Origin: Terrimonas sp.
GTDB taxonomy: Bacteria > Bacteroidota > Bacteroidia > Chitinophagales > Chitinophagaceae
Length of the DNA: 64,000 nucleotides
Reading direction: 5' to 3'
Assembly: GCF_003075435.1 (NCBI RefSeq)
Contig: NZ_QCZJ01000011.1
Location: 1-64,000 of the forward strand
Made by a program: the position numbers and the translations under genes. Positions 1-64,000 of this stretch are shown here, piece by piece. A model generated the notes under the pieces. The model had not been told where the DNA came from. It did no database searches and saw nothing but the letters and a program-made list of their open reading frames with translations. Within the stretch, counting starts at the first letter, position 1, and every line of letters begins with the position of its first letter.

Positions 1-120
1 TTCTAACTCTCTGACTACTTTTTGCTTAAAGCTAATACTATACCGGATCACCGTTTGGACATCTCTTGTCATGGTATTACAGATTTTTTTGTTCTTAAAT
101 CTGTCTACTTATGCTAGGAC

Positions 121-169
121 AAGACACTGATACCTGACACCTGACTGCTGATAGCTAACAGCTAAAAAC
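121..169. repeat. short phrase-like repeat at a gene 3' end
   Basis: Closely spaced variants of CTGATA, CTGACA and TAGCTAACAGCT run together just beyond the stop codon of the SDR gene. Similar wording recurs at 20540-20575 and near 63385-63400. No gene is visible in 1-120. Confidence 0.4.
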
Positions 170-961
170 TCATCTCTGTCCCTCACTTACATTCCATCCT
201 CCGTCCACATATACCACCTGCCCGGTAGTGAATGTGGAATAGTCAGACATAAAATAACAAGCCAGTCCTGTAATATCATCTGGCTGTCCTATTCTTCCTC
301 CATCCAAAGGTTGTTTTGTTTTTATGAAAGAAAGAATAGCTTCATCATTTGCCGCACGCTGTGCCATCGGCGTTTCTACAAGCGCGGGAGCAATTACGTT
401 TACCCTGATATTATTTTTTGCATAATATGCTGCAATTGATTTACTGAAACCAATTACCGCAGATTTGCATGCCGCATAAGCATGCGTGCTGAAATAAGCA
501 GGAGAAGGAAAACTTCCCAGCACTGATCCCATATTGAGTATAGTGCCCCTGGTTTTATGCTGCAAAAACCATTGTACTGCCGCCTGGTTCGACAGCATCA
601 TTGAAGTGAGGTTCAGGTCAACGGTTTTATGCCATCCTTCCAGCGTTAACTCGTGCAAGGGTCCGTCTCCCATTTTTCTGCCACTGCCACCTGCCACATG
701 AAACAGCCCGTTGAATGAGCCATATGCTGCCGCACATATTTCTATAGCCTGTTTTGCTGTACCGGGTTGTACGGCATCAGCTATAAGCAATTGGGCGTTA
801 CGTGGTAAGGCCTTTTCCGCTGCATGTACATTTTCATCATCTTTTCCAACAGCAATAACATTTGCGCCCTGCTGTATAAAAAATGCGGCAGCGGCCAAGC
901 CCATGCCGGAAGTACCGCCGATGATCACAATATTTTTATCTTTTAACCAACCGTTAGTCAT
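170..961 (-). CDS. SDR family NAD(P)-dependent oxidoreductase
   Basis: This 263-aa protein has the classical short-chain dehydrogenase layout. The nucleotide-binding motif GGTSGMG lies at residues 15-21, a VAGG variant of the NAG motif near 89-92, the structural Asn at 117, a candidate catalytic Ser146, and YAACK at 162-166, giving Tyr162 and Lys166. The C-terminal VDGGW motif is typical of FabG-like enzymes. It is cytosolic and should oxidise or reduce an alcohol or ketone with NAD(P)(H); the substrate cannot be read from sequence. No residue marks a firm choice between NADH and NADPH. It is the only gene in its orientation at this end and its promoter would lie in 962-1140, facing away from the L,D-transpeptidase gene. 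Family assignment is secure; specific function is open. Confidence 0.9.
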   Translation of the reverse strand: MTNGWLKDKNIVIIGGTSGMGLAAAAFFIQQGANVIAVGKDDENVHAAEKALPRNAQLLIADAVQPGTAKQAIEICAAAYGSFNGLFHVAGGSGRKMGDGPLHELTLEGWHKTVDLNLTSMMLSNQAAVQWFLQHKTRGTILNMGSVLGSFPSPAYFSTHAYAACKSAVIGFSKSIAAYYAKNNIRVNVIAPALVETPMAQRAANDEAILSFIKTKQPLDGGRIGQPDDITGLACYFMSDYSTFTTGQVVYVDGGWNVSEGQR

Positions 962-1140
962 ATTAAAAAGTGAGGAAAGATAAAGTTAAAGTTTTTTATT
1001 ACCATACATCTATCGCATGTATCTTAGCGTCATAATATGTTGATGTTTTAAAAAGAAAAGCAATAAAGTTCCGTTAATAACCCGTATTAATCGCATTTGT
1101 TAGTTTAACCTTAATTATACAAATTATACCCAACCTTTGC

Positions 1141-2856
1141 ATGATGTTTTTTTCTGATCGTACTTTCTCCTATACTATTAGTAAGTGGCTGACCGGAAGT
1201 ATTTGCGTTTGTTGCTTATTGCTTTTTGCATGTCGGCAAAAACCAGAAGCGCCCAAGCCTGTTGAGATTGTTAAGAAACCGGAAGATCTCAATAAAAAAA
1301 CTTTTGAAAATATAGCTTCAATTCTAGACTTTGCTTCGGCTAATGGCGGAAAGCTAAATGACAGCGTGATATTTACAAGCATGCCTTTGGTAAAAGCGTG
1401 GTATGCGCAAAAAGATTCTCTGGTTACATGGAGTAACCAAAAGGCATGGTTACAGATGGCAGACAGCCTGTTTGATTTTATTAAACATAGTGAAACATAC
1501 GGTTTGTTTCCCACAGACTACCATTATGTTCAACTGAATGCCATATTTGAAAAGCTTAAGAAGGATTCTGTTTCAATGCTCGACGCGGCTTTATGGGCAA
1601 GGGCGGATGTATCGTTTACAGACGCTTTCATGCAGATTACCAGAGATATTAAATTAGGACGCCTGCAAAGAGATAGTATTACTTTACGGAAAGATACCTT
1701 GTTCAACGATTCAATAGGAATAGCGTTGCTGCAAAAGGTTCAACAGGAAAAAATACTCACTCCTGTATTGCAGCAATTAGAGCCCAATTACGAAGGCTAC
1801 CGGGAAATACGGAGCTTTCTTCCATATTTCCTGGACTCTATGGACAGAAAAGCATATACCTATATCAACTATCCTTTTGAAGATTCTCTTGAATATATCT
1901 CCCAACTGCAAACGCGTTTATTTGAGGGCGGTTATATAAGTTTTAATGACCGCGCCGCTGATACCGCAGAGCTACGGGCCGCTGTGAGAAGTTTCCAGGA
2001 AAGCAAGGATTTAAAAGTAGATGGCAAAGCAGGTCCTGCCGTAGTAGCGGCATTAAATAATACCGGTATAGAGCAATTCAGGCGTATAGCCATTAACCTC
2101 GACAGGTATAAGCAATTGCCGGATAGTATGCCTGTAAAATATTTATGGGTTAACCTGCCGGCCTATAAATTTGAGCTTTGGGATAATGATACACTCAGGC
2201 TTGAATCGAAAGTGATAATAGGAAACCCCAAAACCCGCACACCAGTGCTTACGAGCGAGCTTACCAATTACGTAATATTTCCACAGTGGACTGTGCCATA
2301 CAGTATTGTTTTTAAAGAAATGTTGCCTCAGATACAACGTAAAGTGGAATACCTGGATAAGCAAAACCTGATGGTGGTTGACAAGAACGACAGCATTATC
2401 GATCCGCATTCTGTGAACTGGTTTAAGCTCAACAAAAATAATTTTCCATACCAGCTAAAGCAGCGTGAGGGAGATGATAATTCGCTTGGCGTAATAAAAT
2501 TCAACTTCAGGAATAAATACAGCGTTTACCTGCATGATACCAATGCAAGGGGATTGTTTTCGAGGAAGGTACGTGCGCTTAGTCACGGTTGCGTGCGGGT
2601 GCAGGAATGGAAAAAGCTGTCCAATTACCTTGTACAGAATGACAGTATACGCTATAAACCCGATACTTTGGCCGCCTGGATGAAAAGAAAGGAAAAGCAC
2701 ATGGTGAATTTCTCAAAGCGGCTACCTATATATATACGCTACTTCACCGCTGCAGCAAAAGACGGCAATATAGTGCTGTATGATGATATTTATGCTGAAG
2801 ATAAAATTGCCCGCGACATGTATATGGGCAATAGAAAAGTAATCTCTGCGTTATAA
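1141..2856 (+). CDS. L,D-transpeptidase, YcbB/LdtD-like lipoprotein
   Basis: This 571-aa exported enzyme should form 3-3 crosslinks in peptidoglycan or attach partners to it. The N-terminus has a hydrophobic stretch ending in a lipobox-like LLFAC with Cys31, so a lipoprotein is likely. A large N-terminal scaffold domain is followed by a PG_binding_1 domain at about 245-312, ending in KVDGKAGPAVVAALN. The YkuD catalytic domain covers about 330-500 and contains HDTNARGLF and SHGCVRV, with catalytic Cys484 and His482 in the motif. The order scaffold, PG-binding, YkuD matches the YcbB (LdtD) type. Two adjacent ATGs (1141, 1144) are possible starts. A perfect hairpin terminator follows at 2881-2912. 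Confidence 0.92.
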   Translation: MMFFSDRTFSYTISKWLTGSICVCCLLLFACRQKPEAPKPVEIVKKPEDLNKKTFENIASILDFASANGGKLNDSVIFTSMPLVKAWYAQKDSLVTWSNQKAWLQMADSLFDFIKHSETYGLFPTDYHYVQLNAIFEKLKKDSVSMLDAALWARADVSFTDAFMQITRDIKLGRLQRDSITLRKDTLFNDSIGIALLQKVQQEKILTPVLQQLEPNYEGYREIRSFLPYFLDSMDRKAYTYINYPFEDSLEYISQLQTRLFEGGYISFNDRAADTAELRAAVRSFQESKDLKVDGKAGPAVVAALNNTGIEQFRRIAINLDRYKQLPDSMPVKYLWVNLPAYKFELWDNDTLRLESKVIIGNPKTRTPVLTSELTNYVIFPQWTVPYSIVFKEMLPQIQRKVEYLDKQNLMVVDKNDSIIDPHSVNWFKLNKNNFPYQLKQREGDDNSLGVIKFNFRNKYSVYLHDTNARGLFSRKVRALSHGCVRVQEWKKLSNYLVQNDSIRYKPDTLAAWMKRKEKHMVNFSKRLPIYIRYFTAAAKDGNIVLYDDIYAEDKIARDMYMGNRKVISAL

Positions 2857-2880
2857 TGGCTCAAAAATTGATTTATGATA

Positions 2881-2912
2881 ACTATGTATCCCAGTGATAC
2901 ATAGTATTTTTT
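2881..2912 (+). terminator. intrinsic terminator of the L,D-transpeptidase gene
   Basis: ACTATGTATC (2881-2890) and GATACATAGT (2896-2905) form a perfect 10-bp stem around a 5-nt loop, followed by ATTTTTT. It sits 24 bases after the stop codon. It also overlaps an upstream extension of the following rlpA-like reading frame, which argues for the downstream start of that gene. Confidence 0.85.
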
Positions 2913-2965
2913 ATATTTTATTATATCAAAATCGTTTGTCTGAGCGTGTAATAATCCTTGTTTGC

Positions 2966-3361
2966 ATGAAAAAATGGTTACCTATCCTTATTTGTTCTGT
3001 ATTGGCATTTATCGGCTCTTTAGCTCAAAGCCAGAAAAATGGTGGGGGGAAAAAAGAAGTCATTTATAAAAAAGAAGGGATAGCAAGCTATTATGGAGGA
3101 AAGTTCAATGGCAGGGTGATGGCAAACGGGCAAAAATTTGATGAAAAAAAGCTAACTGCGGCACATAATTCTCTTTCTTTAGGAACCTGGGTCAGGGTAA
3201 GCAACCTTCGAAACAAAAAGTCCGTCATAGTTCAGATTACTGACAGGATGCATCATAAGAATAAGCGTCTTATTGATGTTTCAAAGGAGGCAGCCCGGAA
3301 ATTAGGTTTTTTGAAAAAAGGAGTGACCAAAGTGCGGGTAGAAGTAGTAGAAAACCCTTAG
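2966..3361 (+). CDS. RlpA-like septal ring lytic transglycosylase family protein
   Basis: From the ATG at 2966 the product is 131 aa with a signal peptide (MKKWLPILICSVLAFIGSLA). The open frame extends back to 2894, but that part overlaps the preceding terminator and would bury the signal peptide, so I chose 2966. The mature part is a double-psi beta-barrel with the RlpA signatures GIASYYGGKFNGR, TAAHNSLSLGTWVRV, VQITDRM and the IDVSKEAARKLG helix. RlpA proteins bind or cleave denuded glycan strands at the division site. The SPOR domain common in RlpA is absent here, giving the short single-domain form. Its position between an L,D-transpeptidase and an OmpA-type anchor fits envelope biogenesis. 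Confidence 0.88.
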   Translation: MKKWLPILICSVLAFIGSLAQSQKNGGGKKEVIYKKEGIASYYGGKFNGRVMANGQKFDEKKLTAAHNSLSLGTWVRVSNLRNKKSVIVQITDRMHHKNKRLIDVSKEAARKLGFLKKGVTKVRVEVVENP

Positions 3362-3396
3362 TTGAGCGTTAGTAATGATATAAGTAAATATTAATT

Positions 3397-3429
3397 TTTG
3401 GAACATTCATAATCAACCTTTTACCTTTG
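3397..3429 (+). promoter_or_regulatory. Bacteroidota-type promoter for the OmpA/TSP3 gene
   Basis: TTTG at 3397-3400 and TACCTTTG at 3422-3429 are separated by 21 bases, an exact match to the Bacteroidota primary sigma consensus (-33 TTTG, -7 TAnnTTTG). The ATG at 3456 follows after about 26 bases. Confidence 0.8.
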
Positions 3430-3455
3430 CATTACTTAAATAAATTAAACATGTT

Positions 3456-4799
3456 ATGAGAAAACCAGTATTAGTTCTTTTAGCAACAATTATGCTCGGT
3501 TCCGTAGTTGCCCAGGAAAATGGCATCAAAAATCCTTACAAAAAGAGACCTGCATTTGGTTTCGCTTTTACATTCCACGATTTTCAAACTGCACAAGATT
3601 TAAAAAACACTTCTCTTAATCAGGTTTTAAAAGATAAACAATGGTACAAAACAGGCAGAATGAGCCCTGGTTTGGCATTGTCTTATTTCCAGGGTCTTAC
3701 TGATCATTTAGATTTCATGGCCCGTCTTGGCGGTACATTCGTTAGCTATCCTGTGCCTGATAAGCCTCAGAGCGGTAACGACAAATTGCTTGCTGAGCTT
3801 GATGCGAATATCAACGCTAAATTACTCAGCGACAAGTATTGGGTGTCTCCATATTTAACTGCTGGTATCGGTGGTTCACAATGGAGCGGTTACTGGGGCG
3901 CTTATGTGCCATTGGGTGTTGGTTTGCAAATTAACTTGCTCGACCAGGCTTATATTAACCTGAACGCACAATACCGTGTTGCGGTAACTTCAGCTACTAC
4001 AGCAAATCATTTGTTCTATAGCTTTGGCGTAGCCGGTTCATTATTCGAGAAAAAAGAACCAAAAGTAATTCCACCCCCCCCACCACCTGCTGATACAGAT
4101 AATGATGGTATTGTTGACTCTATTGACGCATGTCCTACAGTTCCGGGGCTTGCCCAGTTCAACGGTTGTCCTGATACAGATGGTGATGGTATCCAGGATA
4201 AAGACGATAAATGTCCTGATGTAAAAGGTTTGGCTAAGTACAATGGCTGCCCGATACCTGATACAGATGGCGATGGTATAAATGATGAAGAAGATAAATG
4301 TCCTAACCAGGCTGGTGTGGCTAAATACAATGGTTGCCCGATACCTGATACAGATGGTGATGGCGTAAATGATGAAGAAGACAAATGCCCGGCTCTTGCA
4401 GGACCTGCAAGCAACCAGGGATGTCCTGAAATTAAGGAAGAAGTTAAGAAACGTATTGATGTAGCTGCTAAGAATGTATTCTTTGCAACCGGTAGCGCTA
4501 AGCTTCTTGCAAAATCAAACAAATCATTGGATGAAGTTGCAAAAATATTGAATGAAGATCCTAATCTGAAACTTGATATCGAAGGTCATACTGATAATAC
4601 CGGTAAACCTGATAAAAACCAGATATTGAGTGAAGCAAGAGCAAAATCTGTATTGGATTATCTTACTACCAAGGGTGGTATTGATCCAAGCCGTCTTGTC
4701 TCTGCAGGTTTTGGACAGGATCAGCCAATCGCAGATAATAAAACTGCCGCTGGTCGCGCTAAAAACCGCCGCGTTGATTTAAAATTGCACTATAATTAA
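3456..4799 (+). CDS. OmpA family outer membrane protein with thrombospondin type 3 repeats
   Basis: The 447-aa protein has a signal peptide (first 20 residues, ending VVAQ) and an N-terminal beta-barrel-like domain to about residue 205. A proline run leads into four calcium-binding TSP3 repeats at about 211-325 (DTDxDGIxD and DKCP units). A C-terminal OmpA peptidoglycan-binding domain follows at about 335-447, containing EGHTDNTGK and the NRRVDL end. Such proteins link the outer membrane to the wall and are often abundant; the very good promoter upstream and strong terminator downstream agree with high expression. The TSP3 segment probably acts as a Ca2+-stiffened spacer. Confidence 0.95.
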
Positions 4800-4826
4800 T
4801 AAAGAAGTTCTCTGCCTTTTAAAAAG

Positions 4827-4852
4827 TCCCGGCCCTGTGCCGGGATTTTTTT
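4827..4852 (+). terminator. intrinsic terminator of the OmpA/TSP3 gene
   Basis: TCCCGGC (4827-4833) pairs with GCCGGGA (4839-4845) around CCTGT and is followed by seven T. Confidence 0.9.
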
Positions 4853-4860
4853 ATTGGAGG

Positions 4861-5157
4861 AACTTTGTGAGCCTTGGTGTTACTTGGTGTAATATGTAAT
4901 ATCACAAAAGACACAGAGAAGTCACGAAAGACACAAGAAACTTTGTGGAACTTTGTGAGCCTTGGTGTTACTTGGTGTAATATGTAATATCACAAAAGAC
5001 ACAGAGAAGTCACGAAAGACACAAGAAACTTTGTGGAACTTTGTGAGCCTTGGTGTTACTTGGTGTAATATGTAATATCACAAAAGACACAGAGAAGTCA
5101 CGAAAGACACAAAAAACTTTGTGGGACTTTGTGATCCTTTGTGTTACTTGGTGTAAT
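4861..5157. repeat. 88-bp tandem repeat, three full copies and a partial fourth
   Basis: Units start at 4861, 4949 and 5037 and are almost identical; a diverged partial fourth unit starts at 5125. Each unit holds forward phrases such as CTTTGTG and CTTGGTGT and reverse-complement phrases such as CACAAAAGACAC, so it can fold on itself. Diverged single relatives occur at 22388-22455 and 42270-42318. No gene is supported here: a 64-codon frame beginning at 5141 starts inside the repeat with a GTG and has no recognisable product. The rest of 5158-5346 shows nothing. Confidence 0.9.
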
Positions 5158-5346
5158 AATAGCATACTTGTTTTATGAACTCATCTTTTATTGGTATCTC
5201 AAGAACCATTACTTCTCTGTATCTAAATCAACGCTCATAAAAATAAAATCGCTGAAAAAAATATTCACTTTAATTTTTGAGATTGATAAGGTTCAGATTT
5301 GGTCTACAGCAGTATTTTATCTGTTATTATTCTAAATAATTGCCTT

Positions 5347-5378
5347 GTTGGTGGTTAAAGATTGAGGTTTTATATTTG
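5347..5378 (+). promoter_or_regulatory. candidate promoter of the sigma/CHAT cluster
   Basis: A perfect -7 element TATATTTG lies at 5371-5378. A weaker -33 match (GTTG, 5347-5350) lies 20 bases upstream. The sigma factor ATG follows at 5419, about 40 bases downstream. This looks like housekeeping-sigma control, possibly in addition to autoregulation. Confidence 0.55.
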
Positions 5379-5418
5379 ATAATACGATAAGGTCGAGTAA
5401 ATACAGAATTGAAATTTG

Positions 5419-6033
5419 ATGAAGAACATAACTTGCCAGCAGTTGCTTAATATAGAAACTATTTCTGATGCTTTTAAAAACAATAAAATCCCCCTGTCTG
5501 AAAAAATAATTTCCTGCTTTTACTCCTGTTACCAGTCACTATTTATAAAATGGGCTAAAATTATGTATGGGCATTATTCACCCGATGTGATTGCATTTGC
5601 GGCCAATGATTCTTTTACAGATGGGGTGCTAAAGTTACAGGAAGCTGCCAGCCGAGGTAAACTTTATCAAAGCAATGCCAGTGTAAAAACGGTTTTGTTT
5701 CATTATTGCCGGTATAAACTTTTAGCGCAATTGAAAGATGAAGAGCGGCTGGCAGGAAAGAATAAAAAGCTGGCGCTTTTTTTATCAGGTCAAACCATGT
5801 ACAGTACTGAAACGGAAAATGAAATGCAGGAAAAAAGGCACGAACTTATTATGCGGGCTCTGGAAAAAATGACTGCCGAAGACAGGCAGATCATCCAGTG
5901 GCGGCATATTGAAGAAAAGACACCTGACGAGATCGCTGCACTTTTGGCTATTAAAGTACCATCTGCCACTAACCGTATTTACAGGTGCATGGAAAGGTTG
6001 CGGAAACTGGTGGAGGAGATGGACGAGAGATGA
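5419..6033 (+). CDS. ECF-type RNA polymerase sigma factor
   Basis: A 204-aa sigma-70 family protein of ECF size. An N-terminal region 2 (about 45-115, including LFIKWAKIMYG and SVKTVLFHYCRYKLL) is followed by region 4 (about 140-200: ALEKMTAEDRQIIQWRHIEEKTPDEIAALL and VPSATNRIYRCMERL), the -35-binding helix-turn-helix. I chose the ATG at 5419 over the TTG one codon earlier. The next gene encodes a membrane protein with an anti-sigma-like N-terminus, the usual pairing. Two exported TPR-CHAT proteins follow, so this factor probably answers an envelope signal and drives this cluster or a wider regulon. Sequence divergence in region 2 leaves the ECF group unassigned. Confidence 0.85.
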   Translation: MKNITCQQLLNIETISDAFKNNKIPLSEKIISCFYSCYQSLFIKWAKIMYGHYSPDVIAFAANDSFTDGVLKLQEAASRGKLYQSNASVKTVLFHYCRYKLLAQLKDEERLAGKNKKLALFLSGQTMYSTETENEMQEKRHELIMRALEKMTAEDRQIIQWRHIEEKTPDEIAALLAIKVPSATNRIYRCMERLRKLVEEMDER

Positions 6034-6039
6034 AAGGTT

Positions 6040-6128
6040 TGAGGTTTATGGTTTATCCTTAACTATAAACAAGAAATTATAAACGCACTATCGCTCAACC
6101 ACAAACTAAAAACCAGAAACTATAAATA
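6040..6128. repeat. phrase repeat between sigma and anti-sigma genes
   Basis: The gap contains GAGGTTTATGGTTTAT on one side and AACCACAAACTAAAAACC plus ACTATAAA phrases on the other, that is, the same words in both orientations. The same family recurs at 20577-20610 and 55178-55222. It could form a loose hairpin between the two genes. Confidence 0.5.
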
Positions 6129-6142
6129 TCTAAATTTCCGGT

Positions 6143-7024
6143 ATGAACATAACTACTGAACAATATCAAAAGATCATGCGTTTTCTTAATACGGAAATGG
6201 ACGATGCGGAAATGGACGCGTTTGAAAAAGAGCTGAACGCTAATCCGGAAATGCGTAGTCAGCTTGACTTTGAGCAATCAGTAAGAGATAGTTTTGCTTT
6301 GCGGCAAATAACCGTTATTCCGGGTGTTGAGCCTGTAAATACCATTAATAAAATTAGTAAATCAAACCTTAGCGTAAGGAGATTACAGGTATGGATTGCC
6401 ATTAGCGCCGCCGCTGTAACGGCAATTGTATTCCTTTCCATTTTTTTGAAAAAGACAGAAAAAAATGCAGTTACAGCCGGTTTCGGTACTAATAATATTG
6501 ATACAGCACAGCAATCAGCTATTCCACCGCAGGTGATGGTAGCAGAGCCAGTGCAAAAAGACAGCGTTGAGGTTATTGACCTGGTCGGCTTGTTTAAACA
6601 ATATTTTAAAAAAGATACTTTACCTGAACACTATCCTCTTTTCCTGGCCGAAGCTTTGATGGATTATGAATCGGGCAATTATAAAGCACTCCAACAATTA
6701 AATTTAAAGGACCTGCCTCAAACCCGTGGCGCTGATGAAACAGGCAGCAGGAAAAGCATTTTGCAACTGGGGTATTATTATAAAGGATTAGCTTTTTTGC
6801 AAACCGGTAATACCAATGAGGCTGTAGTTAATTTGAAATGGGTATTGAATAATCAACCGGATAAGAATTTACGTGCCAGAGCGCAATGGTACCTGGCTTT
6901 AATTCATTTAAAGGAAAATAACGGTGAGAAAGCTGCTAAGCTGTGCAGGAGTATTGTTGACAATAGGGAAAACGATATCCTCGTAAAAAACGCAGGAAAA
7001 ATACTGGATGCTTTGAAAAAATAA
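6143..7024 (+). CDS. anti-sigma-like single-pass membrane protein with periplasmic TPR region
   Basis: This 293-aa protein has an acidic cytosolic N-terminus (about 1-80) resembling short anti-sigma domains: FLNTEMDDAEMDAFEKEL followed by NPEMRSQLDFEQSVRDS. There is no zinc-binding HxxxCxxC motif and no FecR domain. One transmembrane helix spans about 83-102. The periplasmic part (about 140-293) is TPR-like: LAEALMDYESGNYKALQQL, YYKGLAFLQTGNTNEAVVNL and AQWYLALIHLKENNGEKAAKL. It lies 109 bases after the sigma gene and 21 before the first CHAT gene. I infer that it holds the sigma factor at the membrane and senses a periplasmic partner through the TPRs. Direct homology to a named anti-sigma family is not certain. 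Confidence 0.75.
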   Translation: MNITTEQYQKIMRFLNTEMDDAEMDAFEKELNANPEMRSQLDFEQSVRDSFALRQITVIPGVEPVNTINKISKSNLSVRRLQVWIAISAAAVTAIVFLSIFLKKTEKNAVTAGFGTNNIDTAQQSAIPPQVMVAEPVQKDSVEVIDLVGLFKQYFKKDTLPEHYPLFLAEALMDYESGNYKALQQLNLKDLPQTRGADETGSRKSILQLGYYYKGLAFLQTGNTNEAVVNLKWVLNNQPDKNLRARAQWYLALIHLKENNGEKAAKLCRSIVDNRENDILVKNAGKILDALKK

Positions 7025-7045
7025 ATTTGACTCCGAAAATATTTT

Positions 7046-9829
7046 ATGAAACTTTTTTTGGTGCTTGCAGGAATGTTTTTATGTCTGCAATCAGTTGCCC
7101 AAAAGCAAAATGATAAAGATTCAGCAGCATATTATTATAGTAAAGGGCAGTATGCCAGGGCGTTACCTTTTGCAAAGAAAAGCTTTGATAATGTAAAAAC
7201 ACTCAACAACGACGATACTGTATATATCTCTGCTTCATACACACTGGCTAATGTATACTACGGACTGGCAATGAATGACAGCGCTATGGCTTATTTTCTA
7301 AAATCCTGCAATGGAGCCAAGAAGCAATATGGAGAAAAGAGTCAAAAACATGGGAGATACCTTGTAGATGTTGCAGTGATGTACAGGGAATTGGGGAAAT
7401 TTGAGGAAGCAGAGCAGGCTTATCAAAAAGCTACAGCTATTTTAGAGAAAATAGATGTTCCCTATAAAAATGACTATGCCTTCAGTTTAATCCAGCATGC
7501 AAGCTTTTATCATTTAAGGGGTAATTTAAGTAAGGCGGAAGAATTATACCTTACTGCCAGCAATGTTGCACCAAAAGAGCCTCTCGAAAAGAAAACAGAA
7601 TATGCTTTAGCCTTACACGAGCTAGGCATGCTGTACGAAAAAATGGGTAATTATGATAAGCAGGAAACAACGCAGTTGCATGTATTGGGCATGCTGAAAG
7701 AGATGTTTGGCGAAAAACATCCTGCTTACGCCAACGCCTTAAATAATCTGGCAATCCTGTACTGGCGCAGGCACAAGCTTGAGAGGGCTGATTCAATGTT
7801 CAGCGAATCATTGAAAATCAATAAACAGGCCAATGGTGAAAACAGTACCGCTTACATTATGATCTTAAATAATTTAGGCCTCGTTAATGCCGAAATGAAG
7901 AGATATGAAACAGCAGAAAAATATTTAAAAGAAACTGTAGAAATAGCATACAAAAATGGTGGAGAAGAAACATTTCAATATCCTTTTTGCTTGAATGCCC
8001 TTGCCAAGTATTACGCCCGGACAGGTCGAAAAGAAATGGCAGAGCCATTGTTTCAAAAAACGCTCGCTATTTATAACAAACTTGGATTAGAACTAAATTC
8101 CAGCAGTCTGAGGCAATTGTATGATATGTCAAAGCTTTTATACGATGATGATGCAGCTAAAGCTACCATATATTTAAAAGAAGCAGTAGCAATAGAACAA
8201 AGGCTGCTGCTGGAAAAGCTGGATTTTTTATCCGAAACAGAACTGCTTGTTTATTTAAAAGGAAGATCTGTTTTTTTTGACAGGCCTTTCCTGTTTTTAA
8301 TGCGTCATAAAAGTCCCGAGATTGCCCGCGCAGCTTACAATAGCAGGCTGCTTGCAAACGGTATTGGTTTACAAAACACCAGCACTCTTTATCAAAACAT
8401 GGCGCAATCAACGGATAGCAATCTTGCTGTGCTTTGGAAAAAATACCTCCGGCAAAAGTCTTCTTATACCAACCTTTTATTAACACCTGCAAATAAAAGA
8501 AATGTCAACACAGATTCTGTTGCCGCCATCCTTAACCAACAGGAAAAAGATATACTGCGAAGATCAACAGATTACCAGAGCATGAAAGAAAAGCTTTCGA
8601 TCAAATGGCAGGATGTGCAGGCATATTTGCAACCAGGTGAGATAAGCATTGAATTTGTCAGGTTCAATTATAAATTTGACCTATACATTGATGCTCCTGC
8701 TGATACTGCATATTATGCCGCTTTGTTGCTTCGCCCGCAGGACACAGTGCCTCAATTTGTACTGTTGTGTGAGGAGAAACAGTTGGTTGACGCCTTAAAG
8801 AAATTTCCTTACAAAGCGGCTGTTAACAGCCGGGGAAGAAAACCGGTAGCTTACGACCAAACGCTTACCAATGCATTGTACAAACTGGTGTGGCAGCCAT
8901 TGGAGTCTTATCTTGCCAATACGAGAACAGTATACTTTTCGCCTGATGGTATACTGCACCGGGTAGCCTTTGCGGCTATACCTTACAAAAAAAATGCACT
9001 GCTCTGCGATAGATATAATCTTGTGCAGCTTACTTCTACCCGCCAGGTAGCCTTGCATGAAACCCGGCCACCTGCACCGGTTTCGATAGCTATGTTTGGC
9101 GGTATCAATTATAATCGTCAGTCAGTTGATACTTCTTCTGGCTTTTACGTCACTGAACACCCTGGCATTCGCAGCGCTGCTCCGGATTCATTCCGCTTTT
9201 TGCCCAATACTTTAACAGAGATCTTTACAATAAAAAGAGATGCCGAAACATTCCAAAAACGAACCGTTGCATTTACTGCAGATCATGCTACAGAAATGGC
9301 TTTCAGAAGCCTGGGCGGCAACAGTTCACCAGAGGTAATTCATTTTGCAACACACGGCTTTTCACTGCCTGATACTTTCGCTCAGGAAAATAATGCCGGC
9401 GTATCTTTTCATGTGGCAGATAATCCGTTGCTTCGCTGCGGGCTGGTAATGGCCGGAGGTAATAATGGATGGAAAGGTAAAGCCGGACCAAATGAAGATG
9501 ACGGTATATTAACAGGACTTGAAATAAGCGCCGTACAATTACCAAATACACAACTGGCAGTTTTGTCTGCCTGCGAAACCGGTTTGGGTAAAATAGAAAG
9601 CAGTGAAGGTGTATTTGGCTTGCAAAGAGCATTTAAGCTGGCAGGGGTTAACTATATCATGGCCAGTCTCTGGCAGGTGCCTGATAAAGAAACCGCTGAA
9701 TTTATGGAAACATTTTATGCGAATTGGCTGGACGGTAAAACCATTCGCGAAGCATTTTCCACTACACAACATACCATGCGAAAAAAATACGCGCCTTACT
9801 TCTGGGCGGGTTTTACATTGGTGCAATAA
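7046..9829 (+). CDS. exported TPR-CHAT caspase-like protease, copy 1
   Basis: The 927-aa product has a signal peptide (MKLFLVLAGMFLCLQSVAQ), so it acts outside the cytoplasm. A long TPR superhelix covers roughly 25-400, with repeats such as LNNLAILYWRRHKLERADSMF and LNNLGLVNAEMKRYETAEKYL-type units, then a linker helix region to about 560. The C-terminal CHAT domain (about 600-927) has the dyad motifs HFATHG with His770 and LSACETGLG with Cys843, and a well-preserved SEGVFGLQRAFKLAGV and SLWQVPDKET core. CHAT proteins are clan CD cysteine peptidases. Both catalytic residues are present, so it is probably active. A paralogue follows at 10223. Substrates are unknown. Confidence 0.92.
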   Translation: MKLFLVLAGMFLCLQSVAQKQNDKDSAAYYYSKGQYARALPFAKKSFDNVKTLNNDDTVYISASYTLANVYYGLAMNDSAMAYFLKSCNGAKKQYGEKSQKHGRYLVDVAVMYRELGKFEEAEQAYQKATAILEKIDVPYKNDYAFSLIQHASFYHLRGNLSKAEELYLTASNVAPKEPLEKKTEYALALHELGMLYEKMGNYDKQETTQLHVLGMLKEMFGEKHPAYANALNNLAILYWRRHKLERADSMFSESLKINKQANGENSTAYIMILNNLGLVNAEMKRYETAEKYLKETVEIAYKNGGEETFQYPFCLNALAKYYARTGRKEMAEPLFQKTLAIYNKLGLELNSSSLRQLYDMSKLLYDDDAAKATIYLKEAVAIEQRLLLEKLDFLSETELLVYLKGRSVFFDRPFLFLMRHKSPEIARAAYNSRLLANGIGLQNTSTLYQNMAQSTDSNLAVLWKKYLRQKSSYTNLLLTPANKRNVNTDSVAAILNQQEKDILRRSTDYQSMKEKLSIKWQDVQAYLQPGEISIEFVRFNYKFDLYIDAPADTAYYAALLLRPQDTVPQFVLLCEEKQLVDALKKFPYKAAVNSRGRKPVAYDQTLTNALYKLVWQPLESYLANTRTVYFSPDGILHRVAFAAIPYKKNALLCDRYNLVQLTSTRQVALHETRPPAPVSIAMFGGINYNRQSVDTSSGFYVTEHPGIRSAAPDSFRFLPNTLTEIFTIKRDAETFQKRTVAFTADHATEMAFRSLGGNSSPEVIHFATHGFSLPDTFAQENNAGVSFHVADNPLLRCGLVMAGGNNGWKGKAGPNEDDGILTGLEISAVQLPNTQLAVLSACETGLGKIESSEGVFGLQRAFKLAGVNYIMASLWQVPDKETAEFMETFYANWLDGKTIREAFSTTQHTMRKKYAPYFWAGFTLVQ

Positions 9830-10222
9830 GTTTTTTCAGGAAGGGTGATAATAGCGGGCAGGCAAGGGCTGTTAAGCGTATAGTACCGTATACCATATAA
9901 ACCTTAGTAACAGGCAAGTCATCACACACCTACCTTATTATCTCGCTGTGCAATTAATGTAATTAGGTATATCCATATTTTGCGGGAGTATTTTGGGTAC
10001 GTTTCAATTTTCCGTATTTAAAAATATGCCCTGCTTAATTACCGGTGAGCAAAGGTTAATGCATTCAGTAACCCTGTGCAATCCTAAACCAGCGAAAAAT
10101 TAAAATACGCCCTATTTTGCAGGCGCCCCTGCTCAAATAAAAGAAAATCATATATTAGTGAAAAATGTGGAAAAAATATTAGCCACTATAAGAAGGTGAT
10201 CTTTCAGTCTTAAAGGTATTGT
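9830..10222. other. intergenic region between the two CHAT genes
   Basis: No reading frame is convincing in these 393 bases. The first 75 or so match the sequence after the stop codon of copy 2 and of the CHAT relic near 15580, so a conserved 3' trailer accompanies each copy. The rest is AT-rich; I found no clear TAnnTTTG element before 10223. Confidence 0.6.
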
Positions 10223-13015
10223 ATGAAATTCTTTTTAGCATGTACGGGGATATTTTTTTGCCTGCAGTTATTTGTGCAGGCGCAGAGCGATATGGACTCG
10301 CTAAGATATTACATTGAAAAACGTCAAATGGCCAATGCGCTGCCTTTTGTAAAAAAGAATTTTGAAGCCATAAAAGATATCAGTAACGATGACAAAGTCT
10401 ATATAGCTGCTGCCAGTCGGTTAGCCGGCATTTATTATTCGCTTTCAAAGTTTGACAGTGCCCTGGTTTATTATGTACAAGCCTGTGAGAGGGCAAAAAA
10501 GCAATATGGAGAAACAAGCGCGCAATACGGGCAGCTTCTTGTATATGTTGCGACAATGTATACGAACGTAGGACAATTTCGGGAAGCCGGGCAGGCGTTC
10601 CAAAATGCAACTGTCATTTTAAGCGGAATGAAAAATTCAAATAAAAAAGCATATACCGAGTGTTTAAATGAGTATGTTTCTTTTTATTTGACAATAGGCA
10701 ATTTAAATAAGGCAGAGGAAATGTACCTGAGTGCACGTAAAATGGCGCTAACGGAACCTGTTGATACGATTGGCTACGCTTTGTCCCTGGAAAGGTTGGC
10801 CAGACTGTATAGAACAATGGGATTTTATGCAAAGCAGGAAGCCGTAGCAATGCAGGTATTTGAGATTATTAAGGAGAAATACGGAGAGGATCATTACAAA
10901 TCTGTCCCGGCTTTAGCTTCGTTGGGAGATGTATACCAGCGCAGACAAAACCTGGCGAAAGCCGATTCTATATACAGGAAGGCATTGAAAATTCAACAGC
11001 AGGTTCTGGGCAAAAAGGCTGCTAGCAATATTTATCTTTTGCGGCGTATAGGGATCGTAAATACAGAGATGGGAAAATACAGGGTAGCTGAAAAATACCT
11101 GAAAGAAGCGTTGGAAATTGTAAATGAAAATGGCGGGGAAGCATCGCCGCTTTATACCATTTGCAGCAATAACCTGGCCAGGTTGTATGCTTCATCCGGC
11201 AGAAAAGAGCTGGCAAAGCTTTTTTTTCAGAAATCTATTGCTATTTACAATAAGCTGGGTCTAACATTGCATTCTTCCCGTCTGAACTTACTATATGATA
11301 TGGCAAACCTCTTATGTACCGATGATCCCGCCGGGGCAGCTATATATTTAAAAGAAGCAATGGTTACAGAAAACAAGCTGCTGTTGCAAAAGCTGGATTT
11401 TTTATCTGAAACAGAATTGCTTGCTTATTTAAAGGAGATGAAAGATGCTGCCGACAACCCTTACCGGTTTTTGCTGAGCCATAAAAATCCTGAGATAGCA
11501 GGTGAAGCCTACAACAGCAGGTTGTTGATAAGCGGCATCGGCTTACAAAATACGAGGATGTTGTATCAAAATATGGCGCAGTCAAAAGATGATGAGCTTG
11601 CAGTACGCTGGGAAAATTACCTGCAGCAAAAGTCTTATTATACAACCCTGTTGCTGACACCGGTATCCCAAAGAAATACCAATACAGATTCTGTTGCCGC
11701 ACTCCTGAATCAGCAGGAGAAAGATATATTACGCAGGTCGGCAGCTTACAGGAATATGAAGGAGCAGCTTACCGTTACATGGCAGGATGTGCAAAAGCAT
11801 TTACAACGTGGTGAAACAGCTATTGAGTTTGTAAGGCTTAACGGGCAATCCTATACCTACACCGAAGCAAAAGCTGCTGATACTGTTTATTACGCGGCTT
11901 TGCTGCTTCGCCCGCAGGATACGGCGCCCCGGTTTGTAGTGTTGTGTGAAGAAAAGCAATTGATCGCTGCCATGAAAAAATTTCCTTACAAAGCGGCGGT
12001 TAACACAAGGGGGGAAAAGCCGGCAGCATACGACCAAAGCGCTGCAAATGACTTATATAAACTGTTATGGGAGGCATTGGAGTCTTATCTTACTGAAACC
12101 CAAACGATATATTTTTCACCTGCCGGTATGCTGCACCGCGTGGCTTTTGCCGCTATTCCTTACAACAAGAATGAGATGCTTTGCGATAAGTATAATCTTG
12201 TACAGCTAACTTCTACCCGGCAGGTAGCTTTGCGGGAAACCCACCCTTCTGCCCCTGTTTCGATAGCCATGTTTGGCGGTATCAATTACAATAGCCAGTC
12301 CGCTGATACAGGTGTTCCGGTATTTCCCGATCCCTATGCCTGGGTGTACCGCGAAAACCGTGGCGCCGATATAGATTCTTTTCGCTTTTTGCCCAATACC
12401 TTAACAGAGATCAATGCCATAAAAACGGATGCTGAAGCGCTGCAAAAGCTGCCTGTCATATTTACTGGCGGTAATGCTACGGAAGCTGCTTTCAGGAACC
12501 TGGGCGGAGATCATTCGCCGGAGGTCATTCATTTTGCCACACATGGCTTCACGCTTTCTGATACTGCGCAAAGCAGCAATGCCGGTGCACCCTTTAAGGT
12601 ATCAGATAATCCCCTGCTGCGTTGCGGGCTGATAATGGCGGGCGGCAATAAAGGCTGGAAAGGCAAAGCCGGACTGAACGAGGATGACGGTATATTGACC
12701 GGTCTTGAAATAAGTTCGGTACAATTACCAAATACACAACTGGCAGTTTTGTCTGCTTGCGAAACCGGGTTGGGGAAAATAGAAGGTAGCGAAGGTGTAT
12801 TTGGCTTGCAACGGGCATTTAAACTGGCGGGAGTAAACTATGTAATGTCCAGCCTCTGGCAGGTGCCTGATAAAGAAACGGCTGAATTTATGGAAACATT
12901 TTACTCCCATTGGTTTGCTGGGAAAACTATCCGCAAAGCTTTTTTAACTACACAACAAACCATGCGTAAAAAATACGCACCTTACTATTGGGCAGGTTTT
13001 ACGCTGGTGCAATAA
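10223..13015 (+). CDS. exported TPR-CHAT caspase-like protease, copy 2
   Basis: A 930-aa paralogue of the upstream gene in the same order: signal peptide (MKFFLACTGIFFCLQLFVQA), TPR array to about 400, linker, CHAT domain. Catalytic candidates are His774 in HFATHG and Cys846 in LSACETGLG. The last 120 residues are nearly the same as in copy 1, while the TPR part and the loop after SIAMFGGINYN differ more; copy 2 has extra residues around PVFPDPYAWVYRE. This pattern suggests tandem duplication with the protease part held constant and the recognition part free to vary, or gene conversion in the 3' half. Confidence 0.92.
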   Translation: MKFFLACTGIFFCLQLFVQAQSDMDSLRYYIEKRQMANALPFVKKNFEAIKDISNDDKVYIAAASRLAGIYYSLSKFDSALVYYVQACERAKKQYGETSAQYGQLLVYVATMYTNVGQFREAGQAFQNATVILSGMKNSNKKAYTECLNEYVSFYLTIGNLNKAEEMYLSARKMALTEPVDTIGYALSLERLARLYRTMGFYAKQEAVAMQVFEIIKEKYGEDHYKSVPALASLGDVYQRRQNLAKADSIYRKALKIQQQVLGKKAASNIYLLRRIGIVNTEMGKYRVAEKYLKEALEIVNENGGEASPLYTICSNNLARLYASSGRKELAKLFFQKSIAIYNKLGLTLHSSRLNLLYDMANLLCTDDPAGAAIYLKEAMVTENKLLLQKLDFLSETELLAYLKEMKDAADNPYRFLLSHKNPEIAGEAYNSRLLISGIGLQNTRMLYQNMAQSKDDELAVRWENYLQQKSYYTTLLLTPVSQRNTNTDSVAALLNQQEKDILRRSAAYRNMKEQLTVTWQDVQKHLQRGETAIEFVRLNGQSYTYTEAKAADTVYYAALLLRPQDTAPRFVVLCEEKQLIAAMKKFPYKAAVNTRGEKPAAYDQSAANDLYKLLWEALESYLTETQTIYFSPAGMLHRVAFAAIPYNKNEMLCDKYNLVQLTSTRQVALRETHPSAPVSIAMFGGINYNSQSADTGVPVFPDPYAWVYRENRGADIDSFRFLPNTLTEINAIKTDAEALQKLPVIFTGGNATEAAFRNLGGDHSPEVIHFATHGFTLSDTAQSSNAGAPFKVSDNPLLRCGLIMAGGNKGWKGKAGLNEDDGILTGLEISSVQLPNTQLAVLSACETGLGKIEGSEGVFGLQRAFKLAGVNYVMSSLWQVPDKETAEFMETFYSHWFAGKTIRKAFLTTQQTMRKKYAPYYWAGFTLVQ

Positions 13016-13270
13016 TTTTTTTGTAAAGGGTGATGATAATAGACAGTAATGGCTATTAAGTCTATGACAATACCGCCGTGTTGCTTCAGATGCTCAATAA
13101 TCGTTTTCAGTCATTGAGATAGATATTTTATTGACCGTTGCTTATTTGCCAAAGGTCTTTTTTCCGATGTGATTTTCGCAATAGAGTAATGGTTCGTACT
13201 GCATCTATGCATAAAGAAGTAACTCCGGCAACATTTTTTCTATTAACTGGCAAAACCTAAAACAATTACC

Positions 13271-13984
13271 ATGAGAATGAGTTACTACTTATTTAACCGG
13301 TTAATGGTTACTTTAATCTTACTGATATTGTATGGAGCAACTTCACTGCAAGCGCAAACGCAAATGAAGGACAGGGTTTATTTCGGTTTCAAATTCGGAG
13401 GTTATACCGGTCTTTACAAGGGTGATAATTATTTCTCGAAAGATTTAGGTTATAAGATCGGCTCCAAAAGCAATTTTCACGCCGGGGTCTTTTTGGAAAT
13501 TCCTACGTCAAAACATCTTGCTCTGCAACCCGAAATTCTCCTCTACGAAGGTGGGTATTATTGGTATACTGAAGAAAGGTTTGGCGCGAGAGGAGACAAT
13601 GGCGATTATGATGTCAATGAAGAACTGGGTTATGTAAGTATTCCCGTATTGCTCAAATACAAAGTAGGCGGCTTGGGTATTTATGCAGGACTCCAGCCCG
13701 ATTTCCTATTCTTCACTATGCGGGATATTGAAGGAAGGAGTACGTCTGCCAATGAAGATGATTTCAGGAAGGATTATAAGAAGGGCGTGTATTTATCAGG
13801 CATAGGCGGCATCGAATATACGTTTCGCTTTGGTCTCGGTGTAAGTGCCAGATACCAGTTAGGATTGACAAATATTGCAAATCCAACGCAATTGGGATTG
13901 TATGAACGAGGCAATAATATCAACACGAACGCTTTTCTCTACGGTATCCATTGGCGTATAGGCAAACCCCGAAAAGTATCATAA
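13271..13984 (+). CDS. outer membrane beta-barrel (porin family) protein
   Basis: The 237-aa protein has a signal peptide ending near TSLQAQ (about residue 30) and alternating hydrophobic strands such as VYFGFKFGGYTG, HAGVFLEIPTSKHLALQPEILL, YVSIPVLLKYKVGGLGIYAG and GVSARYQLGLTNIA. This is the pattern of the eight-stranded OMP_b-brl_2/PorT-like barrels common in Bacteroidota. It follows CHAT copy 2 by 255 bases and is the only integral outer-membrane candidate in the cluster. Whether it is a channel, an anchor or a receptor is not shown. Confidence 0.8.
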   Translation: MRMSYYLFNRLMVTLILLILYGATSLQAQTQMKDRVYFGFKFGGYTGLYKGDNYFSKDLGYKIGSKSNFHAGVFLEIPTSKHLALQPEILLYEGGYYWYTEERFGARGDNGDYDVNEELGYVSIPVLLKYKVGGLGIYAGLQPDFLFFTMRDIEGRSTSANEDDFRKDYKKGVYLSGIGGIEYTFRFGLGVSARYQLGLTNIANPTQLGLYERGNNINTNAFLYGIHWRIGKPRKVS

Positions 13985-14049
13985 AGCATATATATGGTTT
14001 ATAGAACTAAGAATTCTCAGATCAATTATCACAATCAAACAACTTTTAT

Positions 14050-14469
14050 ATGCGACACGTACAATTACTGGCACTGGCATTCATGTGTCTTCTATCAAGT
14101 TGCAAAAAAGACAATGAACCAAAAGGCAAATCGGGCGATATCATCGGCAAGTGGAAGATCGAACGCAAAGAAGAAATCTGGGGAGTTAATGGCACACCTG
14201 AAAATAAAGCCGTTGATTGTGAGTGGGTGGAATTTGGAACGGATGGAGAATTTATAGAACGTTTTACAGGCGACTATCAAGTGGTTAGCAGATGGAGCCT
14301 GCTTGGCAACGGGAATTTGGAAATTACTGCCAGTACCAATATTCCAGGAAGCCCTGATGGCTTGATCATCAAGTCACTTTCAGATAAATCAATGCACTTG
14401 TATTATAAAGGATTGTTTGGATCGTTTTATACTGAAGTGACTTATAATCTCTATTTGGTCAGGTTATAA
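14050..14469 (+). CDS. lipocalin-like lipoprotein
   Basis: A 139-aa lipoprotein with lipobox LLSSC (Cys18) and KKD after it. The mature part has the GKWKIERKEE start and the strand-rich end of Bacteroidota lipocalin-like domains (IIGKWKIE ... WVEFGTDGEF ... RWSLLGNGNLEI). Such domains may bind small hydrophobic ligands, but no function is fixed. A longer frame from 13994 to 14257 in another phase has no signal peptide and was left out. Confidence 0.7.
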   Translation: MRHVQLLALAFMCLLSSCKKDNEPKGKSGDIIGKWKIERKEEIWGVNGTPENKAVDCEWVEFGTDGEFIERFTGDYQVVSRWSLLGNGNLEITASTNIPGSPDGLIIKSLSDKSMHLYYKGLFGSFYTEVTYNLYLVRL

Positions 14470-14667
14470 CCTTAGCTTGTTACATGCAAAATGATATCTT
14501 TTCCGTCTTTAGCGACTGTTCTCCTAATATAAAAGCATTTCTATACTACCCTAATTTTCTCAAATGCAAATCATCTTAATACGAATGTCAATAAAGCGTG
14601 CTGGATAATAAGCTTGGGTTGGGATATTAAAATTTTAATGATGTTTCAAATTTAAACTATAAGTTAT

Positions 14668-15456
14668 ATGAATAGAAAATTTAAATTTTATTTCGTCTGC
14701 ATTGTGTTGCTGTTTTCATCGTTATACGGCGTCGCCCAGAAGAAAAAAAATATGATTCAATATAAGCCAATTCTTATGGCCAATGTGGAGGAGGCCTTTC
14801 CTGTAGCGGCTATGATTATTAACGACTCATATGGAATAAATATCAATAAACTGGATTGGGGTGCAAAGGAAATGCTTTCGGGATACTATCAATATCGAAA
14901 AATATTGGGGGTGTACCGTTTCAGGTTTCGATTGACAATTGATTCGGACAATACGCTAAATGTAGAGGCCAAAGAAGTACAAACAACTGATGCTAAAGAC
15001 AATTGGATGGATTATGTTGTAGAAAAAAGGGAAAGGGAAATTGTTGCAGAATTTGCAGAACAATTGAATCAAGCACTAAAAAAGCCCGATATAATAAAAA
15101 AGGCCCAGGAGCGCTTTTATACAGATTTAGACATAAATGCCTTATTCTTCTTTAGTGCAACTGAAGTTGCCGGAAAGCGATGGTTTGAAAATTTTATAAA
15201 AGGCAAAAGGGTAAATTGGAAGCTGACATTTGTGGATTTGACGGAAAACAAAAACTCCTCCTATAAATCCAAATATGTTGAGAACTATAATCTTGCGGTA
15301 GAGTTTATTAGTGGCGCTCAAACAAAATTTACAATAAAAAAATATACTGATTCAGATAAAAATGTAATGACTAAAAAAGGTAGTTCGGTTATAGTGGAAG
15401 GAACTTGTTTAAGCTTAAACTACAACAATGCATTCAATATTGTTTTGGTTGATTAG
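14668..15456 (+). CDS. secreted protein of unknown function
   Basis: A 262-aa protein with a clear signal peptide (ends SSLYGVAQ at residue 24). The mature part is mixed helix and strand with many Lys and Asp residues. I recognise no family. Conspicuous stretches are NDSYGININKLDWGAKE, a helical block around REREIVAEFAEQLNQAL, and FFFSATEVAGKRWFE. It belongs to the run of exported proteins after the CHAT genes and lies directly before the CHAT relic. Confidence 0.65.
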   Translation: MNRKFKFYFVCIVLLFSSLYGVAQKKKNMIQYKPILMANVEEAFPVAAMIINDSYGININKLDWGAKEMLSGYYQYRKILGVYRFRFRLTIDSDNTLNVEAKEVQTTDAKDNWMDYVVEKREREIVAEFAEQLNQALKKPDIIKKAQERFYTDLDINALFFFSATEVAGKRWFENFIKGKRVNWKLTFVDLTENKNSSYKSKYVENYNLAVEFISGAQTKFTIKKYTDSDKNVMTKKGSSVIVEGTCLSLNYNNAFNIVLVD

Positions 15457-15500
15457 TTGAATGACTTTTATTAGAAATATGGATATAAATACAACCACGA

Positions 15501-15531
15501 GGGCTTCCAACCTTTGGAAGGTTGGAAGCCC
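15501..15531. repeat. perfect 14-bp inverted repeat with 3-base loop
   Basis: GGGCTTCCAACCTT (15501-15514) is followed by TGG and its exact reverse complement (15518-15531). There is no T-run after it, so it is not a standard terminator. It sits 45 bases after a stop codon and about 15 bases before the CHAT relic. It may be the edge of a small mobile or REP-like element, or a transcript-end stabiliser. Confidence 0.8.
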
Positions 15532-15545
15532 CGCTTTATAATACT

Positions 15546-15640
15546 GTTACTCAGAGCGGATTTTACACTGGTGCAATAATTTTTTTCGGGCAGGGTGATG
15601 AGAACAGGTAGGTCACGGCTATTAAACGTATAGCAATACC
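15546..15640 (+). pseudogene. 3' relic of a third TPR-CHAT gene
   Basis: The sequence at 15556-15579 reads ADFTLVQ-stop, almost the same as the AGFTLVQ-stop ends of both intact CHAT genes. The next 60 or so bases match the trailer found after copy 1 (9830-9900) and, more weakly, copy 2. Nothing upstream of 15546 resembles the rest of a CHAT gene. The simplest reading is that a third tandem copy was deleted, leaving its last codons and trailer, with the hairpin at 15501 near the break. Confidence 0.75.
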
Positions 15641-15709
15641 AACGCAATGCATTAGGTATACAAATACCCTTAACTATGCTGGTATAATCTATGTGCAAAA
15701 AAGTCAGTT

Positions 15710-16543
15710 ATGAAGAAAACAATTATTTATTTTACCGTACTATTTTCCCTTTTAACTACCGCAGCACTAAGCCAAACCAAAACCACAACCAAGCCTGCAG
15801 CAAAGCCAGCCGCTACGGCAAAAGGCGATGCCCTTACCAACAAAAGTATAATTGACCTCCACAAAGCAGGGCTGGGAGATGAAATTATTCTTACAAAAAT
15901 TGCCCAGTCAAAATGCGCATTTGATCTTTCTACGGATGGACTTATTGACTTAAAATCAAAAGGCGTTTCGGCTGATGTTATAAAAGCAATGATGAATAAG
16001 AGTGAATCCGGGACAGGTAATTCCGCTATTAATACAGCAACTATAAAAGAGCCGGTCAAATCAAATAGTTCAGGCAAAACAGGCTCACCTTCTCCTGAAT
16101 TAATGAACCACGTGTATGTTTACGATAAAAGTAATCAATCTGCAAAACCACTTGAAAAGTCTGTTGCCGGTATACGCACCAAACAAGGCATGTTTGGTGG
16201 CAGCGCTATGCTGCAGGTAGATGGTGCAAAATCTGCCGTTCAAATTGCTCCAGCAGAAACTATATCTTTTGTAATTAATACCGGAGGTGCCACGCTTCCT
16301 GAACTTACATTATACAAACTAAAGTCTGTAAAAAATAAAAGAGAAGTTGCAAGTATGAAAGTAAATTCTTTTAGCGGGGTTAAAACCGGGGAAGATGTGA
16401 TCTCATTGAATATCTCCAAACTAAGTGAAGGGATATTTGAAGTTACTCCTGCAAAGAAACTGGAAAAGGGCGAATATTTTTTTACCGGGAAGCCGGCTGC
16501 CGGCGCCAATAGTATGGATGCATATACATTCGGGATAGAGTAG
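15710..16543 (+). CDS. secreted protein with Lys/Ala/Thr-rich linker, unknown function
   Basis: A 277-aa protein with a signal peptide (MKKTIIYFTVLFSLLTTAALS) and a low-complexity linker (TKTTTKPAAKPAATAKG). A small helical module follows at about 42-95, with NKSIIDLHKAGLGDEII, KIAQSKCAFDLS and LKSKGVSADVIKAMM. I have seen this type of module in other exported Bacteroidota proteins, without a known role. The C-terminal half is strand-rich and ends with YFFTGKPAAGANSMDAYTFG. It starts about 70 bases after the CHAT relic trailer. Confidence 0.65.
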   Translation: MKKTIIYFTVLFSLLTTAALSQTKTTTKPAAKPAATAKGDALTNKSIIDLHKAGLGDEIILTKIAQSKCAFDLSTDGLIDLKSKGVSADVIKAMMNKSESGTGNSAINTATIKEPVKSNSSGKTGSPSPELMNHVYVYDKSNQSAKPLEKSVAGIRTKQGMFGGSAMLQVDGAKSAVQIAPAETISFVINTGGATLPELTLYKLKSVKNKREVASMKVNSFSGVKTGEDVISLNISKLSEGIFEVTPAKKLEKGEYFFTGKPAAGANSMDAYTFGIE

Positions 16544-16599
16544 TAGAATATACTCCTGTTATCACATTACATTCATCATACGTCAAAAGCTTAATTTTT

Positions 16600-16983
16600 A
16601 TGTTATACAATGCAAATAAGATACACTACCTATTGATTGTATCACTTCTTACCACATTCAGTGCAAGCGCTCAAACGGTAAATGATATACCAATCAAAGA
16701 CATTGATGTTGAGTATATCCAGATAATAGGAACATCGAAGCCGTTTAGCAAAGGAGTTTCCATTCAGATTGATTTTGGGCAAAAAACTAAATTTTTTTCA
16801 ACCGGTAAAGAAACCGTATTGAAAGACAAAGACGGGAAAATAATGGATTTTAATTCTATGATTGACGCTTTAAATTTTATGGCAAAGAATGGTTTTGAAT
16901 TTGTGAATGCGTTTGCCATAGCAGTGAGTAATCAAAATGTATATCATTATTTGATGAAAAATATAAAGAATGAGTCGGAATAG
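16600..16983 (+). CDS. small secreted protein of unknown function
   Basis: A 127-aa protein with a signal peptide ending FSASAQ (residue 25). The mature protein starts with a strand-rich part (DVEYIQIIGTSKPFSKG, VSIQIDFGQ) and ends with a helix (MIDALNFMAKNGFEFVNAFA). No family recognised. It lies 56 bases after the previous gene and 54 before the next, consistent with co-transcription. Confidence 0.6.
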   Translation: MLYNANKIHYLLIVSLLTTFSASAQTVNDIPIKDIDVEYIQIIGTSKPFSKGVSIQIDFGQKTKFFSTGKETVLKDKDGKIMDFNSMIDALNFMAKNGFEFVNAFAIAVSNQNVYHYLMKNIKNESE

Positions 16984-17037
16984 GTTAAACTAAAAATCAA
17001 ATTAACATTATTTAATTTCATAACCACTAAGCCAATT

Positions 17038-17856
17038 ATGACTGCTGTTGATAAATACACCTTGATAATGCTGTCTGTTATTGCTTTAATATACGGTTGC
17101 TCAAAAGAAAAAGAGCCCGGAAACACAACCAATCCAACGGGGAACTGCAGAGTAAAAGAGGAAAACACGAGCGGAGAAATCCTGCAGCCCTACCGCACTG
17201 CTTACGAATTTAATAATGCAGGTTTTTTAACCAAAGAAAGTTATTTTAATAATGGTGATCTTACCTGGTATGAGGGTTACGAATATGATCAGAATGGTAA
17301 AATAACATCATGGTCGCAGTTTTCCCCGGGCGGACATATACGCGAAAAGCGTATCGCTTCCTATGGTACTGACGGGCGCATTTCAGGTTATACCAATATT
17401 CGTTGGGATGCATGGAGCATAGATACATCCTACTATTATTATGCTTATGAAGGCGATAAGTTTATTGGCTATACGCTTAGAGGTGCTGATACTACAAGTA
17501 AAATCATCAGGTACTACCAGGGTGGAAACCTCGTAAAAATGGAGTCGTTCAACGGTAATAATGAAATTGAAGAATATCAGATATATACTTATTCTGATGT
17601 CTTAAATAAAGAGTTTGAGCAGGAAAGTAATTTGGTACTTTTAAGCAGGGCACTTCCGAGTAAATATCTCCCGTCAACACGCAAGATATTTAATGTGGTC
17701 TTAGATAAAATTGAATATGATGAGTCATTTGGCTACATAACCAATTCGGAAGGATATGTTGTGGAAATGACGAATAAAACAACCAGGTATTTGGATACTC
17801 CGTATTCAAACCTGGAAGTTATTTCAACTACGAAATACACTTATCAATGCGATTAA
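17038..17856 (+). CDS. lipoprotein with YD-repeat-like strands
   Basis: A 272-aa lipoprotein with lipobox ALIYGC (Cys21). The mature part is a run of Tyr/Asp/Gly-rich strands of the kind seen in RHS/YD-type and DUF4595-like surface proteins: AYEFNNAGFLTKESYFNNG, YEYDQNGKITSWSQF, RIASYGTDGRISGY. It is likely surface-exposed or periplasmic. No enzymatic motif is visible. The family call is tentative; lipoprotein export is well supported. Confidence 0.65.
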   Translation: MTAVDKYTLIMLSVIALIYGCSKEKEPGNTTNPTGNCRVKEENTSGEILQPYRTAYEFNNAGFLTKESYFNNGDLTWYEGYEYDQNGKITSWSQFSPGGHIREKRIASYGTDGRISGYTNIRWDAWSIDTSYYYYAYEGDKFIGYTLRGADTTSKIIRYYQGGNLVKMESFNGNNEIEEYQIYTYSDVLNKEFEQESNLVLLSRALPSKYLPSTRKIFNVVLDKIEYDESFGYITNSEGYVVEMTNKTTRYLDTPYSNLEVISTTKYTYQCD

Positions 17857-17912
17857 ATAGTGGAGAGATAAATTTTCAGATACGATATATCTAACATTTA
17901 AACAATCAAAAC

Positions 17913-18254
17913 ATGGAAACCAACATCAACCCAAACATTCAAAAATCAAACGCATTTGACTGGAAAGATTTTCTTTCATTTAAAACAATGATTACTTTAA
18001 AAGTTATTCAGATCATGTACGTGGTAATTGCTGCTATTATTACCATTGCAGGCTTCATTACTATGTTCAGCGGCGGTAGTCGTGGCGGTTATGGTGGCTA
18101 TGGGTATGGTAGTTTGATGCCAGGTGGTTTTTGGGGAGGATTGCTGATGATTATTTTTGGAAACGTAATATGGAGAATATGGTGCGAATTGATCATTGTC
18201 TTCTTCCGTATCAATAAAAGTCTCAACAATATTGATGATAAAACCAAAGGTTAA
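17913..18254 (+). CDS. DUF4282 domain membrane protein
   Basis: A 113-aa protein with a short cytosolic start (FDWKDFLSFKTMITLKVIQ) and two transmembrane helices (about 32-52 and 70-95) separated by a Gly/Tyr-rich loop (GGSRGGYGGYGYG). The layout fits DUF4282: FxxF then MIT at the start, WR and E in the second helix (IWRIWCELIIVFFRIN). The function of DUF4282 is unknown. It is the only gene in the second half of the cluster predicted to stay in the inner membrane. Confidence 0.75.
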   Translation: METNINPNIQKSNAFDWKDFLSFKTMITLKVIQIMYVVIAAIITIAGFITMFSGGSRGGYGGYGYGSLMPGGFWGGLLMIIFGNVIWRIWCELIIVFFRINKSLNNIDDKTKG

Positions 18255-18296
18255 ACTGGAAGTATTTATCCTCGTAATTATTAAAATTTTCAATGT

Positions 18297-18707
18297 ATGT
18301 GTTATTCATCCTGTAAAATTTATGCTTCCGTAGCTAAATGTTTATTATGGGTATTGCTCATTTTTATTGTTGCATGTAGTTCTGATCCTAAAACTTTGAT
18401 AGTTAACCGATGGAAAGCTACGAGCGTACATGGAACTGAACAGGAAAAGGAAAAATGGGAAAAAAGATTTGAAAAAAAATCTTACGAGTTTGAATTTAAA
18501 GATAATGGTCAGTGCCTGATGTATGAAGGCGGGAGTTTAGAAACTGAAGCAAAATACACGCTGGCCACAGACAATAAGTCTGTCTTAATTACACAGGGAA
18601 ATCAAAGCTATACATTACAGATCATATCTCTCAGTAAAGAAAAAATGGAAGCTGTTACCAAAGGTTTCATGGCGCCCAGAGATACTATCATTTATATGGC
18701 CCAGTAG
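18297..18707 (+). CDS. small lipoprotein, lipocalin-like size
   Basis: A 136-aa protein with lipobox IFIVAC (Cys27). The mature sequence (LIVNRWKATSVHG, SYEFEFKDNGQCLMYEGG, YTLATDNKSVLITQGN) has the NRWK start and alternating strands of small Bacteroidota lipocalin-like lipoproteins. Ligand and role are unknown. It is 21 bases upstream of the next gene, so co-translation is likely. Confidence 0.6.
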   Translation: MCYSSCKIYASVAKCLLWVLLIFIVACSSDPKTLIVNRWKATSVHGTEQEKEKWEKRFEKKSYEFEFKDNGQCLMYEGGSLETEAKYTLATDNKSVLITQGNQSYTLQIISLSKEKMEAVTKGFMAPRDTIIYMAQ

Positions 18708-18728
18708 TATTAGCCTTAAATCGCATCT

Positions 18729-19820
18729 ATGTTTAAAAAGTGCGTAGCGTGTGTATTGTCTGCATTTTTGTTTATGCAGTTTTCTTATGGACAACGGACT
18801 GAAGCATTCACAGGGGTTTGGACGGGGAATGTTATACGTAATAACAATACAGCAGGTCGGTGTAAAGTATCGATCTCATCCATACATTCCGTGCAAACGT
18901 TTAATGTAAACAGTATAGGCAAATGCACGATTGAAATCGAATTATTCGATATGGTGGACAATCAGCGAAATACCAAACAGAATATAGAAGGGGAATATTT
19001 AAGATCGGGAGATACAAAAAATACAGAGCAGGTTTCTTTTAAAATATCCGTTCCTGATATTGAATACAAGCAACTGATTAAGGGTGAAATAAACTTTGCT
19101 TTTGAAGCAACAGGCGGGAAAATTGCTTTAACCGGAACCTTTTATCCTAACAATATATTTTCCAAAAAAAATTTCGGGGTTGAAAAATGGGTTCTTTTCA
19201 AAGACGATCAGGCTCGGTTGAAACCTGGAAGTGAGGATAAGATTAATGAGCATGCCGGCAGCGAGTCAACCGGTATTAGTTCTGTCCCAAAACCTGTTAT
19301 TCCTGAACAACCTCCCGTGGATTACAATAATTTCAATATGGATACTACCTCCATAAACTATCAAGGTGTAACTAAAAAAATAGATGCCAGTCCGGTGGTG
19401 AATGAAAGCTTTATAAAAGCATCCCCTGATAACGAAATGGAAGCTGATTATTTTACAGTTGATATTGATGGTGAAAAACTCAAAGTAACTGCAACAGGTA
19501 AAGTGAGTATGAGGCATAAATCCGGAAAAATATCTAATGCCTCATTAAATATTAAAACCGGGAATGCTATTACGAATCTTTACGTTATGAAATACAGCAC
19601 TGATATTATTTTGGGATATGAAGAATCAGATGGAGAAGATACCTACACGTATATTGCAAGACTGAGTTTTGCTACAGGACGTATCAAGTGGAAAACAAAT
19701 ATACCTGGGTTCAATTTAAAAGTATCATCGGGATCTAAGGATCAACAACCGTTTGTTTACATTACAACTTATGGTTTCATTGGTAAGTTAAACCCGGATA
19801 CAGGCAAATTAATAAAGTAA
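18729..19820 (+). CDS. secreted two-domain protein with PQQ-like beta-propeller blades
   Basis: A 363-aa protein with a signal peptide ending QFSYGQ (22). The N-terminal domain (about 23-165) starts GVWTGNVIRNNNTAGRCKV and is strand-rich. A Pro-rich linker follows near 185-200. The C-terminal part ends with motifs like PQQ or quinoprotein propeller blades: YIARLSFATGRIKWKTNI and VYITTYGFIGKLNPDTGKLIK. Only about two blades are present, too few for a closed propeller, so it may oligomerise or be a degenerate binding module. It is the last gene of the cluster and runs into a bidirectional terminator. Confidence 0.65.
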   Translation: MFKKCVACVLSAFLFMQFSYGQRTEAFTGVWTGNVIRNNNTAGRCKVSISSIHSVQTFNVNSIGKCTIEIELFDMVDNQRNTKQNIEGEYLRSGDTKNTEQVSFKISVPDIEYKQLIKGEINFAFEATGGKIALTGTFYPNNIFSKKNFGVEKWVLFKDDQARLKPGSEDKINEHAGSESTGISSVPKPVIPEQPPVDYNNFNMDTTSINYQGVTKKIDASPVVNESFIKASPDNEMEADYFTVDIDGEKLKVTATGKVSMRHKSGKISNASLNIKTGNAITNLYVMKYSTDIILGYEESDGEDTYTYIARLSFATGRIKWKTNIPGFNLKVSSGSKDQQPFVYITTYGFIGKLNPDTGKLIK

Positions 19821-19867
19821 AATACTAAACCCTATATTAAATTGTAGCATGATTTATTTGCTATAAT

Positions 19868-19899
19868 AAAAAGAGCCGCAATTTTTTACGGCTCTTTTT
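19868..19899. terminator. bidirectional intrinsic terminator
   Basis: AAAAAGAGCCG (19868-19878) and CGGCTCTTTTT (19889-19899) form an 11-bp perfect stem with A and T runs on both sides. It separates the end of the CHAT cluster (plus strand) from the end of dps (minus strand). Confidence 0.9.
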
Positions 19900-19949
19900 C
19901 GATTTAACTGACTGTTGCTTTTTTTCCTCAAATCATCTAAAAAATATCT

Positions 19950-20465
19950 CTATTTCAAGTGTACTCTGAGCATCCAGGCGATTTTTTCATGCGCCCTTAA
20001 GTTGTCTGTAAGGAAATCAGATGTACCTACATCGTCATATTCCTCGTCTATCTTATCTATGGCTTCGCGTAAAAAGCGGATATGCGATTCGTGGTCTGTT
20101 GCCAGTATTTTCAGCATGTCCTTAGCGCTTGTGCCTTCTTCCATGTGCTCTTCAATGGTAGCTAATTCGGCGAAGCCCTGCAATGAACCAACCGCAAAGA
20201 AGCCAAGATTGCGTATCCGCTCTGCTACTTCATCAATAATTGCTTCCAGTTGCTTGTATTGGTTTTCAAACAATTCATGTAAGGGGCCAAAGTTTTCGCC
20301 TTCTACATTCCAGTGGAAATTGCGGGTTTTAAGGTATAATACATGCAGGTCTGCAAGGCAGGTTTGCAGCAGCATTGAAACATTCTTCAGGTTTTCAGCG
20401 CTTATGCCAATTGAAATCCGTTCGGCTTTGGTAGCCTTTGATTTTACAGCGAGTGTTTTTTCCAT
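19950..20465 (-). CDS. dps: Dps family ferritin-like DNA-protection protein
   Basis: A 171-aa protein with the Dps ferroxidase signature LKTRNFHWNVEGENFGPLH. The ligands His51, His63, Asp78 and Glu82 have the family spacing of 12, 15 and 4 residues. Dps assembles into a dodecamer that oxidises Fe2+ with H2O2, stores iron and shields DNA under oxidative or stationary-phase stress. The N-terminus is Lys-containing (KSKATKAER), which may help DNA contact. It is a single-gene unit. I could not find a clear TAnnTTTG element upstream, so it may be under a stress sigma or activator. Confidence 0.93.
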   Translation of the reverse strand: MEKTLAVKSKATKAERISIGISAENLKNVSMLLQTCLADLHVLYLKTRNFHWNVEGENFGPLHELFENQYKQLEAIIDEVAERIRNLGFFAVGSLQGFAELATIEEHMEEGTSAKDMLKILATDHESHIRFLREAIDKIDEEYDDVGTSDFLTDNLRAHEKIAWMLRVHLK

Positions 20466-20539
20466 CGTATGATGTATTTAAATTTTTGAAAAATTAATTT
20501 AACCCTTTTACTGTAAATAAAATATCATGCCGGAGAAAG

Positions 20540-20612
20540 CTGTGGGCTGTCAGCAGTCAGCTATCAGGGGTCAGCCATCACTTCAAACTATAAACCACAA
20601 ACCCTATACCTT
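20540..20612. repeat. phrase repeat upstream of dps
   Basis: GCTGTGGGCTGTCAGCAGTC-type words are followed by CAAACTATAAACCACAAACC words. These are two of the phrase families found at other intergenic sites (45174-45284 and 6040-6128). The 71-codon frame over it (20527-20742) is not a gene. Confidence 0.5.
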
Positions 20613-20765
20613 TCACCTTTTCAATAAATTTATTTTCAATAATACTTGCACTTGCGATTTTATTTTGCAAGATTTGTTGCGGAACACTGATCTGTCTCTT
20701 ACGGAAGCTGAATCATCCACTATCTTCTCCTGCTTCTATTAATCATTTATACAAAACCAGGTAAC

Positions 20766-22259
20766 ATGAGAAAAAATCAACTTGTTATACTCTTAGCTAT
20801 TGCTATGATCTATTCTTCCTGTAAGAAAGAGATAAACATTGCCAGGCCAGGAACAGCCCTGCTGCATATGCCCAACCAGCAAAGAGGTTTTATTGTAATT
20901 GCAAAAGAAGGAGAGAATGTGGGCGCTATATCAACTGCAATACGGAGCCTAGGTGGAAAGGAATTGATGCTTAAAGATGTGATCAAAGACCTGGGGCTTA
21001 TTATTGTTCAAACACCAAGCCCCGGTTTTGCTGAACGGGCAAGAAGCATTAAAGGAGTTGAAGCAGTAGCCGTAGATGTGATAACCAACTGGCGCCTGCC
21101 GGAGCGGTTTGAAAAGATCAGTAAAACACAGATAGCCACAGCCATCAAAGGCAAAAAGCCTGTTGTAAATAATAATCCATATAGTTTTTTGCAGTGGGGA
21201 ATACAATCTGTAAACGCTGATAAAGCCTGGCAGAAGGGATACGGCGGAAAAGGAGCTAAAGTTGCGGTACTTGATGGCGGCTTTATATTGGGAGATAGTG
21301 AAATAGGAAAAAGCGTAATACTCACCCATAGTTTTATCGATGGGGAAACGGCTGCCTATGCTGCTCCTGCAGGCTTTAGTATAAGCCATGGAACACATGT
21401 TGCAGGTACTATAGCTGCCGCTAACGATGGTGAAGGCGTAATAGGTATTGCTCCTGAAGCAAAGCTGATACTGGTTAAAGTATTGAGTGATGAAACGGGT
21501 TCGGGACCATGGAGCAGTATGATCAATGGTATTTACTATGCCGCGGTAAATGGCGCGGACGTTATTAATATGAGCCTGGGTGGCGAGTTACCGAGAAAGG
21601 ATTTTATTGATGACAATGGAACGCCTGATGATCTTAGTGATGATATGCTGGTTAGCTATAACAGGGACATTAAGCCGTTGATTAACGCTATGAACAGGGC
21701 AACAGTTTTTGCGAACCTGAAAGGCGTAACTGTATTTGCCGCCGCAGGTAATGATGGATACAATTATGATGTAGAGAAAGACTTTATTACATATCCTGCA
21801 AACTGCCTTGGTGTATTATCTATTGCATCTAATGGTCCATTGGGTTGGGGCTTTAACCAGGATACTACACTATATGTTCCTTCCATTTTTACCAATAGCG
21901 GCAGGAATTTTATTTCTTATGGTGCACCGGGCGGCAATTATGGCTGGCCTATTTCTAATGCCATTGCAACTGTAGGGGGAATTACTAACTATGAGTATGC
22001 ATTTAATTTTGTTTTTAACATCGGTGGTATTGATGGCGATACCAATGATCTGTACTATGTATGGATGGCAGGAACAAGCATGGCAACTCCACATGCGAGC
22101 GGCGTTGCGGCGTTGTTATATGGTAAGTATGGTAAATACTGTTCTCCGTTTCTTGTTGACTATATTTTGAAAGCTTCTGCTAAAGATCTGGGCGCAGGCG
22201 GAACTGATCGTTTTTTTGGAAGGGGGCAGATTAACGCGGGGAAAGCGGTTTCATATTAA
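20766..22259 (+). CDS. S8 family (subtilisin-like) serine protease, lipoprotein
   Basis: A 497-aa exported protease. Lipobox MIYSSC gives Cys19, so it is probably anchored by lipid. Residues about 40-115 resemble an inhibitor I9-type propeptide (GFIVIAKEGENVGAISTAI ... VKGVEAVAVD-like end). The catalytic domain has Asp170 (VAVLDGG), His208 (SHGTHVAGT) and Ser438 (AGTSMATPHASG), the complete subtilase triad, plus the oxyanion Asn region AAAGNDGYN. The Asp motif reads LDGG rather than the usual LDTG. Acidic insert DDNGTPDDLSDD may bind calcium. Substrates are likely extracellular proteins. Confidence 0.92.
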   Translation: MRKNQLVILLAIAMIYSSCKKEINIARPGTALLHMPNQQRGFIVIAKEGENVGAISTAIRSLGGKELMLKDVIKDLGLIIVQTPSPGFAERARSIKGVEAVAVDVITNWRLPERFEKISKTQIATAIKGKKPVVNNNPYSFLQWGIQSVNADKAWQKGYGGKGAKVAVLDGGFILGDSEIGKSVILTHSFIDGETAAYAAPAGFSISHGTHVAGTIAAANDGEGVIGIAPEAKLILVKVLSDETGSGPWSSMINGIYYAAVNGADVINMSLGGELPRKDFIDDNGTPDDLSDDMLVSYNRDIKPLINAMNRATVFANLKGVTVFAAAGNDGYNYDVEKDFITYPANCLGVLSIASNGPLGWGFNQDTTLYVPSIFTNSGRNFISYGAPGGNYGWPISNAIATVGGITNYEYAFNFVFNIGGIDGDTNDLYYVWMAGTSMATPHASGVAALLYGKYGKYCSPFLVDYILKASAKDLGAGGTDRFFGRGQINAGKAVSY

Positions 22260-22550
22260 CGAAATGATATAATGCTACGACGGCATGCATAGATAATATC
22301 AAAGAAGAATGAAATACGGATAGAACGGAGCGAAAGTTGCTTTTCTTTAATTTTTTTTGATTGTCAAATTTGATATTCAGTAAATAATACCACAAAACAC
22401 ACAAAGAAGGCACAAAGTTCCACAAAATACTTTGTGTCCCTTTGTGTTACCTGGTGGAAAAGAAAAGCCTGGTTTCACATTTTTTACACGTGTTTTATAT
22501 AACAAAACTGTAAACCATTACTACACCTTACGCCTCCACCGCAGACCTCA
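22260..22550. repeat. intergenic region with a relative of the 88-bp repeat
   Basis: Within 22388-22455 the words CACAAAACACACAAAG and CACAAAGTTCCAC face CTTTGTGTCCCTTTGTG in the reverse sense. This is the same wording as the tandem array at 4861-5157. It lies between the convergent subtilase and DUF58 genes and could act as a loose bidirectional transcript end. Confidence 0.6.
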
Positions 22551-23894
22551 CTAAATCACCTGCCTTGCCTTCAATTCTATATACTTATTAATGGCGTTTA
22601 TAGTTAGCTGTTGCGGCGTGGTAAGCAAAGAAAGTATACCATGCTGTTGCAGCTCTTTGGCAATAAGCCTTTTTTCAAAAGCGAATTTATCGGCAATGGT
22701 TTTGATATAAATATCTTCAAGGTTTTCCGCAGGTTTATCACGCAATTGCCTCAGCTCTGTATTTTCAAAAAATACAACCAATAATAAATGATGTTTTGCC
22801 AGCCTGCGCAGGTAGGGGAGCTGTCGTTGAAAGCTGGTTATAGATTCAAAGTTGGTGAACAATATTAATAAAGACCTGCTTTTAATTTTGCTATGCACAT
22901 GGGCGTACAGCGCTTCAAAATCAGACTCGGCAAAATTGGTTTGCTGCCGGTATAGATTCTCTAAGATCATTTCCATCTGCATTCCTTTCCGGTCGGCAGG
23001 TAAAAATGTTTCCGGTTTGTTAGAAAAGGTAAGCAAACCTGCTTTATCATGTTTAAGCAAAGCAACATTTGCTACAACCAGCGATGCGTTGATGGCATAG
23101 TCCAGCAATGTTAAACCTTCAAAAGGCATCTTCATATTTCTTCCCTTATCTACCAGGCAATAAATATGCTGACTCTTTTCATCTGTATAGGTGTTCACCA
23201 TAATATCACCCCGGCGTGCAGTTGCTTTCCAGTTCACTTTTTTATAATCATCACCTAATACATATTCTTTTATTTGTTCAAATTCAGTACTGCTGCCCAG
23301 TTTGCGCAGGCGGCGTACACCTGTTTCATTAAGCCTGTTGGTAAATGCCAGTAGCTGATAGCGCTTTAATTGCTGAAAAGACGGATAGGCAGGGATAACA
23401 GTATGCCGGTCAAAAATAATCCTGCGTTCTGCAAACCTCAGCGGGCTGGTAACAAATACATTGATAGCGCCGAAATGATATTCACCTCTTTGCAAGGGGC
23501 GTAATGTATAATTGATATGATGCTCACGCCCCCCTTTAATTACTGCTTTTCGTTTCCAGTTATATTGCTGAAACTGGAAAGGGAGCTCATCAATAATCAC
23601 TACACGTGCTGTGAATGAGTAATTGTTTTGAAGGATAAGATGAACAGGATTTTCATCACCATTACTGAATCTTTCTGCGGTGTGCCTTTCTGCGTTAAAA
23701 GCATTACGCCTGCTGTACAGCACAAGTATGTCTATCAGTACAATAATACCAAGCAATAGTAAAGCAGCGATGGCTATATTATACAGCGGTTCCGCGAAAA
23801 ACGAAATAATAAACAGCAAAACAATAGCGGCAAGCACGGTATATGTTCTGCGTGTAAGCTGTAATGAAAGATAAAAATTTCTTAGCCTCTTCAA
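22551..23894 (-). CDS. DUF58 domain protein
   Basis: A 447-aa protein with two transmembrane helices near the N-terminus (about 17-55) and a DUF58 core around 195-260: FEQIKEYVLGDDYKKVNWKA followed by TARRGDIMVNTYTDEKSQ. After that comes a VWA-like fold with HIYCLVDKGRNMKMPF and GLLTFSNKPE. DUF58 proteins are regularly encoded beside MoxR ATPases and are thought to be substrates or partners in assembly of envelope complexes. Here the gene starts 3 bases after the MoxR stop, so the pair is translated together. Confidence 0.92.
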   Translation of the reverse strand: MKRLRNFYLSLQLTRRTYTVLAAIVLLFIISFFAEPLYNIAIAALLLLGIIVLIDILVLYSRRNAFNAERHTAERFSNGDENPVHLILQNNYSFTARVVIIDELPFQFQQYNWKRKAVIKGGREHHINYTLRPLQRGEYHFGAINVFVTSPLRFAERRIIFDRHTVIPAYPSFQQLKRYQLLAFTNRLNETGVRRLRKLGSSTEFEQIKEYVLGDDYKKVNWKATARRGDIMVNTYTDEKSQHIYCLVDKGRNMKMPFEGLTLLDYAINASLVVANVALLKHDKAGLLTFSNKPETFLPADRKGMQMEMILENLYRQQTNFAESDFEALYAHVHSKIKSRSLLILFTNFESITSFQRQLPYLRRLAKHHLLLVVFFENTELRQLRDKPAENLEDIYIKTIADKFAFEKRLIAKELQQHGILSLLTTPQQLTINAINKYIELKARQVI

Positions 23895-23897
23895 AGT

Positions 23898-24875
23898 TTA
23901 CCGGGGTATTTCTAATGAATGAATGATGTCTTTAATAACATCGTCTTCGGTTGCGCCTTCCATCTCTTTTTCAGGGGTAAGCATAATACGATGTCTTAAA
24001 ACAGGTGTTGCTATTTCTATAATATCGTCAGGCGTAACAAAGTCGCGGCCCTGCATAGCCGCAATTGCTTTGGCCGCCATCATTATAGCCAGTGATGCTC
24101 TTGGTGAAGCACCAAGATAAATGGATTTGTGTGAGCGCGTTGATGTTACCAGCTTTGCAATAAACTGCAATAATTTTTCTTCAATCAATACCTGCCTTAC
24201 CTGTTTTCTCAATTCGCTGATATGATGACCGGTAAGCACTTCTTCCATATTGGCAATAATATCTTCACTGGTTGCCTGGTGAAAGCGGGAGAGTATGCGT
24301 ACTTCTTCATCTTCGGTAGGGTAGGGAACAGATATTTTAAACAAGAACCTGTCCAACTGCGCTTCAGGCAAACGGTAGGTACCTTCCTGCTCAACAGGGT
24401 TTTGGGTAGCCAGTACCATAAAAGGACGCTCCATAATATGCGAATAGCCGTCTACCGTTACCTGTTTTTCTTCCATCACTTCAAACAAAGCCGCCTGGGT
24501 TTTTGCCGGGGCACGGTTTATTTCATCTACCAACACTATATTCCCGAATATAGGGCCGCGTTTAAATTGAAAACCGCCTTCCTTAGGATTGAATATAGAA
24601 GTGCCCAGCACATCAGAAGGCATTAAATCGGGTGTGAACTGCACCCTTGAAAAATGCAATGCTATACATTTTGCAACAAGCCTTGCCGTTAATGTTTTTG
24701 CAACACCGGGCACACCTTCAATCAATACATGCCCGTCTGCAAGCAATGCGGCAACAATCAGTTTCACCATTTGTTCCTGCCCCACAATTACTTTACCTAT
24801 TTCTGCACGCATTTTCATAACAGCATCATGCAATTGAGACAGGTCGGTGCGTGGCGTAAAAATGTTTTCTTCCAT
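23898..24875 (-). CDS. MoxR family AAA+ ATPase
   Basis: A 325-aa AAA+ protein with Walker A GVPGVAKT at 54-61, Walker B NIVLVDEINR at 112-121, sensor 1 in LATQNPVEQEGTYRLPEAQLDRF, and the C-terminal lid ending in HRIMLTPEKEMEGATEDDVI. MoxR ATPases act as chaperones that help assemble or activate enzyme complexes, usually with VWA or DUF58 partners encoded next door. It lies between DUF4350 (2-base gap) and DUF58 (3-base gap). Confidence 0.95.
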   Translation of the reverse strand: MEENIFTPRTDLSQLHDAVMKMRAEIGKVIVGQEQMVKLIVAALLADGHVLIEGVPGVAKTLTARLVAKCIALHFSRVQFTPDLMPSDVLGTSIFNPKEGGFQFKRGPIFGNIVLVDEINRAPAKTQAALFEVMEEKQVTVDGYSHIMERPFMVLATQNPVEQEGTYRLPEAQLDRFLFKISVPYPTEDEEVRILSRFHQATSEDIIANMEEVLTGHHISELRKQVRQVLIEEKLLQFIAKLVTSTRSHKSIYLGASPRASLAIMMAAKAIAAMQGRDFVTPDDIIEIATPVLRHRIMLTPEKEMEGATEDDVIKDIIHSLEIPR

Positions 24876-24877
24876 TA

Positions 24878-26101
24878 TTAAGCGGTTTTATAAAATTTTT
24901 CAAGCAATTCATAAAATTCTGTTACCTGCTGATCATGTACAGCGGCTTCAGTATTTATAAAAGAGATATGATCAACAATTGATTGTATTAATACGGATGA
25001 CACGCCTGATTTGCTGGCAAGCTTTGCTACAAACATGGCATCCATAGTGCCGGTATTTATTTTATAATGGCTGTATACATGCTCCGTAAAATATGCGCTC
25101 ATTTTCCGGCAAATATTTTTATTGTCTCTTTTTTGAAAATATAATCTTCCGATTGTTTTTACAAATTCAAGCAAATCGTTTTTGTGCGCTGCAATACGCG
25201 GAATTTGCCGTTGGTTTCTTTTTAATCCCAGCAGCACAAATATGATCAATCCGGTTAAGGCAGTATAGATTGCTGCCCTGAATGCTTTTTGCTCCATCAA
25301 TATCCTGAATGGTGAAGGCTCTTTTGGTTGATTGTATGCTGGTTTATGAATAAAGTATTCATCCCATGCTATTTTATCAATGCCCGGGGATATGGCTGAC
25401 AATAACTGATCGTAATGCTGCATATTGTTTTTATGCAGCAAAAAATAATTACTGAATGTAAGCGGCGCACCATGAATATAAAAGCTGCCATCGCCTGCTT
25501 TTACGCGAAGCAACAGCGCACTGCTGTCCTGCAACCGCTCAAGTACATAACTCATTGTAGAATCAAAGGAGGTAAAATAGCTTAATACCCTTCTGCCGGG
25601 ATACCGGTAATGATTTGTTTGCTGCGCAAAAGGAGGTTGCATGAGCCACACATCAAGCGTATCAAGTCCTGAACTGTTGAACTGGCCGAAACTACTAAAG
25701 TCGAATAGTGAATTAAAGTGAAAAAAATCCTGTGCGGTACTATTAAATTCATAGGAAGAGATAAATACATCATTGCCCCTGCTTACAAAATGAAACAGTT
25801 CACTCAGCTCATCCTCACTCGGATTGAACGTTTTGGTAAGAATAAATAGCGCCTGGTTGCTTGTGTCGTACGTTAAAACGCTGTCCTCCCATAGTCCCGG
25901 TGCTTTTTTGTTGAGTGTTATTTGAGATTGAGGAAATAAATGGCTTAGGTTATTATATGCCACATAAGCGCCGTAGGGTATTTTGTCTTTTTTGTTCAGC
26001 GTTATGCGTTGGTCAAAGCTTTTGCCACTGCCGCCTATAAGTAAGATGACAATCAAAAACAGCAATACTGCCCCGATAATATATGGTAGCGCTTTTTTCA
26101 C
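24878..26101 (-). CDS. DUF4350 domain membrane protein
   Basis: A 407-aa protein with an N-terminal transmembrane helix (about 5-23), a DUF4350 domain (about 35-250, with KKDKIPYGAYVAYNNLSHLF and DDELSELFHFVSRGNDVFIS-like stretches) and a second helix near 277-297. A cytosolic C-terminal tail follows. The domain resembles glutamine amidotransferase-like folds without their catalytic Cys. It always travels with the MoxR/DUF58/DUF4129 set. The start overlaps the DUF4129 stop by 4 bases, a coupling arrangement. Confidence 0.85.
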   Translation of the reverse strand: MKKALPYIIGAVLLFLIVILLIGGSGKSFDQRITLNKKDKIPYGAYVAYNNLSHLFPQSQITLNKKAPGLWEDSVLTYDTSNQALFILTKTFNPSEDELSELFHFVSRGNDVFISSYEFNSTAQDFFHFNSLFDFSSFGQFNSSGLDTLDVWLMQPPFAQQTNHYRYPGRRVLSYFTSFDSTMSYVLERLQDSSALLLRVKAGDGSFYIHGAPLTFSNYFLLHKNNMQHYDQLLSAISPGIDKIAWDEYFIHKPAYNQPKEPSPFRILMEQKAFRAAIYTALTGLIIFVLLGLKRNQRQIPRIAAHKNDLLEFVKTIGRLYFQKRDNKNICRKMSAYFTEHVYSHYKINTGTMDAMFVAKLASKSGVSSVLIQSIVDHISFINTEAAVHDQQVTEFYELLEKFYKTA

Positions 26102-26964
26102 CAGCTTACAGATGTTTGGTTATATACCTGCATAAACTCCTCCACAACATTATTGTATTGTTCCCGGGTAACGGCTATCTCCCCATACCATGCATATTCA
26201 TAGTCGCGTGTAACTTTAAAAAATGTTGCATAAAATGGTTTGCTATATAATTGGGTAAGGTATTCCATATTTGTAGCATCATGTGTATATTTTATCAATT
26301 CGTGCTGCGACAACACTTTTAGTAAATGCAGGTAATGAAAGCGGATGGCTAAACGGTAATCCTGTTTTTGCTCAGCTTTTTGAATTTCAGCTTTAAGATC
26401 GGCTGCAAAAATATCTTCAACGTCGCCATCCTGTTTTGTTCTGGTAATTACCGGGCCTTTTGACGAGCCCCAGATATTCATATGGTTTTTTGACAAGAAC
26501 CATACTACGGCAGCAGCAAAACACAGAATAATCAGTATCCATAAAAATGTACTGAAAGCATTATTATTTAAGAGTATTGCAAGCCATAATAAAAATTTTT
26601 CCAGCCACGACCCTGATTGCCGTTTTTTCTTTTCATGCAAATCTTTGTTGGCATACCAGAAATCATCATCATTCTTTAAATGCTCTGTAATTGAATCAGG
26701 AACCGCTCTCCACTTAAATACAGAAGAATCATATATGGAAGTCGTATCTTCTTTCCGGAGAAAGTAAAGCGTATCATCATAGTATTCATCATCCTCGTCA
26801 TATACTGAATCGGTTAAACCCTTTGTAATGCTATCCAGGGTTTGTTCAATAGTATCTTTTACCGATAAAGGAATTGAATCTTCATCTTGCGCAAAGCATG
26901 GCGATGCTGTAATACAAAGCAAAAAGAGGAAAAGTGTGTATATATGAAATTTATGCACCGGCAA
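26098..26964 (-). CDS. DUF4129 domain protein
   Basis: A 288-aa protein with a signal peptide (ends SPCFAQ), an acidic periplasmic region rich in Asp/Glu (DSVYDEDDEYYDDT), one transmembrane helix at about 138-160 (FLWILIILCFAAAVVWFL), and a cytosolic DUF4129 domain. The last contains AIRFHYLHLLKVLSQHELI and the DYEYAWYGEIAVTREQYN end. It belongs to the MoxR/DUF58 cluster. The start overlaps the SpoIIM stop by 14 bases. Confidence 0.85.
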   Translation of the reverse strand: MPVHKFHIYTLFLFLLCITASPCFAQDEDSIPLSVKDTIEQTLDSITKGLTDSVYDEDDEYYDDTLYFLRKEDTTSIYDSSVFKWRAVPDSITEHLKNDDDFWYANKDLHEKKKRQSGSWLEKFLLWLAILLNNNAFSTFLWILIILCFAAAVVWFLSKNHMNIWGSSKGPVITRTKQDGDVEDIFAADLKAEIQKAEQKQDYRLAIRFHYLHLLKVLSQHELIKYTHDATNMEYLTQLYSKPFYATFFKVTRDYEYAWYGEIAVTREQYNNVVEEFMQVYNQTSVSW

Positions 26965-27922
26965 TAGTTTCGGTGATTGTTTTCAACCTGCGTTGAACGC
27001 TTACCGGGTAAATAATATAATACCATATAATATATGACGCCGATGCCAGCAATATGAATGCACTGAGCCATTGCGGCATCGTATAATATCTTGTTATAAA
27101 GCCTTCAAAAAAAGCGGCAACAACAAAAACCGGTATAAGGCTCACCAATATTATAACACCATCTTTTGCCCCTCTCAAAAAAGCCTGCAGCCTGGTTCCT
27201 GTACCGGGAAACATCCATCCCTTTCCGAGCACAACACCGGCAGCGCCGGCAATAACTATAGCGCTAAGCTCAAGCGTGCCATGAATAAATACGGTAAGTA
27301 TGGATTGCATGCCCAATCCTCTGGAAAAGAACAGGTATTCAAAAGCACCCAATCTTACACCCTCATTTAATAAAGATAAAATAACAGGAAAACACAATAC
27401 AATGCCTCTTGCAAAATAGGTAAAGGAAACAAAAATATTGTTCAGCATAATACCAAGCCACATCATCAACTCATTTCCTTCAGCATATACGCCGAAGGGT
27501 TTCCCGTTTTCTATATTTTCTTCCGTCATATTTACATAGCTGTCGGTCAGCATTTCTCTTACAAAACTTTCATCATGCTTTGCCGAATAAAAGCCTACCG
27601 CAAAGAATATAATGAACAGTACTGCACAAAACAGTAAAACGCCATGATGCCTTCTGACCGTGAGCGGAACGGTATATTTCCAGAATTCGGTTATACGGTT
27701 ACGGTCTTCTTTACGATTTTGGTAGATGCTCATATAAGTTTGCGATGCTCTGGCGTTTAAGTATCGCGTAACCCTGCTGTGAGGGTAAAAGGTTTTGGCA
27801 TACGAAAGGTCATCTACCATCTGTGTGAACTCAACCGCCATTTCATCGGGGTCGTCAGCAGGAAGGTGTTGATTCTTCAGCCAGCGATCTTTGTTCTTTT
27901 TTATGAATAAGGCTTCGCGCAA
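26951..27922 (-). CDS. SpoIIM-like (stage II sporulation protein M) membrane protein
   Basis: A 323-aa polytopic protein. After a soluble start (REALFIKKNKDRWLKNQH) several hydrophobic segments match the SpoIIM/DUF95 family, including LLFCAVLFIIFFAVGFYSA, VFIHGTLELSAIVIAGAAGV and the long loop PFGVYAEGNELMMW. The open frame begins at a TTG at 27928, but a second TTG at 27922 gives the family-like start MREALFIKK, so I chose that one; both are non-ATG. In Bacteroidota this protein accompanies MoxR/DUF58 and RDD and is not tied to sporulation. Confidence 0.85.
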   Translation of the reverse strand: MREALFIKKNKDRWLKNQHLPADDPDEMAVEFTQMVDDLSYAKTFYPHSRVTRYLNARASQTYMSIYQNRKEDRNRITEFWKYTVPLTVRRHHGVLLFCAVLFIIFFAVGFYSAKHDESFVREMLTDSYVNMTEENIENGKPFGVYAEGNELMMWLGIMLNNIFVSFTYFARGIVLCFPVILSLLNEGVRLGAFEYLFFSRGLGMQSILTVFIHGTLELSAIVIAGAAGVVLGKGWMFPGTGTRLQAFLRGAKDGVIILVSLIPVFVVAAFFEGFITRYYTMPQWLSAFILLASASYIIWYYIIYPVSVQRRLKTITETIAGA

Positions 27923-28002
27923 AGGCAATTAAATTTGCTTCAATATAAATAAATACTTAACATCGTTTAATAACAGGGTAAAAAAAATATTATTGCACAG
28001 TA

Positions 28003-28794
28003 ATGGGTAAAATTAATGTCTCCACCAGCTTTAATATAGACCTTGAATTTGAAGGCGCTCAGTTTCATATAAGAATGTTTGCATGGATACTTGATTTTAT
28101 ACTCCAGGTATTTTACATGGTCATTGTATCTAACCTGTTTGGGCTTTTTAGCGGAATAGCGAGTTCGGGGTATGATATATGGGCTTTCCGGTGGCTGATC
28201 ATGCTGCCTGTATTTACGTATCACCTGTTTTGCGAAATATTGTGGAACGGGCAAAGTGTGGGAAAAAGGCTGCTCGGACTAAGGGTTGTGAATGATAATG
28301 GCGGAAAGGCATCATTAGGGCAATATATGATCAGGTGGTTGCTGCGTTCCTCTGATCTTACCTTACCGCTGATCATACTAGCCTTGATGTTTGGCGATAT
28401 GGGGATATTAAAAGCCTTATGGATTACAGTGCTGATGTTTATTGCCGACCTTATTTTAATTGGTACCACCAAACAGGGGAAACGTTTGGGAGATCTTGCT
28501 GCAGGTACAATGCTGATTAATGTTAAGCCAAAGGGAGACCTTGAGGAAACTATTTTTATGGAAGTAGAGCAAGATTACGCAGCGTTGTTTCCGCAGGTAA
28601 TGCGGCTAAGTGACAGGGATATTAATACCATAAAAGGCATTGTGGATACCGGCAGAAAAACCGGTAACTATCAAATGGTAGAAAATGCTTCTGTACGTAT
28701 CAAGAATGTTTTAGGTATTGAAACAACATTGTCTCCGTTCGATTTCCTTGATACATTGCTGAAGGATTATAATTATTTATCTACAAAAGGGTAG
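28003..28794 (+). CDS. RDD family membrane protein
   Basis: A 263-aa protein with the RDD domain at about 20-165: a first helix after RMFAWILDFILQ, the RDD-type motif in WNGQSVGKRLLGLRVVND and a third helix before GTTKQGKRLGDLAAGTMLI. A soluble C-terminal tail has LSDRDINTIKGIVDTGRK. RDD proteins have been linked to small-molecule or ion transport. It is transcribed away from SpoIIM across an 80-base gap, which must hold both promoters. Confidence 0.9.
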   Translation: MGKINVSTSFNIDLEFEGAQFHIRMFAWILDFILQVFYMVIVSNLFGLFSGIASSGYDIWAFRWLIMLPVFTYHLFCEILWNGQSVGKRLLGLRVVNDNGGKASLGQYMIRWLLRSSDLTLPLIILALMFGDMGILKALWITVLMFIADLILIGTTKQGKRLGDLAAGTMLINVKPKGDLEETIFMEVEQDYAALFPQVMRLSDRDINTIKGIVDTGRKTGNYQMVENASVRIKNVLGIETTLSPFDFLDTLLKDYNYLSTKG

Positions 28795-28970
28795 GAGATG
28801 AGTTGTTTTTGCTTGCGCACGCAGTCCTTTCATCTGGAAGCAGGTTTTCCTTCACTTCACAACTGGTTAAAGTTACAGGTTAGCCCAGGTGGCCTGTAAA
28901 AATGCACAGGAGGCTGAACTTGTTATAAACTTTCCTTTAGTGCTGGTAGCAAAAACACTGTGCTCTCTTT

Positions 28971-28978
28971 ATCTTTGG
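28971..28978 (+). promoter_or_regulatory. -7 element before the fucosidase gene
   Basis: TATCTTTG matches TAnnTTTG exactly and lies 30 bases before the ATG at 29008. No TTTG is found at the expected -33 distance, so an activator or alternative factor may contribute. Confidence 0.5.
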
Positions 28979-29007
28979 CAGATATTTTACGATTTTAAAA
29001 AATCAAC

Positions 29008-30435
29008 ATGCGGTATATTTCAACCTTCGTTTATCTATTCCTGGTAATTATTCCGGCAACAGCTCAACATAAAAAATATATAGCACCAACAGATACGGCA
29101 GTAGTTAATAACCTTGCCAAATGGCAAAAAATGAAATTCGGCTTATTCATGCATTGGGGCACTTACAGTCAGTGGGGCATTGTAGAAAGCTGGAGCATTT
29201 GCCCGGAAGATGAGGGCTGGACACAGCGAAAAGGGCCATATTCAAAGAATTATTTTGAATATGTAAAAGCATACGAAAATTTGCAAACCACATTTAACCC
29301 GGTAAAGTTTCAACCCGAAAAATGGGTGACGGCAGCTAAGGATGCCGGCATGAAGTATATGATCTTTACGACAAAGCATCATGATGGTTTTTCGATGTTT
29401 GATACTAAAGAAACAGATTATAAAATTACGGATGCTAAAACACCATTTTCCAGGAACCCCCGCAGCAATGTAACCAAAGAAATTTTTAATGCGTTCAGGA
29501 AAGACGGTTTTGCTATAGGCGCTTATTTTTCAAAACCAGACTGGCATAGTAACGATTACTGGTGGCGGTATTTCCCGCCAAAAGACAGGAACGTGAATTA
29601 TGAGCCCTCAAAATATCCTGATAGATGGAAGGCTTTTAAAAGCTTTACATACAACCAGATCAAAGAATTGATGAGTGATTATGGTAAGGTTGATATTTTA
29701 TGGCTTGATGGCGGTTGGGTTCGCCCTTTGTCAACTGTTGATACAACTGTTGAATGGCAGCGCGGTATTAAAACAGACCAGGATATTGATATGAAAAGTA
29801 TCGCTGAAATGGCAAGATCGTATCAACCCGGTTTGCTTATTGTTGACAGAACAGTTACCGGTCCTTACGAAAATTATACTACACCCGAGCAGGAAGTACC
29901 GCATGAATTATTGCCATATCCCTGGGAAAGTTGCATAACCATGGGCGATTCATGGAGTTATGTGCCCAATGATAATTACAAGTCTGCGCAGAAAATTGTG
30001 CAGATGCTGATCCGCATAGTATCAAGAGGTGGAAATTTATTGCTGAATATAGGGCCCGGGCCTGATGGTGACTGGGATCCGGTTGCATACCAGCGCCTGC
30101 AGGAAATTGGCGCATGGATGAAAATAAACGGGGAAGCTATTCATGATTCAAAACCTTTGGCGCCTTATGAATCGGGTAATATTCACTTTACCCAATCTGA
30201 AGATGGTAAAACACAATATGTGTTTTATTTAGCGGAAAACGATAATCTTCAATTGCCGCAGGATATAACTGTCAAAAACTTTGCTGTTCCATCCGGCAGT
30301 AAAATAACATTACTTGGCACAGGCGCAAAGTTGAAGTGGAAGGAAGAAAACGACACTTTGATTATTAATGTTCCCTCGCTTGTGCAAACCAAATGGAAAG
30401 GTAAGTATGCTGTGGTGTTTAAGATTACCAGATAA
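29008..30435 (+). CDS. alpha-L-fucosidase, GH29
   Basis: A 475-aa secreted enzyme (signal peptide ends IIPATAQ) of family GH29. It carries the family motifs FGLFMHWGTYSQWG, TTKHHDGFSMFDTKETDY, and KVDILWLDGGWV, where Asp234 is the likely nucleophile, followed by LLLNIGPGPDGDW. It releases L-fucose from fucosylated glycans in the periplasm or outside. A C-terminal beta domain follows at about 380-475. No SusCD pair or other GH genes lie beside it, so this is not a typical polysaccharide utilisation locus. Confidence 0.95.
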   Translation: MRYISTFVYLFLVIIPATAQHKKYIAPTDTAVVNNLAKWQKMKFGLFMHWGTYSQWGIVESWSICPEDEGWTQRKGPYSKNYFEYVKAYENLQTTFNPVKFQPEKWVTAAKDAGMKYMIFTTKHHDGFSMFDTKETDYKITDAKTPFSRNPRSNVTKEIFNAFRKDGFAIGAYFSKPDWHSNDYWWRYFPPKDRNVNYEPSKYPDRWKAFKSFTYNQIKELMSDYGKVDILWLDGGWVRPLSTVDTTVEWQRGIKTDQDIDMKSIAEMARSYQPGLLIVDRTVTGPYENYTTPEQEVPHELLPYPWESCITMGDSWSYVPNDNYKSAQKIVQMLIRIVSRGGNLLLNIGPGPDGDWDPVAYQRLQEIGAWMKINGEAIHDSKPLAPYESGNIHFTQSEDGKTQYVFYLAENDNLQLPQDITVKNFAVPSGSKITLLGTGAKLKWKEENDTLIINVPSLVQTKWKGKYAVVFKITR

Positions 30436-30743
30436 CAATGTGCGCTACGAATTCCGGTATTCTTAATTCTTTTAATGGTTGTACTGAATCGACGCATGCC
30501 CTCGTAAGAAGTGAAATGCCAAGGTTACGGTCGTATTGGTAAAGGGCAGATACATAATCTGCATCTTGCCCAAAATTACCGGTACCCATCTGATTTACAA
30601 GGGTAAAAAAGTATTAAAAATAATGCCGATGACCTGTCCATAATCTGATATAAACAATCCGGGAAAGTATCAGCAATACCTTTAAAATCTGGTTGGTTGT
30701 AATCCTGATTTCTTAATCGCATGCCGTGTTAGCGTTGTGAAAA
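30436..30743. other. intergenic region, no secure gene
   Basis: It holds words of the AACCATTAAG family (CTTTTAATGGTTG near 30467-30480, GGTTGTAATCCTGAT near 30692-30712). On the minus strand one frame stays open for about 75 codons before a stop near 30433, but it has no start with support and overlaps the repeat words. Confidence 0.5.
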
Positions 30744-32330
30744 TCAGATCACTTTCAACCTTTCTTCCTCAAGGTCAATCTGGTACAATTGCTGTCTTAT
30801 AAGTTCTTCATCAAATTTAGGATCTTTGTTCAGCTCGGTGAGGTACTGCCTTTGCACATTCAGCACTTCTATAAAAATGGCTTTTGTCTTTTCGTTCATC
30901 AATACTTCGTCTGTTGCTTTTGATCTTTCCTCCCACTGTTTCAAAAATTTTTCCATTCCTAATTCGGTGATAATATTATTATCGTATTTATTTTTTAAGA
31001 ACCGGTATATATGTTCTTTTAATCCTCTTTTCATACGCTGCTTCATTTCTTCTTCTGCTTCATGGTTGTCAGTAATATCAAATAACCGGCTCCGTCTTAT
31101 AAAATACGGTAATGTAAGCCCCTGTACAACCAGCGTAAGCAATATCACTACAAAAGTGATGAACAATATCAGGTTCCTGTGAGGAAATGCTAAATGCTCT
31201 TTAAGCATTACCGGGATAGATAATGCCGCGGCAAGCGATACCACGCCACGCATGCCTGTCCATCCCAGCAGTAATGGTATTAACCACCGCCTCCTGTTGG
31301 AGCTGGAGCGTGGCGCAACACCTGGACGAAAAATAAGTGTTGCTATTAATGCGGCATAAGAGCTGATGATTCTTGCCACTATCAAAACTACCGTAACCAG
31401 CACACCATAGCCAATGGCCGTACTCACAGGTATACCCTGGGAGCGGAGTCCACCCACAATTTCCGGGAGATCAAGCCCGATAATAAAAAACACAATACCA
31501 TTCAATACAAACACAAAACTCTCCCATACGCTATAGCCTCTTACCCTGCTGGCACTGTTCAGAAATGTTAACCGTTTGGCGGACATGAACAATCCTCCTG
31601 CTACAACAGCCAATACGCCGGAGCTGTGCAGTTGCTCCGCTATCCAGTACATAAAGTAAGGCTCTATCAATGTTAAGGTAATGTCTGAAGGCGCATCTGT
31701 TGGCAGGCGTTTGTGCGCCTGAACAAATATCCATCCCAATAATAAACCAATACCAACACCGCCAATGATCATCCATAAAAAAACAAGGCTTGCTTCATGC
31801 CATATAAACTGACCTGTGCCTACTGCGGCCAACGCAAACCGGAAGATAATAAGGGATGAAGCATCGTTTAGTAAGCTCTCACCTTCAAGTATTGCAGAAG
31901 TTGACTTCGGGATTTTTACAAATTTTGTAATAGCGCCGGTACTTACAGCATCGGGAGGTGATACGATGCCGCCTAATAAAAAGCCTAATGCAAGTGTGAA
32001 GCCCGGAATTAAATAGTTGGTAACAACCGCTACGGATAATGCTGTAAAAAATACTACCAAAAATGCAAAGCTCCCGATAATACGCCACCATTTCTTCATT
32101 TCTTTAAATGAAACAGCCCAGGCAGCCTCGCATAATAAAGGTGGGAGAAATATAAAAAATATGAGGTCGGGGTTGATTTTTACAGGCGGCAGGCCGGGAA
32201 TAAAGCTGATGAGCAAACCTGCCACAACCAACAGGATAGGATAAGCGATTTTTAGTTTGGCAGCCCACATTTCCAGCAACACAATAGCAACGATCATTGA
32301 CAAAAGAAGGGGGAATATGGTGTGCATCAA
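30744..32330 (-). CDS. Na+/H+ antiporter, CPA1/NhaP-type
   Basis: A 528-aa polytopic membrane protein with about 12 helices and a cytosolic tail of about 110 residues rich in Glu/Lys. Signature stretches are FLPPLLCEAAW, the ion-binding region GGIVSPPDAVSTGAITKFVKIPKS with ESLLNDASSLIIFR, and GWTGMRGVVSLAAALSIP. These match bacterial CPA1 sodium/proton exchangers. It exports Na+ in exchange for H+ for pH and salt balance. The start codon lies in ordinary sequence; no partner genes are adjacent. Confidence 0.93.
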   Translation of the reverse strand: MMHTIFPLLLSMIVAIVLLEMWAAKLKIAYPILLVVAGLLISFIPGLPPVKINPDLIFFIFLPPLLCEAAWAVSFKEMKKWWRIIGSFAFLVVFFTALSVAVVTNYLIPGFTLALGFLLGGIVSPPDAVSTGAITKFVKIPKSTSAILEGESLLNDASSLIIFRFALAAVGTGQFIWHEASLVFLWMIIGGVGIGLLLGWIFVQAHKRLPTDAPSDITLTLIEPYFMYWIAEQLHSSGVLAVVAGGLFMSAKRLTFLNSASRVRGYSVWESFVFVLNGIVFFIIGLDLPEIVGGLRSQGIPVSTAIGYGVLVTVVLIVARIISSYAALIATLIFRPGVAPRSSSNRRRWLIPLLLGWTGMRGVVSLAAALSIPVMLKEHLAFPHRNLILFITFVVILLTLVVQGLTLPYFIRRSRLFDITDNHEAEEEMKQRMKRGLKEHIYRFLKNKYDNNIITELGMEKFLKQWEERSKATDEVLMNEKTKAIFIEVLNVQRQYLTELNKDPKFDEELIRQQLYQIDLEEERLKVI

Positions 32331-32398
32331 AAGCCGGTTTTAATCCGTGAATGAAAATATGTAAAAAAATGAATAATTAAAATGCCTGTAGCATTTCA

Positions 32399-33466
32399 TT
32401 ATTCTTTACCAGGTTTCATCCTGTTCAAAATGACCTTGGTTTTTTTCATTTGTTTTTTGGTATAGAAATGGATCTGCTCGTGATACAGCATCCAGCCGCC
32501 AATAGCCCCGATAGCGCTTCCGATAAGCGTATCTAAAAATCTTGTTTTAATTAAATGCCCGGTTTGCTCTGTTAAAGAAACATTTGTTTCCGCAAGAAAA
32601 ATAGTAAGCATGGTAATGAATACAGCTGCCAGGGCATAATTTCTTACCACAAGAAATTCAACTATGGTTTGAAGAACAATAATGCATACACATACGCCCA
32701 ATACTGACAATTTAAATTGCAGCAAACACCAGGTTAAGACAAGCCCGATCAAAGTTCCCAATACCCTTTGTATGGCTCTTGCCCAAACATGCGTGGTGGT
32801 AATCCCCTGCATTACCGCCATACAGGAAATAGGGATCCAGTAAGGATTTTCCATTTTGAATAGTTTGGCAACCAATAAAGACGCGCCAACGGTAGCGCCG
32901 AGTATTATGGATTCTGTGATGTTAACATATTTATTCTGATGAATGATCACAGCTTCGCCGATGCTGTTTTCTTTCTTTAAAGTCAGCAGGCTGTACAACA
33001 AACCTGTTACGCAGGATACCATTACGCCTATAGACAGGTAACCAATACTTGCGGGAATGGTTACTGTGTCTTTTGGTACAGCAATAGCCATTGATGCTAT
33101 CATCGTAAAAAAGAAATTGCCCGGAGGTTTATTCAGTGTGAGTCGAAACAACGCATAATGCAAACCAAATGTGTATAATGCAAGAATGAGTGGCGATAGC
33201 CAGAAGCTCTGTGAAAAAATGAGCCCGATAGTATATGAAAAAATAAATCCGAAACCACAGACCATCAAAACCATCATCCTGTTAATGAGCTTGTCAGATT
33301 GTATGTATAAGATAACCAGCGCCCCGATGGAAGCTGTTTTACCGGCGGCAAGGTTATCAAAATAAAGCCCCAGCAATATCGGAATGCCTATGCAAATGCC
33401 TGCCACAACCGGCAGATGCCAGGCCCTGTTAGTTTTATTGAACTTAAATAGTTGGTTCCACAGCAT
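32399..33466 (-). CDS. FUSC family membrane protein
   Basis: A 355-aa membrane protein with two blocks of about five to six helices separated by a cytosolic stretch around KKENSIGEAVIIHQNKYVN. The second block has the FUSC-like motif ENPYWIPISCMAVMQG, followed by WARAIQRVLGTLIGLVL. FUSC proteins (including YccS and AaeB types) are putative aromatic acid exporters. It is shorter than YccS and lacks the long C-terminal domain. It lies 68 bases upstream of the antiporter gene on the same strand. Confidence 0.8.
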   Translation of the reverse strand: MLWNQLFKFNKTNRAWHLPVVAGICIGIPILLGLYFDNLAAGKTASIGALVILYIQSDKLINRMMVLMVCGFGFIFSYTIGLIFSQSFWLSPLILALYTFGLHYALFRLTLNKPPGNFFFTMIASMAIAVPKDTVTIPASIGYLSIGVMVSCVTGLLYSLLTLKKENSIGEAVIIHQNKYVNITESIILGATVGASLLVAKLFKMENPYWIPISCMAVMQGITTTHVWARAIQRVLGTLIGLVLTWCLLQFKLSVLGVCVCIIVLQTIVEFLVVRNYALAAVFITMLTIFLAETNVSLTEQTGHLIKTRFLDTLIGSAIGAIGGWMLYHEQIHFYTKKQMKKTKVILNRMKPGKE

Positions 33467-33711
33467 TTACCAGCGTAGGCGTTTGACTGCAAAATAATAA
33501 TATTTTAAATGAACAATTTTGGGGAATAAAAGTTCTGATTGTGTATTTGAATTTCGTTAGTGCCTGGTGTAAGCTGTGCTTCCCTGGTCTGTACAAACAT
33601 TTTTTGTTCGTAAGCATGAATAGCTGTCGCTGTATTATTGTATTTTTCGTGAGCCAGTTTTCTGATAGAATGGGTGTATCCAATAACCCGGTATTTACAT
33701 CTATGCCTGCA
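33467..33711. other. intergenic sequence before the first intron relic
   Basis: Several frames of 60-80 codons are open on both strands, but none has a recognisable product, a signal peptide or a start with support. I see no gene here. Confidence 0.5.
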
Positions 33712-33893
33712 AAAGGTGGCTATGAATCCATGTCCGGCTACTGCTAAAAGTAAGCACATGACTTAATGAACCGCTGTACCTGCCTGCCGGTAGGCAAGTA
33801 CGAGGTCTATATGTACAGTGGTGTGAGAGGTGTACCTCATTGCCTGCAAGCGGTGAGACCGCCTACTCGATTGCCTGTTAGTCATTCTTTGTC
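33712..33893 (+). mobile_element. group II intron 3' relic (domains V and VI), copy 1
   Basis: From GAACCGCTGTA (33768) to GTACAGTGGTGTGAGAGG (ends 33830) the sequence has the domain V wording of Bacteroidota group II introns. The lower helix ACCGCTGTA pairs with TACAGTGGT, including G-U pairs. A domain VI-like hairpin follows (CCTCATTGC with GCGGTGAG) and the typical 3' end CCTACTCGATT at 33862-33872. A 20-base palindromic insert occupies 33779-33798. The upper helix is decayed (TACGAGGTCTATA). No reverse transcriptase is present. The match to copy 2 extends over about 33712-33893. Confidence 0.75.
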
Positions 33894-33902
33894 ATGTCAT
33901 TA

Positions 33903-34084
33903 GTTACTTGCCTTCAAGTCTGGCAATAGCTTTCAAAATCCGTTCCCTATTTTTTGCGGACTTAATAAAATTGGGAAGTTTCCATGCTAAAGAATATTTT
34001 CCTCCGCTTGGTGCTTCTCGTAGTTTAGCTAGAGGGTCGTTAAGCCTTGCCACCAATGTTAGCGAATCGTTGTTTTTTGTTCGT
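33903..34084 (-). pseudogene. coding relic without start, unknown family
   Basis: The minus strand is open for about 57 codons and ends at the TAA at 33903. The reading DPLAKLREAPSGGKYSLAW followed by KLPNFIKSAKNRERILKAI looks like real protein with a helical, basic C-terminus. It has no start codon; upstream it runs into the 3' end of the HTH gene in another frame. I do not recognise the family. It may be the tail of a gene cut by deletion beside the intron relic. Confidence 0.4.
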
Positions 34085-34286
34085 CATTAACATATTCTAA
34101 AATGTCACCTGGTTGGCAATCCAATACATTACAAATTGTTTCCAATGTGCTAAATCTAATTGCCTTTGCTTTTCCTGTCTTTAAAATAGAAAGGTTCGAT
34201 AAAGTCAGCCCAACTTTTTCAGAAAGTTGATTCAGTGACATCTTTCGCTTTGCCATCATTACATCTAAATTTACAATGATTGCCAT
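34059..34286 (-). CDS. small Xre/YozG-type helix-turn-helix regulator
   Basis: A 75-aa protein that is almost only a Cro/C1-type DNA-binding domain: MMAKRKMSLNQLSEKVGLT then LSNLSILKTGKAKAIRFSTL, LETICNVLDCQPGDILEYV. The CQPGDILEY ending is typical of YozG-like regulators that are encoded with DUF2975 membrane proteins. Here the DUF2975 gene lies 3 bases upstream on the same strand. The pair probably regulates itself; an inverted repeat at 34866-34890 is a candidate operator. Confidence 0.88.
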   Translation of the reverse strand: MAIIVNLDVMMAKRKMSLNQLSEKVGLTLSNLSILKTGKAKAIRFSTLETICNVLDCQPGDILEYVNDEQKTTIR

Positions 34287-34289
34287 ACC

Positions 34290-34826
34290 TTATACAGTTA
34301 AATCATTTTCGTTTTGAATGTCTACCCCCCTTTTGAAGATAGTCGCAATAATATAAATTATAGCTCCCATTAAAATAAAGGCTTGACTGTCTGCCCAAAA
34401 TTGGTTTAAGCTGTCGGAGACAAAACCGTGATGCATTAAATTTTTAGTTAACTGTCTGGCAATGTAACTTAATACTCCAATTGAAAGAGTGTAATAACTA
34501 ATATGTGAAATTTGTCTCGCAACAAAAGTGTTAAACGGTTTTGATAAATTCATTTTGTGCATTAGTCTGATAACTATGTAAAATAGACAAGCTTTTAAAA
34601 TTGAAATGGTTAGAATAAAGCTATAGATGCCGAAAAAAGCTAGTCTACTGTCTTTATACATTTTAGTTAAGTCCAACTTTTGATAAAGATTTTGGACAAA
34701 TTCAGGCTTATACAGACTGAAAAAGAAATTTACTATCAAGCCCCCGGCTTCAATACACAAGCCGACAAAAATGAGCCAAGCCACAATATATAAGCCCCAA
34801 AATACGAAGTTGTTTGTTTTTAACAT
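34290..34826 (-). CDS. DUF2975 domain membrane protein
   Basis: A 178-aa inner-membrane protein with four predicted helices (about 10-32, 62-85, 105-125, 145-165). The LSKPFNTFVARQISHISYY segment and the final IATIFKRGVDIQNENDLTV match the DUF2975 family. These proteins are nearly always paired with a small YozG-type HTH regulator, as here; the function of the pair is not established. The module lies between two group II intron relics. Confidence 0.85.
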   Translation of the reverse strand: MLKTNNFVFWGLYIVAWLIFVGLCIEAGGLIVNFFFSLYKPEFVQNLYQKLDLTKMYKDSRLAFFGIYSFILTISILKACLFYIVIRLMHKMNLSKPFNTFVARQISHISYYTLSIGVLSYIARQLTKNLMHHGFVSDSLNQFWADSQAFILMGAIIYIIATIFKRGVDIQNENDLTV

Positions 34827-34865
34827 GATCGAATATATTTAAAATTGATGCTACGAATATAATAA

Positions 34866-34890
34866 ATATTTATTGATAAACAATAAATAT
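34866..34890. promoter_or_regulatory. candidate operator of the DUF2975/HTH pair
   Basis: ATATTTATTG and its exact reverse complement CAATAAATAT are separated by 5 bases, 40 bases upstream of the DUF2975 start. Size and position fit a dimeric HTH repressor site. This is an inference from symmetry alone. Confidence 0.45.
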
Positions 34891-35137
34891 AAGTTTTTAT
34901 TCAAAAAATATTTTCTGATCCCTCCAAAGATTAAGATAAGTCGTTAATTATTTGAGCTTTGTTATAAAGTGTACAAGTCCGAGTATGAAGGTGAGTTTTG
35001 TTCGGAATGAATTTATTGGAGTTCGGTGTCTTTTTACAATGCCCGCTAACGAGTACGGCTTTATTCAGGTTGGGAATTATCATTCAGTCTGCTTGTTCGG
35101 TTTGCCGTATATGTGGTTGATAGTGGAAAGATTACAA

Positions 35138-35323
35138 CAACGCGGCTATGCATCCATGCCCGGCTGCTACGAAAAAGTAAGCCACAACTTAATGAACCGC
35201 TGTACCTGCCTGCCGGTAGGCAAGTACGAGGTCCGTACGTACAGTGGTGTGAGAGGTACACCTCATCGCCTGCAAGCGGTGAGGCCGCCTACTCGATTGC
35301 AAGCTGGCGTTCTTTGTCATAGG
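35138..35323 (+). mobile_element. group II intron 3' relic (domains V and VI), copy 2
   Basis: Domain V runs from GAACCGCTGTA (35194) to the GTGTGAGAGG end. Once the 20-base insert at 35205-35224 is removed, the lower helix, a CG bulge and the upper helix TACG/CGTA can all form. Domain VI (CCTCATCGC with GCGGTGAGG) and the end CCTACTCGATT (to 35298) follow. It is better preserved than copy 1. The repeat extends from about 35138 to 35323. No intron-encoded protein or 5' intron half is visible in 34891-35137, where I see no gene. Confidence 0.78.
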
Positions 35324-35331
35324 AATTGTTT

Positions 35332-35925
35332 TTAGTTTAAATGTGTTGTGTCAGCCCAACGAATGTTTTTAAAAATCATAAACGAGAATAGTTTGTCATT
35401 GCTTGTCGGAACTCTATATGCTCCTTTTGATTTTAGTAAATACGATGCAATAGCTGTCATTTCCCAACCATCATATTGGTCTGCTGTCCACTTGGGGTTA
35501 ATGAGTTTTTCAAATTTTCTTTTCTGTCCATACTCCTTAACTCTAACAATTTCTGATTTTATTTTTTCCTCTAAATGTGGGTTGCCCCATGCCCAAAGAA
35601 ATGTATTCGTCACTTCGGAAACAGAACCAACTTCTTCATAATCTATAATTAACTTCTTAATGCCATTGTCGCTAAAAGTCAATTCTCCTGTAAGCTGGTC
35701 ATAGTACCAATTTTGATATGTCCCAATTTTGTAAACCGAATTACAGGTGTCTTGTTGTTTGTTTAAATAGTCATAAGCCCTTTTAGAAAGGTCATAAAAT
35801 GAAATAGTGTCAAGCTCAGTTATTGGTAAGTTGTCCGTCTTTTTTGATTTGTCTCCACAGCCAAAGAACGAAAAAAGTCCCATTGTCAATATAAATAAGA
35901 TGAGAAATGATTTGAGGCTCGTCAT
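35332..35925 (-). CDS. DUF6882 family lipoprotein
   Basis: A 197-aa lipoprotein with lipobox FSFFGC (Cys23). The mature part matches the DUF6882 type: QLTGELTFSDNGIKKLIIDY, then EVTNTFLWAWGNPHLEEKI, KEYGQKRKFEKLI and WEMTAIASYLLKSKGAYRVP. The function of DUF6882 is unknown; family proteins are often cytosolic, so the lipoprotein form is notable. The stop codon is only 9 bases from the intron repeat, so the element inserted or recombined just at the gene end. Confidence 0.75.
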   Translation of the reverse strand: MTSLKSFLILFILTMGLFSFFGCGDKSKKTDNLPITELDTISFYDLSKRAYDYLNKQQDTCNSVYKIGTYQNWYYDQLTGELTFSDNGIKKLIIDYEEVGSVSEVTNTFLWAWGNPHLEEKIKSEIVRVKEYGQKRKFEKLINPKWTADQYDGWEMTAIASYLLKSKGAYRVPTSNDKLFSFMIFKNIRWADTTHLN

Positions 35926-36202
35926 ACGCTTGCTTGCAACACATAAATTTATATTATAACACCCAGTTCTTCAAAAAAATCAATGCTGAAAATCAACCAC
36001 TTGAAATTATCATTTTGTATTGCTATTAGTACAATACGCGCTTCCCCTTGCTGAATAATATTCTTCTGCTGAATGGCTGCCGGATGGAAGCGGAAAGCAC
36101 GGTGAAGCCCCGTGTGCTGGCGCTGTGCCGGACTTGCAGCGTACAGCCGGAACTGTTGCTGAAAGAAGTGATGAAGCAGAAAGCCCCGATTAAAAAGGTG
36201 TA
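35926..36202. other. intergenic region with a possible coding relic
   Basis: The plus strand is open for about 57 codons up to the TAA at 36201-36203. An internal ATG at 36084 would give 39 aa with RVLALCRTCSVQPELLLKEV and KQKAPIKKV. It looks like the tail of a protein but has no start I can defend and no family I recognise. Confidence 0.3.
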
Positions 36203-36305
36203 AGGTGAAGGGTAGAGGGCGTAAGGCCGAAAACGTTATACAGGTTACAGGTTTTCCTTACATCCTCTACCCTTCACCTTGCACGCCCTACACCTTTCAC
36301 CTTTA
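36203..36305. repeat. inverted phrase repeat at the end of the efflux operon
   Basis: GGTGTAAGGTGAAGGGTAGA and ACAGGTTACAGG words on the left face CATCCTCTACCCTTCACC and CTACACCTTTCACC on the right. The two halves can pair over tens of bases. It lies just after the stop codon of the RND pump gene and may end its transcript. Confidence 0.6.
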
Positions 36306-36317
36306 CCTTCCGCCTCC

Positions 36318-39300
36318 TTAAAGCCCGCTGCTCACAATCTCTTTATCAATATTATGCTGCCTGTCGGTTTCTTCCTGCAGGCGTTTTAATTTTCTGCCGT
36401 AAGATATTTTGGTGATGATCACAAACAATACCGGCACTACAAATATCGCCAGCGTTGTGGCTGCTATCATACCGCCAAATACCGTCCAGCCTATTGTTCT
36501 ACGGCTTTCTGCTGCTGCGCCTTCTGCAAACGCCAATGGTAATACACCCAGGATAAATGCCAGCGAGGTCATAACAATGGGGCGTAAACGAAGCCGCACT
36601 GCCTGTAAGGTGGCATGTGTAATATCTATACCGGCATCTACTCTTTCCTTTGCAAACTCCACGATCAATATGGCGTTTTTGGCAGCCAGACCAATCAGCG
36701 TGATCAAACCGATTTGCGCGTAGATATTGTTAGACAATTTTGGTAACAGCGTAAGGGTTAAGATAGAACCAAACGCCCCGATAGGCACCGCGAATAATAC
36801 GGAAAAAGGTATTGACCAGCTTTCGTATAACGCCGCCAAAAATAAAAATACAAACACCAGTGATATGGCGAATATGATGGTTTGCTGGTTGCCTGCCAGT
36901 ATTTCTTCACGGCTCATACCGGAAAATTCGTAACCATATCCGGCAGGTAGTGTTTTCGCCACTTCTTTTAATGCCTCAATTGCCTGCCCGCTGCTTATGC
37001 CTGGTTTTGGACTACCATTGATTTCTATAGAGCGGTAAATATTATAGTGCGATATTACCGCAGGCGCTTCAATAACTTTGGTTGTAATTAAAGAACCCAG
37101 CGGAACCATACTACCCTGGCTGTTGCGCACATAAAATTTTTCAATCCCTTCCAGTGAACTTCTGTAACTGCTGTCTGCCTGCGACATTACACGGAAGTTC
37201 CTTCCGTATAAATTAAAATCATTTACATAGCTGCTGCCTAAAAAGGTTGACAGCGTTGTATACACTTCAGATACGGATACCCCCAGCTTTTTTGCCTGCT
37301 CTTTATTAACATCAACCTGGTAGCTTGGCGATTTAGAGCTGAAGAAGGTATATGCCGCGCCAATTTCCGGGCGCTGATTGAGTTTTGCTAAAAACTGCTG
37401 CGCTACTTTTTCAAATTGCTTTATATCGTCTGAACTGCTGGTTTGCTGTAATTCAAACGTAAAACCGGCAGTTGCACCCAAACCCGGGATTGCAGGCGGC
37501 GCAATCACCAGTATTCTTGCCTCTTTAATATCTGCTATAGCGCCACGTATCTTGTTCATTACATCCTGGGCATGGTGTCCTTCACCTTTTCTGTCATCCC
37601 AGGATTTAAGATTTACAAACACAGTACCCGCATTCGACCTGTTTGAACCGCTTACTATATTCAACCCGGAGATACCTCCTACAACCCTTACTTCCGGTAT
37701 TTTTCCAATCCTGTCAATCATTTCTCTCAGCAATGTAATGTTGCGTGTGGTTGAAGATGCTTCAGGCATTTCGTAAGTAACCATTACCCTTCCTTCATCT
37801 TCTGTTGGAATAAATCCTGTTGGTTTGTTTTTGAAAAGAAGGAATAAACCCACAAATAATACTACCATCATTGCCAATACATATGGTGTTGCTCTTACCC
37901 ATTTTGCAACACCTCTTGTGTAACTGCCGGTAATTTTACCAAACCAGTTATTAAACCATGCAAAGAATTTTTCCAGTAAATTCTTTTTTGCATCTGCGGC
38001 TTTTGATGGTTTGAGCATAATAGTGCAGAGCGCCGGCGTAAGGGATAATGCCACAAACGCAGAGATGAGTACAGACACGGCTATGGTAATGGCGAACTGC
38101 TGGTACAATCTACCCACAATACCGGGAATAAAACCTACAGGAATAAATACCGCTGCCAATATCAGTGCAATCGCGATTACCGGGCCTGATATATCTTTCA
38201 TCGCCTTTCGGGTTGCTTCTTTGGGTGACATCTTTTCATGGTCAATATTATGCTGCACGGCTTCCACTACAACGATGGCATCATCCACTACTATACCAAT
38301 AGCCAGTACAAAAGCAAATAAGGTAAGCGTGTTAATGGTAAAGCCAAGTGGTCCAAAGAGGATGAATGTACCGATCAATGATACAGGTATCGCCAGCACA
38401 GGTATCAATGTTGCTCTCCAGTTTTGCAGGAAGAGAAACACCACCAGTACCACCAGTATCAATGCTTCAACCAGGGTATGTACCACTTCATTGATGGATG
38501 CGTTTACGACAGACACTGTTTCCAGCGGCACCATAAAATCAATATCTTTTGGAAAAGTTTTTCTGAGCTCGTCCATTGCTTTCATCACACCTTTGTAAGT
38601 ATCGAGCGCATTAGCGCCTGGCGCCTGGTATATCAAAAGAAATGATGCAGGCCTTCCGCCATTCACAAATGCGTTGATGCCATAATCAAACCGGCCTAAC
38701 TCAATCCTTGCCACATCTTTCAGGTAAACAATATTGCCATCAGCAGGACGGGTGCGTACTACTATATTTTCAAAATCTTCTTTTTTGTTGATGCGGCTGT
38801 TGGTTAAAACGGAATACTCAAATGTTTGCACGCCAGGCTGGGGGTTGCCACCAACCGTGCCTGCGGCAACCTGGAGGTTCTGCTCCTGCAATGCGGCATT
38901 TACTTCAGCAGGCGTAATACCCAAAGCAGCCATTTTTTCAGGATTTAACCATACACGCATACTGAAATCATCTGACCGGGATAATACATCCCCAACACCT
39001 TTTACACGGAGAATCGCGTCTTTAACATACATGTTTACATAGTTACCAATGAACAATGCATCATGCGTGCCATTAGGAGAATAAAATCCGAATACTGCCA
39101 TCACACTGGGGTTACGCTTACGAACGGTAAGGCCTAAACGCTTTACCGCATCCGGCAAAGTAGGCTCTGCCACACTTACCCTGTTCTGCACATCAAGCGT
39201 TGCGATATTAATATCGGTGCCTACTTCAAAGTTTACAGTAATATTACTTTGCCCGCTGCTGGCGCTGTTGCTGCTCATATACGTCATGCCCGGCGTACCA

Positions 39301-39512
39301 TTTACCTGCGTTTCTATAGCGGTAGTGGTGGTTTGCTCTACCGTTTGCGCATCCGCACCGGTAAAGTTTCCGGAGATGTTTACAGTGGGTGGAGATATTT
39401 CAGGATACTGCGCTACGGGCAGATTGATCAGTGAGATAATACCAACCAGTACAATTACAATGGATATAACGATTGCCGTTACCGGCCTTTTTATAAATAC
39501 GTCTGCTATCAT
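36318..39512 (-). CDS. RND multidrug efflux pump, HAE1/AcrB family
   Basis: A 1064-aa inner-membrane proton-driven transporter of usual HAE1 length. It has 12 helices and two large periplasmic loops, beginning MIADVFIKRPVTAIVISI. The proton-relay motif GIVVDDAIVVVEAVQHNI carries the paired Asp of helix 4, and GLAAKNAILIVEFAKE carries the Lys/Asn region of helix 10-11. It should export hydrophobic or amphipathic drugs through the adaptor and TolC-type protein encoded just upstream (gaps of 53 and 34 bases). Loss of the pump would probably sensitise the cell to dyes, detergents and antibiotics. Confidence 0.97.
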   Translation of the reverse strand: MIADVFIKRPVTAIVISIVIVLVGIISLINLPVAQYPEISPPTVNISGNFTGADAQTVEQTTTTAIETQVNGTPGMTYMSSNSASSGQSNITVNFEVGTDINIATLDVQNRVSVAEPTLPDAVKRLGLTVRKRNPSVMAVFGFYSPNGTHDALFIGNYVNMYVKDAILRVKGVGDVLSRSDDFSMRVWLNPEKMAALGITPAEVNAALQEQNLQVAAGTVGGNPQPGVQTFEYSVLTNSRINKKEDFENIVVRTRPADGNIVYLKDVARIELGRFDYGINAFVNGGRPASFLLIYQAPGANALDTYKGVMKAMDELRKTFPKDIDFMVPLETVSVVNASINEVVHTLVEALILVVLVVFLFLQNWRATLIPVLAIPVSLIGTFILFGPLGFTINTLTLFAFVLAIGIVVDDAIVVVEAVQHNIDHEKMSPKEATRKAMKDISGPVIAIALILAAVFIPVGFIPGIVGRLYQQFAITIAVSVLISAFVALSLTPALCTIMLKPSKAADAKKNLLEKFFAWFNNWFGKITGSYTRGVAKWVRATPYVLAMMVVLFVGLFLLFKNKPTGFIPTEDEGRVMVTYEMPEASSTTRNITLLREMIDRIGKIPEVRVVGGISGLNIVSGSNRSNAGTVFVNLKSWDDRKGEGHHAQDVMNKIRGAIADIKEARILVIAPPAIPGLGATAGFTFELQQTSSSDDIKQFEKVAQQFLAKLNQRPEIGAAYTFFSSKSPSYQVDVNKEQAKKLGVSVSEVYTTLSTFLGSSYVNDFNLYGRNFRVMSQADSSYRSSLEGIEKFYVRNSQGSMVPLGSLITTKVIEAPAVISHYNIYRSIEINGSPKPGISSGQAIEALKEVAKTLPAGYGYEFSGMSREEILAGNQQTIIFAISLVFVFLFLAALYESWSIPFSVLFAVPIGAFGSILTLTLLPKLSNNIYAQIGLITLIGLAAKNAILIVEFAKERVDAGIDITHATLQAVRLRLRPIVMTSLAFILGVLPLAFAEGAAAESRRTIGWTVFGGMIAATTLAIFVVPVLFVIITKISYGRKLKRLQEETDRQHNIDKEIVSSGL

Positions 39513-39565
39513 AATAATGAATAGTGTGTGATCAATGCGCTTACACTTCTGCCAGAATAGTTCAA

Positions 39566-40711
39566 CTATTTTTTAGGAGCAGCCTGCTGTTGTTGCGCAG
39601 CCTGTGTGGTTACTACAGCACCTTCCCTGAGATTCTGCACTCCTTCCACTGCTATCTGCTCATTTGCTTTCAGTCCATCTTTTACAATGATGTTAGTACC
39701 AATGGATCTTGAAAGCTGCACTTTGCGCTGTGTTACCTTGCTGCTGTCGCTCAATACATACACAAAAAATTCTCCTAACTGTTCGGTAACGGCTTTATGC
39801 GGAATCATAATGGATTCCTTTCCTGATGCGTTCAACACACGAACAGTGGTGCTCATGCCGGCTTTCAGCAGGTGTTTATCATTAAGAAAAGACAGCCTTA
39901 CTTTTATGGTGCCGGTTTGCGGATCAACAGCGCGGTCAATTACGCTGATGCTTCCGCTTTTAGGATAAACATCAGTGCCAAATGCAATAGAGAAAGTTGA
40001 ATCGTTTGTTTTTTTCTGCTGCTGCAATTGTGTGAAGCGATACAGTTCTTTCTGGTCTATTGTAAAATCAACCGCTATCGGATCATCGGTTGAAATGGTA
40101 TTTAATATGGTTTGACCGGCAACAACGGATGTTCCGTTTCTTACCTGCGAAATTCCTATAGTACCGCTGAATGGCGCAACGATAGTTGAGAAGCTTACAT
40201 TAGATTTCACCGCGTTTACATTTGCTTTTGCTGCATCTACCTGCTTCCTTGCAGCTTCAAGCGCCGCGTCAGCATAATCTACCTGCTGTTTCGCGATGGC
40301 GTCATTCTTATCAAGCTCATGGTAACGATCAGCGTCTTTCTGGGCTTTCAGTAAATTGGTTTCCTGCACCTGCAGGTTAGCAATTGCCTGCTGGTAATTG
40401 GCATTGTACAGTTGTTGATCTATTGAATAAAGCTTTTGTCCTTTTTTTACTTTATCACCATCTTTAAAATATATACCGGTAACATAGCCGGTAACCTGCG
40501 CACGTATATCGGTTTGGTTCAGCGATACTACTGTTCCGGGGTATTCGTCATAATATACCGCATCTGTTGTTTGAACAGTTTGCAGTGTAACCGGTAATGC
40601 AGGCGGAGGGCCCTGTTGCTGTTGTTGTTGCTTAGCTCCACACGCAGACAATGCGATCATTACAGCACCTGCCAGGTAAACATTCATTCTTTTAAAAAGC
40701 ATATATATCAT
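39566..40711 (-). CDS. RND efflux periplasmic adaptor subunit (MFP), lipoprotein
   Basis: A 381-aa membrane fusion protein. Met codons at 40711, 40702 and 40687 are possible starts; all give a signal ending in MIALSAC, so the mature protein is lipidated on Cys. A Gln-rich linker (KQQQQQQ) precedes the barrel-sandwich half (TDIRAQVTGYVTGIYFKDGD, KVKKGQKLYSID), a long alpha-hairpin (LLKAQKDADRYHELDKNDAI) and the second lipoyl half (VAPFSGTIGISQVRNGTSV). The last domain ends GLKANEQIAVEGVQNLREGA. It bridges the RND pump and the TolC-like protein. Confidence 0.95.
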   Translation of the reverse strand: MIYMLFKRMNVYLAGAVMIALSACGAKQQQQQQGPPPALPVTLQTVQTTDAVYYDEYPGTVVSLNQTDIRAQVTGYVTGIYFKDGDKVKKGQKLYSIDQQLYNANYQQAIANLQVQETNLLKAQKDADRYHELDKNDAIAKQQVDYADAALEAARKQVDAAKANVNAVKSNVSFSTIVAPFSGTIGISQVRNGTSVVAGQTILNTISTDDPIAVDFTIDQKELYRFTQLQQQKKTNDSTFSIAFGTDVYPKSGSISVIDRAVDPQTGTIKVRLSFLNDKHLLKAGMSTTVRVLNASGKESIMIPHKAVTEQLGEFFVYVLSDSSKVTQRKVQLSRSIGTNIIVKDGLKANEQIAVEGVQNLREGAVVTTQAAQQQQAAPKK

Positions 40712-40745
40712 TTGGTTCTGGTATATGAATAATATAATTGAATAA

Positions 40746-42065
40746 TTAAGGATTGATCTGCCCTAAACTTTTCTGTACATCTATTTTACTGCTCAGTACG
40801 CCATATAGCGAGTCAAAATAATTGATCTGTGCCGTACGCAGATCTGTTTCTGCGGTTATCAGTTCAAGATAAGTTTTTACGCCGGCGCGGTACTGCATCT
40901 GTATAACATCGTATACTTCTTTGGCGAGCTCTACATTTTCCTTTACCGCGATATAATTAGCCAGGTTTGCTTTATAGCCGGCTATTGCTGCACTGTACTC
41001 GCTGCTCACCGAGTTTTTTAAGCTTGCTATATCAAGATCAGTTCTTTTTAATTGCCATTCAGCCTGCTGTATATTATACCTGCGCTTGCCTCCCTGGAAA
41101 ATGGGGAAATTGAGCGATAACCCTGCATAAGAATTTGGATAAGATGTATTGTACAGCTTTTCAAAATCATTATTAAGATAGTTGAGTATGTAAGCGCCGT
41201 TTGCAGAAAGGCTGGGAATAAAGCTCCATTTGTTATAGCTCACGTTTGCTTCCTGCAACTGGCGCTGGCTTTGCAATATTTTATATTCTACTCTGTTTGA
41301 ATAATCTGCCCCGTTTAAAGTATCTACCGGAATTTCTTTTTCAAGAGAAGCGCTGTCATATATAATGTTCAGCGTTTCGCCTGCAGGGTAATTCATTAAA
41401 CTTTTCAGGTAATTTTTCCTGGCAGTTAAAGCTTCTTCATTGCTCTTTTTTGTGGCAATGGCATTGTTTAATGCAATGGTAGCCCTTTTATAATCCGTTT
41501 TATCAACCACGCCGGCATCGTACTGCGCTTTCGCGTCTTTTAAACTTCTTTGTAACCTGCCAATGTTTTCATCAATCACTTTTATTTGCTGTTCGGTGGC
41601 CAGCACATCATAAAAGGCTTTGCTTACATTTACCACCACATCAATTTTATTGCTGGCGGTTTGCTGCTTAGCCTGTTGCCTCACCACGTTTGCGGTGCGG
41701 TTTGCCAGCATAACATCCCTGTTGAATATGGTTTGTGAGCCTGTAAACTGCAATGCCGAAGTATTATCAACACCAAGCTTTACGGGGTTACCTCCAATAA
41801 TACTGGTTTGTACCTGGAAGTTGTGCTGGTACAGGTAATTGAAATTGATCTGGGGAAACCAGTCTGCCAGCTTTGATTTTACCTGCAGGTTGGTGATCTC
41901 TTCATCAATCAAAGATTGCTGAACAACGGGTTGTCTTTTCAGCGCATATTCTATAACGTTAGGCAAGGTAGCATTTGCTAAAGTGGAATCTTGTTCCTGC
42001 TGCGCAGCAAGTTGTAAAGAGGCTAACAATAAACCTGTAAAAAAAAGCAGCTTCCTGTTTGTCAT
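40746..42065 (-). CDS. TolC family outer membrane efflux protein
   Basis: A 439-aa protein with a signal peptide (ends LQLAAQ) and two OEP repeats that form the TolC-type barrel and coiled-coil tunnel. Typical stretches include LPNVIEYALKRQPVVQQSLI, DVLATEQQIKVIDENIGRLQ, and the second-half AGLSLNFPIFQGGKRRYNIQ with YRAGVKTYLELITAETDL. As the first gene of the operon it follows a clear Bacteroidota promoter at 42165-42197. No lipobox is seen. Confidence 0.95.
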   Translation of the reverse strand: MTNRKLLFFTGLLLASLQLAAQQEQDSTLANATLPNVIEYALKRQPVVQQSLIDEEITNLQVKSKLADWFPQINFNYLYQHNFQVQTSIIGGNPVKLGVDNTSALQFTGSQTIFNRDVMLANRTANVVRQQAKQQTASNKIDVVVNVSKAFYDVLATEQQIKVIDENIGRLQRSLKDAKAQYDAGVVDKTDYKRATIALNNAIATKKSNEEALTARKNYLKSLMNYPAGETLNIIYDSASLEKEIPVDTLNGADYSNRVEYKILQSQRQLQEANVSYNKWSFIPSLSANGAYILNYLNNDFEKLYNTSYPNSYAGLSLNFPIFQGGKRRYNIQQAEWQLKRTDLDIASLKNSVSSEYSAAIAGYKANLANYIAVKENVELAKEVYDVIQMQYRAGVKTYLELITAETDLRTAQINYFDSLYGVLSSKIDVQKSLGQINP

Positions 42066-42164
42066 AATTATAATTAAAAAGCTACATGGAGTTATTAAAC
42101 AGCATGTATAAAATTGTACATCATACGGCAGGCAAAAAACCGGGAAAGGAATTAATCAGGTGTG

Positions 42165-42206
42165 CAAAGGTAATAATATTGAAACGAATAAATCAAACGT
42201 TTGTTT
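42165..42206 (-). promoter_or_regulatory. promoter of the RND operon with overlapping palindrome
   Basis: On the minus strand TTTG (42197-42194) and TACCTTTG (42172-42165) are 21 bases apart, a perfect Bacteroidota promoter about 100 bases before the tolC-like start. The -33 box lies inside AATCAAACGTTTGTTT (42191-42206), an inverted repeat with 7 of 8 positions symmetric. This size and AT-flanked CAAACGTTTG core suit a TetR-type repressor. No TetR gene lies in the window, so control would be from elsewhere. Confidence 0.7.
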
Positions 42207-42267
42207 AATTTTTTTGTTAATAGATTATTAACGGGATAATTTTATATTAGTAAATCGCTTCGGGTGT

Positions 42268-42320
42268 ATTTACTTCTTTGTGTCTTTTGTGTAATCCTTT
42301 GTGTTTTTTGTGTAACCCCT
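42268..42320. repeat. single relative of the 88-bp repeat
   Basis: CTTTGTGTCTTTTGTGTAAT and CCTTTGTGTTTTTTGTGTAA repeat the wording of the array at 4861-5157. It precedes the GH20 start. The rest of 42207-42429 holds no gene. Confidence 0.55.
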
Positions 42321-42429
42321 ACATTTAATCTTGAAATATACTTACATCTGCCAAATCATAAACTTTGCAGATATTTGTCCCGAAAATACTGTGGTTCAGC
42401 TTTCAGTTATTTCACCTAAAAAAAATGTA

Positions 42430-44067
42430 ATGAAAAAATTATTTTTCCTTTTGCTGGGTTGTGCGGTAATGCAATTACAGGCACAAACCACATTACCGGT
42501 TATTCCGGTACCGGTTACATTGCAGGCAAAGAGCGGCAGCTTTACTATTAATAAACAAACAGTAATTGTTGCAAAGCAGGATACTGAAAAAGAAACCGTT
42601 GATTTTTTCAATAACTACCTTACAAAATATTTTGGTATTAAACTGCCGGTTGTAAAATCGGCTGCCAAAAATTTTATAAGCTTTACCACCAACACTTTTA
42701 TACAGGCGCCTGAAAAACCTGAACGCTATACGCTAAACATATCGCCGGCATCAATAAAAATTAATGGCGACAGCCGCCAGGGAACTTTTTACGGCTTGCA
42801 AACACTTATACAATTATTGCCTGCAGAAAAAACCGCAGCTGTGAAAATTCCTGCTGTAAGCATTGAAGATTATCCGCGTTTTGGGTACAGGGGTATAATG
42901 CTTGATGTATCAAGGCATTTTTTTGATACAGCATTTGTAAAGCGTTTTATTGATCTGCTGGCGCTGCATAAAATCAATACTTTTCACTGGCACCTTACCG
43001 ACGACCAGGGCTGGCGCATTGAAATAAAGAAATACCCGAGACTTACTGAAGTGGGTGCTTGCAGAAACGGAACCATCACCGGGCATCATCCCGGCACAGG
43101 CAGTGACAATACAAAATATTGCGGCTATTATACCCAGCAGGAAATAAAGGATGTCATTCAGTACGCCGCTGACAGGTTTATTACTATCATTCCTGAAATT
43201 GAATTACCGGGGCATGCTTCTGCTGCTATTGCTGCTTACCCGCAGTTAAGCTGTTTTCCGGATGAGCCAACCCGGCCGGCAAAGGGCGTTGTATGGAATG
43301 GAGATACAACCGGTAAAAATGTGCAGCAGGCATGGGGAGTATATCCTGATGTGTTTTGCCCAAGCGAGTATACCTTTGGCTTTTTGCAGGATGTGCTGGA
43401 TGAGGTTGCCGCGTTGTTTCCTTCAAAATATATTCATATAGGCGGAGATGAGTGCCCCAAGGATTCATGGAAGAGATCTGAGTTTTGTCAGAAGCTTATC
43501 AAGGATAATAATTTAAAAGACGAGCATGGGTTGCAGAGTTATTTTGTGTCAAGAATTGAAAAATATCTGAACAGCAAAGGCAAAGCAATTATAGGCTGGG
43601 ATGAAATACTGGAAGGCGGTCTTGCTCCCAATGCTACTGTCATGAGCTGGCGTGGAGAAAAAGGTGGTATTGAAGCAGCGGAGCAAAAGCATGATGTGAT
43701 CATGACGCCTACTACTTATGTATACTTTGATTACGCACAAAGAAGAAATGAAGATTCACTGGTGATTGGTGGTTACCTTCCATTGCAGCATGTATATGGC
43801 TATGATCCTGTACCCGCAGCATTAAGTGCGGATAAGCAGCACTATGTACTGGGCGGTCAGGCGAATTTGTGGACGGAATATGTAACCAATCCTGCCAAAG
43901 TGCAGTATATGCTTTTGCCCCGCATGACAGCACTCAGTGAAGTATTATGGAGCCCGAAACAAAATAAAAACTGGGACAGTTTTAAGCAACGCATCGCAAC
44001 TCAGTTTAAGCGTTTTGATTTATGGCAGCTGGCGTATTACCCTGGCCTGGATGAACCTGCAAAATAG
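42430..44067 (+). CDS. beta-N-acetylhexosaminidase, GH20
   Basis: From the ATG at 42430 the enzyme is 545 aa with a signal peptide (MKKLFFLLLGCAVMQLQAQ). A 33-codon upstream extension of the frame would hide that signal, so I did not use it. It has the GH20b N-terminal domain and a TIM barrel with FHWHLTDDQGWRIEIKKYP and HIGGDECPKDSW, where Asp340-Glu341 are the catalytic pair of the substrate-assisted mechanism. It removes terminal GlcNAc or GalNAc from glycans in the periplasm; sources could be chitin, host glycans or muropeptides. Confidence 0.95.
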   Translation: MKKLFFLLLGCAVMQLQAQTTLPVIPVPVTLQAKSGSFTINKQTVIVAKQDTEKETVDFFNNYLTKYFGIKLPVVKSAAKNFISFTTNTFIQAPEKPERYTLNISPASIKINGDSRQGTFYGLQTLIQLLPAEKTAAVKIPAVSIEDYPRFGYRGIMLDVSRHFFDTAFVKRFIDLLALHKINTFHWHLTDDQGWRIEIKKYPRLTEVGACRNGTITGHHPGTGSDNTKYCGYYTQQEIKDVIQYAADRFITIIPEIELPGHASAAIAAYPQLSCFPDEPTRPAKGVVWNGDTTGKNVQQAWGVYPDVFCPSEYTFGFLQDVLDEVAALFPSKYIHIGGDECPKDSWKRSEFCQKLIKDNNLKDEHGLQSYFVSRIEKYLNSKGKAIIGWDEILEGGLAPNATVMSWRGEKGGIEAAEQKHDVIMTPTTYVYFDYAQRRNEDSLVIGGYLPLQHVYGYDPVPAALSADKQHYVLGGQANLWTEYVTNPAKVQYMLLPRMTALSEVLWSPKQNKNWDSFKQRIATQFKRFDLWQLAYYPGLDEPAK

Positions 44068-44124
44068 ATTTTGGACAGCAACAATACACAGGTAATATTA
44101 TTTGTGCATGCTGTACAATCATTA

Positions 44125-44200
44125 AGAAATGAGGGAAGCTAAGGATATTGCATAATTGGTCTTAATGTTTCTTAACTTCTTAATGGTTGTAATCCTGAAT
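44125..44200. repeat. AACCATTAAG-type phrase repeat
   Basis: ATCATTAAGAAATGAGGG on the left and CTTAACTTCTTAATGGTTG on the right are inverted relatives of one another. The same words occur at 60768-60843 and 30450-30480. No gene lies in 44068-44303. Confidence 0.5.
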
Positions 44201-44303
44201 CATCTGCCGCAGGCGGACGCCGGAATTCGTGGCTGATTCTAATATAATTTGGAATGCATCCTGTATTTTCTTAGTAGATAAATTTAAGCACTGAATCTGT
44301 ATT

Positions 44304-45173
44304 ATGACCGTAGTTGAAGCCTTCCGGAAATTAACTGATACGCTCCATAGTTTATATGATAAGCGTGAGTCGGAGAATATAGCCGATTTGGTTATGGAGA
44401 AAATAACCGGGCTGAGACGAATGGAAAGAGTATTGAAAAAAGAGACTGAGCTTACAATGCAACAGGAAAAAGCAGTAGCGCAATATTCCACAGAACTTTT
44501 ACAGCACAAACCCGTACAGTATGTTTTAAAGGAAGCCTGGTTTTACGGGCTTCGTTTTTTGGTGGTTGAATATGTGCTGATACCACGCCCGGAGACTGAA
44601 GAACTGGTAGACTGGATCATTAAAGATGCAAAGCTTTTGCCATCTCCGCCATCTGCCATATTAGATATAGGCACTGGTAGTGGCTGTATACCTGTCGCAC
44701 TGAAAAAAGAACTGGCAACACCTGTAATAACCGCAATAGACATCAGCAGTGAAGCATTAAGCATTGCAAAAAAAAATGCAGATGATAATAATGTAAATAT
44801 TGATTTTTTACTGGTTGACGCCCTGAATGAAGAACAGCTTGATACCCTGCCGGTATTTGATATTATAGTAAGTAACCCGCCTTATATACCGGTAACAGAT
44901 ATGGCTGAAATGCGGGAGAATGTATTGAACTTTGAGCCGCACACCGCGTTGTTTGTTCCAAATGAAGATCCGTTGCTTTTTTATAAAGCCATTGCAAAGT
45001 TTGCAACATCACATTTAAATGCCAGTGGTAAAGTATATGTAGAAATTCATGAGGCGCAGGGCGAAGCAGTAAAAAGAATATTTGAAGAGCGTGGACTTTC
45101 AAATTGCGTAATAAAAAAAGATATGCAGGGCAAAGACAGGATGGTGAGGGCGGAGAGAAGCGGTGATGAATAG
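44304..45173 (+). CDS. prmC: peptide chain release factor N5-glutamine methyltransferase
   Basis: A 289-aa class I methyltransferase. The SAM-binding motif is ILDIGTGSGCIPVALKKE, and the catalytic NPPY is at 191-194 (SNPPYIPVTDM), the signature of glutamine N5-methyltransferases. The N-terminal helical domain binds the release factor and ends near the PVQYVLKEAWFYG and LIPRPETEELVDW motifs typical of PrmC. It modifies the GGQ glutamine of RF1 and RF2, raising termination efficiency. It acts in the cytosol and shows no operon partner. Confidence 0.95.
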   Translation: MTVVEAFRKLTDTLHSLYDKRESENIADLVMEKITGLRRMERVLKKETELTMQQEKAVAQYSTELLQHKPVQYVLKEAWFYGLRFLVVEYVLIPRPETEELVDWIIKDAKLLPSPPSAILDIGTGSGCIPVALKKELATPVITAIDISSEALSIAKKNADDNNVNIDFLLVDALNEEQLDTLPVFDIIVSNPPYIPVTDMAEMRENVLNFEPHTALFVPNEDPLLFYKAIAKFATSHLNASGKVYVEIHEAQGEAVKRIFEERGLSNCVIKKDMQGKDRMVRAERSGDE

Positions 45174-45284
45174 TTGCAGGTTTCGGGTTTGTGGTTTGTA
45201 GTTGTGAGTTGCAAGTTACAGGTTGTGAGGTTGTGGGCTGATGATAACTCATCGCCCACAGCCCATAGCCCATAGCTCACAGCC
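45174..45284. repeat. phrase repeat with hairpin between convergent genes
   Basis: Words such as GTTTGTGGTTTGTAGTTG and AAGTTACAGGTTGTGAGG lead into a hairpin: GTGGGC-T-GATGA (45233-45244) pairs with TCATCGCCCAC (45249-45259) around TAAC. Words of the CAGCCCATAGCC type follow. It fills the whole space between prmC and the FKBP gene and probably ends both transcripts. Confidence 0.65.
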
Positions 45285-45713
45285 CTACACTATCTCCACC
45301 AATTCCACATCAAACACCAGGTCTTTGCCGGCAAGAGAATGATTGGCATCAAATATTACTACATCATCTTTTAATTCAGCCACCACCACAGGCACAGGGT
45401 AGCCCTGCTGGTTTTGTAGCTGAAGCTGCATGCCGGGTTCCAGTTTCATGCCTTCGGGCACCTGGTTCATGGGAAACTCAATCATTGCCTGCTCATCCCT
45501 CGGGCCATAACCTTCTGCAAATGGTATATTGATAATTTTCTTTTCGCCAACTGCCATACCTTCCACACCTGCATCAAAACCTTTTATCATTTGTCCGGCG
45601 CCAACAGTAAATTCCAGTGGTTCACGGCCTACTGATGAATCAAACTGATCGCCATCTGTTAAGCGGCCTGTATAATGCACTCTTACAACATCACCTTTTT
45701 TTGCCTGTTTCAT
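45285..45713 (-). CDS. SlyD-like FKBP peptidyl-prolyl cis-trans isomerase
   Basis: A 142-aa protein with the two-domain SlyD plan: FKBP core (VRVHYTGRLTDGDQFDSS, LEFTVGAGQMIKGFDAGVEG) interrupted after residue 70 by an insert-in-flap chaperone domain (GYGPRDEQAMIEFPMNQVPE, QQGYPVPVVVAELKDDVVIF), then DANHSLAGKDLVFDVELVEI. It speeds proline isomerisation and helps folding in the cytosol. The His-rich metal-binding tail of E. coli SlyD is absent, so a role in nickel delivery is unlikely. Confidence 0.93.
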   Translation of the reverse strand: MKQAKKGDVVRVHYTGRLTDGDQFDSSVGREPLEFTVGAGQMIKGFDAGVEGMAVGEKKIINIPFAEGYGPRDEQAMIEFPMNQVPEGMKLEPGMQLQLQNQQGYPVPVVVAELKDDVVIFDANHSLAGKDLVFDVELVEIV

Positions 45714-45739
45714 ATAGATTGTTTTATTGATTTAATCGT

Positions 45740-45770
45740 GAAAGGTATACGATTCCGGTTATTATACAAA
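45740..45770 (-). promoter_or_regulatory. candidate promoter of the FKBP gene
   Basis: On the minus strand TTTG (45770-45767) lies 19 bases before TACCTTTC (45747-45740), one mismatch from TAnnTTTG. The ATG at 45713 follows after about 27 bases. Confidence 0.5.
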
Positions 45771-45798
45771 AAAGATTAAGATATTTGATTATTGAAAA

Positions 45799-45921
45799 AT
45801 GGAGAATAAAAGACCCGACATCGGATGTGTTATTTATGTCATAGTTGTGGTTCTGTTAGTTATTATAACCTTATTATTGCTGATCAAGTCTGTATTTTCA
45901 TTTTTTCCAATGTTTGATTAA
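45799..45921 (+). CDS. possible 40-aa single-pass membrane microprotein
   Basis: An ATG at 45799 opens a 40-codon frame. It has a short charged start (MENKRPDIGC), one strong hydrophobic helix (VIYVIVVVLLVIITLLLLI) and a short tail KSVFSFFPMFD. The charge step before the helix suggests a cytosolic N-terminus by the positive-inside rule. It overlaps no other gene and lies 59 bases before the DUF1343 gene. Short genes of this type are easily missed, but equally a chance frame in AT-rich DNA can look so; I give it moderate weight. Confidence 0.4.
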   Translation: MENKRPDIGCVIYVIVVVLLVIITLLLLIKSVFSFFPMFD

Positions 45922-45980
45922 ATTATACAGAAGCATTTTTGCTATATTTTTGAAACTTTACCTGAATAAAAAATTTGCTC

Positions 45981-47315
45981 ATGATGTTGTTATCACAAAT
46001 AACTGTTCATTTTACCAGTTTTGTAATTTCTTTTATACTCTCGTTTACTAATATTGGTTGCAACAGTTGTACCAACACAACTACTGTTCCGGTATTATCT
46101 GAGCAAAAAAGTAAAACTGATATTTTACCTGGTGCTTTCCGTTTTGATAAATATCTTCCGTTAATAAAAGGCAAATCAATTGCCATATTTGCCAATCAAA
46201 CCACTATTGTGGGGAATAAACACCTCATCGACACCCTTAAAAGCTTAGGCGTTACACCTAAAAAAGTATTTTCACCAGAGCATGGCTTTCGCGGTACTGC
46301 TGATGCCGGCGAAACGGTTGGCAATTATATTGATCAGAAAACCGGCGTTGCCATTATCTCTCTTTATGGAAATAAAAAAAAGCCTTCAGCAGATGATGTA
46401 AAGGATATTGACATTTTAATGTTTGACATGCAGGACATTGGTGTGAGATATTATACCTATATATCTTCTTTACAGGATTATATTGAAGCAGCTATTGCAT
46501 ATAAAAAGCCTGTTATTATTTTAGACAGGCCAAATCCAAATGGATTTTATGTTGATGGGCCGGTATTGAACATGAAATACAAATCATTTATAGGCATGCA
46601 GCCTATACCCGCTGTATATGGCATGACGATGGGCGAATATGCCCAAATGATCATCCGTGAAAAATGGATTGACCTTAAAAATACACAACCTGAAATCTTT
46701 ACTGATGAAGATAAGCGTTCATCCATTGATCTTACCAAATGCAGTATTACTATTATTAAATGTGGTAATTATGATCACAACAGCAGGTATACACTTCCGG
46801 TAAAACCATCGCCTAATATTCCTGATATGCAATCCGTATATCTCTTCCCCTCCACCTGTTTTTTTGAAGGAACAGTATTCAGCGAAGGGCGCGGCACGCC
46901 CAAACCCTTCCAGTGGATTGGACATCCTTCTTTACCAAAAAATCTTTTTTCATTTACACCTAATCCTACTGAGGGTGCAAAAAACTCCAAACTATATGGC
47001 CAGCTTTGCTATGGCTGGGATCTTAGCGGAACCGTAGAAGAAGTACTGCAAAAAACAAACGGCAGGTTGCAATTAAAATGGATACTTGAAGCATATAGGC
47101 TTTTCCCAAAAAAAGACAGCTTCTTTATTATTCCTAAATCCGGCAATATGGAAGGAAGTTTTTTTAACAAGCTGGCGGGCAATAATGAGCTGTGGCAACA
47201 GATAAAAGCAGGCACGCCTGAAGATGAAATTAGGAAAAGCTGGGAACCTAAGTTGAGCGAATTTAAAGTGACCAGGAAAAAGTATTTATTGTACAAAGAT
47301 TTTTCAGCCGAGTAA
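45981..47315 (+). CDS. DUF1343 family exo-beta-N-acetylmuramidase (NamZ-like, GH171)
   Basis: A 444-aa exported protein, starting at one of two ATGs (45981, 45984) after a TTG. The leader ends in SFTNIGC, lipobox-like with Cys27. The core has DUF1343 motifs: SIAIFANQTTIVG, SPEHGFRGTADAGETV, LMFDMQDIGVRYYTYIS, VILDRPNPNG, and FEGTVFSEGRGTPKPFQWIG. Family member NamZ removes MurNAc from the non-reducing end of peptidoglycan fragments. It ends one base before fmt, so the two genes are probably translated together. Confidence 0.88.
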   Translation: MMLLSQITVHFTSFVISFILSFTNIGCNSCTNTTTVPVLSEQKSKTDILPGAFRFDKYLPLIKGKSIAIFANQTTIVGNKHLIDTLKSLGVTPKKVFSPEHGFRGTADAGETVGNYIDQKTGVAIISLYGNKKKPSADDVKDIDILMFDMQDIGVRYYTYISSLQDYIEAAIAYKKPVIILDRPNPNGFYVDGPVLNMKYKSFIGMQPIPAVYGMTMGEYAQMIIREKWIDLKNTQPEIFTDEDKRSSIDLTKCSITIIKCGNYDHNSRYTLPVKPSPNIPDMQSVYLFPSTCFFEGTVFSEGRGTPKPFQWIGHPSLPKNLFSFTPNPTEGAKNSKLYGQLCYGWDLSGTVEEVLQKTNGRLQLKWILEAYRLFPKKDSFFIIPKSGNMEGSFFNKLAGNNELWQQIKAGTPEDEIRKSWEPKLSEFKVTRKKYLLYKDFSAE

Positions 47316-47316
47316 T

Positions 47317-48246
47317 ATGGATAAAAAGGATGTACGGATAGTATTTATGGGAACGCCTGAATTTGCAGTAGCATCACTTGCTGCGTTGGTAGATGCGGGT
47401 TATAATATTGTAGCGGTAGTTACAGCGCCGGATAAACCATCTGGCAGAGGCATGAAGATGAATGAAAGCGCTGTAAAGAAATACGCGGTTGAAAAAGGCT
47501 TGCATGTTTTGCAGCCACTCAAATTGAAAGCACCTGAATTTATTGAAGCGCTGCAACAACTTAATGCCGACTTACAAATTGTAGTAGCTTTTCGTATGTT
47601 ACCGGAAGTTGTATGGAATATGCCGCCGATGGGAACGATTAATGTGCATGGCTCATTGCTGCCGCAATACCGCGGCGCGGCTCCGATAAACTGGGCAGTA
47701 ATAAATGGTGAAAAAGAAACCGGTGTAACTACTTTTAAGCTCAAACATGAAATAGATACCGGTAATATTTTGTTGCAGGAGAAAATACCCATCGGGGAAA
47801 ATGAAACTGCAGGCGAAGTGCATGACAGAATGAAGGAAACCGGTGCGCAGTTATTGGTTAAAACTGTTGACGGACTAATGAATAAAACGATTGAAGAAAT
47901 AGAACAGTCGCAATCTTATACAGATATAAAGCATGCACCTAAAATTTTTACTGACACCTGTAAAATAGACTGGAATAGAACCATTGATGAAGTATATGAT
48001 CTTATCAGGGGGCTGGCGCCTTATCCTGCGGCCTTCACTATTTTAAATAATAAAACCCTGAAAATATTTTCGGCAAAAAAGATAAAGCAAATGCCAACAG
48101 TTAAAGCCGGCGAATATATAACCGATGGGAAAACCAGCTTACGCTTTGCGTGCAGTAACGGATGGATAGCAGTAACGGATATACAGCTTGAAGGGAAAAA
48201 GCGAATGCATATTGATGATTTTTTAAGAGGATACAGATTTGAATAG
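47317..48246 (+). CDS. fmt: methionyl-tRNA formyltransferase
   Basis: A 309-aa enzyme that formylates Met-tRNAfMet using 10-formyl-THF. The Rossmann domain starts RIVFMGTPEFAVASLAALVD. Catalytic residues Asn109, His111 and Asp147 lie in INVHGSLLPQYRGAAPINW and KHEIDTGNIL. The C-terminal OB-like domain ends FLRGYRFE. Length and motifs are canonical. It is oddly coupled to a DUF1343 gene rather than to def; the peptide deformylase gene is not in the window. Confidence 0.97.
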   Translation: MDKKDVRIVFMGTPEFAVASLAALVDAGYNIVAVVTAPDKPSGRGMKMNESAVKKYAVEKGLHVLQPLKLKAPEFIEALQQLNADLQIVVAFRMLPEVVWNMPPMGTINVHGSLLPQYRGAAPINWAVINGEKETGVTTFKLKHEIDTGNILLQEKIPIGENETAGEVHDRMKETGAQLLVKTVDGLMNKTIEEIEQSQSYTDIKHAPKIFTDTCKIDWNRTIDEVYDLIRGLAPYPAAFTILNNKTLKIFSAKKIKQMPTVKAGEYITDGKTSLRFACSNGWIAVTDIQLEGKKRMHIDDFLRGYRFE

Positions 48247-48298
48247 CCAACCGGCATATTGAAAAAATCAGCACATTTAAAAGCAATACATCATTTAC

Positions 48299-49492
48299 AT
48301 GCCTTCTCCCTCTAATCGTATATTATCTGTTGATGCCTTCAGGGGTATTACTATACTGGTAATGATTTTTGTGAATGAGCTTGCTGGTATCAGTAATATT
48401 CCTGCATGGATGAAGCATGTAGCCGCGGATGCCGATGCCATGACCTTTGTAGATGTGGTGTTTCCGGCTTTCCTCTTTATTGTAGGTATGTCAATACCAT
48501 TTGCCATGAACAGGAGATTACAAAAGGGCGATGATTTTTTGCAGATACAATGGCATGTAATATGGCGCACATTTGGATTACTGATACTGGGTGTTTTTAT
48601 GGTAAACGGTGAGGGTGGAAACCTGAATGAAAAAGCTACCGGTATGAGCAGGAGCCTTTGGCTTTTACTTTTTTATACCTGCATTATACTTGTATGGAAT
48701 GTATATGCTTTTAAAAGAAGATGGTGGAAATACGTTTTTCAACTGGCAGGTTTTATAGGCCTGGTTATACTCGGGCTGATATACCGGGGTGGGGAAGAAG
48801 GCACGGAATATTTAACACCGCGTTGGTGGGGTATACTGGGATTGATTGGCTGGGCATATTTGTACGCCTGTATATTATACCAGGTTTCTGATGCAAAAAA
48901 GGGGTACCTTATTGGTTGTCTTATTTACTGTATACTGTTTTATATGGCGGGTAAAACCAGTTATGTGGCTGAAAGACCATACCTGCTCTGGATAAAGAGC
49001 CAATCCGGCAACGCTATACATACAGCCGTTGTACTTTGCGGTATAATATTATCACTGATATTTTTTGACAAACGCTCTCAGTTTAATATTAAAAGCAGTT
49101 ATATACAGGCTTCAATTTTTACAGGTCTGCTTTTTATAACCGGTTATTTTCTCCGCCCATATTATACTATCTCTAAAATATATGCTACACCTACCTGGGC
49201 TTTATACAGCGCCGGTATAAGTTGTGTTGTTTTTTGTTTTTTATACTGGCTTATTGATATAAAGGGGATACAAAAATGGGCTAATTTCTTTAAGCCTGTT
49301 GCCACAAATCCATTGCTTGCCTATATAATGCCCGGAATTATTTACGCGCTATCCGGCGTGCTGCATATTACAATAACACCTCGCTCCATGCAAAACGGAG
49401 CCGCAGGAATTGTGTGGTCGCTTTTGTTTGCAGTGGCAACTATATTTATAGTGAAAGGATTGAACAGGTTGAAGATAAAATTACAGTTGTGA
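48299..49492 (+). CDS. DUF5009/NagX-like multi-pass membrane protein (COG4299)
   Basis: A 397-aa protein with about 10-12 helices. The start RILSVDAFRGITILVMIFVN and FVDVVFPAFLFIVGMSIPFA match the COG4299 family, which includes NagX of amino-sugar pathways and the membrane domain of heparan-alpha-glucosaminide N-acetyltransferase. By family it may transport or acetylate an amino sugar. It lies 52 bases after fmt and near NamZ-like and GH20 genes, which supports a link to GlcNAc or MurNAc use. The exact reaction is not proven. Confidence 0.82.
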   Translation: MPSPSNRILSVDAFRGITILVMIFVNELAGISNIPAWMKHVAADADAMTFVDVVFPAFLFIVGMSIPFAMNRRLQKGDDFLQIQWHVIWRTFGLLILGVFMVNGEGGNLNEKATGMSRSLWLLLFYTCIILVWNVYAFKRRWWKYVFQLAGFIGLVILGLIYRGGEEGTEYLTPRWWGILGLIGWAYLYACILYQVSDAKKGYLIGCLIYCILFYMAGKTSYVAERPYLLWIKSQSGNAIHTAVVLCGIILSLIFFDKRSQFNIKSSYIQASIFTGLLFITGYFLRPYYTISKIYATPTWALYSAGISCVVFCFLYWLIDIKGIQKWANFFKPVATNPLLAYIMPGIIYALSGVLHITITPRSMQNGAAGIVWSLLFAVATIFIVKGLNRLKIKLQL

Positions 49493-49516
49493 ATAATCAT
49501 AAATGCACGAAATGAT

Positions 49517-50995
49517 TTAATCACGCTTTTCAATCCTCATTTCACCATTATTCAAATACAAAGCCTTTGTTACACATTCGGGTATTTCGTGCCTGTAATG
49601 ACTTACATACAATAATGTAGTACCAAAGGTTTGGCAGATATCATTTATGATCTGCCGGAATTCATCAATATGCCTGCTGTCGAGACCCTGGCAGGGTTCA
49701 TCCAGGATAAGCATGGGCGGATTTTTGACCAGCGCTCTCGCTAATAAAACAAGTCTTTGTTCGCCGGCAGAAAGTTGGGACAGCAGCTTGTTTTGAATTT
49801 TTTCCAGTTGCAGCAGGTGCATCCATTCGTTTACCTGTTTTCTTTGCGCTTCATTCAACTGCCGGAATAGGCCGATGGAATCAAAAAGTCCGGAAGCTAT
49901 TGTTTGAAAGGTTGTGGACGTATAGTCAAAGTAAATATGCATTTCAGGTGACAGGTACCCTATCTTTTTTTTTATATCCCATATACTTTCGCCTGTGCCC
50001 CGCCTTTTATCGAAAAGATATACTTCATTTGCGTATGCTTTGGCGTTATCGCCTGTAATCAAGCTTAATAAAGTTGATTTGCCTGCGCCGTTTGGTCCGG
50101 ATATACTCCAGCATTCTCCTTTCTTCACATCCCAGTTTATATTATGCAGAATAATACGATCACCATATTTTACTTCCACATTTCTCATTCGTATGGCATA
50201 ATCAAAATCCTGTGCTTCATTTTTTTTAAGCGCATGCAAAGCTTTATGATCGATGCTGAATGTCTCGCTTCCAGGTACGGAATACGGATCAAAATTTTTT
50301 CTTTTAGTGGCGGATACTATTGTGCCGTTTTGCAATACAGCAACATGCGTTATGCTGTCAGGCACTTCAAATGGCGATGTGATGAGCAAAATTTTAACGC
50401 CCGTTTTTTTCAGGGTATCTATGATCTGCGCTAATATTTTTCTTCCTTCAACATCAAGTCCAACAAACGGATTATCGAGTATCAGTAATTCCGGTTCCTG
50501 CAAAATAGCTTTGGCTATCTGTAGTCTTTTATTTTCCCCGTTTGATAATTGTATCAGGGGTTCATTCATTATATGTGTTATATGAAGTACCGCAGGCAAA
50601 GTTGCCACTTCAATACCTGTGGCAATTTTTTTTTGCCGGGGATTTAATTGCTCCAGCGCTTCAGCTACGGTTACTGCATCTTCCGCGTCTGAAGAATTAT
50701 AGCGCTGCTGGTAATAAAAATCAGCAACATTAGAGAGGTTTTTAAAACGATGCTGCTGTTCAACCACAACAATATCCGGCTTAGCACCATTTTTAAATTG
50801 AATATTGCCGGTAAAATAATGTTTGCCCGCAAGTGTGTTGGCCAATGTGGTTTTGCCACTTCCTGATGCGCCAACTATCGCCCATTCTTCATTATCCTTT
50901 ATATTGAGATTAAGCTTTTTTAAAACTTCTTTTTCCCCGGACCTTACTGTAACATCTTCTATGCGTAAAAAAAAATCATCCATTGTATTTTTCAT
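49517..50995 (-). CDS. twin ABC ATPase, ModF-like
   Basis: A 492-aa soluble protein with two ABC cassettes, as in E. coli ModF (490 aa). Walker A motifs are GASGSGKTT and GPNGAGKST; signature loops are QLSNGENKRLQIAKAIL and QLSAGEQRLVLLARALV; both Walker B motifs (LLILDNPFVGLD, MLILDEPCQGLD) are present. There is no membrane domain and no permease beside it. ModF-type proteins have an unclear role. Met1 (50995) and Met5 (50983) are both possible starts, and a terminator-like hairpin spans them. Confidence 0.88.
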   Translation of the reverse strand: MKNTMDDFFLRIEDVTVRSGEKEVLKKLNLNIKDNEEWAIVGASGSGKTTLANTLAGKHYFTGNIQFKNGAKPDIVVVEQQHRFKNLSNVADFYYQQRYNSSDAEDAVTVAEALEQLNPRQKKIATGIEVATLPAVLHITHIMNEPLIQLSNGENKRLQIAKAILQEPELLILDNPFVGLDVEGRKILAQIIDTLKKTGVKILLITSPFEVPDSITHVAVLQNGTIVSATKRKNFDPYSVPGSETFSIDHKALHALKKNEAQDFDYAIRMRNVEVKYGDRIILHNINWDVKKGECWSISGPNGAGKSTLLSLITGDNAKAYANEVYLFDKRRGTGESIWDIKKKIGYLSPEMHIYFDYTSTTFQTIASGLFDSIGLFRQLNEAQRKQVNEWMHLLQLEKIQNKLLSQLSAGEQRLVLLARALVKNPPMLILDEPCQGLDSRHIDEFRQIINDICQTFGTTLLYVSHYRHEIPECVTKALYLNNGEMRIEKRD

Positions 50996-51009
50996 TTTAC
51001 AATGGATGA
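50967..51009 (-). terminator. terminator-like hairpin over the start of the ABC gene
   Basis: On the minus strand TCATCCATTGTA (51009-50998) pairs exactly with TACAATGGATGA (50987-50976) around 10 bases and is followed by nine T (50975-50967). The first ATG of the ABC gene is in the loop, the second in the 3' arm, and the T-run encodes Phe-Phe. It may be the terminator of the 87-aa gene upstream, an attenuator, or both. Confidence 0.75.
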
Positions 51010-51034
51010 AGTTATTGTTTTGTTTACAAATGGC

Positions 51035-51298
51035 TTAATCTTCGTCTTCATAATAGGCGTCTTCATTATTATAATATGAAGATTGCCACTCCTTCACCGC
51101 CCTGTCATCAAGCAGTTCCAGGATTTCAACAATAGGGTCTGTCTTTCTTTTCCATTCAGTTACTTCAGATTCTACATACCTGGTTACAAAAACACAATGA
51201 TCAGATTCTGACATTATCCTGATCAGCACCACAGGTGAAGTTTCTTTCTCCTGAATAAGATAATAACATCCTTTTTCTAACAAAGCATACGAGTACAT
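51035..51298 (-). CDS. small acidic protein of unknown function
   Basis: An 87-aa cytosolic protein: MYSYALLEKGCYYLIQEKET, then strands (VVLIRIMSESDHCVFVTRYV), a helix (PIVEILELLDDRAVKEWQSS) and an acidic tail (NNEDAYYEDED). No family recognised. Codon use and the compact mixed fold suggest a real gene. It precedes the twin ABC ATPase by 39 bases; the hairpin between them may set how often transcription continues. Confidence 0.65.
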   Translation of the reverse strand: MYSYALLEKGCYYLIQEKETSPVVLIRIMSESDHCVFVTRYVESEVTEWKRKTDPIVEILELLDDRAVKEWQSSYYNNEDAYYEDED

Positions 51299-51620
51299 AA
51301 CAATTCAATTTTAAACCTGATCAATACAGATTTAATGGGTAAGTAGTAAGAATTTTAATGAGGTTATAGTACCGTAATAATGGAATTAGTAAGTAAACCG
51401 GCGGAAATTTGCATCATAGGTTTTTGCCGCCATGGATACAAATTTAAAGGAATTATACATCTGTATTGCATATAGAGCCAATATGCCGCAGCATTTTACA
51501 GAAAATTAATTTTAGCTGTGAAAACACGGTACATACATATATTATTTTACATAATGCATGAGCTTTATTTTAAATATTGGGGCAAAAACCAGAATTTTGC
51601 CGCTTTCAAAGACAGCAATA
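51299..51620. other. intergenic region, nothing recognised
   Basis: These bases lie between two divergent genes and must hold both promoters. I found no exact TAnnTTTG element and no gene. An extension of the HAD frame back to 51558 has no support. Confidence 0.5.
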
Positions 51621-52337
51621 ATGAGTGAAAATATAGCAATTAAAGCTTTGATTTTTGATCTTAATGGCACTATGATAGATGATATGGCCTTCCATACCAT
51701 TGCCTGGCATGATATTTTAAACAATGATCTGAAAGCAAATCTTACTGAAGAAGAGGTAAAAAAGCAGATGTATGGAAAGAATGAAGAAGTGCTTGCACGC
51801 ATTTTCGGGCAGGGGCATTTTAATGAAGCAGAAGCCAACCGCATATCAATTGAAAAAGAAAAGAGATACCAGCGTGCTTTTCTTCCGCATTTAAAATTAA
51901 TAGAAGGGCTTGAACCCTTCCTGGCTTTTGCCCACAGCAAAAATATACCAATGGCTATAGGTTCAGCAGCCATTCCTTTCAATATTAATTTTGTGCTTGA
52001 TAATTTACATATCAGGCATTACTTTTCTGCCATTGTAAGTGCTGATGATGTGAAGATGAGCAAGCCTGATCCTGAAACTTTTACCAAAGCGGCGGCGCTG
52101 TTGCATACTTCCCCGGCAAACTGCATTGTTTTTGAAGACGCGCCTAAAGGCGTTGAAGCCGCTGAAAACGCCGGCATGAAATCAATAGTACTTACTACTA
52201 TGCATACAGAAGATGAATTTACCGGGTACAACAATATACTCAGGTTTATAAAAAACTATAAAGATCCTTTGCTGAAAGATATTAATGAAATGCCTTACTT
52301 CTCTTTTGGAAAGGGAAATATATCAGAAGGATTATGA
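51621..52337 (+). CDS. HAD family hydrolase, beta-phosphoglucomutase-like
   Basis: From the ATG at 51621 a 238-aa subfamily I HAD protein. A 21-codon upstream extension lacks family resemblance. Motif I is FDLNGT with nucleophile Asp13, but the usual second Asp is Asn15. The helical cap follows (FHTIAWHDILNNDLKANL). Motif II is IGSAA, motif III MSKPDPETF, motif IV VFEDAPKGVEAAENAG. The sequence is closest to sugar-phosphate phosphatases or mutases of the beta-PGM/YcjU type. Asn in place of the acid/base Asp may lower or change activity. The 3' end overlaps the sulfatase gene by 43 bases, tail to tail. Confidence 0.85.
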   Translation: MSENIAIKALIFDLNGTMIDDMAFHTIAWHDILNNDLKANLTEEEVKKQMYGKNEEVLARIFGQGHFNEAEANRISIEKEKRYQRAFLPHLKLIEGLEPFLAFAHSKNIPMAIGSAAIPFNINFVLDNLHIRHYFSAIVSADDVKMSKPDPETFTKAAALLHTSPANCIVFEDAPKGVEAAENAGMKSIVLTTMHTEDEFTGYNNILRFIKNYKDPLLKDINEMPYFSFGKGNISEGL

Positions 52338-53755
52338 GCCTCGTCGATGAGGCTTGTAAGCCTTTTCACAATTTCCGGGTACAGTGTGGCAATATTATTT
52401 GTTTCATGAGGGTCTTTACTGAGGTTATATAGCTCAACTGTAGTTTTTCCCGCATCAAAAATATTCAGCCGGATGGCTTTCCAGTTGCCGCTCCGCACAG
52501 CCTGCTTACCGCCTCCCTCATGAAACTCCCAATATAAATATTCATGCTGGTGTTGCTTTGAAGAGCGGAGCGCCGGGAAAAAGGATATCCCATCTAAATT
52601 GGTTGGTGTTTCGGTTTTAGCAATTTGCGTAAACGTGGGGAAAATATCCCAAAAAGCGCCAATATAATTATTATTGGTTCCGGATTTTATTTTACCCGGC
52701 CATCTTGCTATAAATGGCACGCGTATACCGCCTTCATACATATCTCTTTTTACACCACGAAATCCGCCGGCGCTATTGAAAAAAACAGGATCAGCACCTC
52801 CTTCTACATGTGGACCATTATCACTTGTGAAAAATACGATCGTGTTATCATCAAGGTTCAATGCTTTCAATTTTTGCATTACCTGTCCTACATATAAATC
52901 GAGCCTGCTTACCATCGCGGCAAATGTTGCATGTGGAAAAGCTTGTGATGTATAGCCTCCTTCTGTTGCATCCGTGCCATAGTCATCTCCCTTGTGAGGT
53001 GTTTCCGGAAACCTTCCTTTATAATATTGATAGATGCTATCATCAGGCACAAGCAATTCAGCATGCGGTAATGTATAGGTAAGAAACATTAAAAAAGGTT
53101 GTTGCTGGTTTTCATCAATAAATTTTAATGCCTGCTGCTGAATAAGATCCGGTGCATATGTAACCGCTTTTTTGAGATTTTCATTTTCTTCAAGTATCAC
53201 TTTCTTTTCATTATCCCATAGATGATTGGGGTAATACCTGTGTGACACCCGCTGGCAGTTATAACCGTAAAATCTGTCTATACCATGTTTTAAAGGATCG
53301 CCTGTGCTTTCCATCGGACCTAATCCCCATTTGCCAAAAAGCCCGGTTGTATATCCTGCATTTTTTAATGCTTCGGCAATAGTGAATGTAGTATCAGCTA
53401 TAGGATATTGCCCTTCTGGTTTCATTTCTTTATTACCGCGGATTATAGTATGCCCGGTATGCATGCCTGTCATAAGCGATGAGCGTGATGGTGCGCAAAC
53501 CGTAGTGCCGGAATAGAACTGCGTAAAGCGCATACCTTCCTTTGCCAACTTTACGAGGTGAGGAGTTTTAATAAGCTTTTGCCCATATGGCTCTATATCA
53601 CCATATCCCAAATCATCTGCTATTATGAAAATGATATTAGGTTTGTTATTCGTTCTTCTTTGTTGTGCTGTGCCTTCAGCTGCATAAAAAAGAATGGTTA
53701 CGACTGCTATTAAGGCAATGTATATAGATGGAATGCGGGATGTATTTTTTTTCAC
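52295..53755 (-). CDS. secreted sulfatase (S1 family)
   Basis: From a GTG at 53755 the product is 486 aa with a signal peptide ending FYAAEGTAQ. The longer ATG frame from 53857 would add 34 residues before the signal and begin inside a terminator, so I reject it. The sulfatase core starts NIIFIIADDLGYGDIEPYG (metal-binding Asp pair). The maturation motif CAPSR has Cys87, to be converted to formylglycine by an anSME-type enzyme encoded elsewhere. LFGKWGLG, FFTSDNGPH and PFIARWPGKI are also family motifs. It removes sulfate esters from glycans or aryl sulfates. Confidence 0.92.
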   Translation of the reverse strand: MKKNTSRIPSIYIALIAVVTILFYAAEGTAQQRRTNNKPNIIFIIADDLGYGDIEPYGQKLIKTPHLVKLAKEGMRFTQFYSGTTVCAPSRSSLMTGMHTGHTIIRGNKEMKPEGQYPIADTTFTIAEALKNAGYTTGLFGKWGLGPMESTGDPLKHGIDRFYGYNCQRVSHRYYPNHLWDNEKKVILEENENLKKAVTYAPDLIQQQALKFIDENQQQPFLMFLTYTLPHAELLVPDDSIYQYYKGRFPETPHKGDDYGTDATEGGYTSQAFPHATFAAMVSRLDLYVGQVMQKLKALNLDDNTIVFFTSDNGPHVEGGADPVFFNSAGGFRGVKRDMYEGGIRVPFIARWPGKIKSGTNNNYIGAFWDIFPTFTQIAKTETPTNLDGISFFPALRSSKQHQHEYLYWEFHEGGGKQAVRSGNWKAIRLNIFDAGKTTVELYNLSKDPHETNNIATLYPEIVKRLTSLIDEAHNPSDIFPFPKEK

Positions 53756-53817
53756 GGCAAAAACTATTGCAGGTTTAAAGATATACTTAAAGATACAAAC
53801 AGCTTTGCGTACAGGAA

Positions 53818-53865
53818 TAAAAAATAAGCCCCGATGCTGATTAAAGTTTTTTAGCACCGGGACTT
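53818..53865 (-). terminator. terminator after trhO
   Basis: On the minus strand AAGTCCCGGTGCT (53865-53853) pairs with AGCATCGGGGCTT (53838-53826), 11 of 13 plus wobble pairs, followed by ATTTTTTATT. It separates trhO from the sulfatase gene. Confidence 0.75.
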
Positions 53866-53944
53866 CGTTTGATTATTTGTTTCGTATTTAACGGAGCACT
53901 TTTTTCTTCATTGTGAAAGCCTGCTTTTTTATGAGATATGTCAA

Positions 53945-54055
53945 ATTAAACGGGAAACGTAAAACGTAAAATGTATCTTAATGGTTACAGGTTTCAAGTT
54001 GCAGGTACTTAAAGCACAAAACGGTTAATAAGCTGGTACACATATAACCTGTAAC
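53945..54055. repeat. phrase repeat after trhO
   Basis: GGTTACAGGTTTCAAGTTGC on the left and ACATATAACCTGTAACCTA on the right give inverted copies of a CAGGTTACAGGTT word. The same word occurs at 36240-36255 and 45215-45230. Confidence 0.5.
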
Positions 54056-55093
54056 CTATACTTCTCCAAGCCGCGGGCGTACTCTTGCTTTAGCTTTATT
54101 AAAAATATGTTGACCCTTGTCAATTCCTTTTCGTAGCGCTTTCTGTTCTTCCTCAGGCATCTGGTAAACCTCCTGGCATACTGTACTGCAGCAGCCACTG
54201 TATTTTTCAGCGCATTTTTTGCATTGAATAAATAATAAATGGCAGCCATCATTTTTGCAATTGGTATGATCATCACATGGTTCCCCGCACTGGTGGCAAC
54301 GCGCAATTATATCGCTCGTTATACGCTCTCCCAGGCGATCATCAAACACAAAGTTTTTACCTATGAATTTACTTTCCAGTCCTTGCTCTTTTACCTGTTT
54401 TGCATAATTGATAATGCCTCCTTCAAGGTGGAATACATTTTTAAAGCCACTATGCAGCATGTAGGCACTGGCTTTTTCACAACGAATACCACCGGTGCAA
54501 TACATAATAATGTTTTTGTCTTTATGTTCTTTCATCATATCCACCGCCATCGGAAGCTGCTCCCGGAAAGTATCACTTGGAATTTCAATAGCGTTTTCAA
54601 AATGCCCTACCTCAAACTCATAATGATTACGCATGTCAATCACAACAGTATCCGGGTCGTTGGCAAGCTTATTCAATCCTTCTGCATCTACATATTTCCC
54701 TTTTACAGACATGCTAAAATCCGGGTCAGTAATACCGTCTGCCACTATTTTATCCCGGACTTTTATTTTCAATACCCAGAAAGATTTTCCATCATCGTCT
54801 ACCGCAATATTAAGCCGGAGATTATTTAACGGCGGAATACTGTATAAATAACTTCTGAACGCTTCGAAATTGCTTTCCGGAACGCTTACCTGCGCATTGA
54901 TGCCTTCTGAAGCAACATATATTCTGCCAAAGACTTTTATAGTATTCAATGCCTTATACAATTCATCCCTGAACTGTTGAGGGTCTTCAATAAAAAAATA
55001 CCGGTAAAATGAAATGGTTTTGCGGGGCTCTTTTTCTTCCAGCAAAAGCTGTTTGAGTTCCTTTTGAGAAACGCGATTGTGTAATACTGCCAT
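54056..55093 (-). CDS. trhO: tRNA uridine(34) hydroxylase, rhodanese family
   Basis: A 345-aa protein of the TrhO (YceA) family. The N-terminal domain has [17 protein letters not shown] and [15 protein letters not shown]. The rhodanese domain contains [20 protein letters not shown] and [16 protein letters not shown] with active Cys199. A C-terminal Cys-rich region follows ([26 protein letters not shown]) that may bind zinc. TrhO makes 5-hydroxyuridine at the wobble position of tRNAs using oxygen. The start at 55093 fits the family. Confidence 0.94.
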
Positions 55094-55164
55094 AAGATTG
55101 AAATTTTACGCCCTCTGGCGGATCGTTTGCATGACGAACAAAATTTCTTAACGGCGCAAAGGTA

Positions 55165-55235
55165 AGGAGATTTGAGATGTTTGTGGTTTATGGTTAGAGG
55201 TTTCGTAAACCACAAACTAAAAACGCGAAGATACT
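55165..55235. repeat. inverted phrase repeat between trhO and DUF5686 genes
   Basis: GTTTGTGGTTTATGGTTAGAG and its near reverse complement CGTAAACCACAAACTAAAAA lie a few bases apart and can form a hairpin of about 14 pairs. It belongs to the family seen at 6040-6128 and 20577-20610. Confidence 0.55.
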
Positions 55236-55279
55236 CCCACCCCTATGCCTTCCCTTCATCTTTTATTTCCAATCTCCAA

Positions 55280-57739
55280 TCAATTTCCTGTCACTCCCCT
55301 GAAGCCGATCCTGATGCCATAATCATAAAACCCCCGGTCTCCATAGCCGCGTATATAATCAACACGAATAATTTTTAATATGTTTTCTATTCCTGCAAAT
55401 ACTTCATAATAGTAGTTGCTTTTATCTACCACAAAAGCATTTGCGCCGGCTACGAGATAGATATTTAATTTTTTGATCAACGGGATTTTATTGGTAAGAA
55501 AGCCGTTAAAATGATGCTCGATATTTAATGTGCCGTATAACCTGGCTGTTGTACTGCGGGCGTAATAAGGCGACAATTGAAAACTGTTCAGGTATTCCGT
55601 TGCAGTTAGTAATTGATTACCGTTGAAATGCTGGTAATCGGGTAACTCAACTTTGCGGCTGTTTAAAAATCCTCCCAAAGAAAAATGATAGCTGAAAATA
55701 CCCGAAAGCTTTGCATTGATATCATCTTTAATTGAAAATTTCCAGCGGTCAAAATCAATATCGCTGCCCGCAATACCGTTAAGCCCTTTGGCATAACTGA
55801 TACTGAACAATGGATATTTTGAGCCTAAATTTATTTTACGTTCCGGTAATTGAATATATTTAGTACCGGGCCGGTAGCTTACGGTAAAAGAAGTTAATAA
55901 TGCCTGGTGGCGCGGGAAATTTGAAGTGGTAAGCTCTACGGGATAATTAGGTGTTCGCCTGGTAAGATTTTTACTTTTGCCCCAGAAAGTATTGTCTGTA
56001 TTTTCAAGCGGTATCCTGTCCTGGTAGCTTACAGAAGCCTTTATTGTAAAGCCATCGCCAATGCCTCTTGTATAGTCCATTCTTCCAAACCAGGCTTCAT
56101 AAATCTTCATATAATTATCTCCAAAGAACAAAGTATTATACGTATTTACAAAGGGATGAACAGGCGCTTCATTGTTTAGCTGAAATACCCGCTTACCGCC
56201 TGAAAGTGCAATAACATTTGTATGCTTTTTACCAAAAGTATACCTGCCGGAAAGATCAGTGTTGAAGTGCCGGTTGGTAAAACCATACCGCACTGTTGGC
56301 GTAAAAGAAACGGATTTTGCTTCAGCAAACCTTCTTGAATATGTTACATTCATATTCAGGTTAAATCCTTCTACGGTGTTGAAATTGGCAATATCAATGA
56401 GCGGCGGGTAACTGAATGAAGATTTTTTACTTTGCCTGGTAAAGGTTTGTCCAAAAACAAGCAGTCCGCCAACCGTAATTCTGTTTCTTCTCCTGTCTAT
56501 TGAATCAAGATACCGTGGATCCCTGCGCACAATTTCTATACTGTCTTTTTTTACATAGTCAAGCAATTCATCATTGAGCAATGGCACAGGGCGAACCGTA
56601 TCCCAATACTGCCTTGGCATTTTATTGGAACCGGAGTCATATTTTATCACAATATTGTTAAAGAATTTTTTATCAAATTTTGGCTCAAGATTGTAGTTAG
56701 TATAGACCGATACGAAACTCCCCGTTGCATCAAATCCAAACATTTTTACTGATGGATATAGTACCTGGCTGTGGATCATCCATACATCATTGGTAACGGG
56801 AACGTATAGGTGCTCAATATGGAGTGAGTCTGCAAGCTCCATCTGCGACGACTTGGTGAGCAGGAGATTCACACTGTGTATGCGCCATTCGTTTTCTACA
56901 ATGTTGATCTCTCCGCTGAATAAAGGCTCATAAGCCCGGCGGGGAATCACTTTTATTTTGTTTATCAGCCTGCCATTTTCAGTAAAGCTTCCCAGGTATT
57001 TATACTGGTAAAAATTGAGCGCATTATCCGCAACCGGGGAAATAAAACCCCGCGGGTTGAGCACATTACTTATCTGTATATTATTATCATAAAAAGTCAG
57101 GAATTTAGGATTGCTGAATCCAAAGCTCTCTGCAGAACCACTAACGCGGGTTGAGGTAACAACAGCCTTTTCTTTATTGGGCTTCTGAAAATAATATTTG
57201 GCGATCGTTTCAGACAGGTAGATCATTTTATTTTTTCCTGTATCGCCATCATCAAATGCTACTTTTTGGCCGAAAATAGTTTTTGGAAAATCTTTCAGGC
57301 GTAATTGCCCTTTAATATATACCTGGCATTCAAATGCATCAACCTGGTCTTTATATACCGGGCGCATCTTTATTGCATGGCGCATTATTTCATAAGCCGG
57401 GTCTTCCGTATTACTGCCAATTACTACTTCTTTTAATGTTAATTCCTGTTGTGGTAAAACAAAATCAACCTGTATACCTGTTCCGCTGATGGAAATCTGC
57501 TTTTCTACCATTTTATAGCCAACATGCATACATTGCAATGTGTATTTCCCATCGGGAAGATTAAGCACATACCTTCCTTCATTATTGGCGGTAGTTCCGG
57601 CTGATAATCCTTTTACTACAATAGATGCAAATGATAATACTTCTCCTTTATCGCTTTTTATGATGCCGTTTACCGGCAGGCCGAAACTATACAGGCAGGC
57701 AAACAAAAATGGCAATGTAAAACATAAATTTTTCTTCAT
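55280..57739 (-). CDS. DUF5686 outer membrane protein with carboxypeptidase-regulatory-like domain
   Basis: From the ATG at 57739 the protein is 819 aa with a signal peptide (MKKNLCFTLPFLFACLYSFG). A 14-codon extension upstream would overlap the preceding gene. An N-terminal CarbopepD_reg-like beta-sandwich (about 20-105: GEVLSFASIVVKGLSAGTTA, NNEGRYVLNLPDGKYTLQC) precedes a long DUF5686 region and a C-terminal beta-barrel whose final strands end GIRIGFRGVTGN. The plan resembles TonB-dependent-type surface proteins without a TonB box or plug I can identify. Role unknown; outer-membrane location is well supported. Confidence 0.88.
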   Translation of the reverse strand: MKKNLCFTLPFLFACLYSFGLPVNGIIKSDKGEVLSFASIVVKGLSAGTTANNEGRYVLNLPDGKYTLQCMHVGYKMVEKQISISGTGIQVDFVLPQQELTLKEVVIGSNTEDPAYEIMRHAIKMRPVYKDQVDAFECQVYIKGQLRLKDFPKTIFGQKVAFDDGDTGKNKMIYLSETIAKYYFQKPNKEKAVVTSTRVSGSAESFGFSNPKFLTFYDNNIQISNVLNPRGFISPVADNALNFYQYKYLGSFTENGRLINKIKVIPRRAYEPLFSGEINIVENEWRIHSVNLLLTKSSQMELADSLHIEHLYVPVTNDVWMIHSQVLYPSVKMFGFDATGSFVSVYTNYNLEPKFDKKFFNNIVIKYDSGSNKMPRQYWDTVRPVPLLNDELLDYVKKDSIEIVRRDPRYLDSIDRRRNRITVGGLLVFGQTFTRQSKKSSFSYPPLIDIANFNTVEGFNLNMNVTYSRRFAEAKSVSFTPTVRYGFTNRHFNTDLSGRYTFGKKHTNVIALSGGKRVFQLNNEAPVHPFVNTYNTLFFGDNYMKIYEAWFGRMDYTRGIGDGFTIKASVSYQDRIPLENTDNTFWGKSKNLTRRTPNYPVELTTSNFPRHQALLTSFTVSYRPGTKYIQLPERKINLGSKYPLFSISYAKGLNGIAGSDIDFDRWKFSIKDDINAKLSGIFSYHFSLGGFLNSRKVELPDYQHFNGNQLLTATEYLNSFQLSPYYARSTTARLYGTLNIEHHFNGFLTNKIPLIKKLNIYLVAGANAFVVDKSNYYYEVFAGIENILKIIRVDYIRGYGDRGFYDYGIRIGFRGVTGN

Positions 57740-57777
57740 GAAAGGAATATAGCCTGCTATTGAAATTATTGTGCCAT

Positions 57778-58134
57778 TCACGCTTTTTTCCAGATAATGC
57801 CTCTTAACAATGATCCTGTAAGCGCTGAAAGTCCTGCAACTAAAGCGCCGGCCAATGCTGTTATGGTTATCAGCGTTAACGGGCTGTTTTTGTTAATAAC
57901 CAGCACGGCAATTTTTTCAGCAAGCAAATGACTGTTGGCGGAACTGGTATACCATGCAAGCCCGCCCCACAATAAAAATAATGCTGCAAAACCGGCAATA
58001 AAATCAAGATAAGGCTTTTGCCAGATAACCAGCGGTACTCCAAATGATACTATCGCAATACTCCACCAGGGCAGGTACAGCGAGAAAGCAAAGCTCAGCA
58101 GCGCAATCAATATAAGTGATATGATAAATTTCAT
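57778..58134 (-). CDS. small four-helix membrane protein of unknown function
   Basis: A 118-aa protein that is nearly all hydrophobic. Four helices are likely at about 5-25, 26-45, 48-66 and 85-112, with few charged residues and an end GIIWKKA. No family recognised. Its stop lies 38 bases before the chosen start of the DUF5686 gene, so they are probably transcribed together and the small protein may help the larger one. Confidence 0.65.
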   Translation of the reverse strand: MKFIISLILIALLSFAFSLYLPWWSIAIVSFGVPLVIWQKPYLDFIAGFAALFLLWGGLAWYTSSANSHLLAEKIAVLVINKNSPLTLITITALAGALVAGLSALTGSLLRGIIWKKA

Positions 58135-58208
58135 TCGTATAATTTTAAATTGTTTGCCACGTCTGCATCTGTTAAAAAAAGCAATCCGTGTATCCGCGGC
58201 AATGATAA

Positions 58209-60656
58209 TTATCCTTTTTTAAAGATCATTTTCCAAACCAACCTATCCGAACCTTCTTCCCCTTTTTTCATTATCCAGGCCTTGTAATATTCTCCTGCAG
58301 CCCATTTATCAATAAAATTATCGTAATAAGGGCTGCCGGGATTGCCCGATTGTCCTCCCGGGTATACCACATAAGCCTCAGTGTCTTTGGTTAAATGCAC
58401 AATCATTCTCCAGCTTGGCCCATGGTCGTGCTGGGTTGCATTAATTACATGCTTTCCTCCGCCCACCATTAAACCTGTTCTTGCAAAAGGCATTACTTTG
58501 GTTTTAAGCAAATGATAGATGGATGTGTTTTTATACATGCCCCAAGTGAGCTTGTTTACAGACGCAAGCGAATCTGCCGTAGCAACAGTTTTTGCAAAAG
58601 CAGCACTCACAGCATCGGCTATTGTTTCTGTTTGCGGAGTATTAATATTATCCGCAAATGCAAACGTGCTGTCTTTTAACAGAGCTTCTATTAACGTTGG
58701 TTGAGAAGGGAGCATTTTATCAACACCTGCTTTTTCAAATTCATCATCCCATACCTGCTTTTCAAGATTTTTGAACCATAATGTAAAAAGCGTTGGAGCA
58801 GTTAAATTGATATCATTATTCAGTGACCAGTTTCTTATTGTGTCAAGATATTGATTTGCCATTCCTTCAAGACTGCTCTGTGTAATATACTTTAGCAATA
58901 AAGGGCGGGCTGTTTCTGCAAATGCATTGTAATTGTCATTTTGCAGTTTCATCATATCCTGTGGTGTGATATTGCTCATGGCTGCCAGCCGCCTGTTGAT
59001 TTCTATGCCACGATATAAATCATATTCTCCGGGAATAAAATAATGGTAGGCAGAATCTGCAGGCCGCTGATTGGCACTGCTGATAAAACCTCTTTCAGGA
59101 TTAAGCACATGAGGGTTCTCACTCCGGGGAATAAATGTTTGCCACATGTAGCTGCTGTCTTCCCCGGGCATTGCATATACACCCTGCCTGTTCCAGCGTG
59201 CAGGAAAAGTTCCCTGCTGCCATATAGCAATATCCCCGGATTTTGAAGCAAATGCCACATTGTGTGCCGGACAGGTAAAATATTGCAAAGCGTTTTCATA
59301 ATCTTCATAGTTCTTCGCCCTGTCAAGATAGTGCCACAACAATAATTCGTTTGAAGGATCATGCGCTTTCCATCTTGCAGCCAATGCTTTGCCAGGCATT
59401 TCTGAAGCCGGGAAACTATTGTCATAGGTTACAGGCCCAAAAACCGTATATGCTACAGTGTCATATACAGGCGGTTTCCCTTTTATTTTAATTTCTTCAA
59501 TGCGCAGGTCAGCGCTTTTCCAATCGTTCCCGAACCTGTATTGCGTTTTGGTTTCATCTTTAAACTGAATACTGTAATAGTCTTTTACATCACGCCCGGA
59601 ATTAGTAAAGCCAAATGCTATACTATCATTAAAGCCGATAATAACACCAGGTGCACCGGGAAAACTTACACCATATGCATTCATAGTAGGCGTTATCATT
59701 TGTATTTCGTACCAGATAGACGGAAGTGATAATGTAAGATGCGGATCATTACAAAGTATAGGCGCACCGCTTTGCGTTTTATTGCCACTTACGGCCCAGT
59801 TGTTACTGCCATTGGCAGGGTTGGGTTTATTAATTTCTTTCAATTTATCCTGCACTGTTGTTGTGTCGGGTTGAATGTATAATGAGTCTTTTGATGCAGG
59901 CGGAATAGGATGTACTGTTGCTTCGGGATATACCGTTCCTTTGGGGATTACAGGATCAAGAGCATCCGCTATTTGCGGAAAAAGCAAACGCAATTTTGCA
60001 TCTCCGAAATAAGCCAGGGCTTTTGTCATAGGCAGATCATTTTCAAAGCCGGCAAGTGTTTCCGTCATCTGCTTTACGAACAAAGCGGTTTTAAGATTGT
60101 TCCATTTTTCAGGCGCATAACCAAGGAGTTTATATTCAACAGGCAGCCTGCTTTCGGTTAATGTTGCTATATATGCGTTTACACCCGCGGTATAATTGTC
60201 TACCTCAGCTTTGCTAACCGGGTCTGCTTCTATCTCTTTTAAAAGGTTTTCAGCGGCATAAACCATACCCAATCTTCTTTTGCCACGATCATAATCTCTT
60301 GCAACATCACCCACAATTTCACTTATTCTTCCTGCAGCGGCATAGGTTTGGAATTCCATTTGCCATAAACGGAATTTTGCATGGAGATATCCTTGTATGA
60401 AATAAGCGTCTTCATCATTATCGGCAACAATATGCGGCACCAGTCTTTCATCAAGGTATACTGTTGTATTGCCTTTCAGCTCAGGAAAATGGAGCGTTGC
60501 ATCAAAACTTTGTTTAGCAGGTTCAGCATTTTGCCATATACCATGCTGAGGACTTAAAAAATTGCCGAGTGCAAGAGGCGTCCATGTAGCAGTGCCTAAT
60601 GCAAAAAGCAGCAATGCGGTTACAAGCAATGAAATACAGAAGAAAACTATTCTCAT
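58209..60656 (-). CDS. penicillin acylase family (Ntn) amidohydrolase
   Basis: An 815-aa precursor with an N-terminal hydrophobic segment, alpha-chain region, spacer and beta chain. The beta chain should start at Ser284 in PANGSNNWAVSG, where self-cleavage leaves the Ser as N-terminal nucleophile. The oxyanion and substrate region NDPHLTLSLPSIWYE and FGFTNSGRDVKDYY follow, and the C-terminus has the family GGQSGNPGSPYYDNF. Relatives cut penicillin G, acyl-homoserine lactones or other amides; the substrate here cannot be named. It acts in the periplasm. Confidence 0.93.
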   Translation of the reverse strand: MRIVFFCISLLVTALLLFALGTATWTPLALGNFLSPQHGIWQNAEPAKQSFDATLHFPELKGNTTVYLDERLVPHIVADNDEDAYFIQGYLHAKFRLWQMEFQTYAAAGRISEIVGDVARDYDRGKRRLGMVYAAENLLKEIEADPVSKAEVDNYTAGVNAYIATLTESRLPVEYKLLGYAPEKWNNLKTALFVKQMTETLAGFENDLPMTKALAYFGDAKLRLLFPQIADALDPVIPKGTVYPEATVHPIPPASKDSLYIQPDTTTVQDKLKEINKPNPANGSNNWAVSGNKTQSGAPILCNDPHLTLSLPSIWYEIQMITPTMNAYGVSFPGAPGVIIGFNDSIAFGFTNSGRDVKDYYSIQFKDETKTQYRFGNDWKSADLRIEEIKIKGKPPVYDTVAYTVFGPVTYDNSFPASEMPGKALAARWKAHDPSNELLLWHYLDRAKNYEDYENALQYFTCPAHNVAFASKSGDIAIWQQGTFPARWNRQGVYAMPGEDSSYMWQTFIPRSENPHVLNPERGFISSANQRPADSAYHYFIPGEYDLYRGIEINRRLAAMSNITPQDMMKLQNDNYNAFAETARPLLLKYITQSSLEGMANQYLDTIRNWSLNNDINLTAPTLFTLWFKNLEKQVWDDEFEKAGVDKMLPSQPTLIEALLKDSTFAFADNINTPQTETIADAVSAAFAKTVATADSLASVNKLTWGMYKNTSIYHLLKTKVMPFARTGLMVGGGKHVINATQHDHGPSWRMIVHLTKDTEAYVVYPGGQSGNPGSPYYDNFIDKWAAGEYYKAWIMKKGEEGSDRLVWKMIFKKG

Positions 60657-61001
60657 AATTTAAAATTACAGGGTTGGAGGAGAAAAATAAAAACAAATTT
60701 AGAAACCACAATTTGGAAGAAACGCCACAAAATCCGGCGTTCCGCGTGTGTGGGATGATTTAAGGTTGCAACCATTAAGGAATTAAACAATATTATGACT
60801 AATTATTCGGTATGCTTAATTCCCTTAACTTCTTAATGGTTGCATAGCGTGCATGAATACATACCGGATTGCTTAACCGGTATAGCATTTTTATTGTGAC
60901 CTTAAATGCAGTCTTCTATGAACAATATGCAGCAGCAGGAACGAAAACAGTGCATTCTTAGCATCAGGCTGTATACGTGAAGGATAACAACTTTTAAAAG
61001 C
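60657..61001. repeat. intergenic region with nested inverted repeat
   Basis: GCAACCATTAAG (60768-60779) has an exact reverse complement at 60832-60843; inside it GGAATTAA (60779-60786) pairs with TTAATTCC (60816-60823). These words also occur at 44125-44200 and 30450-30480. No gene is visible in the region. Confidence 0.65.
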
Positions 61002-61009
61002 TATTTTTG
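61002..61009 (+). promoter_or_regulatory. -7 element before miaE
   Basis: TATTTTTG matches TAnnTTTG and ends 17 bases before the ATG at 61027. I see no TTTG at the -33 distance. Confidence 0.45.
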
Positions 61010-61026
61010 CATTTTATTGTAAACAC

Positions 61027-61632
61027 ATGAATGAGGAAGATGTAAAAAATATACTTGGTCTGCAGTTGCCTACTGATCCGCGCTGGGTTGACCTGGCATC
61101 AATAAGTATGGAAGATATTTTAACGGATCATGCTTACTGCGAACAAAAAGCTGCTACTACCTGTATTAGTTTAATTCAGCGTTATTCCGATAAAGCAGAG
61201 ATGGTAACTGCTTTGGCTCCTATTGTAACAGAGGAATGGGGACATTTTCGCCTGGTACTTGCAGAATTGCAGAAACGTGGTTTGGTATTAGGAAAACAAC
61301 GCAAAGATATATATGTAAATAAGCTGATTGAATTTCAACAAAAAGGCGGGAGCATTGAAGACCGCTTTTTAGATCAGCTCCTGACCATGGCACTGATTGA
61401 AGCCCGCAGTTGCGAACGCTTTAAAAGATTAAGCGAGGGATTGAATGATGATTACATGCGTAAGTTTTACCGCCGGTTCATGGAAAGCGAAGCAGGGCAT
61501 TATACCTTATTCATAGAGCTTGCAGAAACCTATATAGACAAAGACAAAGTAAGAAAACGCTGGACCGAATGGCTGGCGTATGAAGCTGATGTGATGCAGC
61601 AACTGGAAGTGAGGGGGGATAGGATACACTGA
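61027..61632 (+). CDS. miaE: tRNA-(ms2io6A)-hydroxylase-like diiron protein
   Basis: A 201-aa ferritin-like four-helix protein with diiron ligands in paired motifs: DHAYCEQKAA, EEWGHFRLVLAEL, EARSCERFKRL and ESEAGHYTLF. This matches the MiaE family, which hydroxylates the isopentenyl group of modified A37 in tRNAs reading UNN codons. The miaA and miaB genes it depends on are not in the window. It is a single transcription unit with a -7 element just upstream. Confidence 0.9.
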   Translation: MNEEDVKNILGLQLPTDPRWVDLASISMEDILTDHAYCEQKAATTCISLIQRYSDKAEMVTALAPIVTEEWGHFRLVLAELQKRGLVLGKQRKDIYVNKLIEFQQKGGSIEDRFLDQLLTMALIEARSCERFKRLSEGLNDDYMRKFYRRFMESEAGHYTLFIELAETYIDKDKVRKRWTEWLAYEADVMQQLEVRGDRIH

Positions 61633-61751
61633 GCCCGATCTTTAAAGCAAAGTATCGAACGCTTTTTTACGGGATACGTCTTCATATATCTAAATACGGA
61701 CACTTTATATTATTGCATGAAGACGCGTACCAGCAGGAAATAGAACAGCAT

Positions 61752-62372
61752 TTACTTAACTTTGCTCATAACCCTTTGCCAAAGCTTTTTGGCATATTGT
61801 TTAAATAAAGGGTTGCCGGTTCTGAAGTTGTTATCAGGAGTATAGGTACCGCCGGAAAAATCTTTATCGGAATACCTTACCCTGCTTTCTCCTCTTAAAG
61901 CATACTTTTTACCTCCTTCGTACATGATAATTTTTGCTATGGCAGGAGATACATCGCCCGTACATTGAGTTTCATACATTAACCAGATTTCTGCTATGCC
62001 ATTTTTATCAAGATCGGTTATCGCAAAAGCATCCTTTGTAAATGCTGCCTTTACATCCAACGCACAATCTTTTGAATAGTCATATACTTTCCAGATGAGT
62101 TGAACGCTATCTGCAATTACTATATAATGATAGGCATATAGCTCAGCATTTCTAAATTCTCCAAATTCATTTCCTTTACCTGAGTATATACCTGTTTCGG
62201 TAGTTACTGCATAATGTGTTTCATTATTTTCTATCCATTTCACGGCATTCATAATATGCCCTGTGTATTTTATTTGCGATGGAATTTCATTTTTGCTGAG
62301 GGTTTTTACGGGAAGTTGACCATATGAGTAAGCTGAGTATAATAAGATCACTATAAAAATTGAAAACTTCAT
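61752..62372 (-). CDS. M949_RS01915-type secreted protein
   Basis: From the ATG at 62372 the protein is 206 aa with a signal peptide (MKFSIFIVILLYSAYSYGQ). A 35-residue extension to 62477 would overlap the upstream gene and hide the signal. The mature part has VTTETGIYSGKGNEFG, NAELYAYHYIV, VYDYSKDCALDVKAAF and DLDKNGIAEIWLMYETQC, the last resembling an FG-GAP/EF-hand-like DxDxNG motif. This matches a small Bacteroidota family labelled surface polysaccharide biosynthesis, for which there is little functional proof. Confidence 0.7.
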   Translation of the reverse strand: MKFSIFIVILLYSAYSYGQLPVKTLSKNEIPSQIKYTGHIMNAVKWIENNETHYAVTTETGIYSGKGNEFGEFRNAELYAYHYIVIADSVQLIWKVYDYSKDCALDVKAAFTKDAFAITDLDKNGIAEIWLMYETQCTGDVSPAIAKIIMYEGGKKYALRGESRVRYSDKDFSGGTYTPDNNFRTGNPLFKQYAKKLWQRVMSKVK

Positions 62373-62406
62373 GTTAGAAGATTTAAAATAATTTAAACCA
62401 GCAGAT

Positions 62407-63042
62407 CTATAGCTTGTCACGTTCCTCATCAAAATATTTTTTAGCCTCATTAATATTGATGGGTTGTAGTGCTTCATTCCGCAGCATGTTAATTATTTCA
62501 TCTGCTTTTGAAAGCACTTTTTCATAATCCGGAGGTGAAAAATTATACGCCATAAAATGTGCGATTGAGTTTTCCCTCCAGAAATAATTATGATTTGACC
62601 ACATTGTTTTTTTTAGATTTCTTTTCTCTATCTCCGCTGTATCTTCAAAAGCGAGTTTTCTTCCGCGGTAGTGCGAATTAAAGAAGATATGAATATTAAC
62701 AGATGGTTTTTCGAGTCCCCAGTTGTATATTATTATTACAGGATATTTTGAGATATAGCCAATTATAAAATTATTTTCACGGGTAAAACCATTTAGCAAT
62801 AGCTCTCTGAAAGGCGATTTGGAAAATCGTTTTTCCCTTTTGGCAGGTCCCCATTTGGTATCCTGTAAGTAATAGATGGTACCGGCTAATAAAGAAGATA
62901 TTAATGCCCCGGAAAATATTATTAACAAATTTACGAGGAAAGAGTTAGGTGATTTAATGAAGATAATACCCAGGAGAAATTGAACGAGAAATGCAACAGC
63001 AGGTACCAGGTAATATTTTTTAATATTATTTTTAATAGACAT
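62407..63042 (-). CDS. two-helix membrane protein of unknown function
   Basis: A 211-aa protein. After a basic start (MSIKNNIKKYYL) come two transmembrane helices (about 12-30 and 35-60), then a cytosolic domain. That domain has ENNFIIGYISKYPVIIIYNW, NIHIFFNSHYRGRKL and a helical end (YEKVLSKADEIINMLRNEAL). No family recognised. It stops 34 bases before the chosen start of the downstream secreted protein on the same strand, so the two are probably one unit. Confidence 0.65.
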   Translation of the reverse strand: MSIKNNIKKYYLVPAVAFLVQFLLGIIFIKSPNSFLVNLLIIFSGALISSLLAGTIYYLQDTKWGPAKREKRFSKSPFRELLLNGFTRENNFIIGYISKYPVIIIYNWGLEKPSVNIHIFFNSHYRGRKLAFEDTAEIEKRNLKKTMWSNHNYFWRENSIAHFMAYNFSPPDYEKVLSKADEIINMLRNEALQPININEAKKYFDEERDKL

Positions 63043-63805
63043 AAGCTATATATAATCGTTAGGTTGATTTATTTATTGCTTTCCGTACTTGCCATTCTTT
63101 TCCGGTTCAATTGTACTGTAAACATAAACAAGTAATGCCTGTTTTATTTGATCTGCCTGCTTAAGCATGACAACTTAAGAAACAACAGCTTCACAATGCA
63201 TGCTCCAGGTGCGGTCTTCTTTACATAATTAGGGTAGCACCTACGGCGCATAATTGAAAATTATCCTTTTGTTTACAAACGGGTTGTGCCGATGGCACGG
63301 AAAAGAAAGCAGGACAACGGGAAAAATGAGTGATGAGGGTGGTATGAGAAATGTGAGATATAAAACGTGAGACGTGTATTGCTGAAGCTGACGGCTGATA
63401 GCCCATTGTGTCCTGCCGCATAGCGGCTACCTGTTGGCAGCAAATATACCGAACGTTTTATTTGCCCGTCAGGGGATACCCCTAATGTAAAGTGATCAGT
63501 GAAATACTGAAAAACATTTCATCCCCATGCCGGAACTACCGATCCTTTGCCCGCTATTCAAATCTGTCTGCAGGCATGGTTTAAACCTTCCGGGCTTGAG
63601 TTGACGGCTATGGTGAGACACCTGCCTGCAAAATTTGAAATGCGCACTTCTTTGTTCTTCTTCGTAAACTATACTAATTTAGGGATAACACTGCCGGTAT
63701 GCTTGCCAGGCGTCTTTGCCCGGCAAATTTTCTTATCGCCTTGGACGATTATTGATAGCGTTAACTGGTATCAATTTTGTTTTACTTTTTGTATAAAATT
63801 AAGTT
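63043..63805. other. 763-base intergenic region before ku
   Basis: No convincing gene. It contains small hairpins such as GCCGCATAGCGGC (63416-63430 area) and GTGCCGATGGCAC (63287-63299 area), and phrase repeats (GTGAGATATAAAACGTGAGA, GCTGACGGCTGATAGCCC) near 63345-63402. A 110-codon plus-strand frame from 63547 overlaps the ku start and has no recognisable product. Confidence 0.5.
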
Positions 63806-64000
63806 ATGAAAGCAATATGGACGGGAGCCATCGGCTTCGGGCTGGTAAATATTCCTGTAAAACTATATGCCGCTACTGAAGAGAGCAACCTTGATCTCGA
63901 TATGCTTGATAAAAAAGATCACAGTAATATCAGGTTTAAACGAGTGAATGAAAAAACAGGCAGGGAAGTAGCATGGGCTAATATTATAAAAGCATACGAT
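63806..64000 (+). CDS. ku: Ku protein for non-homologous end joining, 5' part
   Basis: The ATG at 63806 opens a frame that runs off the window after 65 codons. The N-terminus [20 protein letters not shown], then [31 protein letters not shown] and NIIKAYD is the clear start of bacterial Ku (family Ku70/Ku80 homodimer). Ku threads onto DNA ends and recruits LigD for end joining. The ligase gene often lies nearby and may follow outside the window. Confidence 0.93.

Follow-up and report, generated by a model that had tools for sequence, protein, structure and literature searches.

Why does the gene for an exported TPR-CHAT protein, a putative caspase-like protease, directly follow the genes for an ECF sigma factor and its anti-sigma-like partner in Terrimonas sp., and what would its product do there? 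The locus in question (positions 5419-19820) lies within a window of 64,000 nucleotides, positions 1-64,000 of the forward strand of contig NZ_QCZJ01000011.1 (assembly GCF_003075435.1). A first-pass annotation had described here an ECF sigma factor, an anti-sigma-like protein with TPRs and two exported TPR-CHAT proteins with intact His/Cys dyads, and all of these are present and encoded in one direction. Our computational analysis established the sigma/anti-sigma/CHAT triad, its recurrence in several arrangements, its co-inheritance, the intact dyad and the CHAT fold. From this we infer binding of the sigma factor, cleavage of the anti-sigma, a triggering signal and a regulon.

A sigma/anti-sigma pair is followed by two exported TPR-CHAT proteins

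The first gene (5419-6033; this and all ORFs of the unit are on the + strand) encodes an ECF-type sigma factor of 204 aa, with an alternative TTG start three bases earlier at 5416. It matches the NCBIfam sigma70-ECF model TIGR02937 over residues 35-197 (62.2 bits, cut-off 42.9) and, in region 4, Pfam PF08281 (Sigma70_r4_2; 35.9 bits, cut-off 25.7); region 2 was absent among its Pfam matches. The predicted fold of a sigma plus anti-sigma chain from the orthologous locus L022 had E. coli sigmaE of 1or7 as its best Foldseek match (E 8.6e-4, 203 columns, TM-score 0.41 by target length).

After a gap of 109 nt follows a 293-aa anti-sigma-like protein (6143-7024) with an N-domain, a single hydrophobic helix at residues 83-101 and C-terminal TPRs at about 210-283, the matches to which score under the Pfam cut-offs. 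The position of its gene immediately behind an ECF sigma gene, together with one transmembrane helix, is the layout of a class I membrane anti-sigma. The N-domain also occurs in proteins encoded directly 3' of ECF sigma genes at 6/6 loci fetched, drawn from about 28 N-domain-only matches, and would bind the sigma factor. For 34 members, 25 of 42 Pfam families were listed, and these included no named anti-sigma domain (zf-HC2, RseA or FecR types). Over 35 anti-sigmas, Lys and Arg residues showed a positive-inside bias (139 vs 68), and 30/35 were assigned N-in. For the family as a whole, the anti-sigma TPRs and the CHAT protein are predicted on the same, periplasmic, side. The type I proteins, to which that of the window belongs, had no such bias (24 vs 22; 3/7 N-in), which is why type I topology rests on the family.

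CHAT1 (927 aa; 7046-9829) starts 21 nt behind the anti-sigma gene, a spacing borne out by the coordinates, and is separated by 393 nt from its tandem duplicate CHAT2 (930 aa; 10223-13015; repeats D1-D4). Both exceed the cut-off of 24 for Pfam CHAT (PF12770) by far, with 198.8 and 194.2 bits, respectively, and carry many TPRs. An N-terminal hydrophobic segment, scored by a simple hydropathy window rather than a signal-peptide predictor, is present in both and, by hydropathy only, in 50/51 linked CHATs; at the exception, L084, the segment sits in a separate ORF just upstream of CHAT. The presumed catalytic residues (H770 and C843 in CHAT1, H774 and C846 in CHAT2) do not vary among 37 sigma-linked CHATs, whose identity to CHAT1 goes down to 15%, and in the CHAT-profile alignment they coincide with the HGEAN and ACET motifs of 8d9h, a Craspase TPR-CHAT chain. 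Residues 716-1124 of a CHAT model match separase 5fby (Z 23.5, rmsd 3.8, 311 residues aligned). The predicted fold of an anti-sigma/CHAT1 fusion gave no usable interface and was uninformative on TPR-TPR contact.

The locus also records copy changes. At each of six orthologous loci, the single CHAT resembles CHAT2 more closely than CHAT1. The end of CHAT1 with its conserved 3' flank (9801-9883, +; repeat D7, alignment A7) recurs at 15551-15633 (+; repeat D7, 80% to the CHAT1 end) as a relic comprising the last codons and 3' flank of a third CHAT copy; the flank core of the second copy lies at 13028-13046 (+).

The small downstream genes are conserved only in part

Between CHAT2 and the end of the unit lie nine small exported or membrane ORFs (13271-19820), where eight had been counted before. 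These encode an outer-membrane beta-barrel protein of 237 aa (13271-13984; Pfam OMP_b-brl_2, 3.2e-15), a non-core neighbor whose 37% relative is found at a single orthologous locus, L119; a small lipoprotein-like protein of 139 aa (14050-14469) and an exported protein of 262 aa (14668-15456), both neighbors; accessory exported proteins of 277 aa (15710-16543) and 127 aa (16600-16983); a neighboring lipoprotein-like protein of 272 aa (17038-17856); an accessory DUF4282 membrane protein of 113 aa (17913-18254; Pfam 1.2e-14); an accessory small lipoprotein-like protein of 136 aa (18297-18707); and a neighboring exported protein of 363 aa (18729-19820). The 277-aa protein occurs only in G000 and G001 of the 12 genus genomes, beside the triad in both, with one further 38% match elsewhere in G000. 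Elsewhere in the genus, the DUF4282 gene adjoins the G001 triad, and G008 has a partial match that is not near a CHAT gene. As each of the nine has a relative in at most 2/6 other orthologous loci, their proposed membership in the module was not supported; the core of the unit is only the sigma/anti-sigma/CHAT triad.

Apart from the anti-sigma/CHAT1 spacing, the intergenic gaps measure, in gene order, 109, 393, 255, 65, 198, 253, 56, 54, 56, 42 and 21 nt. The terminator annotated at the end of the run was found again as a hairpin with a T run (19868-19899, no strand assigned) between the unit and a convergent ORF (19950-20465); it was missing from one hairpin scan, which allowed loops of up to 8 and probably passed over it for its longer loop. 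Co-direction as far as one terminator is no proof of a single transcript.

The triad lies behind a putative housekeeping-type promoter

A putative promoter, TTGG-N19-TATATTTG (5348-5378, +), is located 40 nt 5' of the sigma ORF, and TATATTTG, read by eye, is kept in 7/7 type I loci. We take it to be of the housekeeping kind, presuming the -33/-7 consensus of Bacteroidota. The idea that the sigma factor controls the CHAT gene accordingly went unsupported. Further TAnnTTTG sites on the + strand occur at 8671, inside CHAT1 (TTG 19 nt before), and at 18152, a borderline site 145 nt before 18297 (TTG 18 nt before); those at 7022 (just 5' of CHAT1), 6289, 9091 and 12225 have no TTG at 18-21 nt. With the exception of 18152, no TAnnTTTG with a well-placed TTG was found 5' of CHAT2 or the next seven ORFs, which leaves room for read-through or an ECF promoter there. 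A TATC-N18-TACC dyad is conserved 5' of sigma in 7/10 type III loci. The upstream regions of the downstream genes had no dyad in common above shuffles.

The triad recurs across Bacteroidota and is co-inherited

Conservation of gene order in relatives, proposed as a check in the first-pass annotation, was found for the triad, whereas the small genes showed it only partly. The sigma/anti-sigma/CHAT order is also present in six other orthologous loci, and the genome itself has two paralogous modules that share it. Across 12 genus genomes, a TPR-anti-sigma gene is near 25/37 CHAT genes found by Pfam alone (24 by script, plus one in G004 taken as split over two contigs). In the phylum sample, which comprised 79 other genomes, this holds for 27/66 CHAT genes, compared to about 0.18 expected from random placement over an assumed 272 Mb; the other 39 have no TPR-anti-sigma within 10 kb, some of them at contig ends. 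Conversely, of the best 34 anti-sigma matches in the phylum, 7 have no CHAT nearby, as do 3/26 full-length genus matches. Linked members had served to train the anti-sigma profile; of the matches outside the training set, 17/24 (phylum) and 2/5 (genus) are linked to CHAT.

The linkage spans six families (f1, f18, f24, f33, f36 and f40). Linked loci may be collinear; convergent, with CHAT followed by anti-sigma and sigma on the other strand (L076); nested, with CHAT on the other strand between sigma and anti-sigma (L084, L087, L089-L093); or divergent (L066, L080, L085, L095-L097). In many genomes, type III loci are preceded by one and the same gene, which encodes about 203 aa. Type I CHATs have no C-terminal anchor; in sister modules, the CHAT protein bears a C-terminal membrane-anchoring helix and a subtilase lipoprotein precedes it, which makes a short periplasmic protease cascade likely there. 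S8 subtilase lipoproteins adjoin CHAT in both loci tested, L009 and L097.

Module types I, II and III are each monophyletic in all three gene trees and coexist in G000, G002 and G005. Anti-sigma and CHAT distances correlate with r=0.928, equaled by 0/2000 permutations; within types, the distance correlations follow the species tree too. Sigma/CHAT distances show no correlation in type I (-0.04) and a weak one in type III (0.30). On a tree holding 95/103 CHATs, the linkage state requires 12 changes, compared to at least 23 in 1000 shuffles. The modules are co-inherited.

Comparison with known sigma-inhibitor systems

RseA is an anti-sigma cut by DegS and then RseP in regulated intramembrane proteolysis. 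The module resembles this pathway in its ECF sigma, single-pass anti-sigma and protease predicted on the periplasmic side; however, the protease is a CHAT with a TPR arm instead of a PDZ serine protease, and the Pfam matches of the module's proteins included no RseB, DegS or S1C/PDZ domain. A site-2-type M50 protease is encoded in the genome (PF02163, 174.4 bits, at C32), but also in 14/14 control genomes, and is therefore not specific. FecR/PupR cell-surface signaling likewise combines an ECF sigma with a following single-pass anti-sigma, there with a periplasmic sensor part; here, TPRs replace the FecR domain and a CHAT protease replaces the TonB-dependent transducer. Eukaryotic separase, which is cytosolic/nuclear and acts on cohesin, has the same combination of a helical-repeat arm and a CHAT-related domain.

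In type III-E CRISPR, the inhibitor of an ECF sigma, Csx30, is cleaved by the TPR-CHAT protein Csx29 (PMC10028731), and a TPR-CHAT protease, sigma inhibitor and ECF sigma (Csx29, Csx30 and CASP-sigma) are encoded together as they are here. This likeness of the trio was absent from the first-pass annotation. Unlike in that system, the CHAT is predicted to be exported and the inhibitor TPRs to be periplasmic, and unlike Csx30 the inhibitor is a single-pass membrane protein. The fold comparison with Csx29 (7y9x) gave Z 25.9 with 491 residues aligned at rmsd 20.6. The CHAT profile matched Craspase TPR-CHAT chains (E 1.5e-7 for 8d9h), while its best PDB match was the CHAT domain-containing protein 8rot/8rw5 (E 2.3e-10). 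RAMP proteins (Cas7-type, Cas7-11) had 0 PF03787 matches in the genome, whereas the profile matched 4/14 control genomes. Among the papers listed on CHAT, Csx29 or TPR anti-sigmas, Csx29 was the only case joining CHAT and sigma, and none of those listed assigned a role to the exported CHAT proteins of Bacteroidota.

Discussion

The presence of a protease gene adjoining a sigma/anti-sigma pair in many Bacteroidota suggests that the protease helps to free sigma upon a cell-surface signal. We tentatively favor, at somewhat below an even chance, an envelope signaling module in which CHAT, once switched on, cuts the anti-sigma or its partner, leading to sigma release. The N-domain of the anti-sigma would hold sigma in the cytosol, while its TPRs would reach into the periplasm, the compartment shared with the exported TPR-CHAT, a putative caspase/separase-like cysteine protease. 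Ligand or partner sensing by the TPR arm of the CHAT protein would switch on the CHAT domain, which may then cut the anti-sigma or a partner bound to the anti-sigma TPRs, and the usual intramembrane and cytosolic steps would finally free sigma.

CHAT may instead be an output: sigma, freed by another signal, would induce the small exported proteins together with CHAT, which would degrade envelope or surface proteins in stress or cell fate. The unidirectional genes up to one terminator, the missing TAnnTTTG promoters 5' of CHAT2 and the next seven ORFs (18152 being borderline), the single intergenic region common to sigma and the CHAT operon in divergent modules, and the type III dyad, which could be an autoregulated promoter, all fit this picture. 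We nevertheless consider it rather unlikely, as the type I triad sits behind a conserved housekeeping-like promoter, the small genes are conserved only in part, CHAT adjoins the anti-sigma in types I and II as well as in nested and convergent loci, and the downstream genes lack a common upstream dyad. With small genes outside the core and a housekeeping-like triad promoter, control of CHAT by sigma is not the best reading, and we prefer a CHAT that would act in the envelope as a site-1-like protease on the anti-sigma or its partner, in analogy to Csx29 and Csx30 but across the membrane from them and independently of CRISPR.

It is improbable that CHAT is a conflict or immunity effector whose TPRs recognize a foreign or self-derived envelope molecule and which activates a co-encoded partner (subtilase, lipoprotein), the sigma pair only tuning expression. 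Csx29, another TPR-CHAT, works in a CRISPR system (PMC10028731), CHAT copies were duplicated and lost at this locus, and partner genes differ between modules; yet PADLOC returned only a generic TPR model for 3/6 proteins scanned, the modules are co-inherited, and the type III upstream gene persists in many genomes. A non-proteolytic scaffold role, in which CHAT would bind the TPRs of the anti-sigma and either sequester or release the latter, would agree with a plausible TPR-TPR contact and has a precedent in TonB-dependent transducers, for which a non-cleaving partner protecting an anti-sigma is described (PMC11637429), but the invariance of H and C in distant linked CHATs renders it highly unlikely. 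Least credible is a functionless neighborhood formed by chance or hitch-hiking: although 8/27 phylum loci represent a single conserved f40 neighborhood in which two unrelated genes separate CHAT from the pair, linkage in six families and several arrangements, far above random placement, and its persistence along the CHAT tree speak against it.

Beyond the module itself, and more doubtfully than the release of sigma by CHAT, exported separase/caspase-like TPR-CHATs may be a previously undescribed class of site-1 proteases for Bacteroidota ECF anti-sigmas, with TPRs on both partners; the type III-E trio would then represent an older envelope design in a form that works in the cytosol and is triggered by RNA. 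If true, one Cys-to-Ala change in CHAT should freeze one sigma regulon, and the modules would provide a candidate origin of the Csx29/Csx30/sigma trio. The exported CHATs of Bacteroidota would gain a testable job, the opening of an anti-sigma, and the pathway would represent a new type of response to envelope stress or surface signals.

A sigma/anti-sigma/CHAT triad heads the unit and is kept in relatives

The unit opens with a gene for an ECF-type sigma factor of 204 aa (5419-6033, + strand). It is followed on the same strand by a single-pass, anti-sigma-like protein of 293 aa with C-terminal TPRs (6143-7024) and by two CHAT genes, CHAT1 (7046-9829) and CHAT2 (10223-13015). Nine more + strand ORFs, by appearance exported, lipoprotein-like or membrane-bound, occupy 13271-19820, and a hairpin terminator lies at 19868-19899. 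The anti-sigma gene is separated from CHAT1 by 21 nt; farther downstream in the unit, gaps of 393, 255, 198 and 253 nt leave space for additional promoters. CHAT1 and CHAT2 represent a tandem duplication (DNA identity 73-85% across long matching stretches), and the relic of a third CHAT end is found at 15551-15633.

The type I order of sigma, anti-sigma and one CHAT is kept in six other loci (L020, L022/L117, L021/L120, L116, L118 and L119), with identities to the window of 62-70% for sigma, 50-61% for anti-sigma and 59-69% for CHAT. A contig scan with CHAT1 returned five loci only, all belonging to these six and from MAGs labelled Chitinophagales, Chitinophagaceae or Bacteroidetes. In the fetched flanks (E 1e-4), relatives of the nine downstream ORFs occurred 3' of the CHAT at L117 (four), L118 (two) and L119 (one, the barrel); L020 gave one 43-residue match and L116 and L120 gave none. 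A 277-aa gene of this region is present in two of the 12 genus genomes (G000 and G001), each time adjoining a triad, with one further 38% match elsewhere in G000. Because of this patchy distribution, the small downstream genes are, judged from sequence, accessory. The gene order that the first-pass annotation proposed to look for in other Bacteroidota recurs in relatives for the triad, and in part only for the small exported genes.

The Terrimonas genome harbors six CHAT genes. Besides the triad of the window (type I), two further loci repeat the order sigma, anti-sigma, CHAT, one on contig C5 (type II) and one on contig C3 near 178 kb (type III), the latter with a 504-aa S8 subtilase lipoprotein between anti-sigma and CHAT. 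A fourth locus combines a lipoprotein-like gene with a CHAT and has no sigma gene, and a fifth encodes a CHAT protein of ~1800 aa without a signal segment. CHATs of ~1800 aa at L010 (4513-9906), L044 and L046, which have neither a signal segment nor a sigma pair, form a CHAT clade of their own in the genus. A subtilase lipoprotein (Pfam S8) separates anti-sigma from CHAT at L009 (4183-5697) and CHAT from the divergent sigma pair at L097 (8775-10076), and other type III loci carry an ORF of similar size at this position. The window has a 497-aa subtilase lipoprotein (Pfam S8; 20766-22259) past the terminator and a convergent ORF (19950-20465), outside the triad unit.

Two non-coding features were observed in and around the unit. 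A stretch with the core GGGTGATGATAACAGGCAGG..GGCTATTAA is conserved 3' of CHAT stop codons in several orthologues. It occurs in the window (9801-9883, 13028-13046 and 15551-15633), at L116 and L119, near 15820 in L118 and between 12843 and 13043 in L117, and is absent or diverged 3' of the CHAT stop in L118, L120 and L020. In the window it flags the CHAT relic that lies ahead of the 277-aa gene; an RNA element, a recombination scar and a repeat are candidate explanations. An 88-bp tandem repeat (4859-5158; 3.4 copies, 98% alike) lies immediately ahead of the sigma promoter. One further copy, at 62%, is found at 22391-22461, and an array of 21 bp at 42276-42315 looks similar.

The triad is widespread in Bacteroidota

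The unit of sigma, anti-sigma and exported CHAT is real and widespread. Among CHAT genes collected by Pfam alone, 24 of 37 in the 12 genus genomes (the source genome included) have a full-length TPR-anti-sigma gene within 5 kb, or 25 of 37 with a G004 case split over two contigs, the pieces of which fit one gene (L036, L124). Of the 80 genomes in the phylum sample, again with the source genome, 42 have a CHAT. In the 79 other genomes, 27 of 66 CHAT genes are linked (two rows on C61 of G118 were one gene and were merged), compared to about 0.18 expected when the 34 best anti-sigma matches are placed randomly over an assumed 272 Mb. These 27 CHATs belong to six families, and eight of the loci represent one conserved f40 neighbourhood with two unrelated genes between CHAT and the pair. 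The other 39 of the 66 CHATs have no sigma/TPR-anti-sigma pair within 10 kb.

Vice versa, a CHAT is close to 23 of 26 full-length anti-sigma matches in the genus and to 27 of the 34 best matches in the phylum (E below 1e-20, and full-length in nearly all cases), a direction that is biased because the training set of profile A1 consisted of linked members; for matches outside this set, the counts are 2/5 and 17/24, respectively. Three genus pairs of sigma and TPR-anti-sigma have no CHAT nearby (L121, 6699-8037; L122, 5610-6976; L123, 5689-7055), so the pair can exist alone.

Sigma matches were excluded if no full-length TPR-anti-sigma lay within 9 kb of them (L055, L058, L073, L105, L108-L111 and a weak match in L031). 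At L055 and L058, the CHAT is followed by a convergent single-pass, anti-sigma-like protein whose N-domain contains cysteine and whose outer part is not of the TPR kind, and then by sigma. The anti-sigma-like gene of L073 is short, and nothing anti-sigma-like lies beside the sigma match of L105. L108-L111, from four genomes and two other families, have a convergent, exported-looking protein of 287-377 aa in place of the TPR-anti-sigma between CHAT and sigma, and a neighbouring gene of ~206-209 aa (289 aa in L110) that resembles thymidylate kinase. They constitute a second, non-TPR CHAT/sigma neighbourhood.

The link persists while the arrangement varies

The three genes are collinear in types I-III, L063, L067 and L100, convergent in L076 and divergent in L066, L080, L085 and L095-L097. 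In L084, L087 and L089-L093 the CHAT is nested, flanked by sigma and anti-sigma that are both on the opposite strand. The distances of +4048 and +3936 scored for L088 and L089 in fact stand for small overlaps. The link thus persists while the arrangement varies. On a CHAT tree of 95 of the 103 proteins (eight with a domain match below 200 residues or none were left out), the linked state changes 12 times, compared to at least 23 (mean 31.7) in 1000 shuffles.

Trees built from 35 triads recover each of types I, II and III as monophyletic, whichever of the three genes is used, and all three types coexist in G000, G002 and G005. Pairwise distances correlate at 0.88 (sigma/anti-sigma), 0.86 (sigma/CHAT) and 0.93 (anti-sigma/CHAT), values unmatched in 2000 permutations. 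Within types I, II and III, the correlations are 0.73, 0.96 and 0.66 for anti-sigma/CHAT, -0.04, 0.95 and 0.30 for sigma/CHAT, and 0.18, 0.93 and 0.50 for sigma/anti-sigma; a common species history accounts for some of this correlation.

Topology, catalytic residues and fold

Around the single transmembrane segment of 35 anti-sigmas, 139 K/R residues lie before and 68 after, and 30 of the 35 favour an N-in, TPR-out orientation. The type I anti-sigmas taken alone have no bias (24 vs 22; 3/7 N-in), and the predicted topology of the window's protein therefore rests on its relatives. Hydropathy windows, used here instead of trained predictors, gave an N-terminal hydrophobic segment in 50 of 51 linked CHATs, and also in most unlinked ones of the sample, and a C-terminal segment in 36 of 51; type I CHATs have no C-terminal segment by this measure. 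CHAT and the TPRs of the anti-sigma are probably in one compartment. The anti-sigma N-domain occurs on other proteins as well, six of six fetched sitting directly behind an ECF sigma; one of the proteins sharing it carries carboxypeptidase-regulatory and TonB-like parts.

H770 and C843 are invariant across 37 linked CHATs. Against the PDB, the CHAT-domain profile matched 8rot best (E 2.3e-10), with TPR-CHAT chains of Craspase next (8d9h, E 1.5e-7) and separase as a weak match. The conserved H and C align with HGEAN and ACET of 8d9h. The CHAT part of the fold model superimposes on separase (Z 23.5, rmsd 3.8, 311 residues). Most of the model chain matches Csx29 over 491 residues (Z 25.9, rmsd 20.6), with other TPR proteins in the top rows. 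Two fused folds, sigma plus anti-sigma of the L022 orthologue (pLDDT 79, pTM 0.49) and the periplasmic part of the anti-sigma plus CHAT1 of the window (pLDDT 77, pTM 0.48), served for fold matches only. In the latter, a single long helix (174-229) spans anti-sigma, linker and CHAT; we took it as an artefact, and the fused fold is therefore uninformative on contact.

Promoters of the triad

Bacteroidota housekeeping promoters carry TTG at -33 and TAnnTTTG at -7. The 8-mer TATATTTG, identified by eye, precedes type I sigma in 7/7 loci, where the best common dyad is TTGG-N17-TTTA (5/7 loci, compared to 2-4 in 20 shuffles). The putative promoter of the window, TTGG-N19-TATATTTG at 5348-5378, fits the housekeeping pattern. 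As this conserved element precedes type I sigma, the triad is probably made constitutively, as befits a sensor. No housekeeping-type site with a well-placed TTG lies before CHAT2 or most later genes of the unit; a borderline site lies at 18152 and another site within CHAT1. The downstream genes share no dyad exceeding shuffles that would indicate a common promoter, and a promoter scan gave 59 sites with 54.9 expected. Rfam had no matches over 4800-20000, and PADLOC returned a generic TPR model only.

In the view of the first-pass annotation, the CHAT protein would be the output of the sigma factor, an alternative to the gating of sigma by CHAT considered below. Type III loci have a different conserved dyad, TATC-N18-TACC (7/10). 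If this dyad is an ECF promoter, as it may be, modules of this type could be autoregulated.

Discussion

The nearest studied trio is that of Csx29, Csx30 and CASP-sigma. There, an allosteric switch of the TPR arm precedes the cutting of the sigma's inhibitor by the CHAT protease (catalytic residues H615 and C658 in Csx29; PMC10028731). The Terrimonas genome has no RAMP protein and hence no type III-E system.

Based on this precedent, the probable common compartment, the link that survives rearrangement and the invariant dyad, we tentatively propose a protease-gated sigma switch, a reading that we consider quite possible, if short of probable. A signal would reach the TPR arm of the exported CHAT and turn the protease on; CHAT would then cut the anti-sigma or a partner protein, and sigma would be freed. 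The binding of sigma, the cut, the signal and the regulon are all inferred here. A second cut could be made by the M50 protease of the genome, which has counterparts in 14/14 control genomes. At L009 and L097, the subtilase lipoprotein may act as a second protease in the chain or be its substrate.

Among the matches listed, the open-licence full-text literature on CHAT, Csx29 and TPR anti-sigmas contained no description of an exported CHAT beside a sigma pair, and the papers in it that name both a CHAT domain and a sigma factor either deal with type III-E CRISPR or mention the two in unrelated contexts (PMC12691664, PMC8055020). An earlier mention in the ECF classification literature is conceivable. 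We regard the module as a new variety of protease-regulated ECF signalling, whose mechanism we infer.
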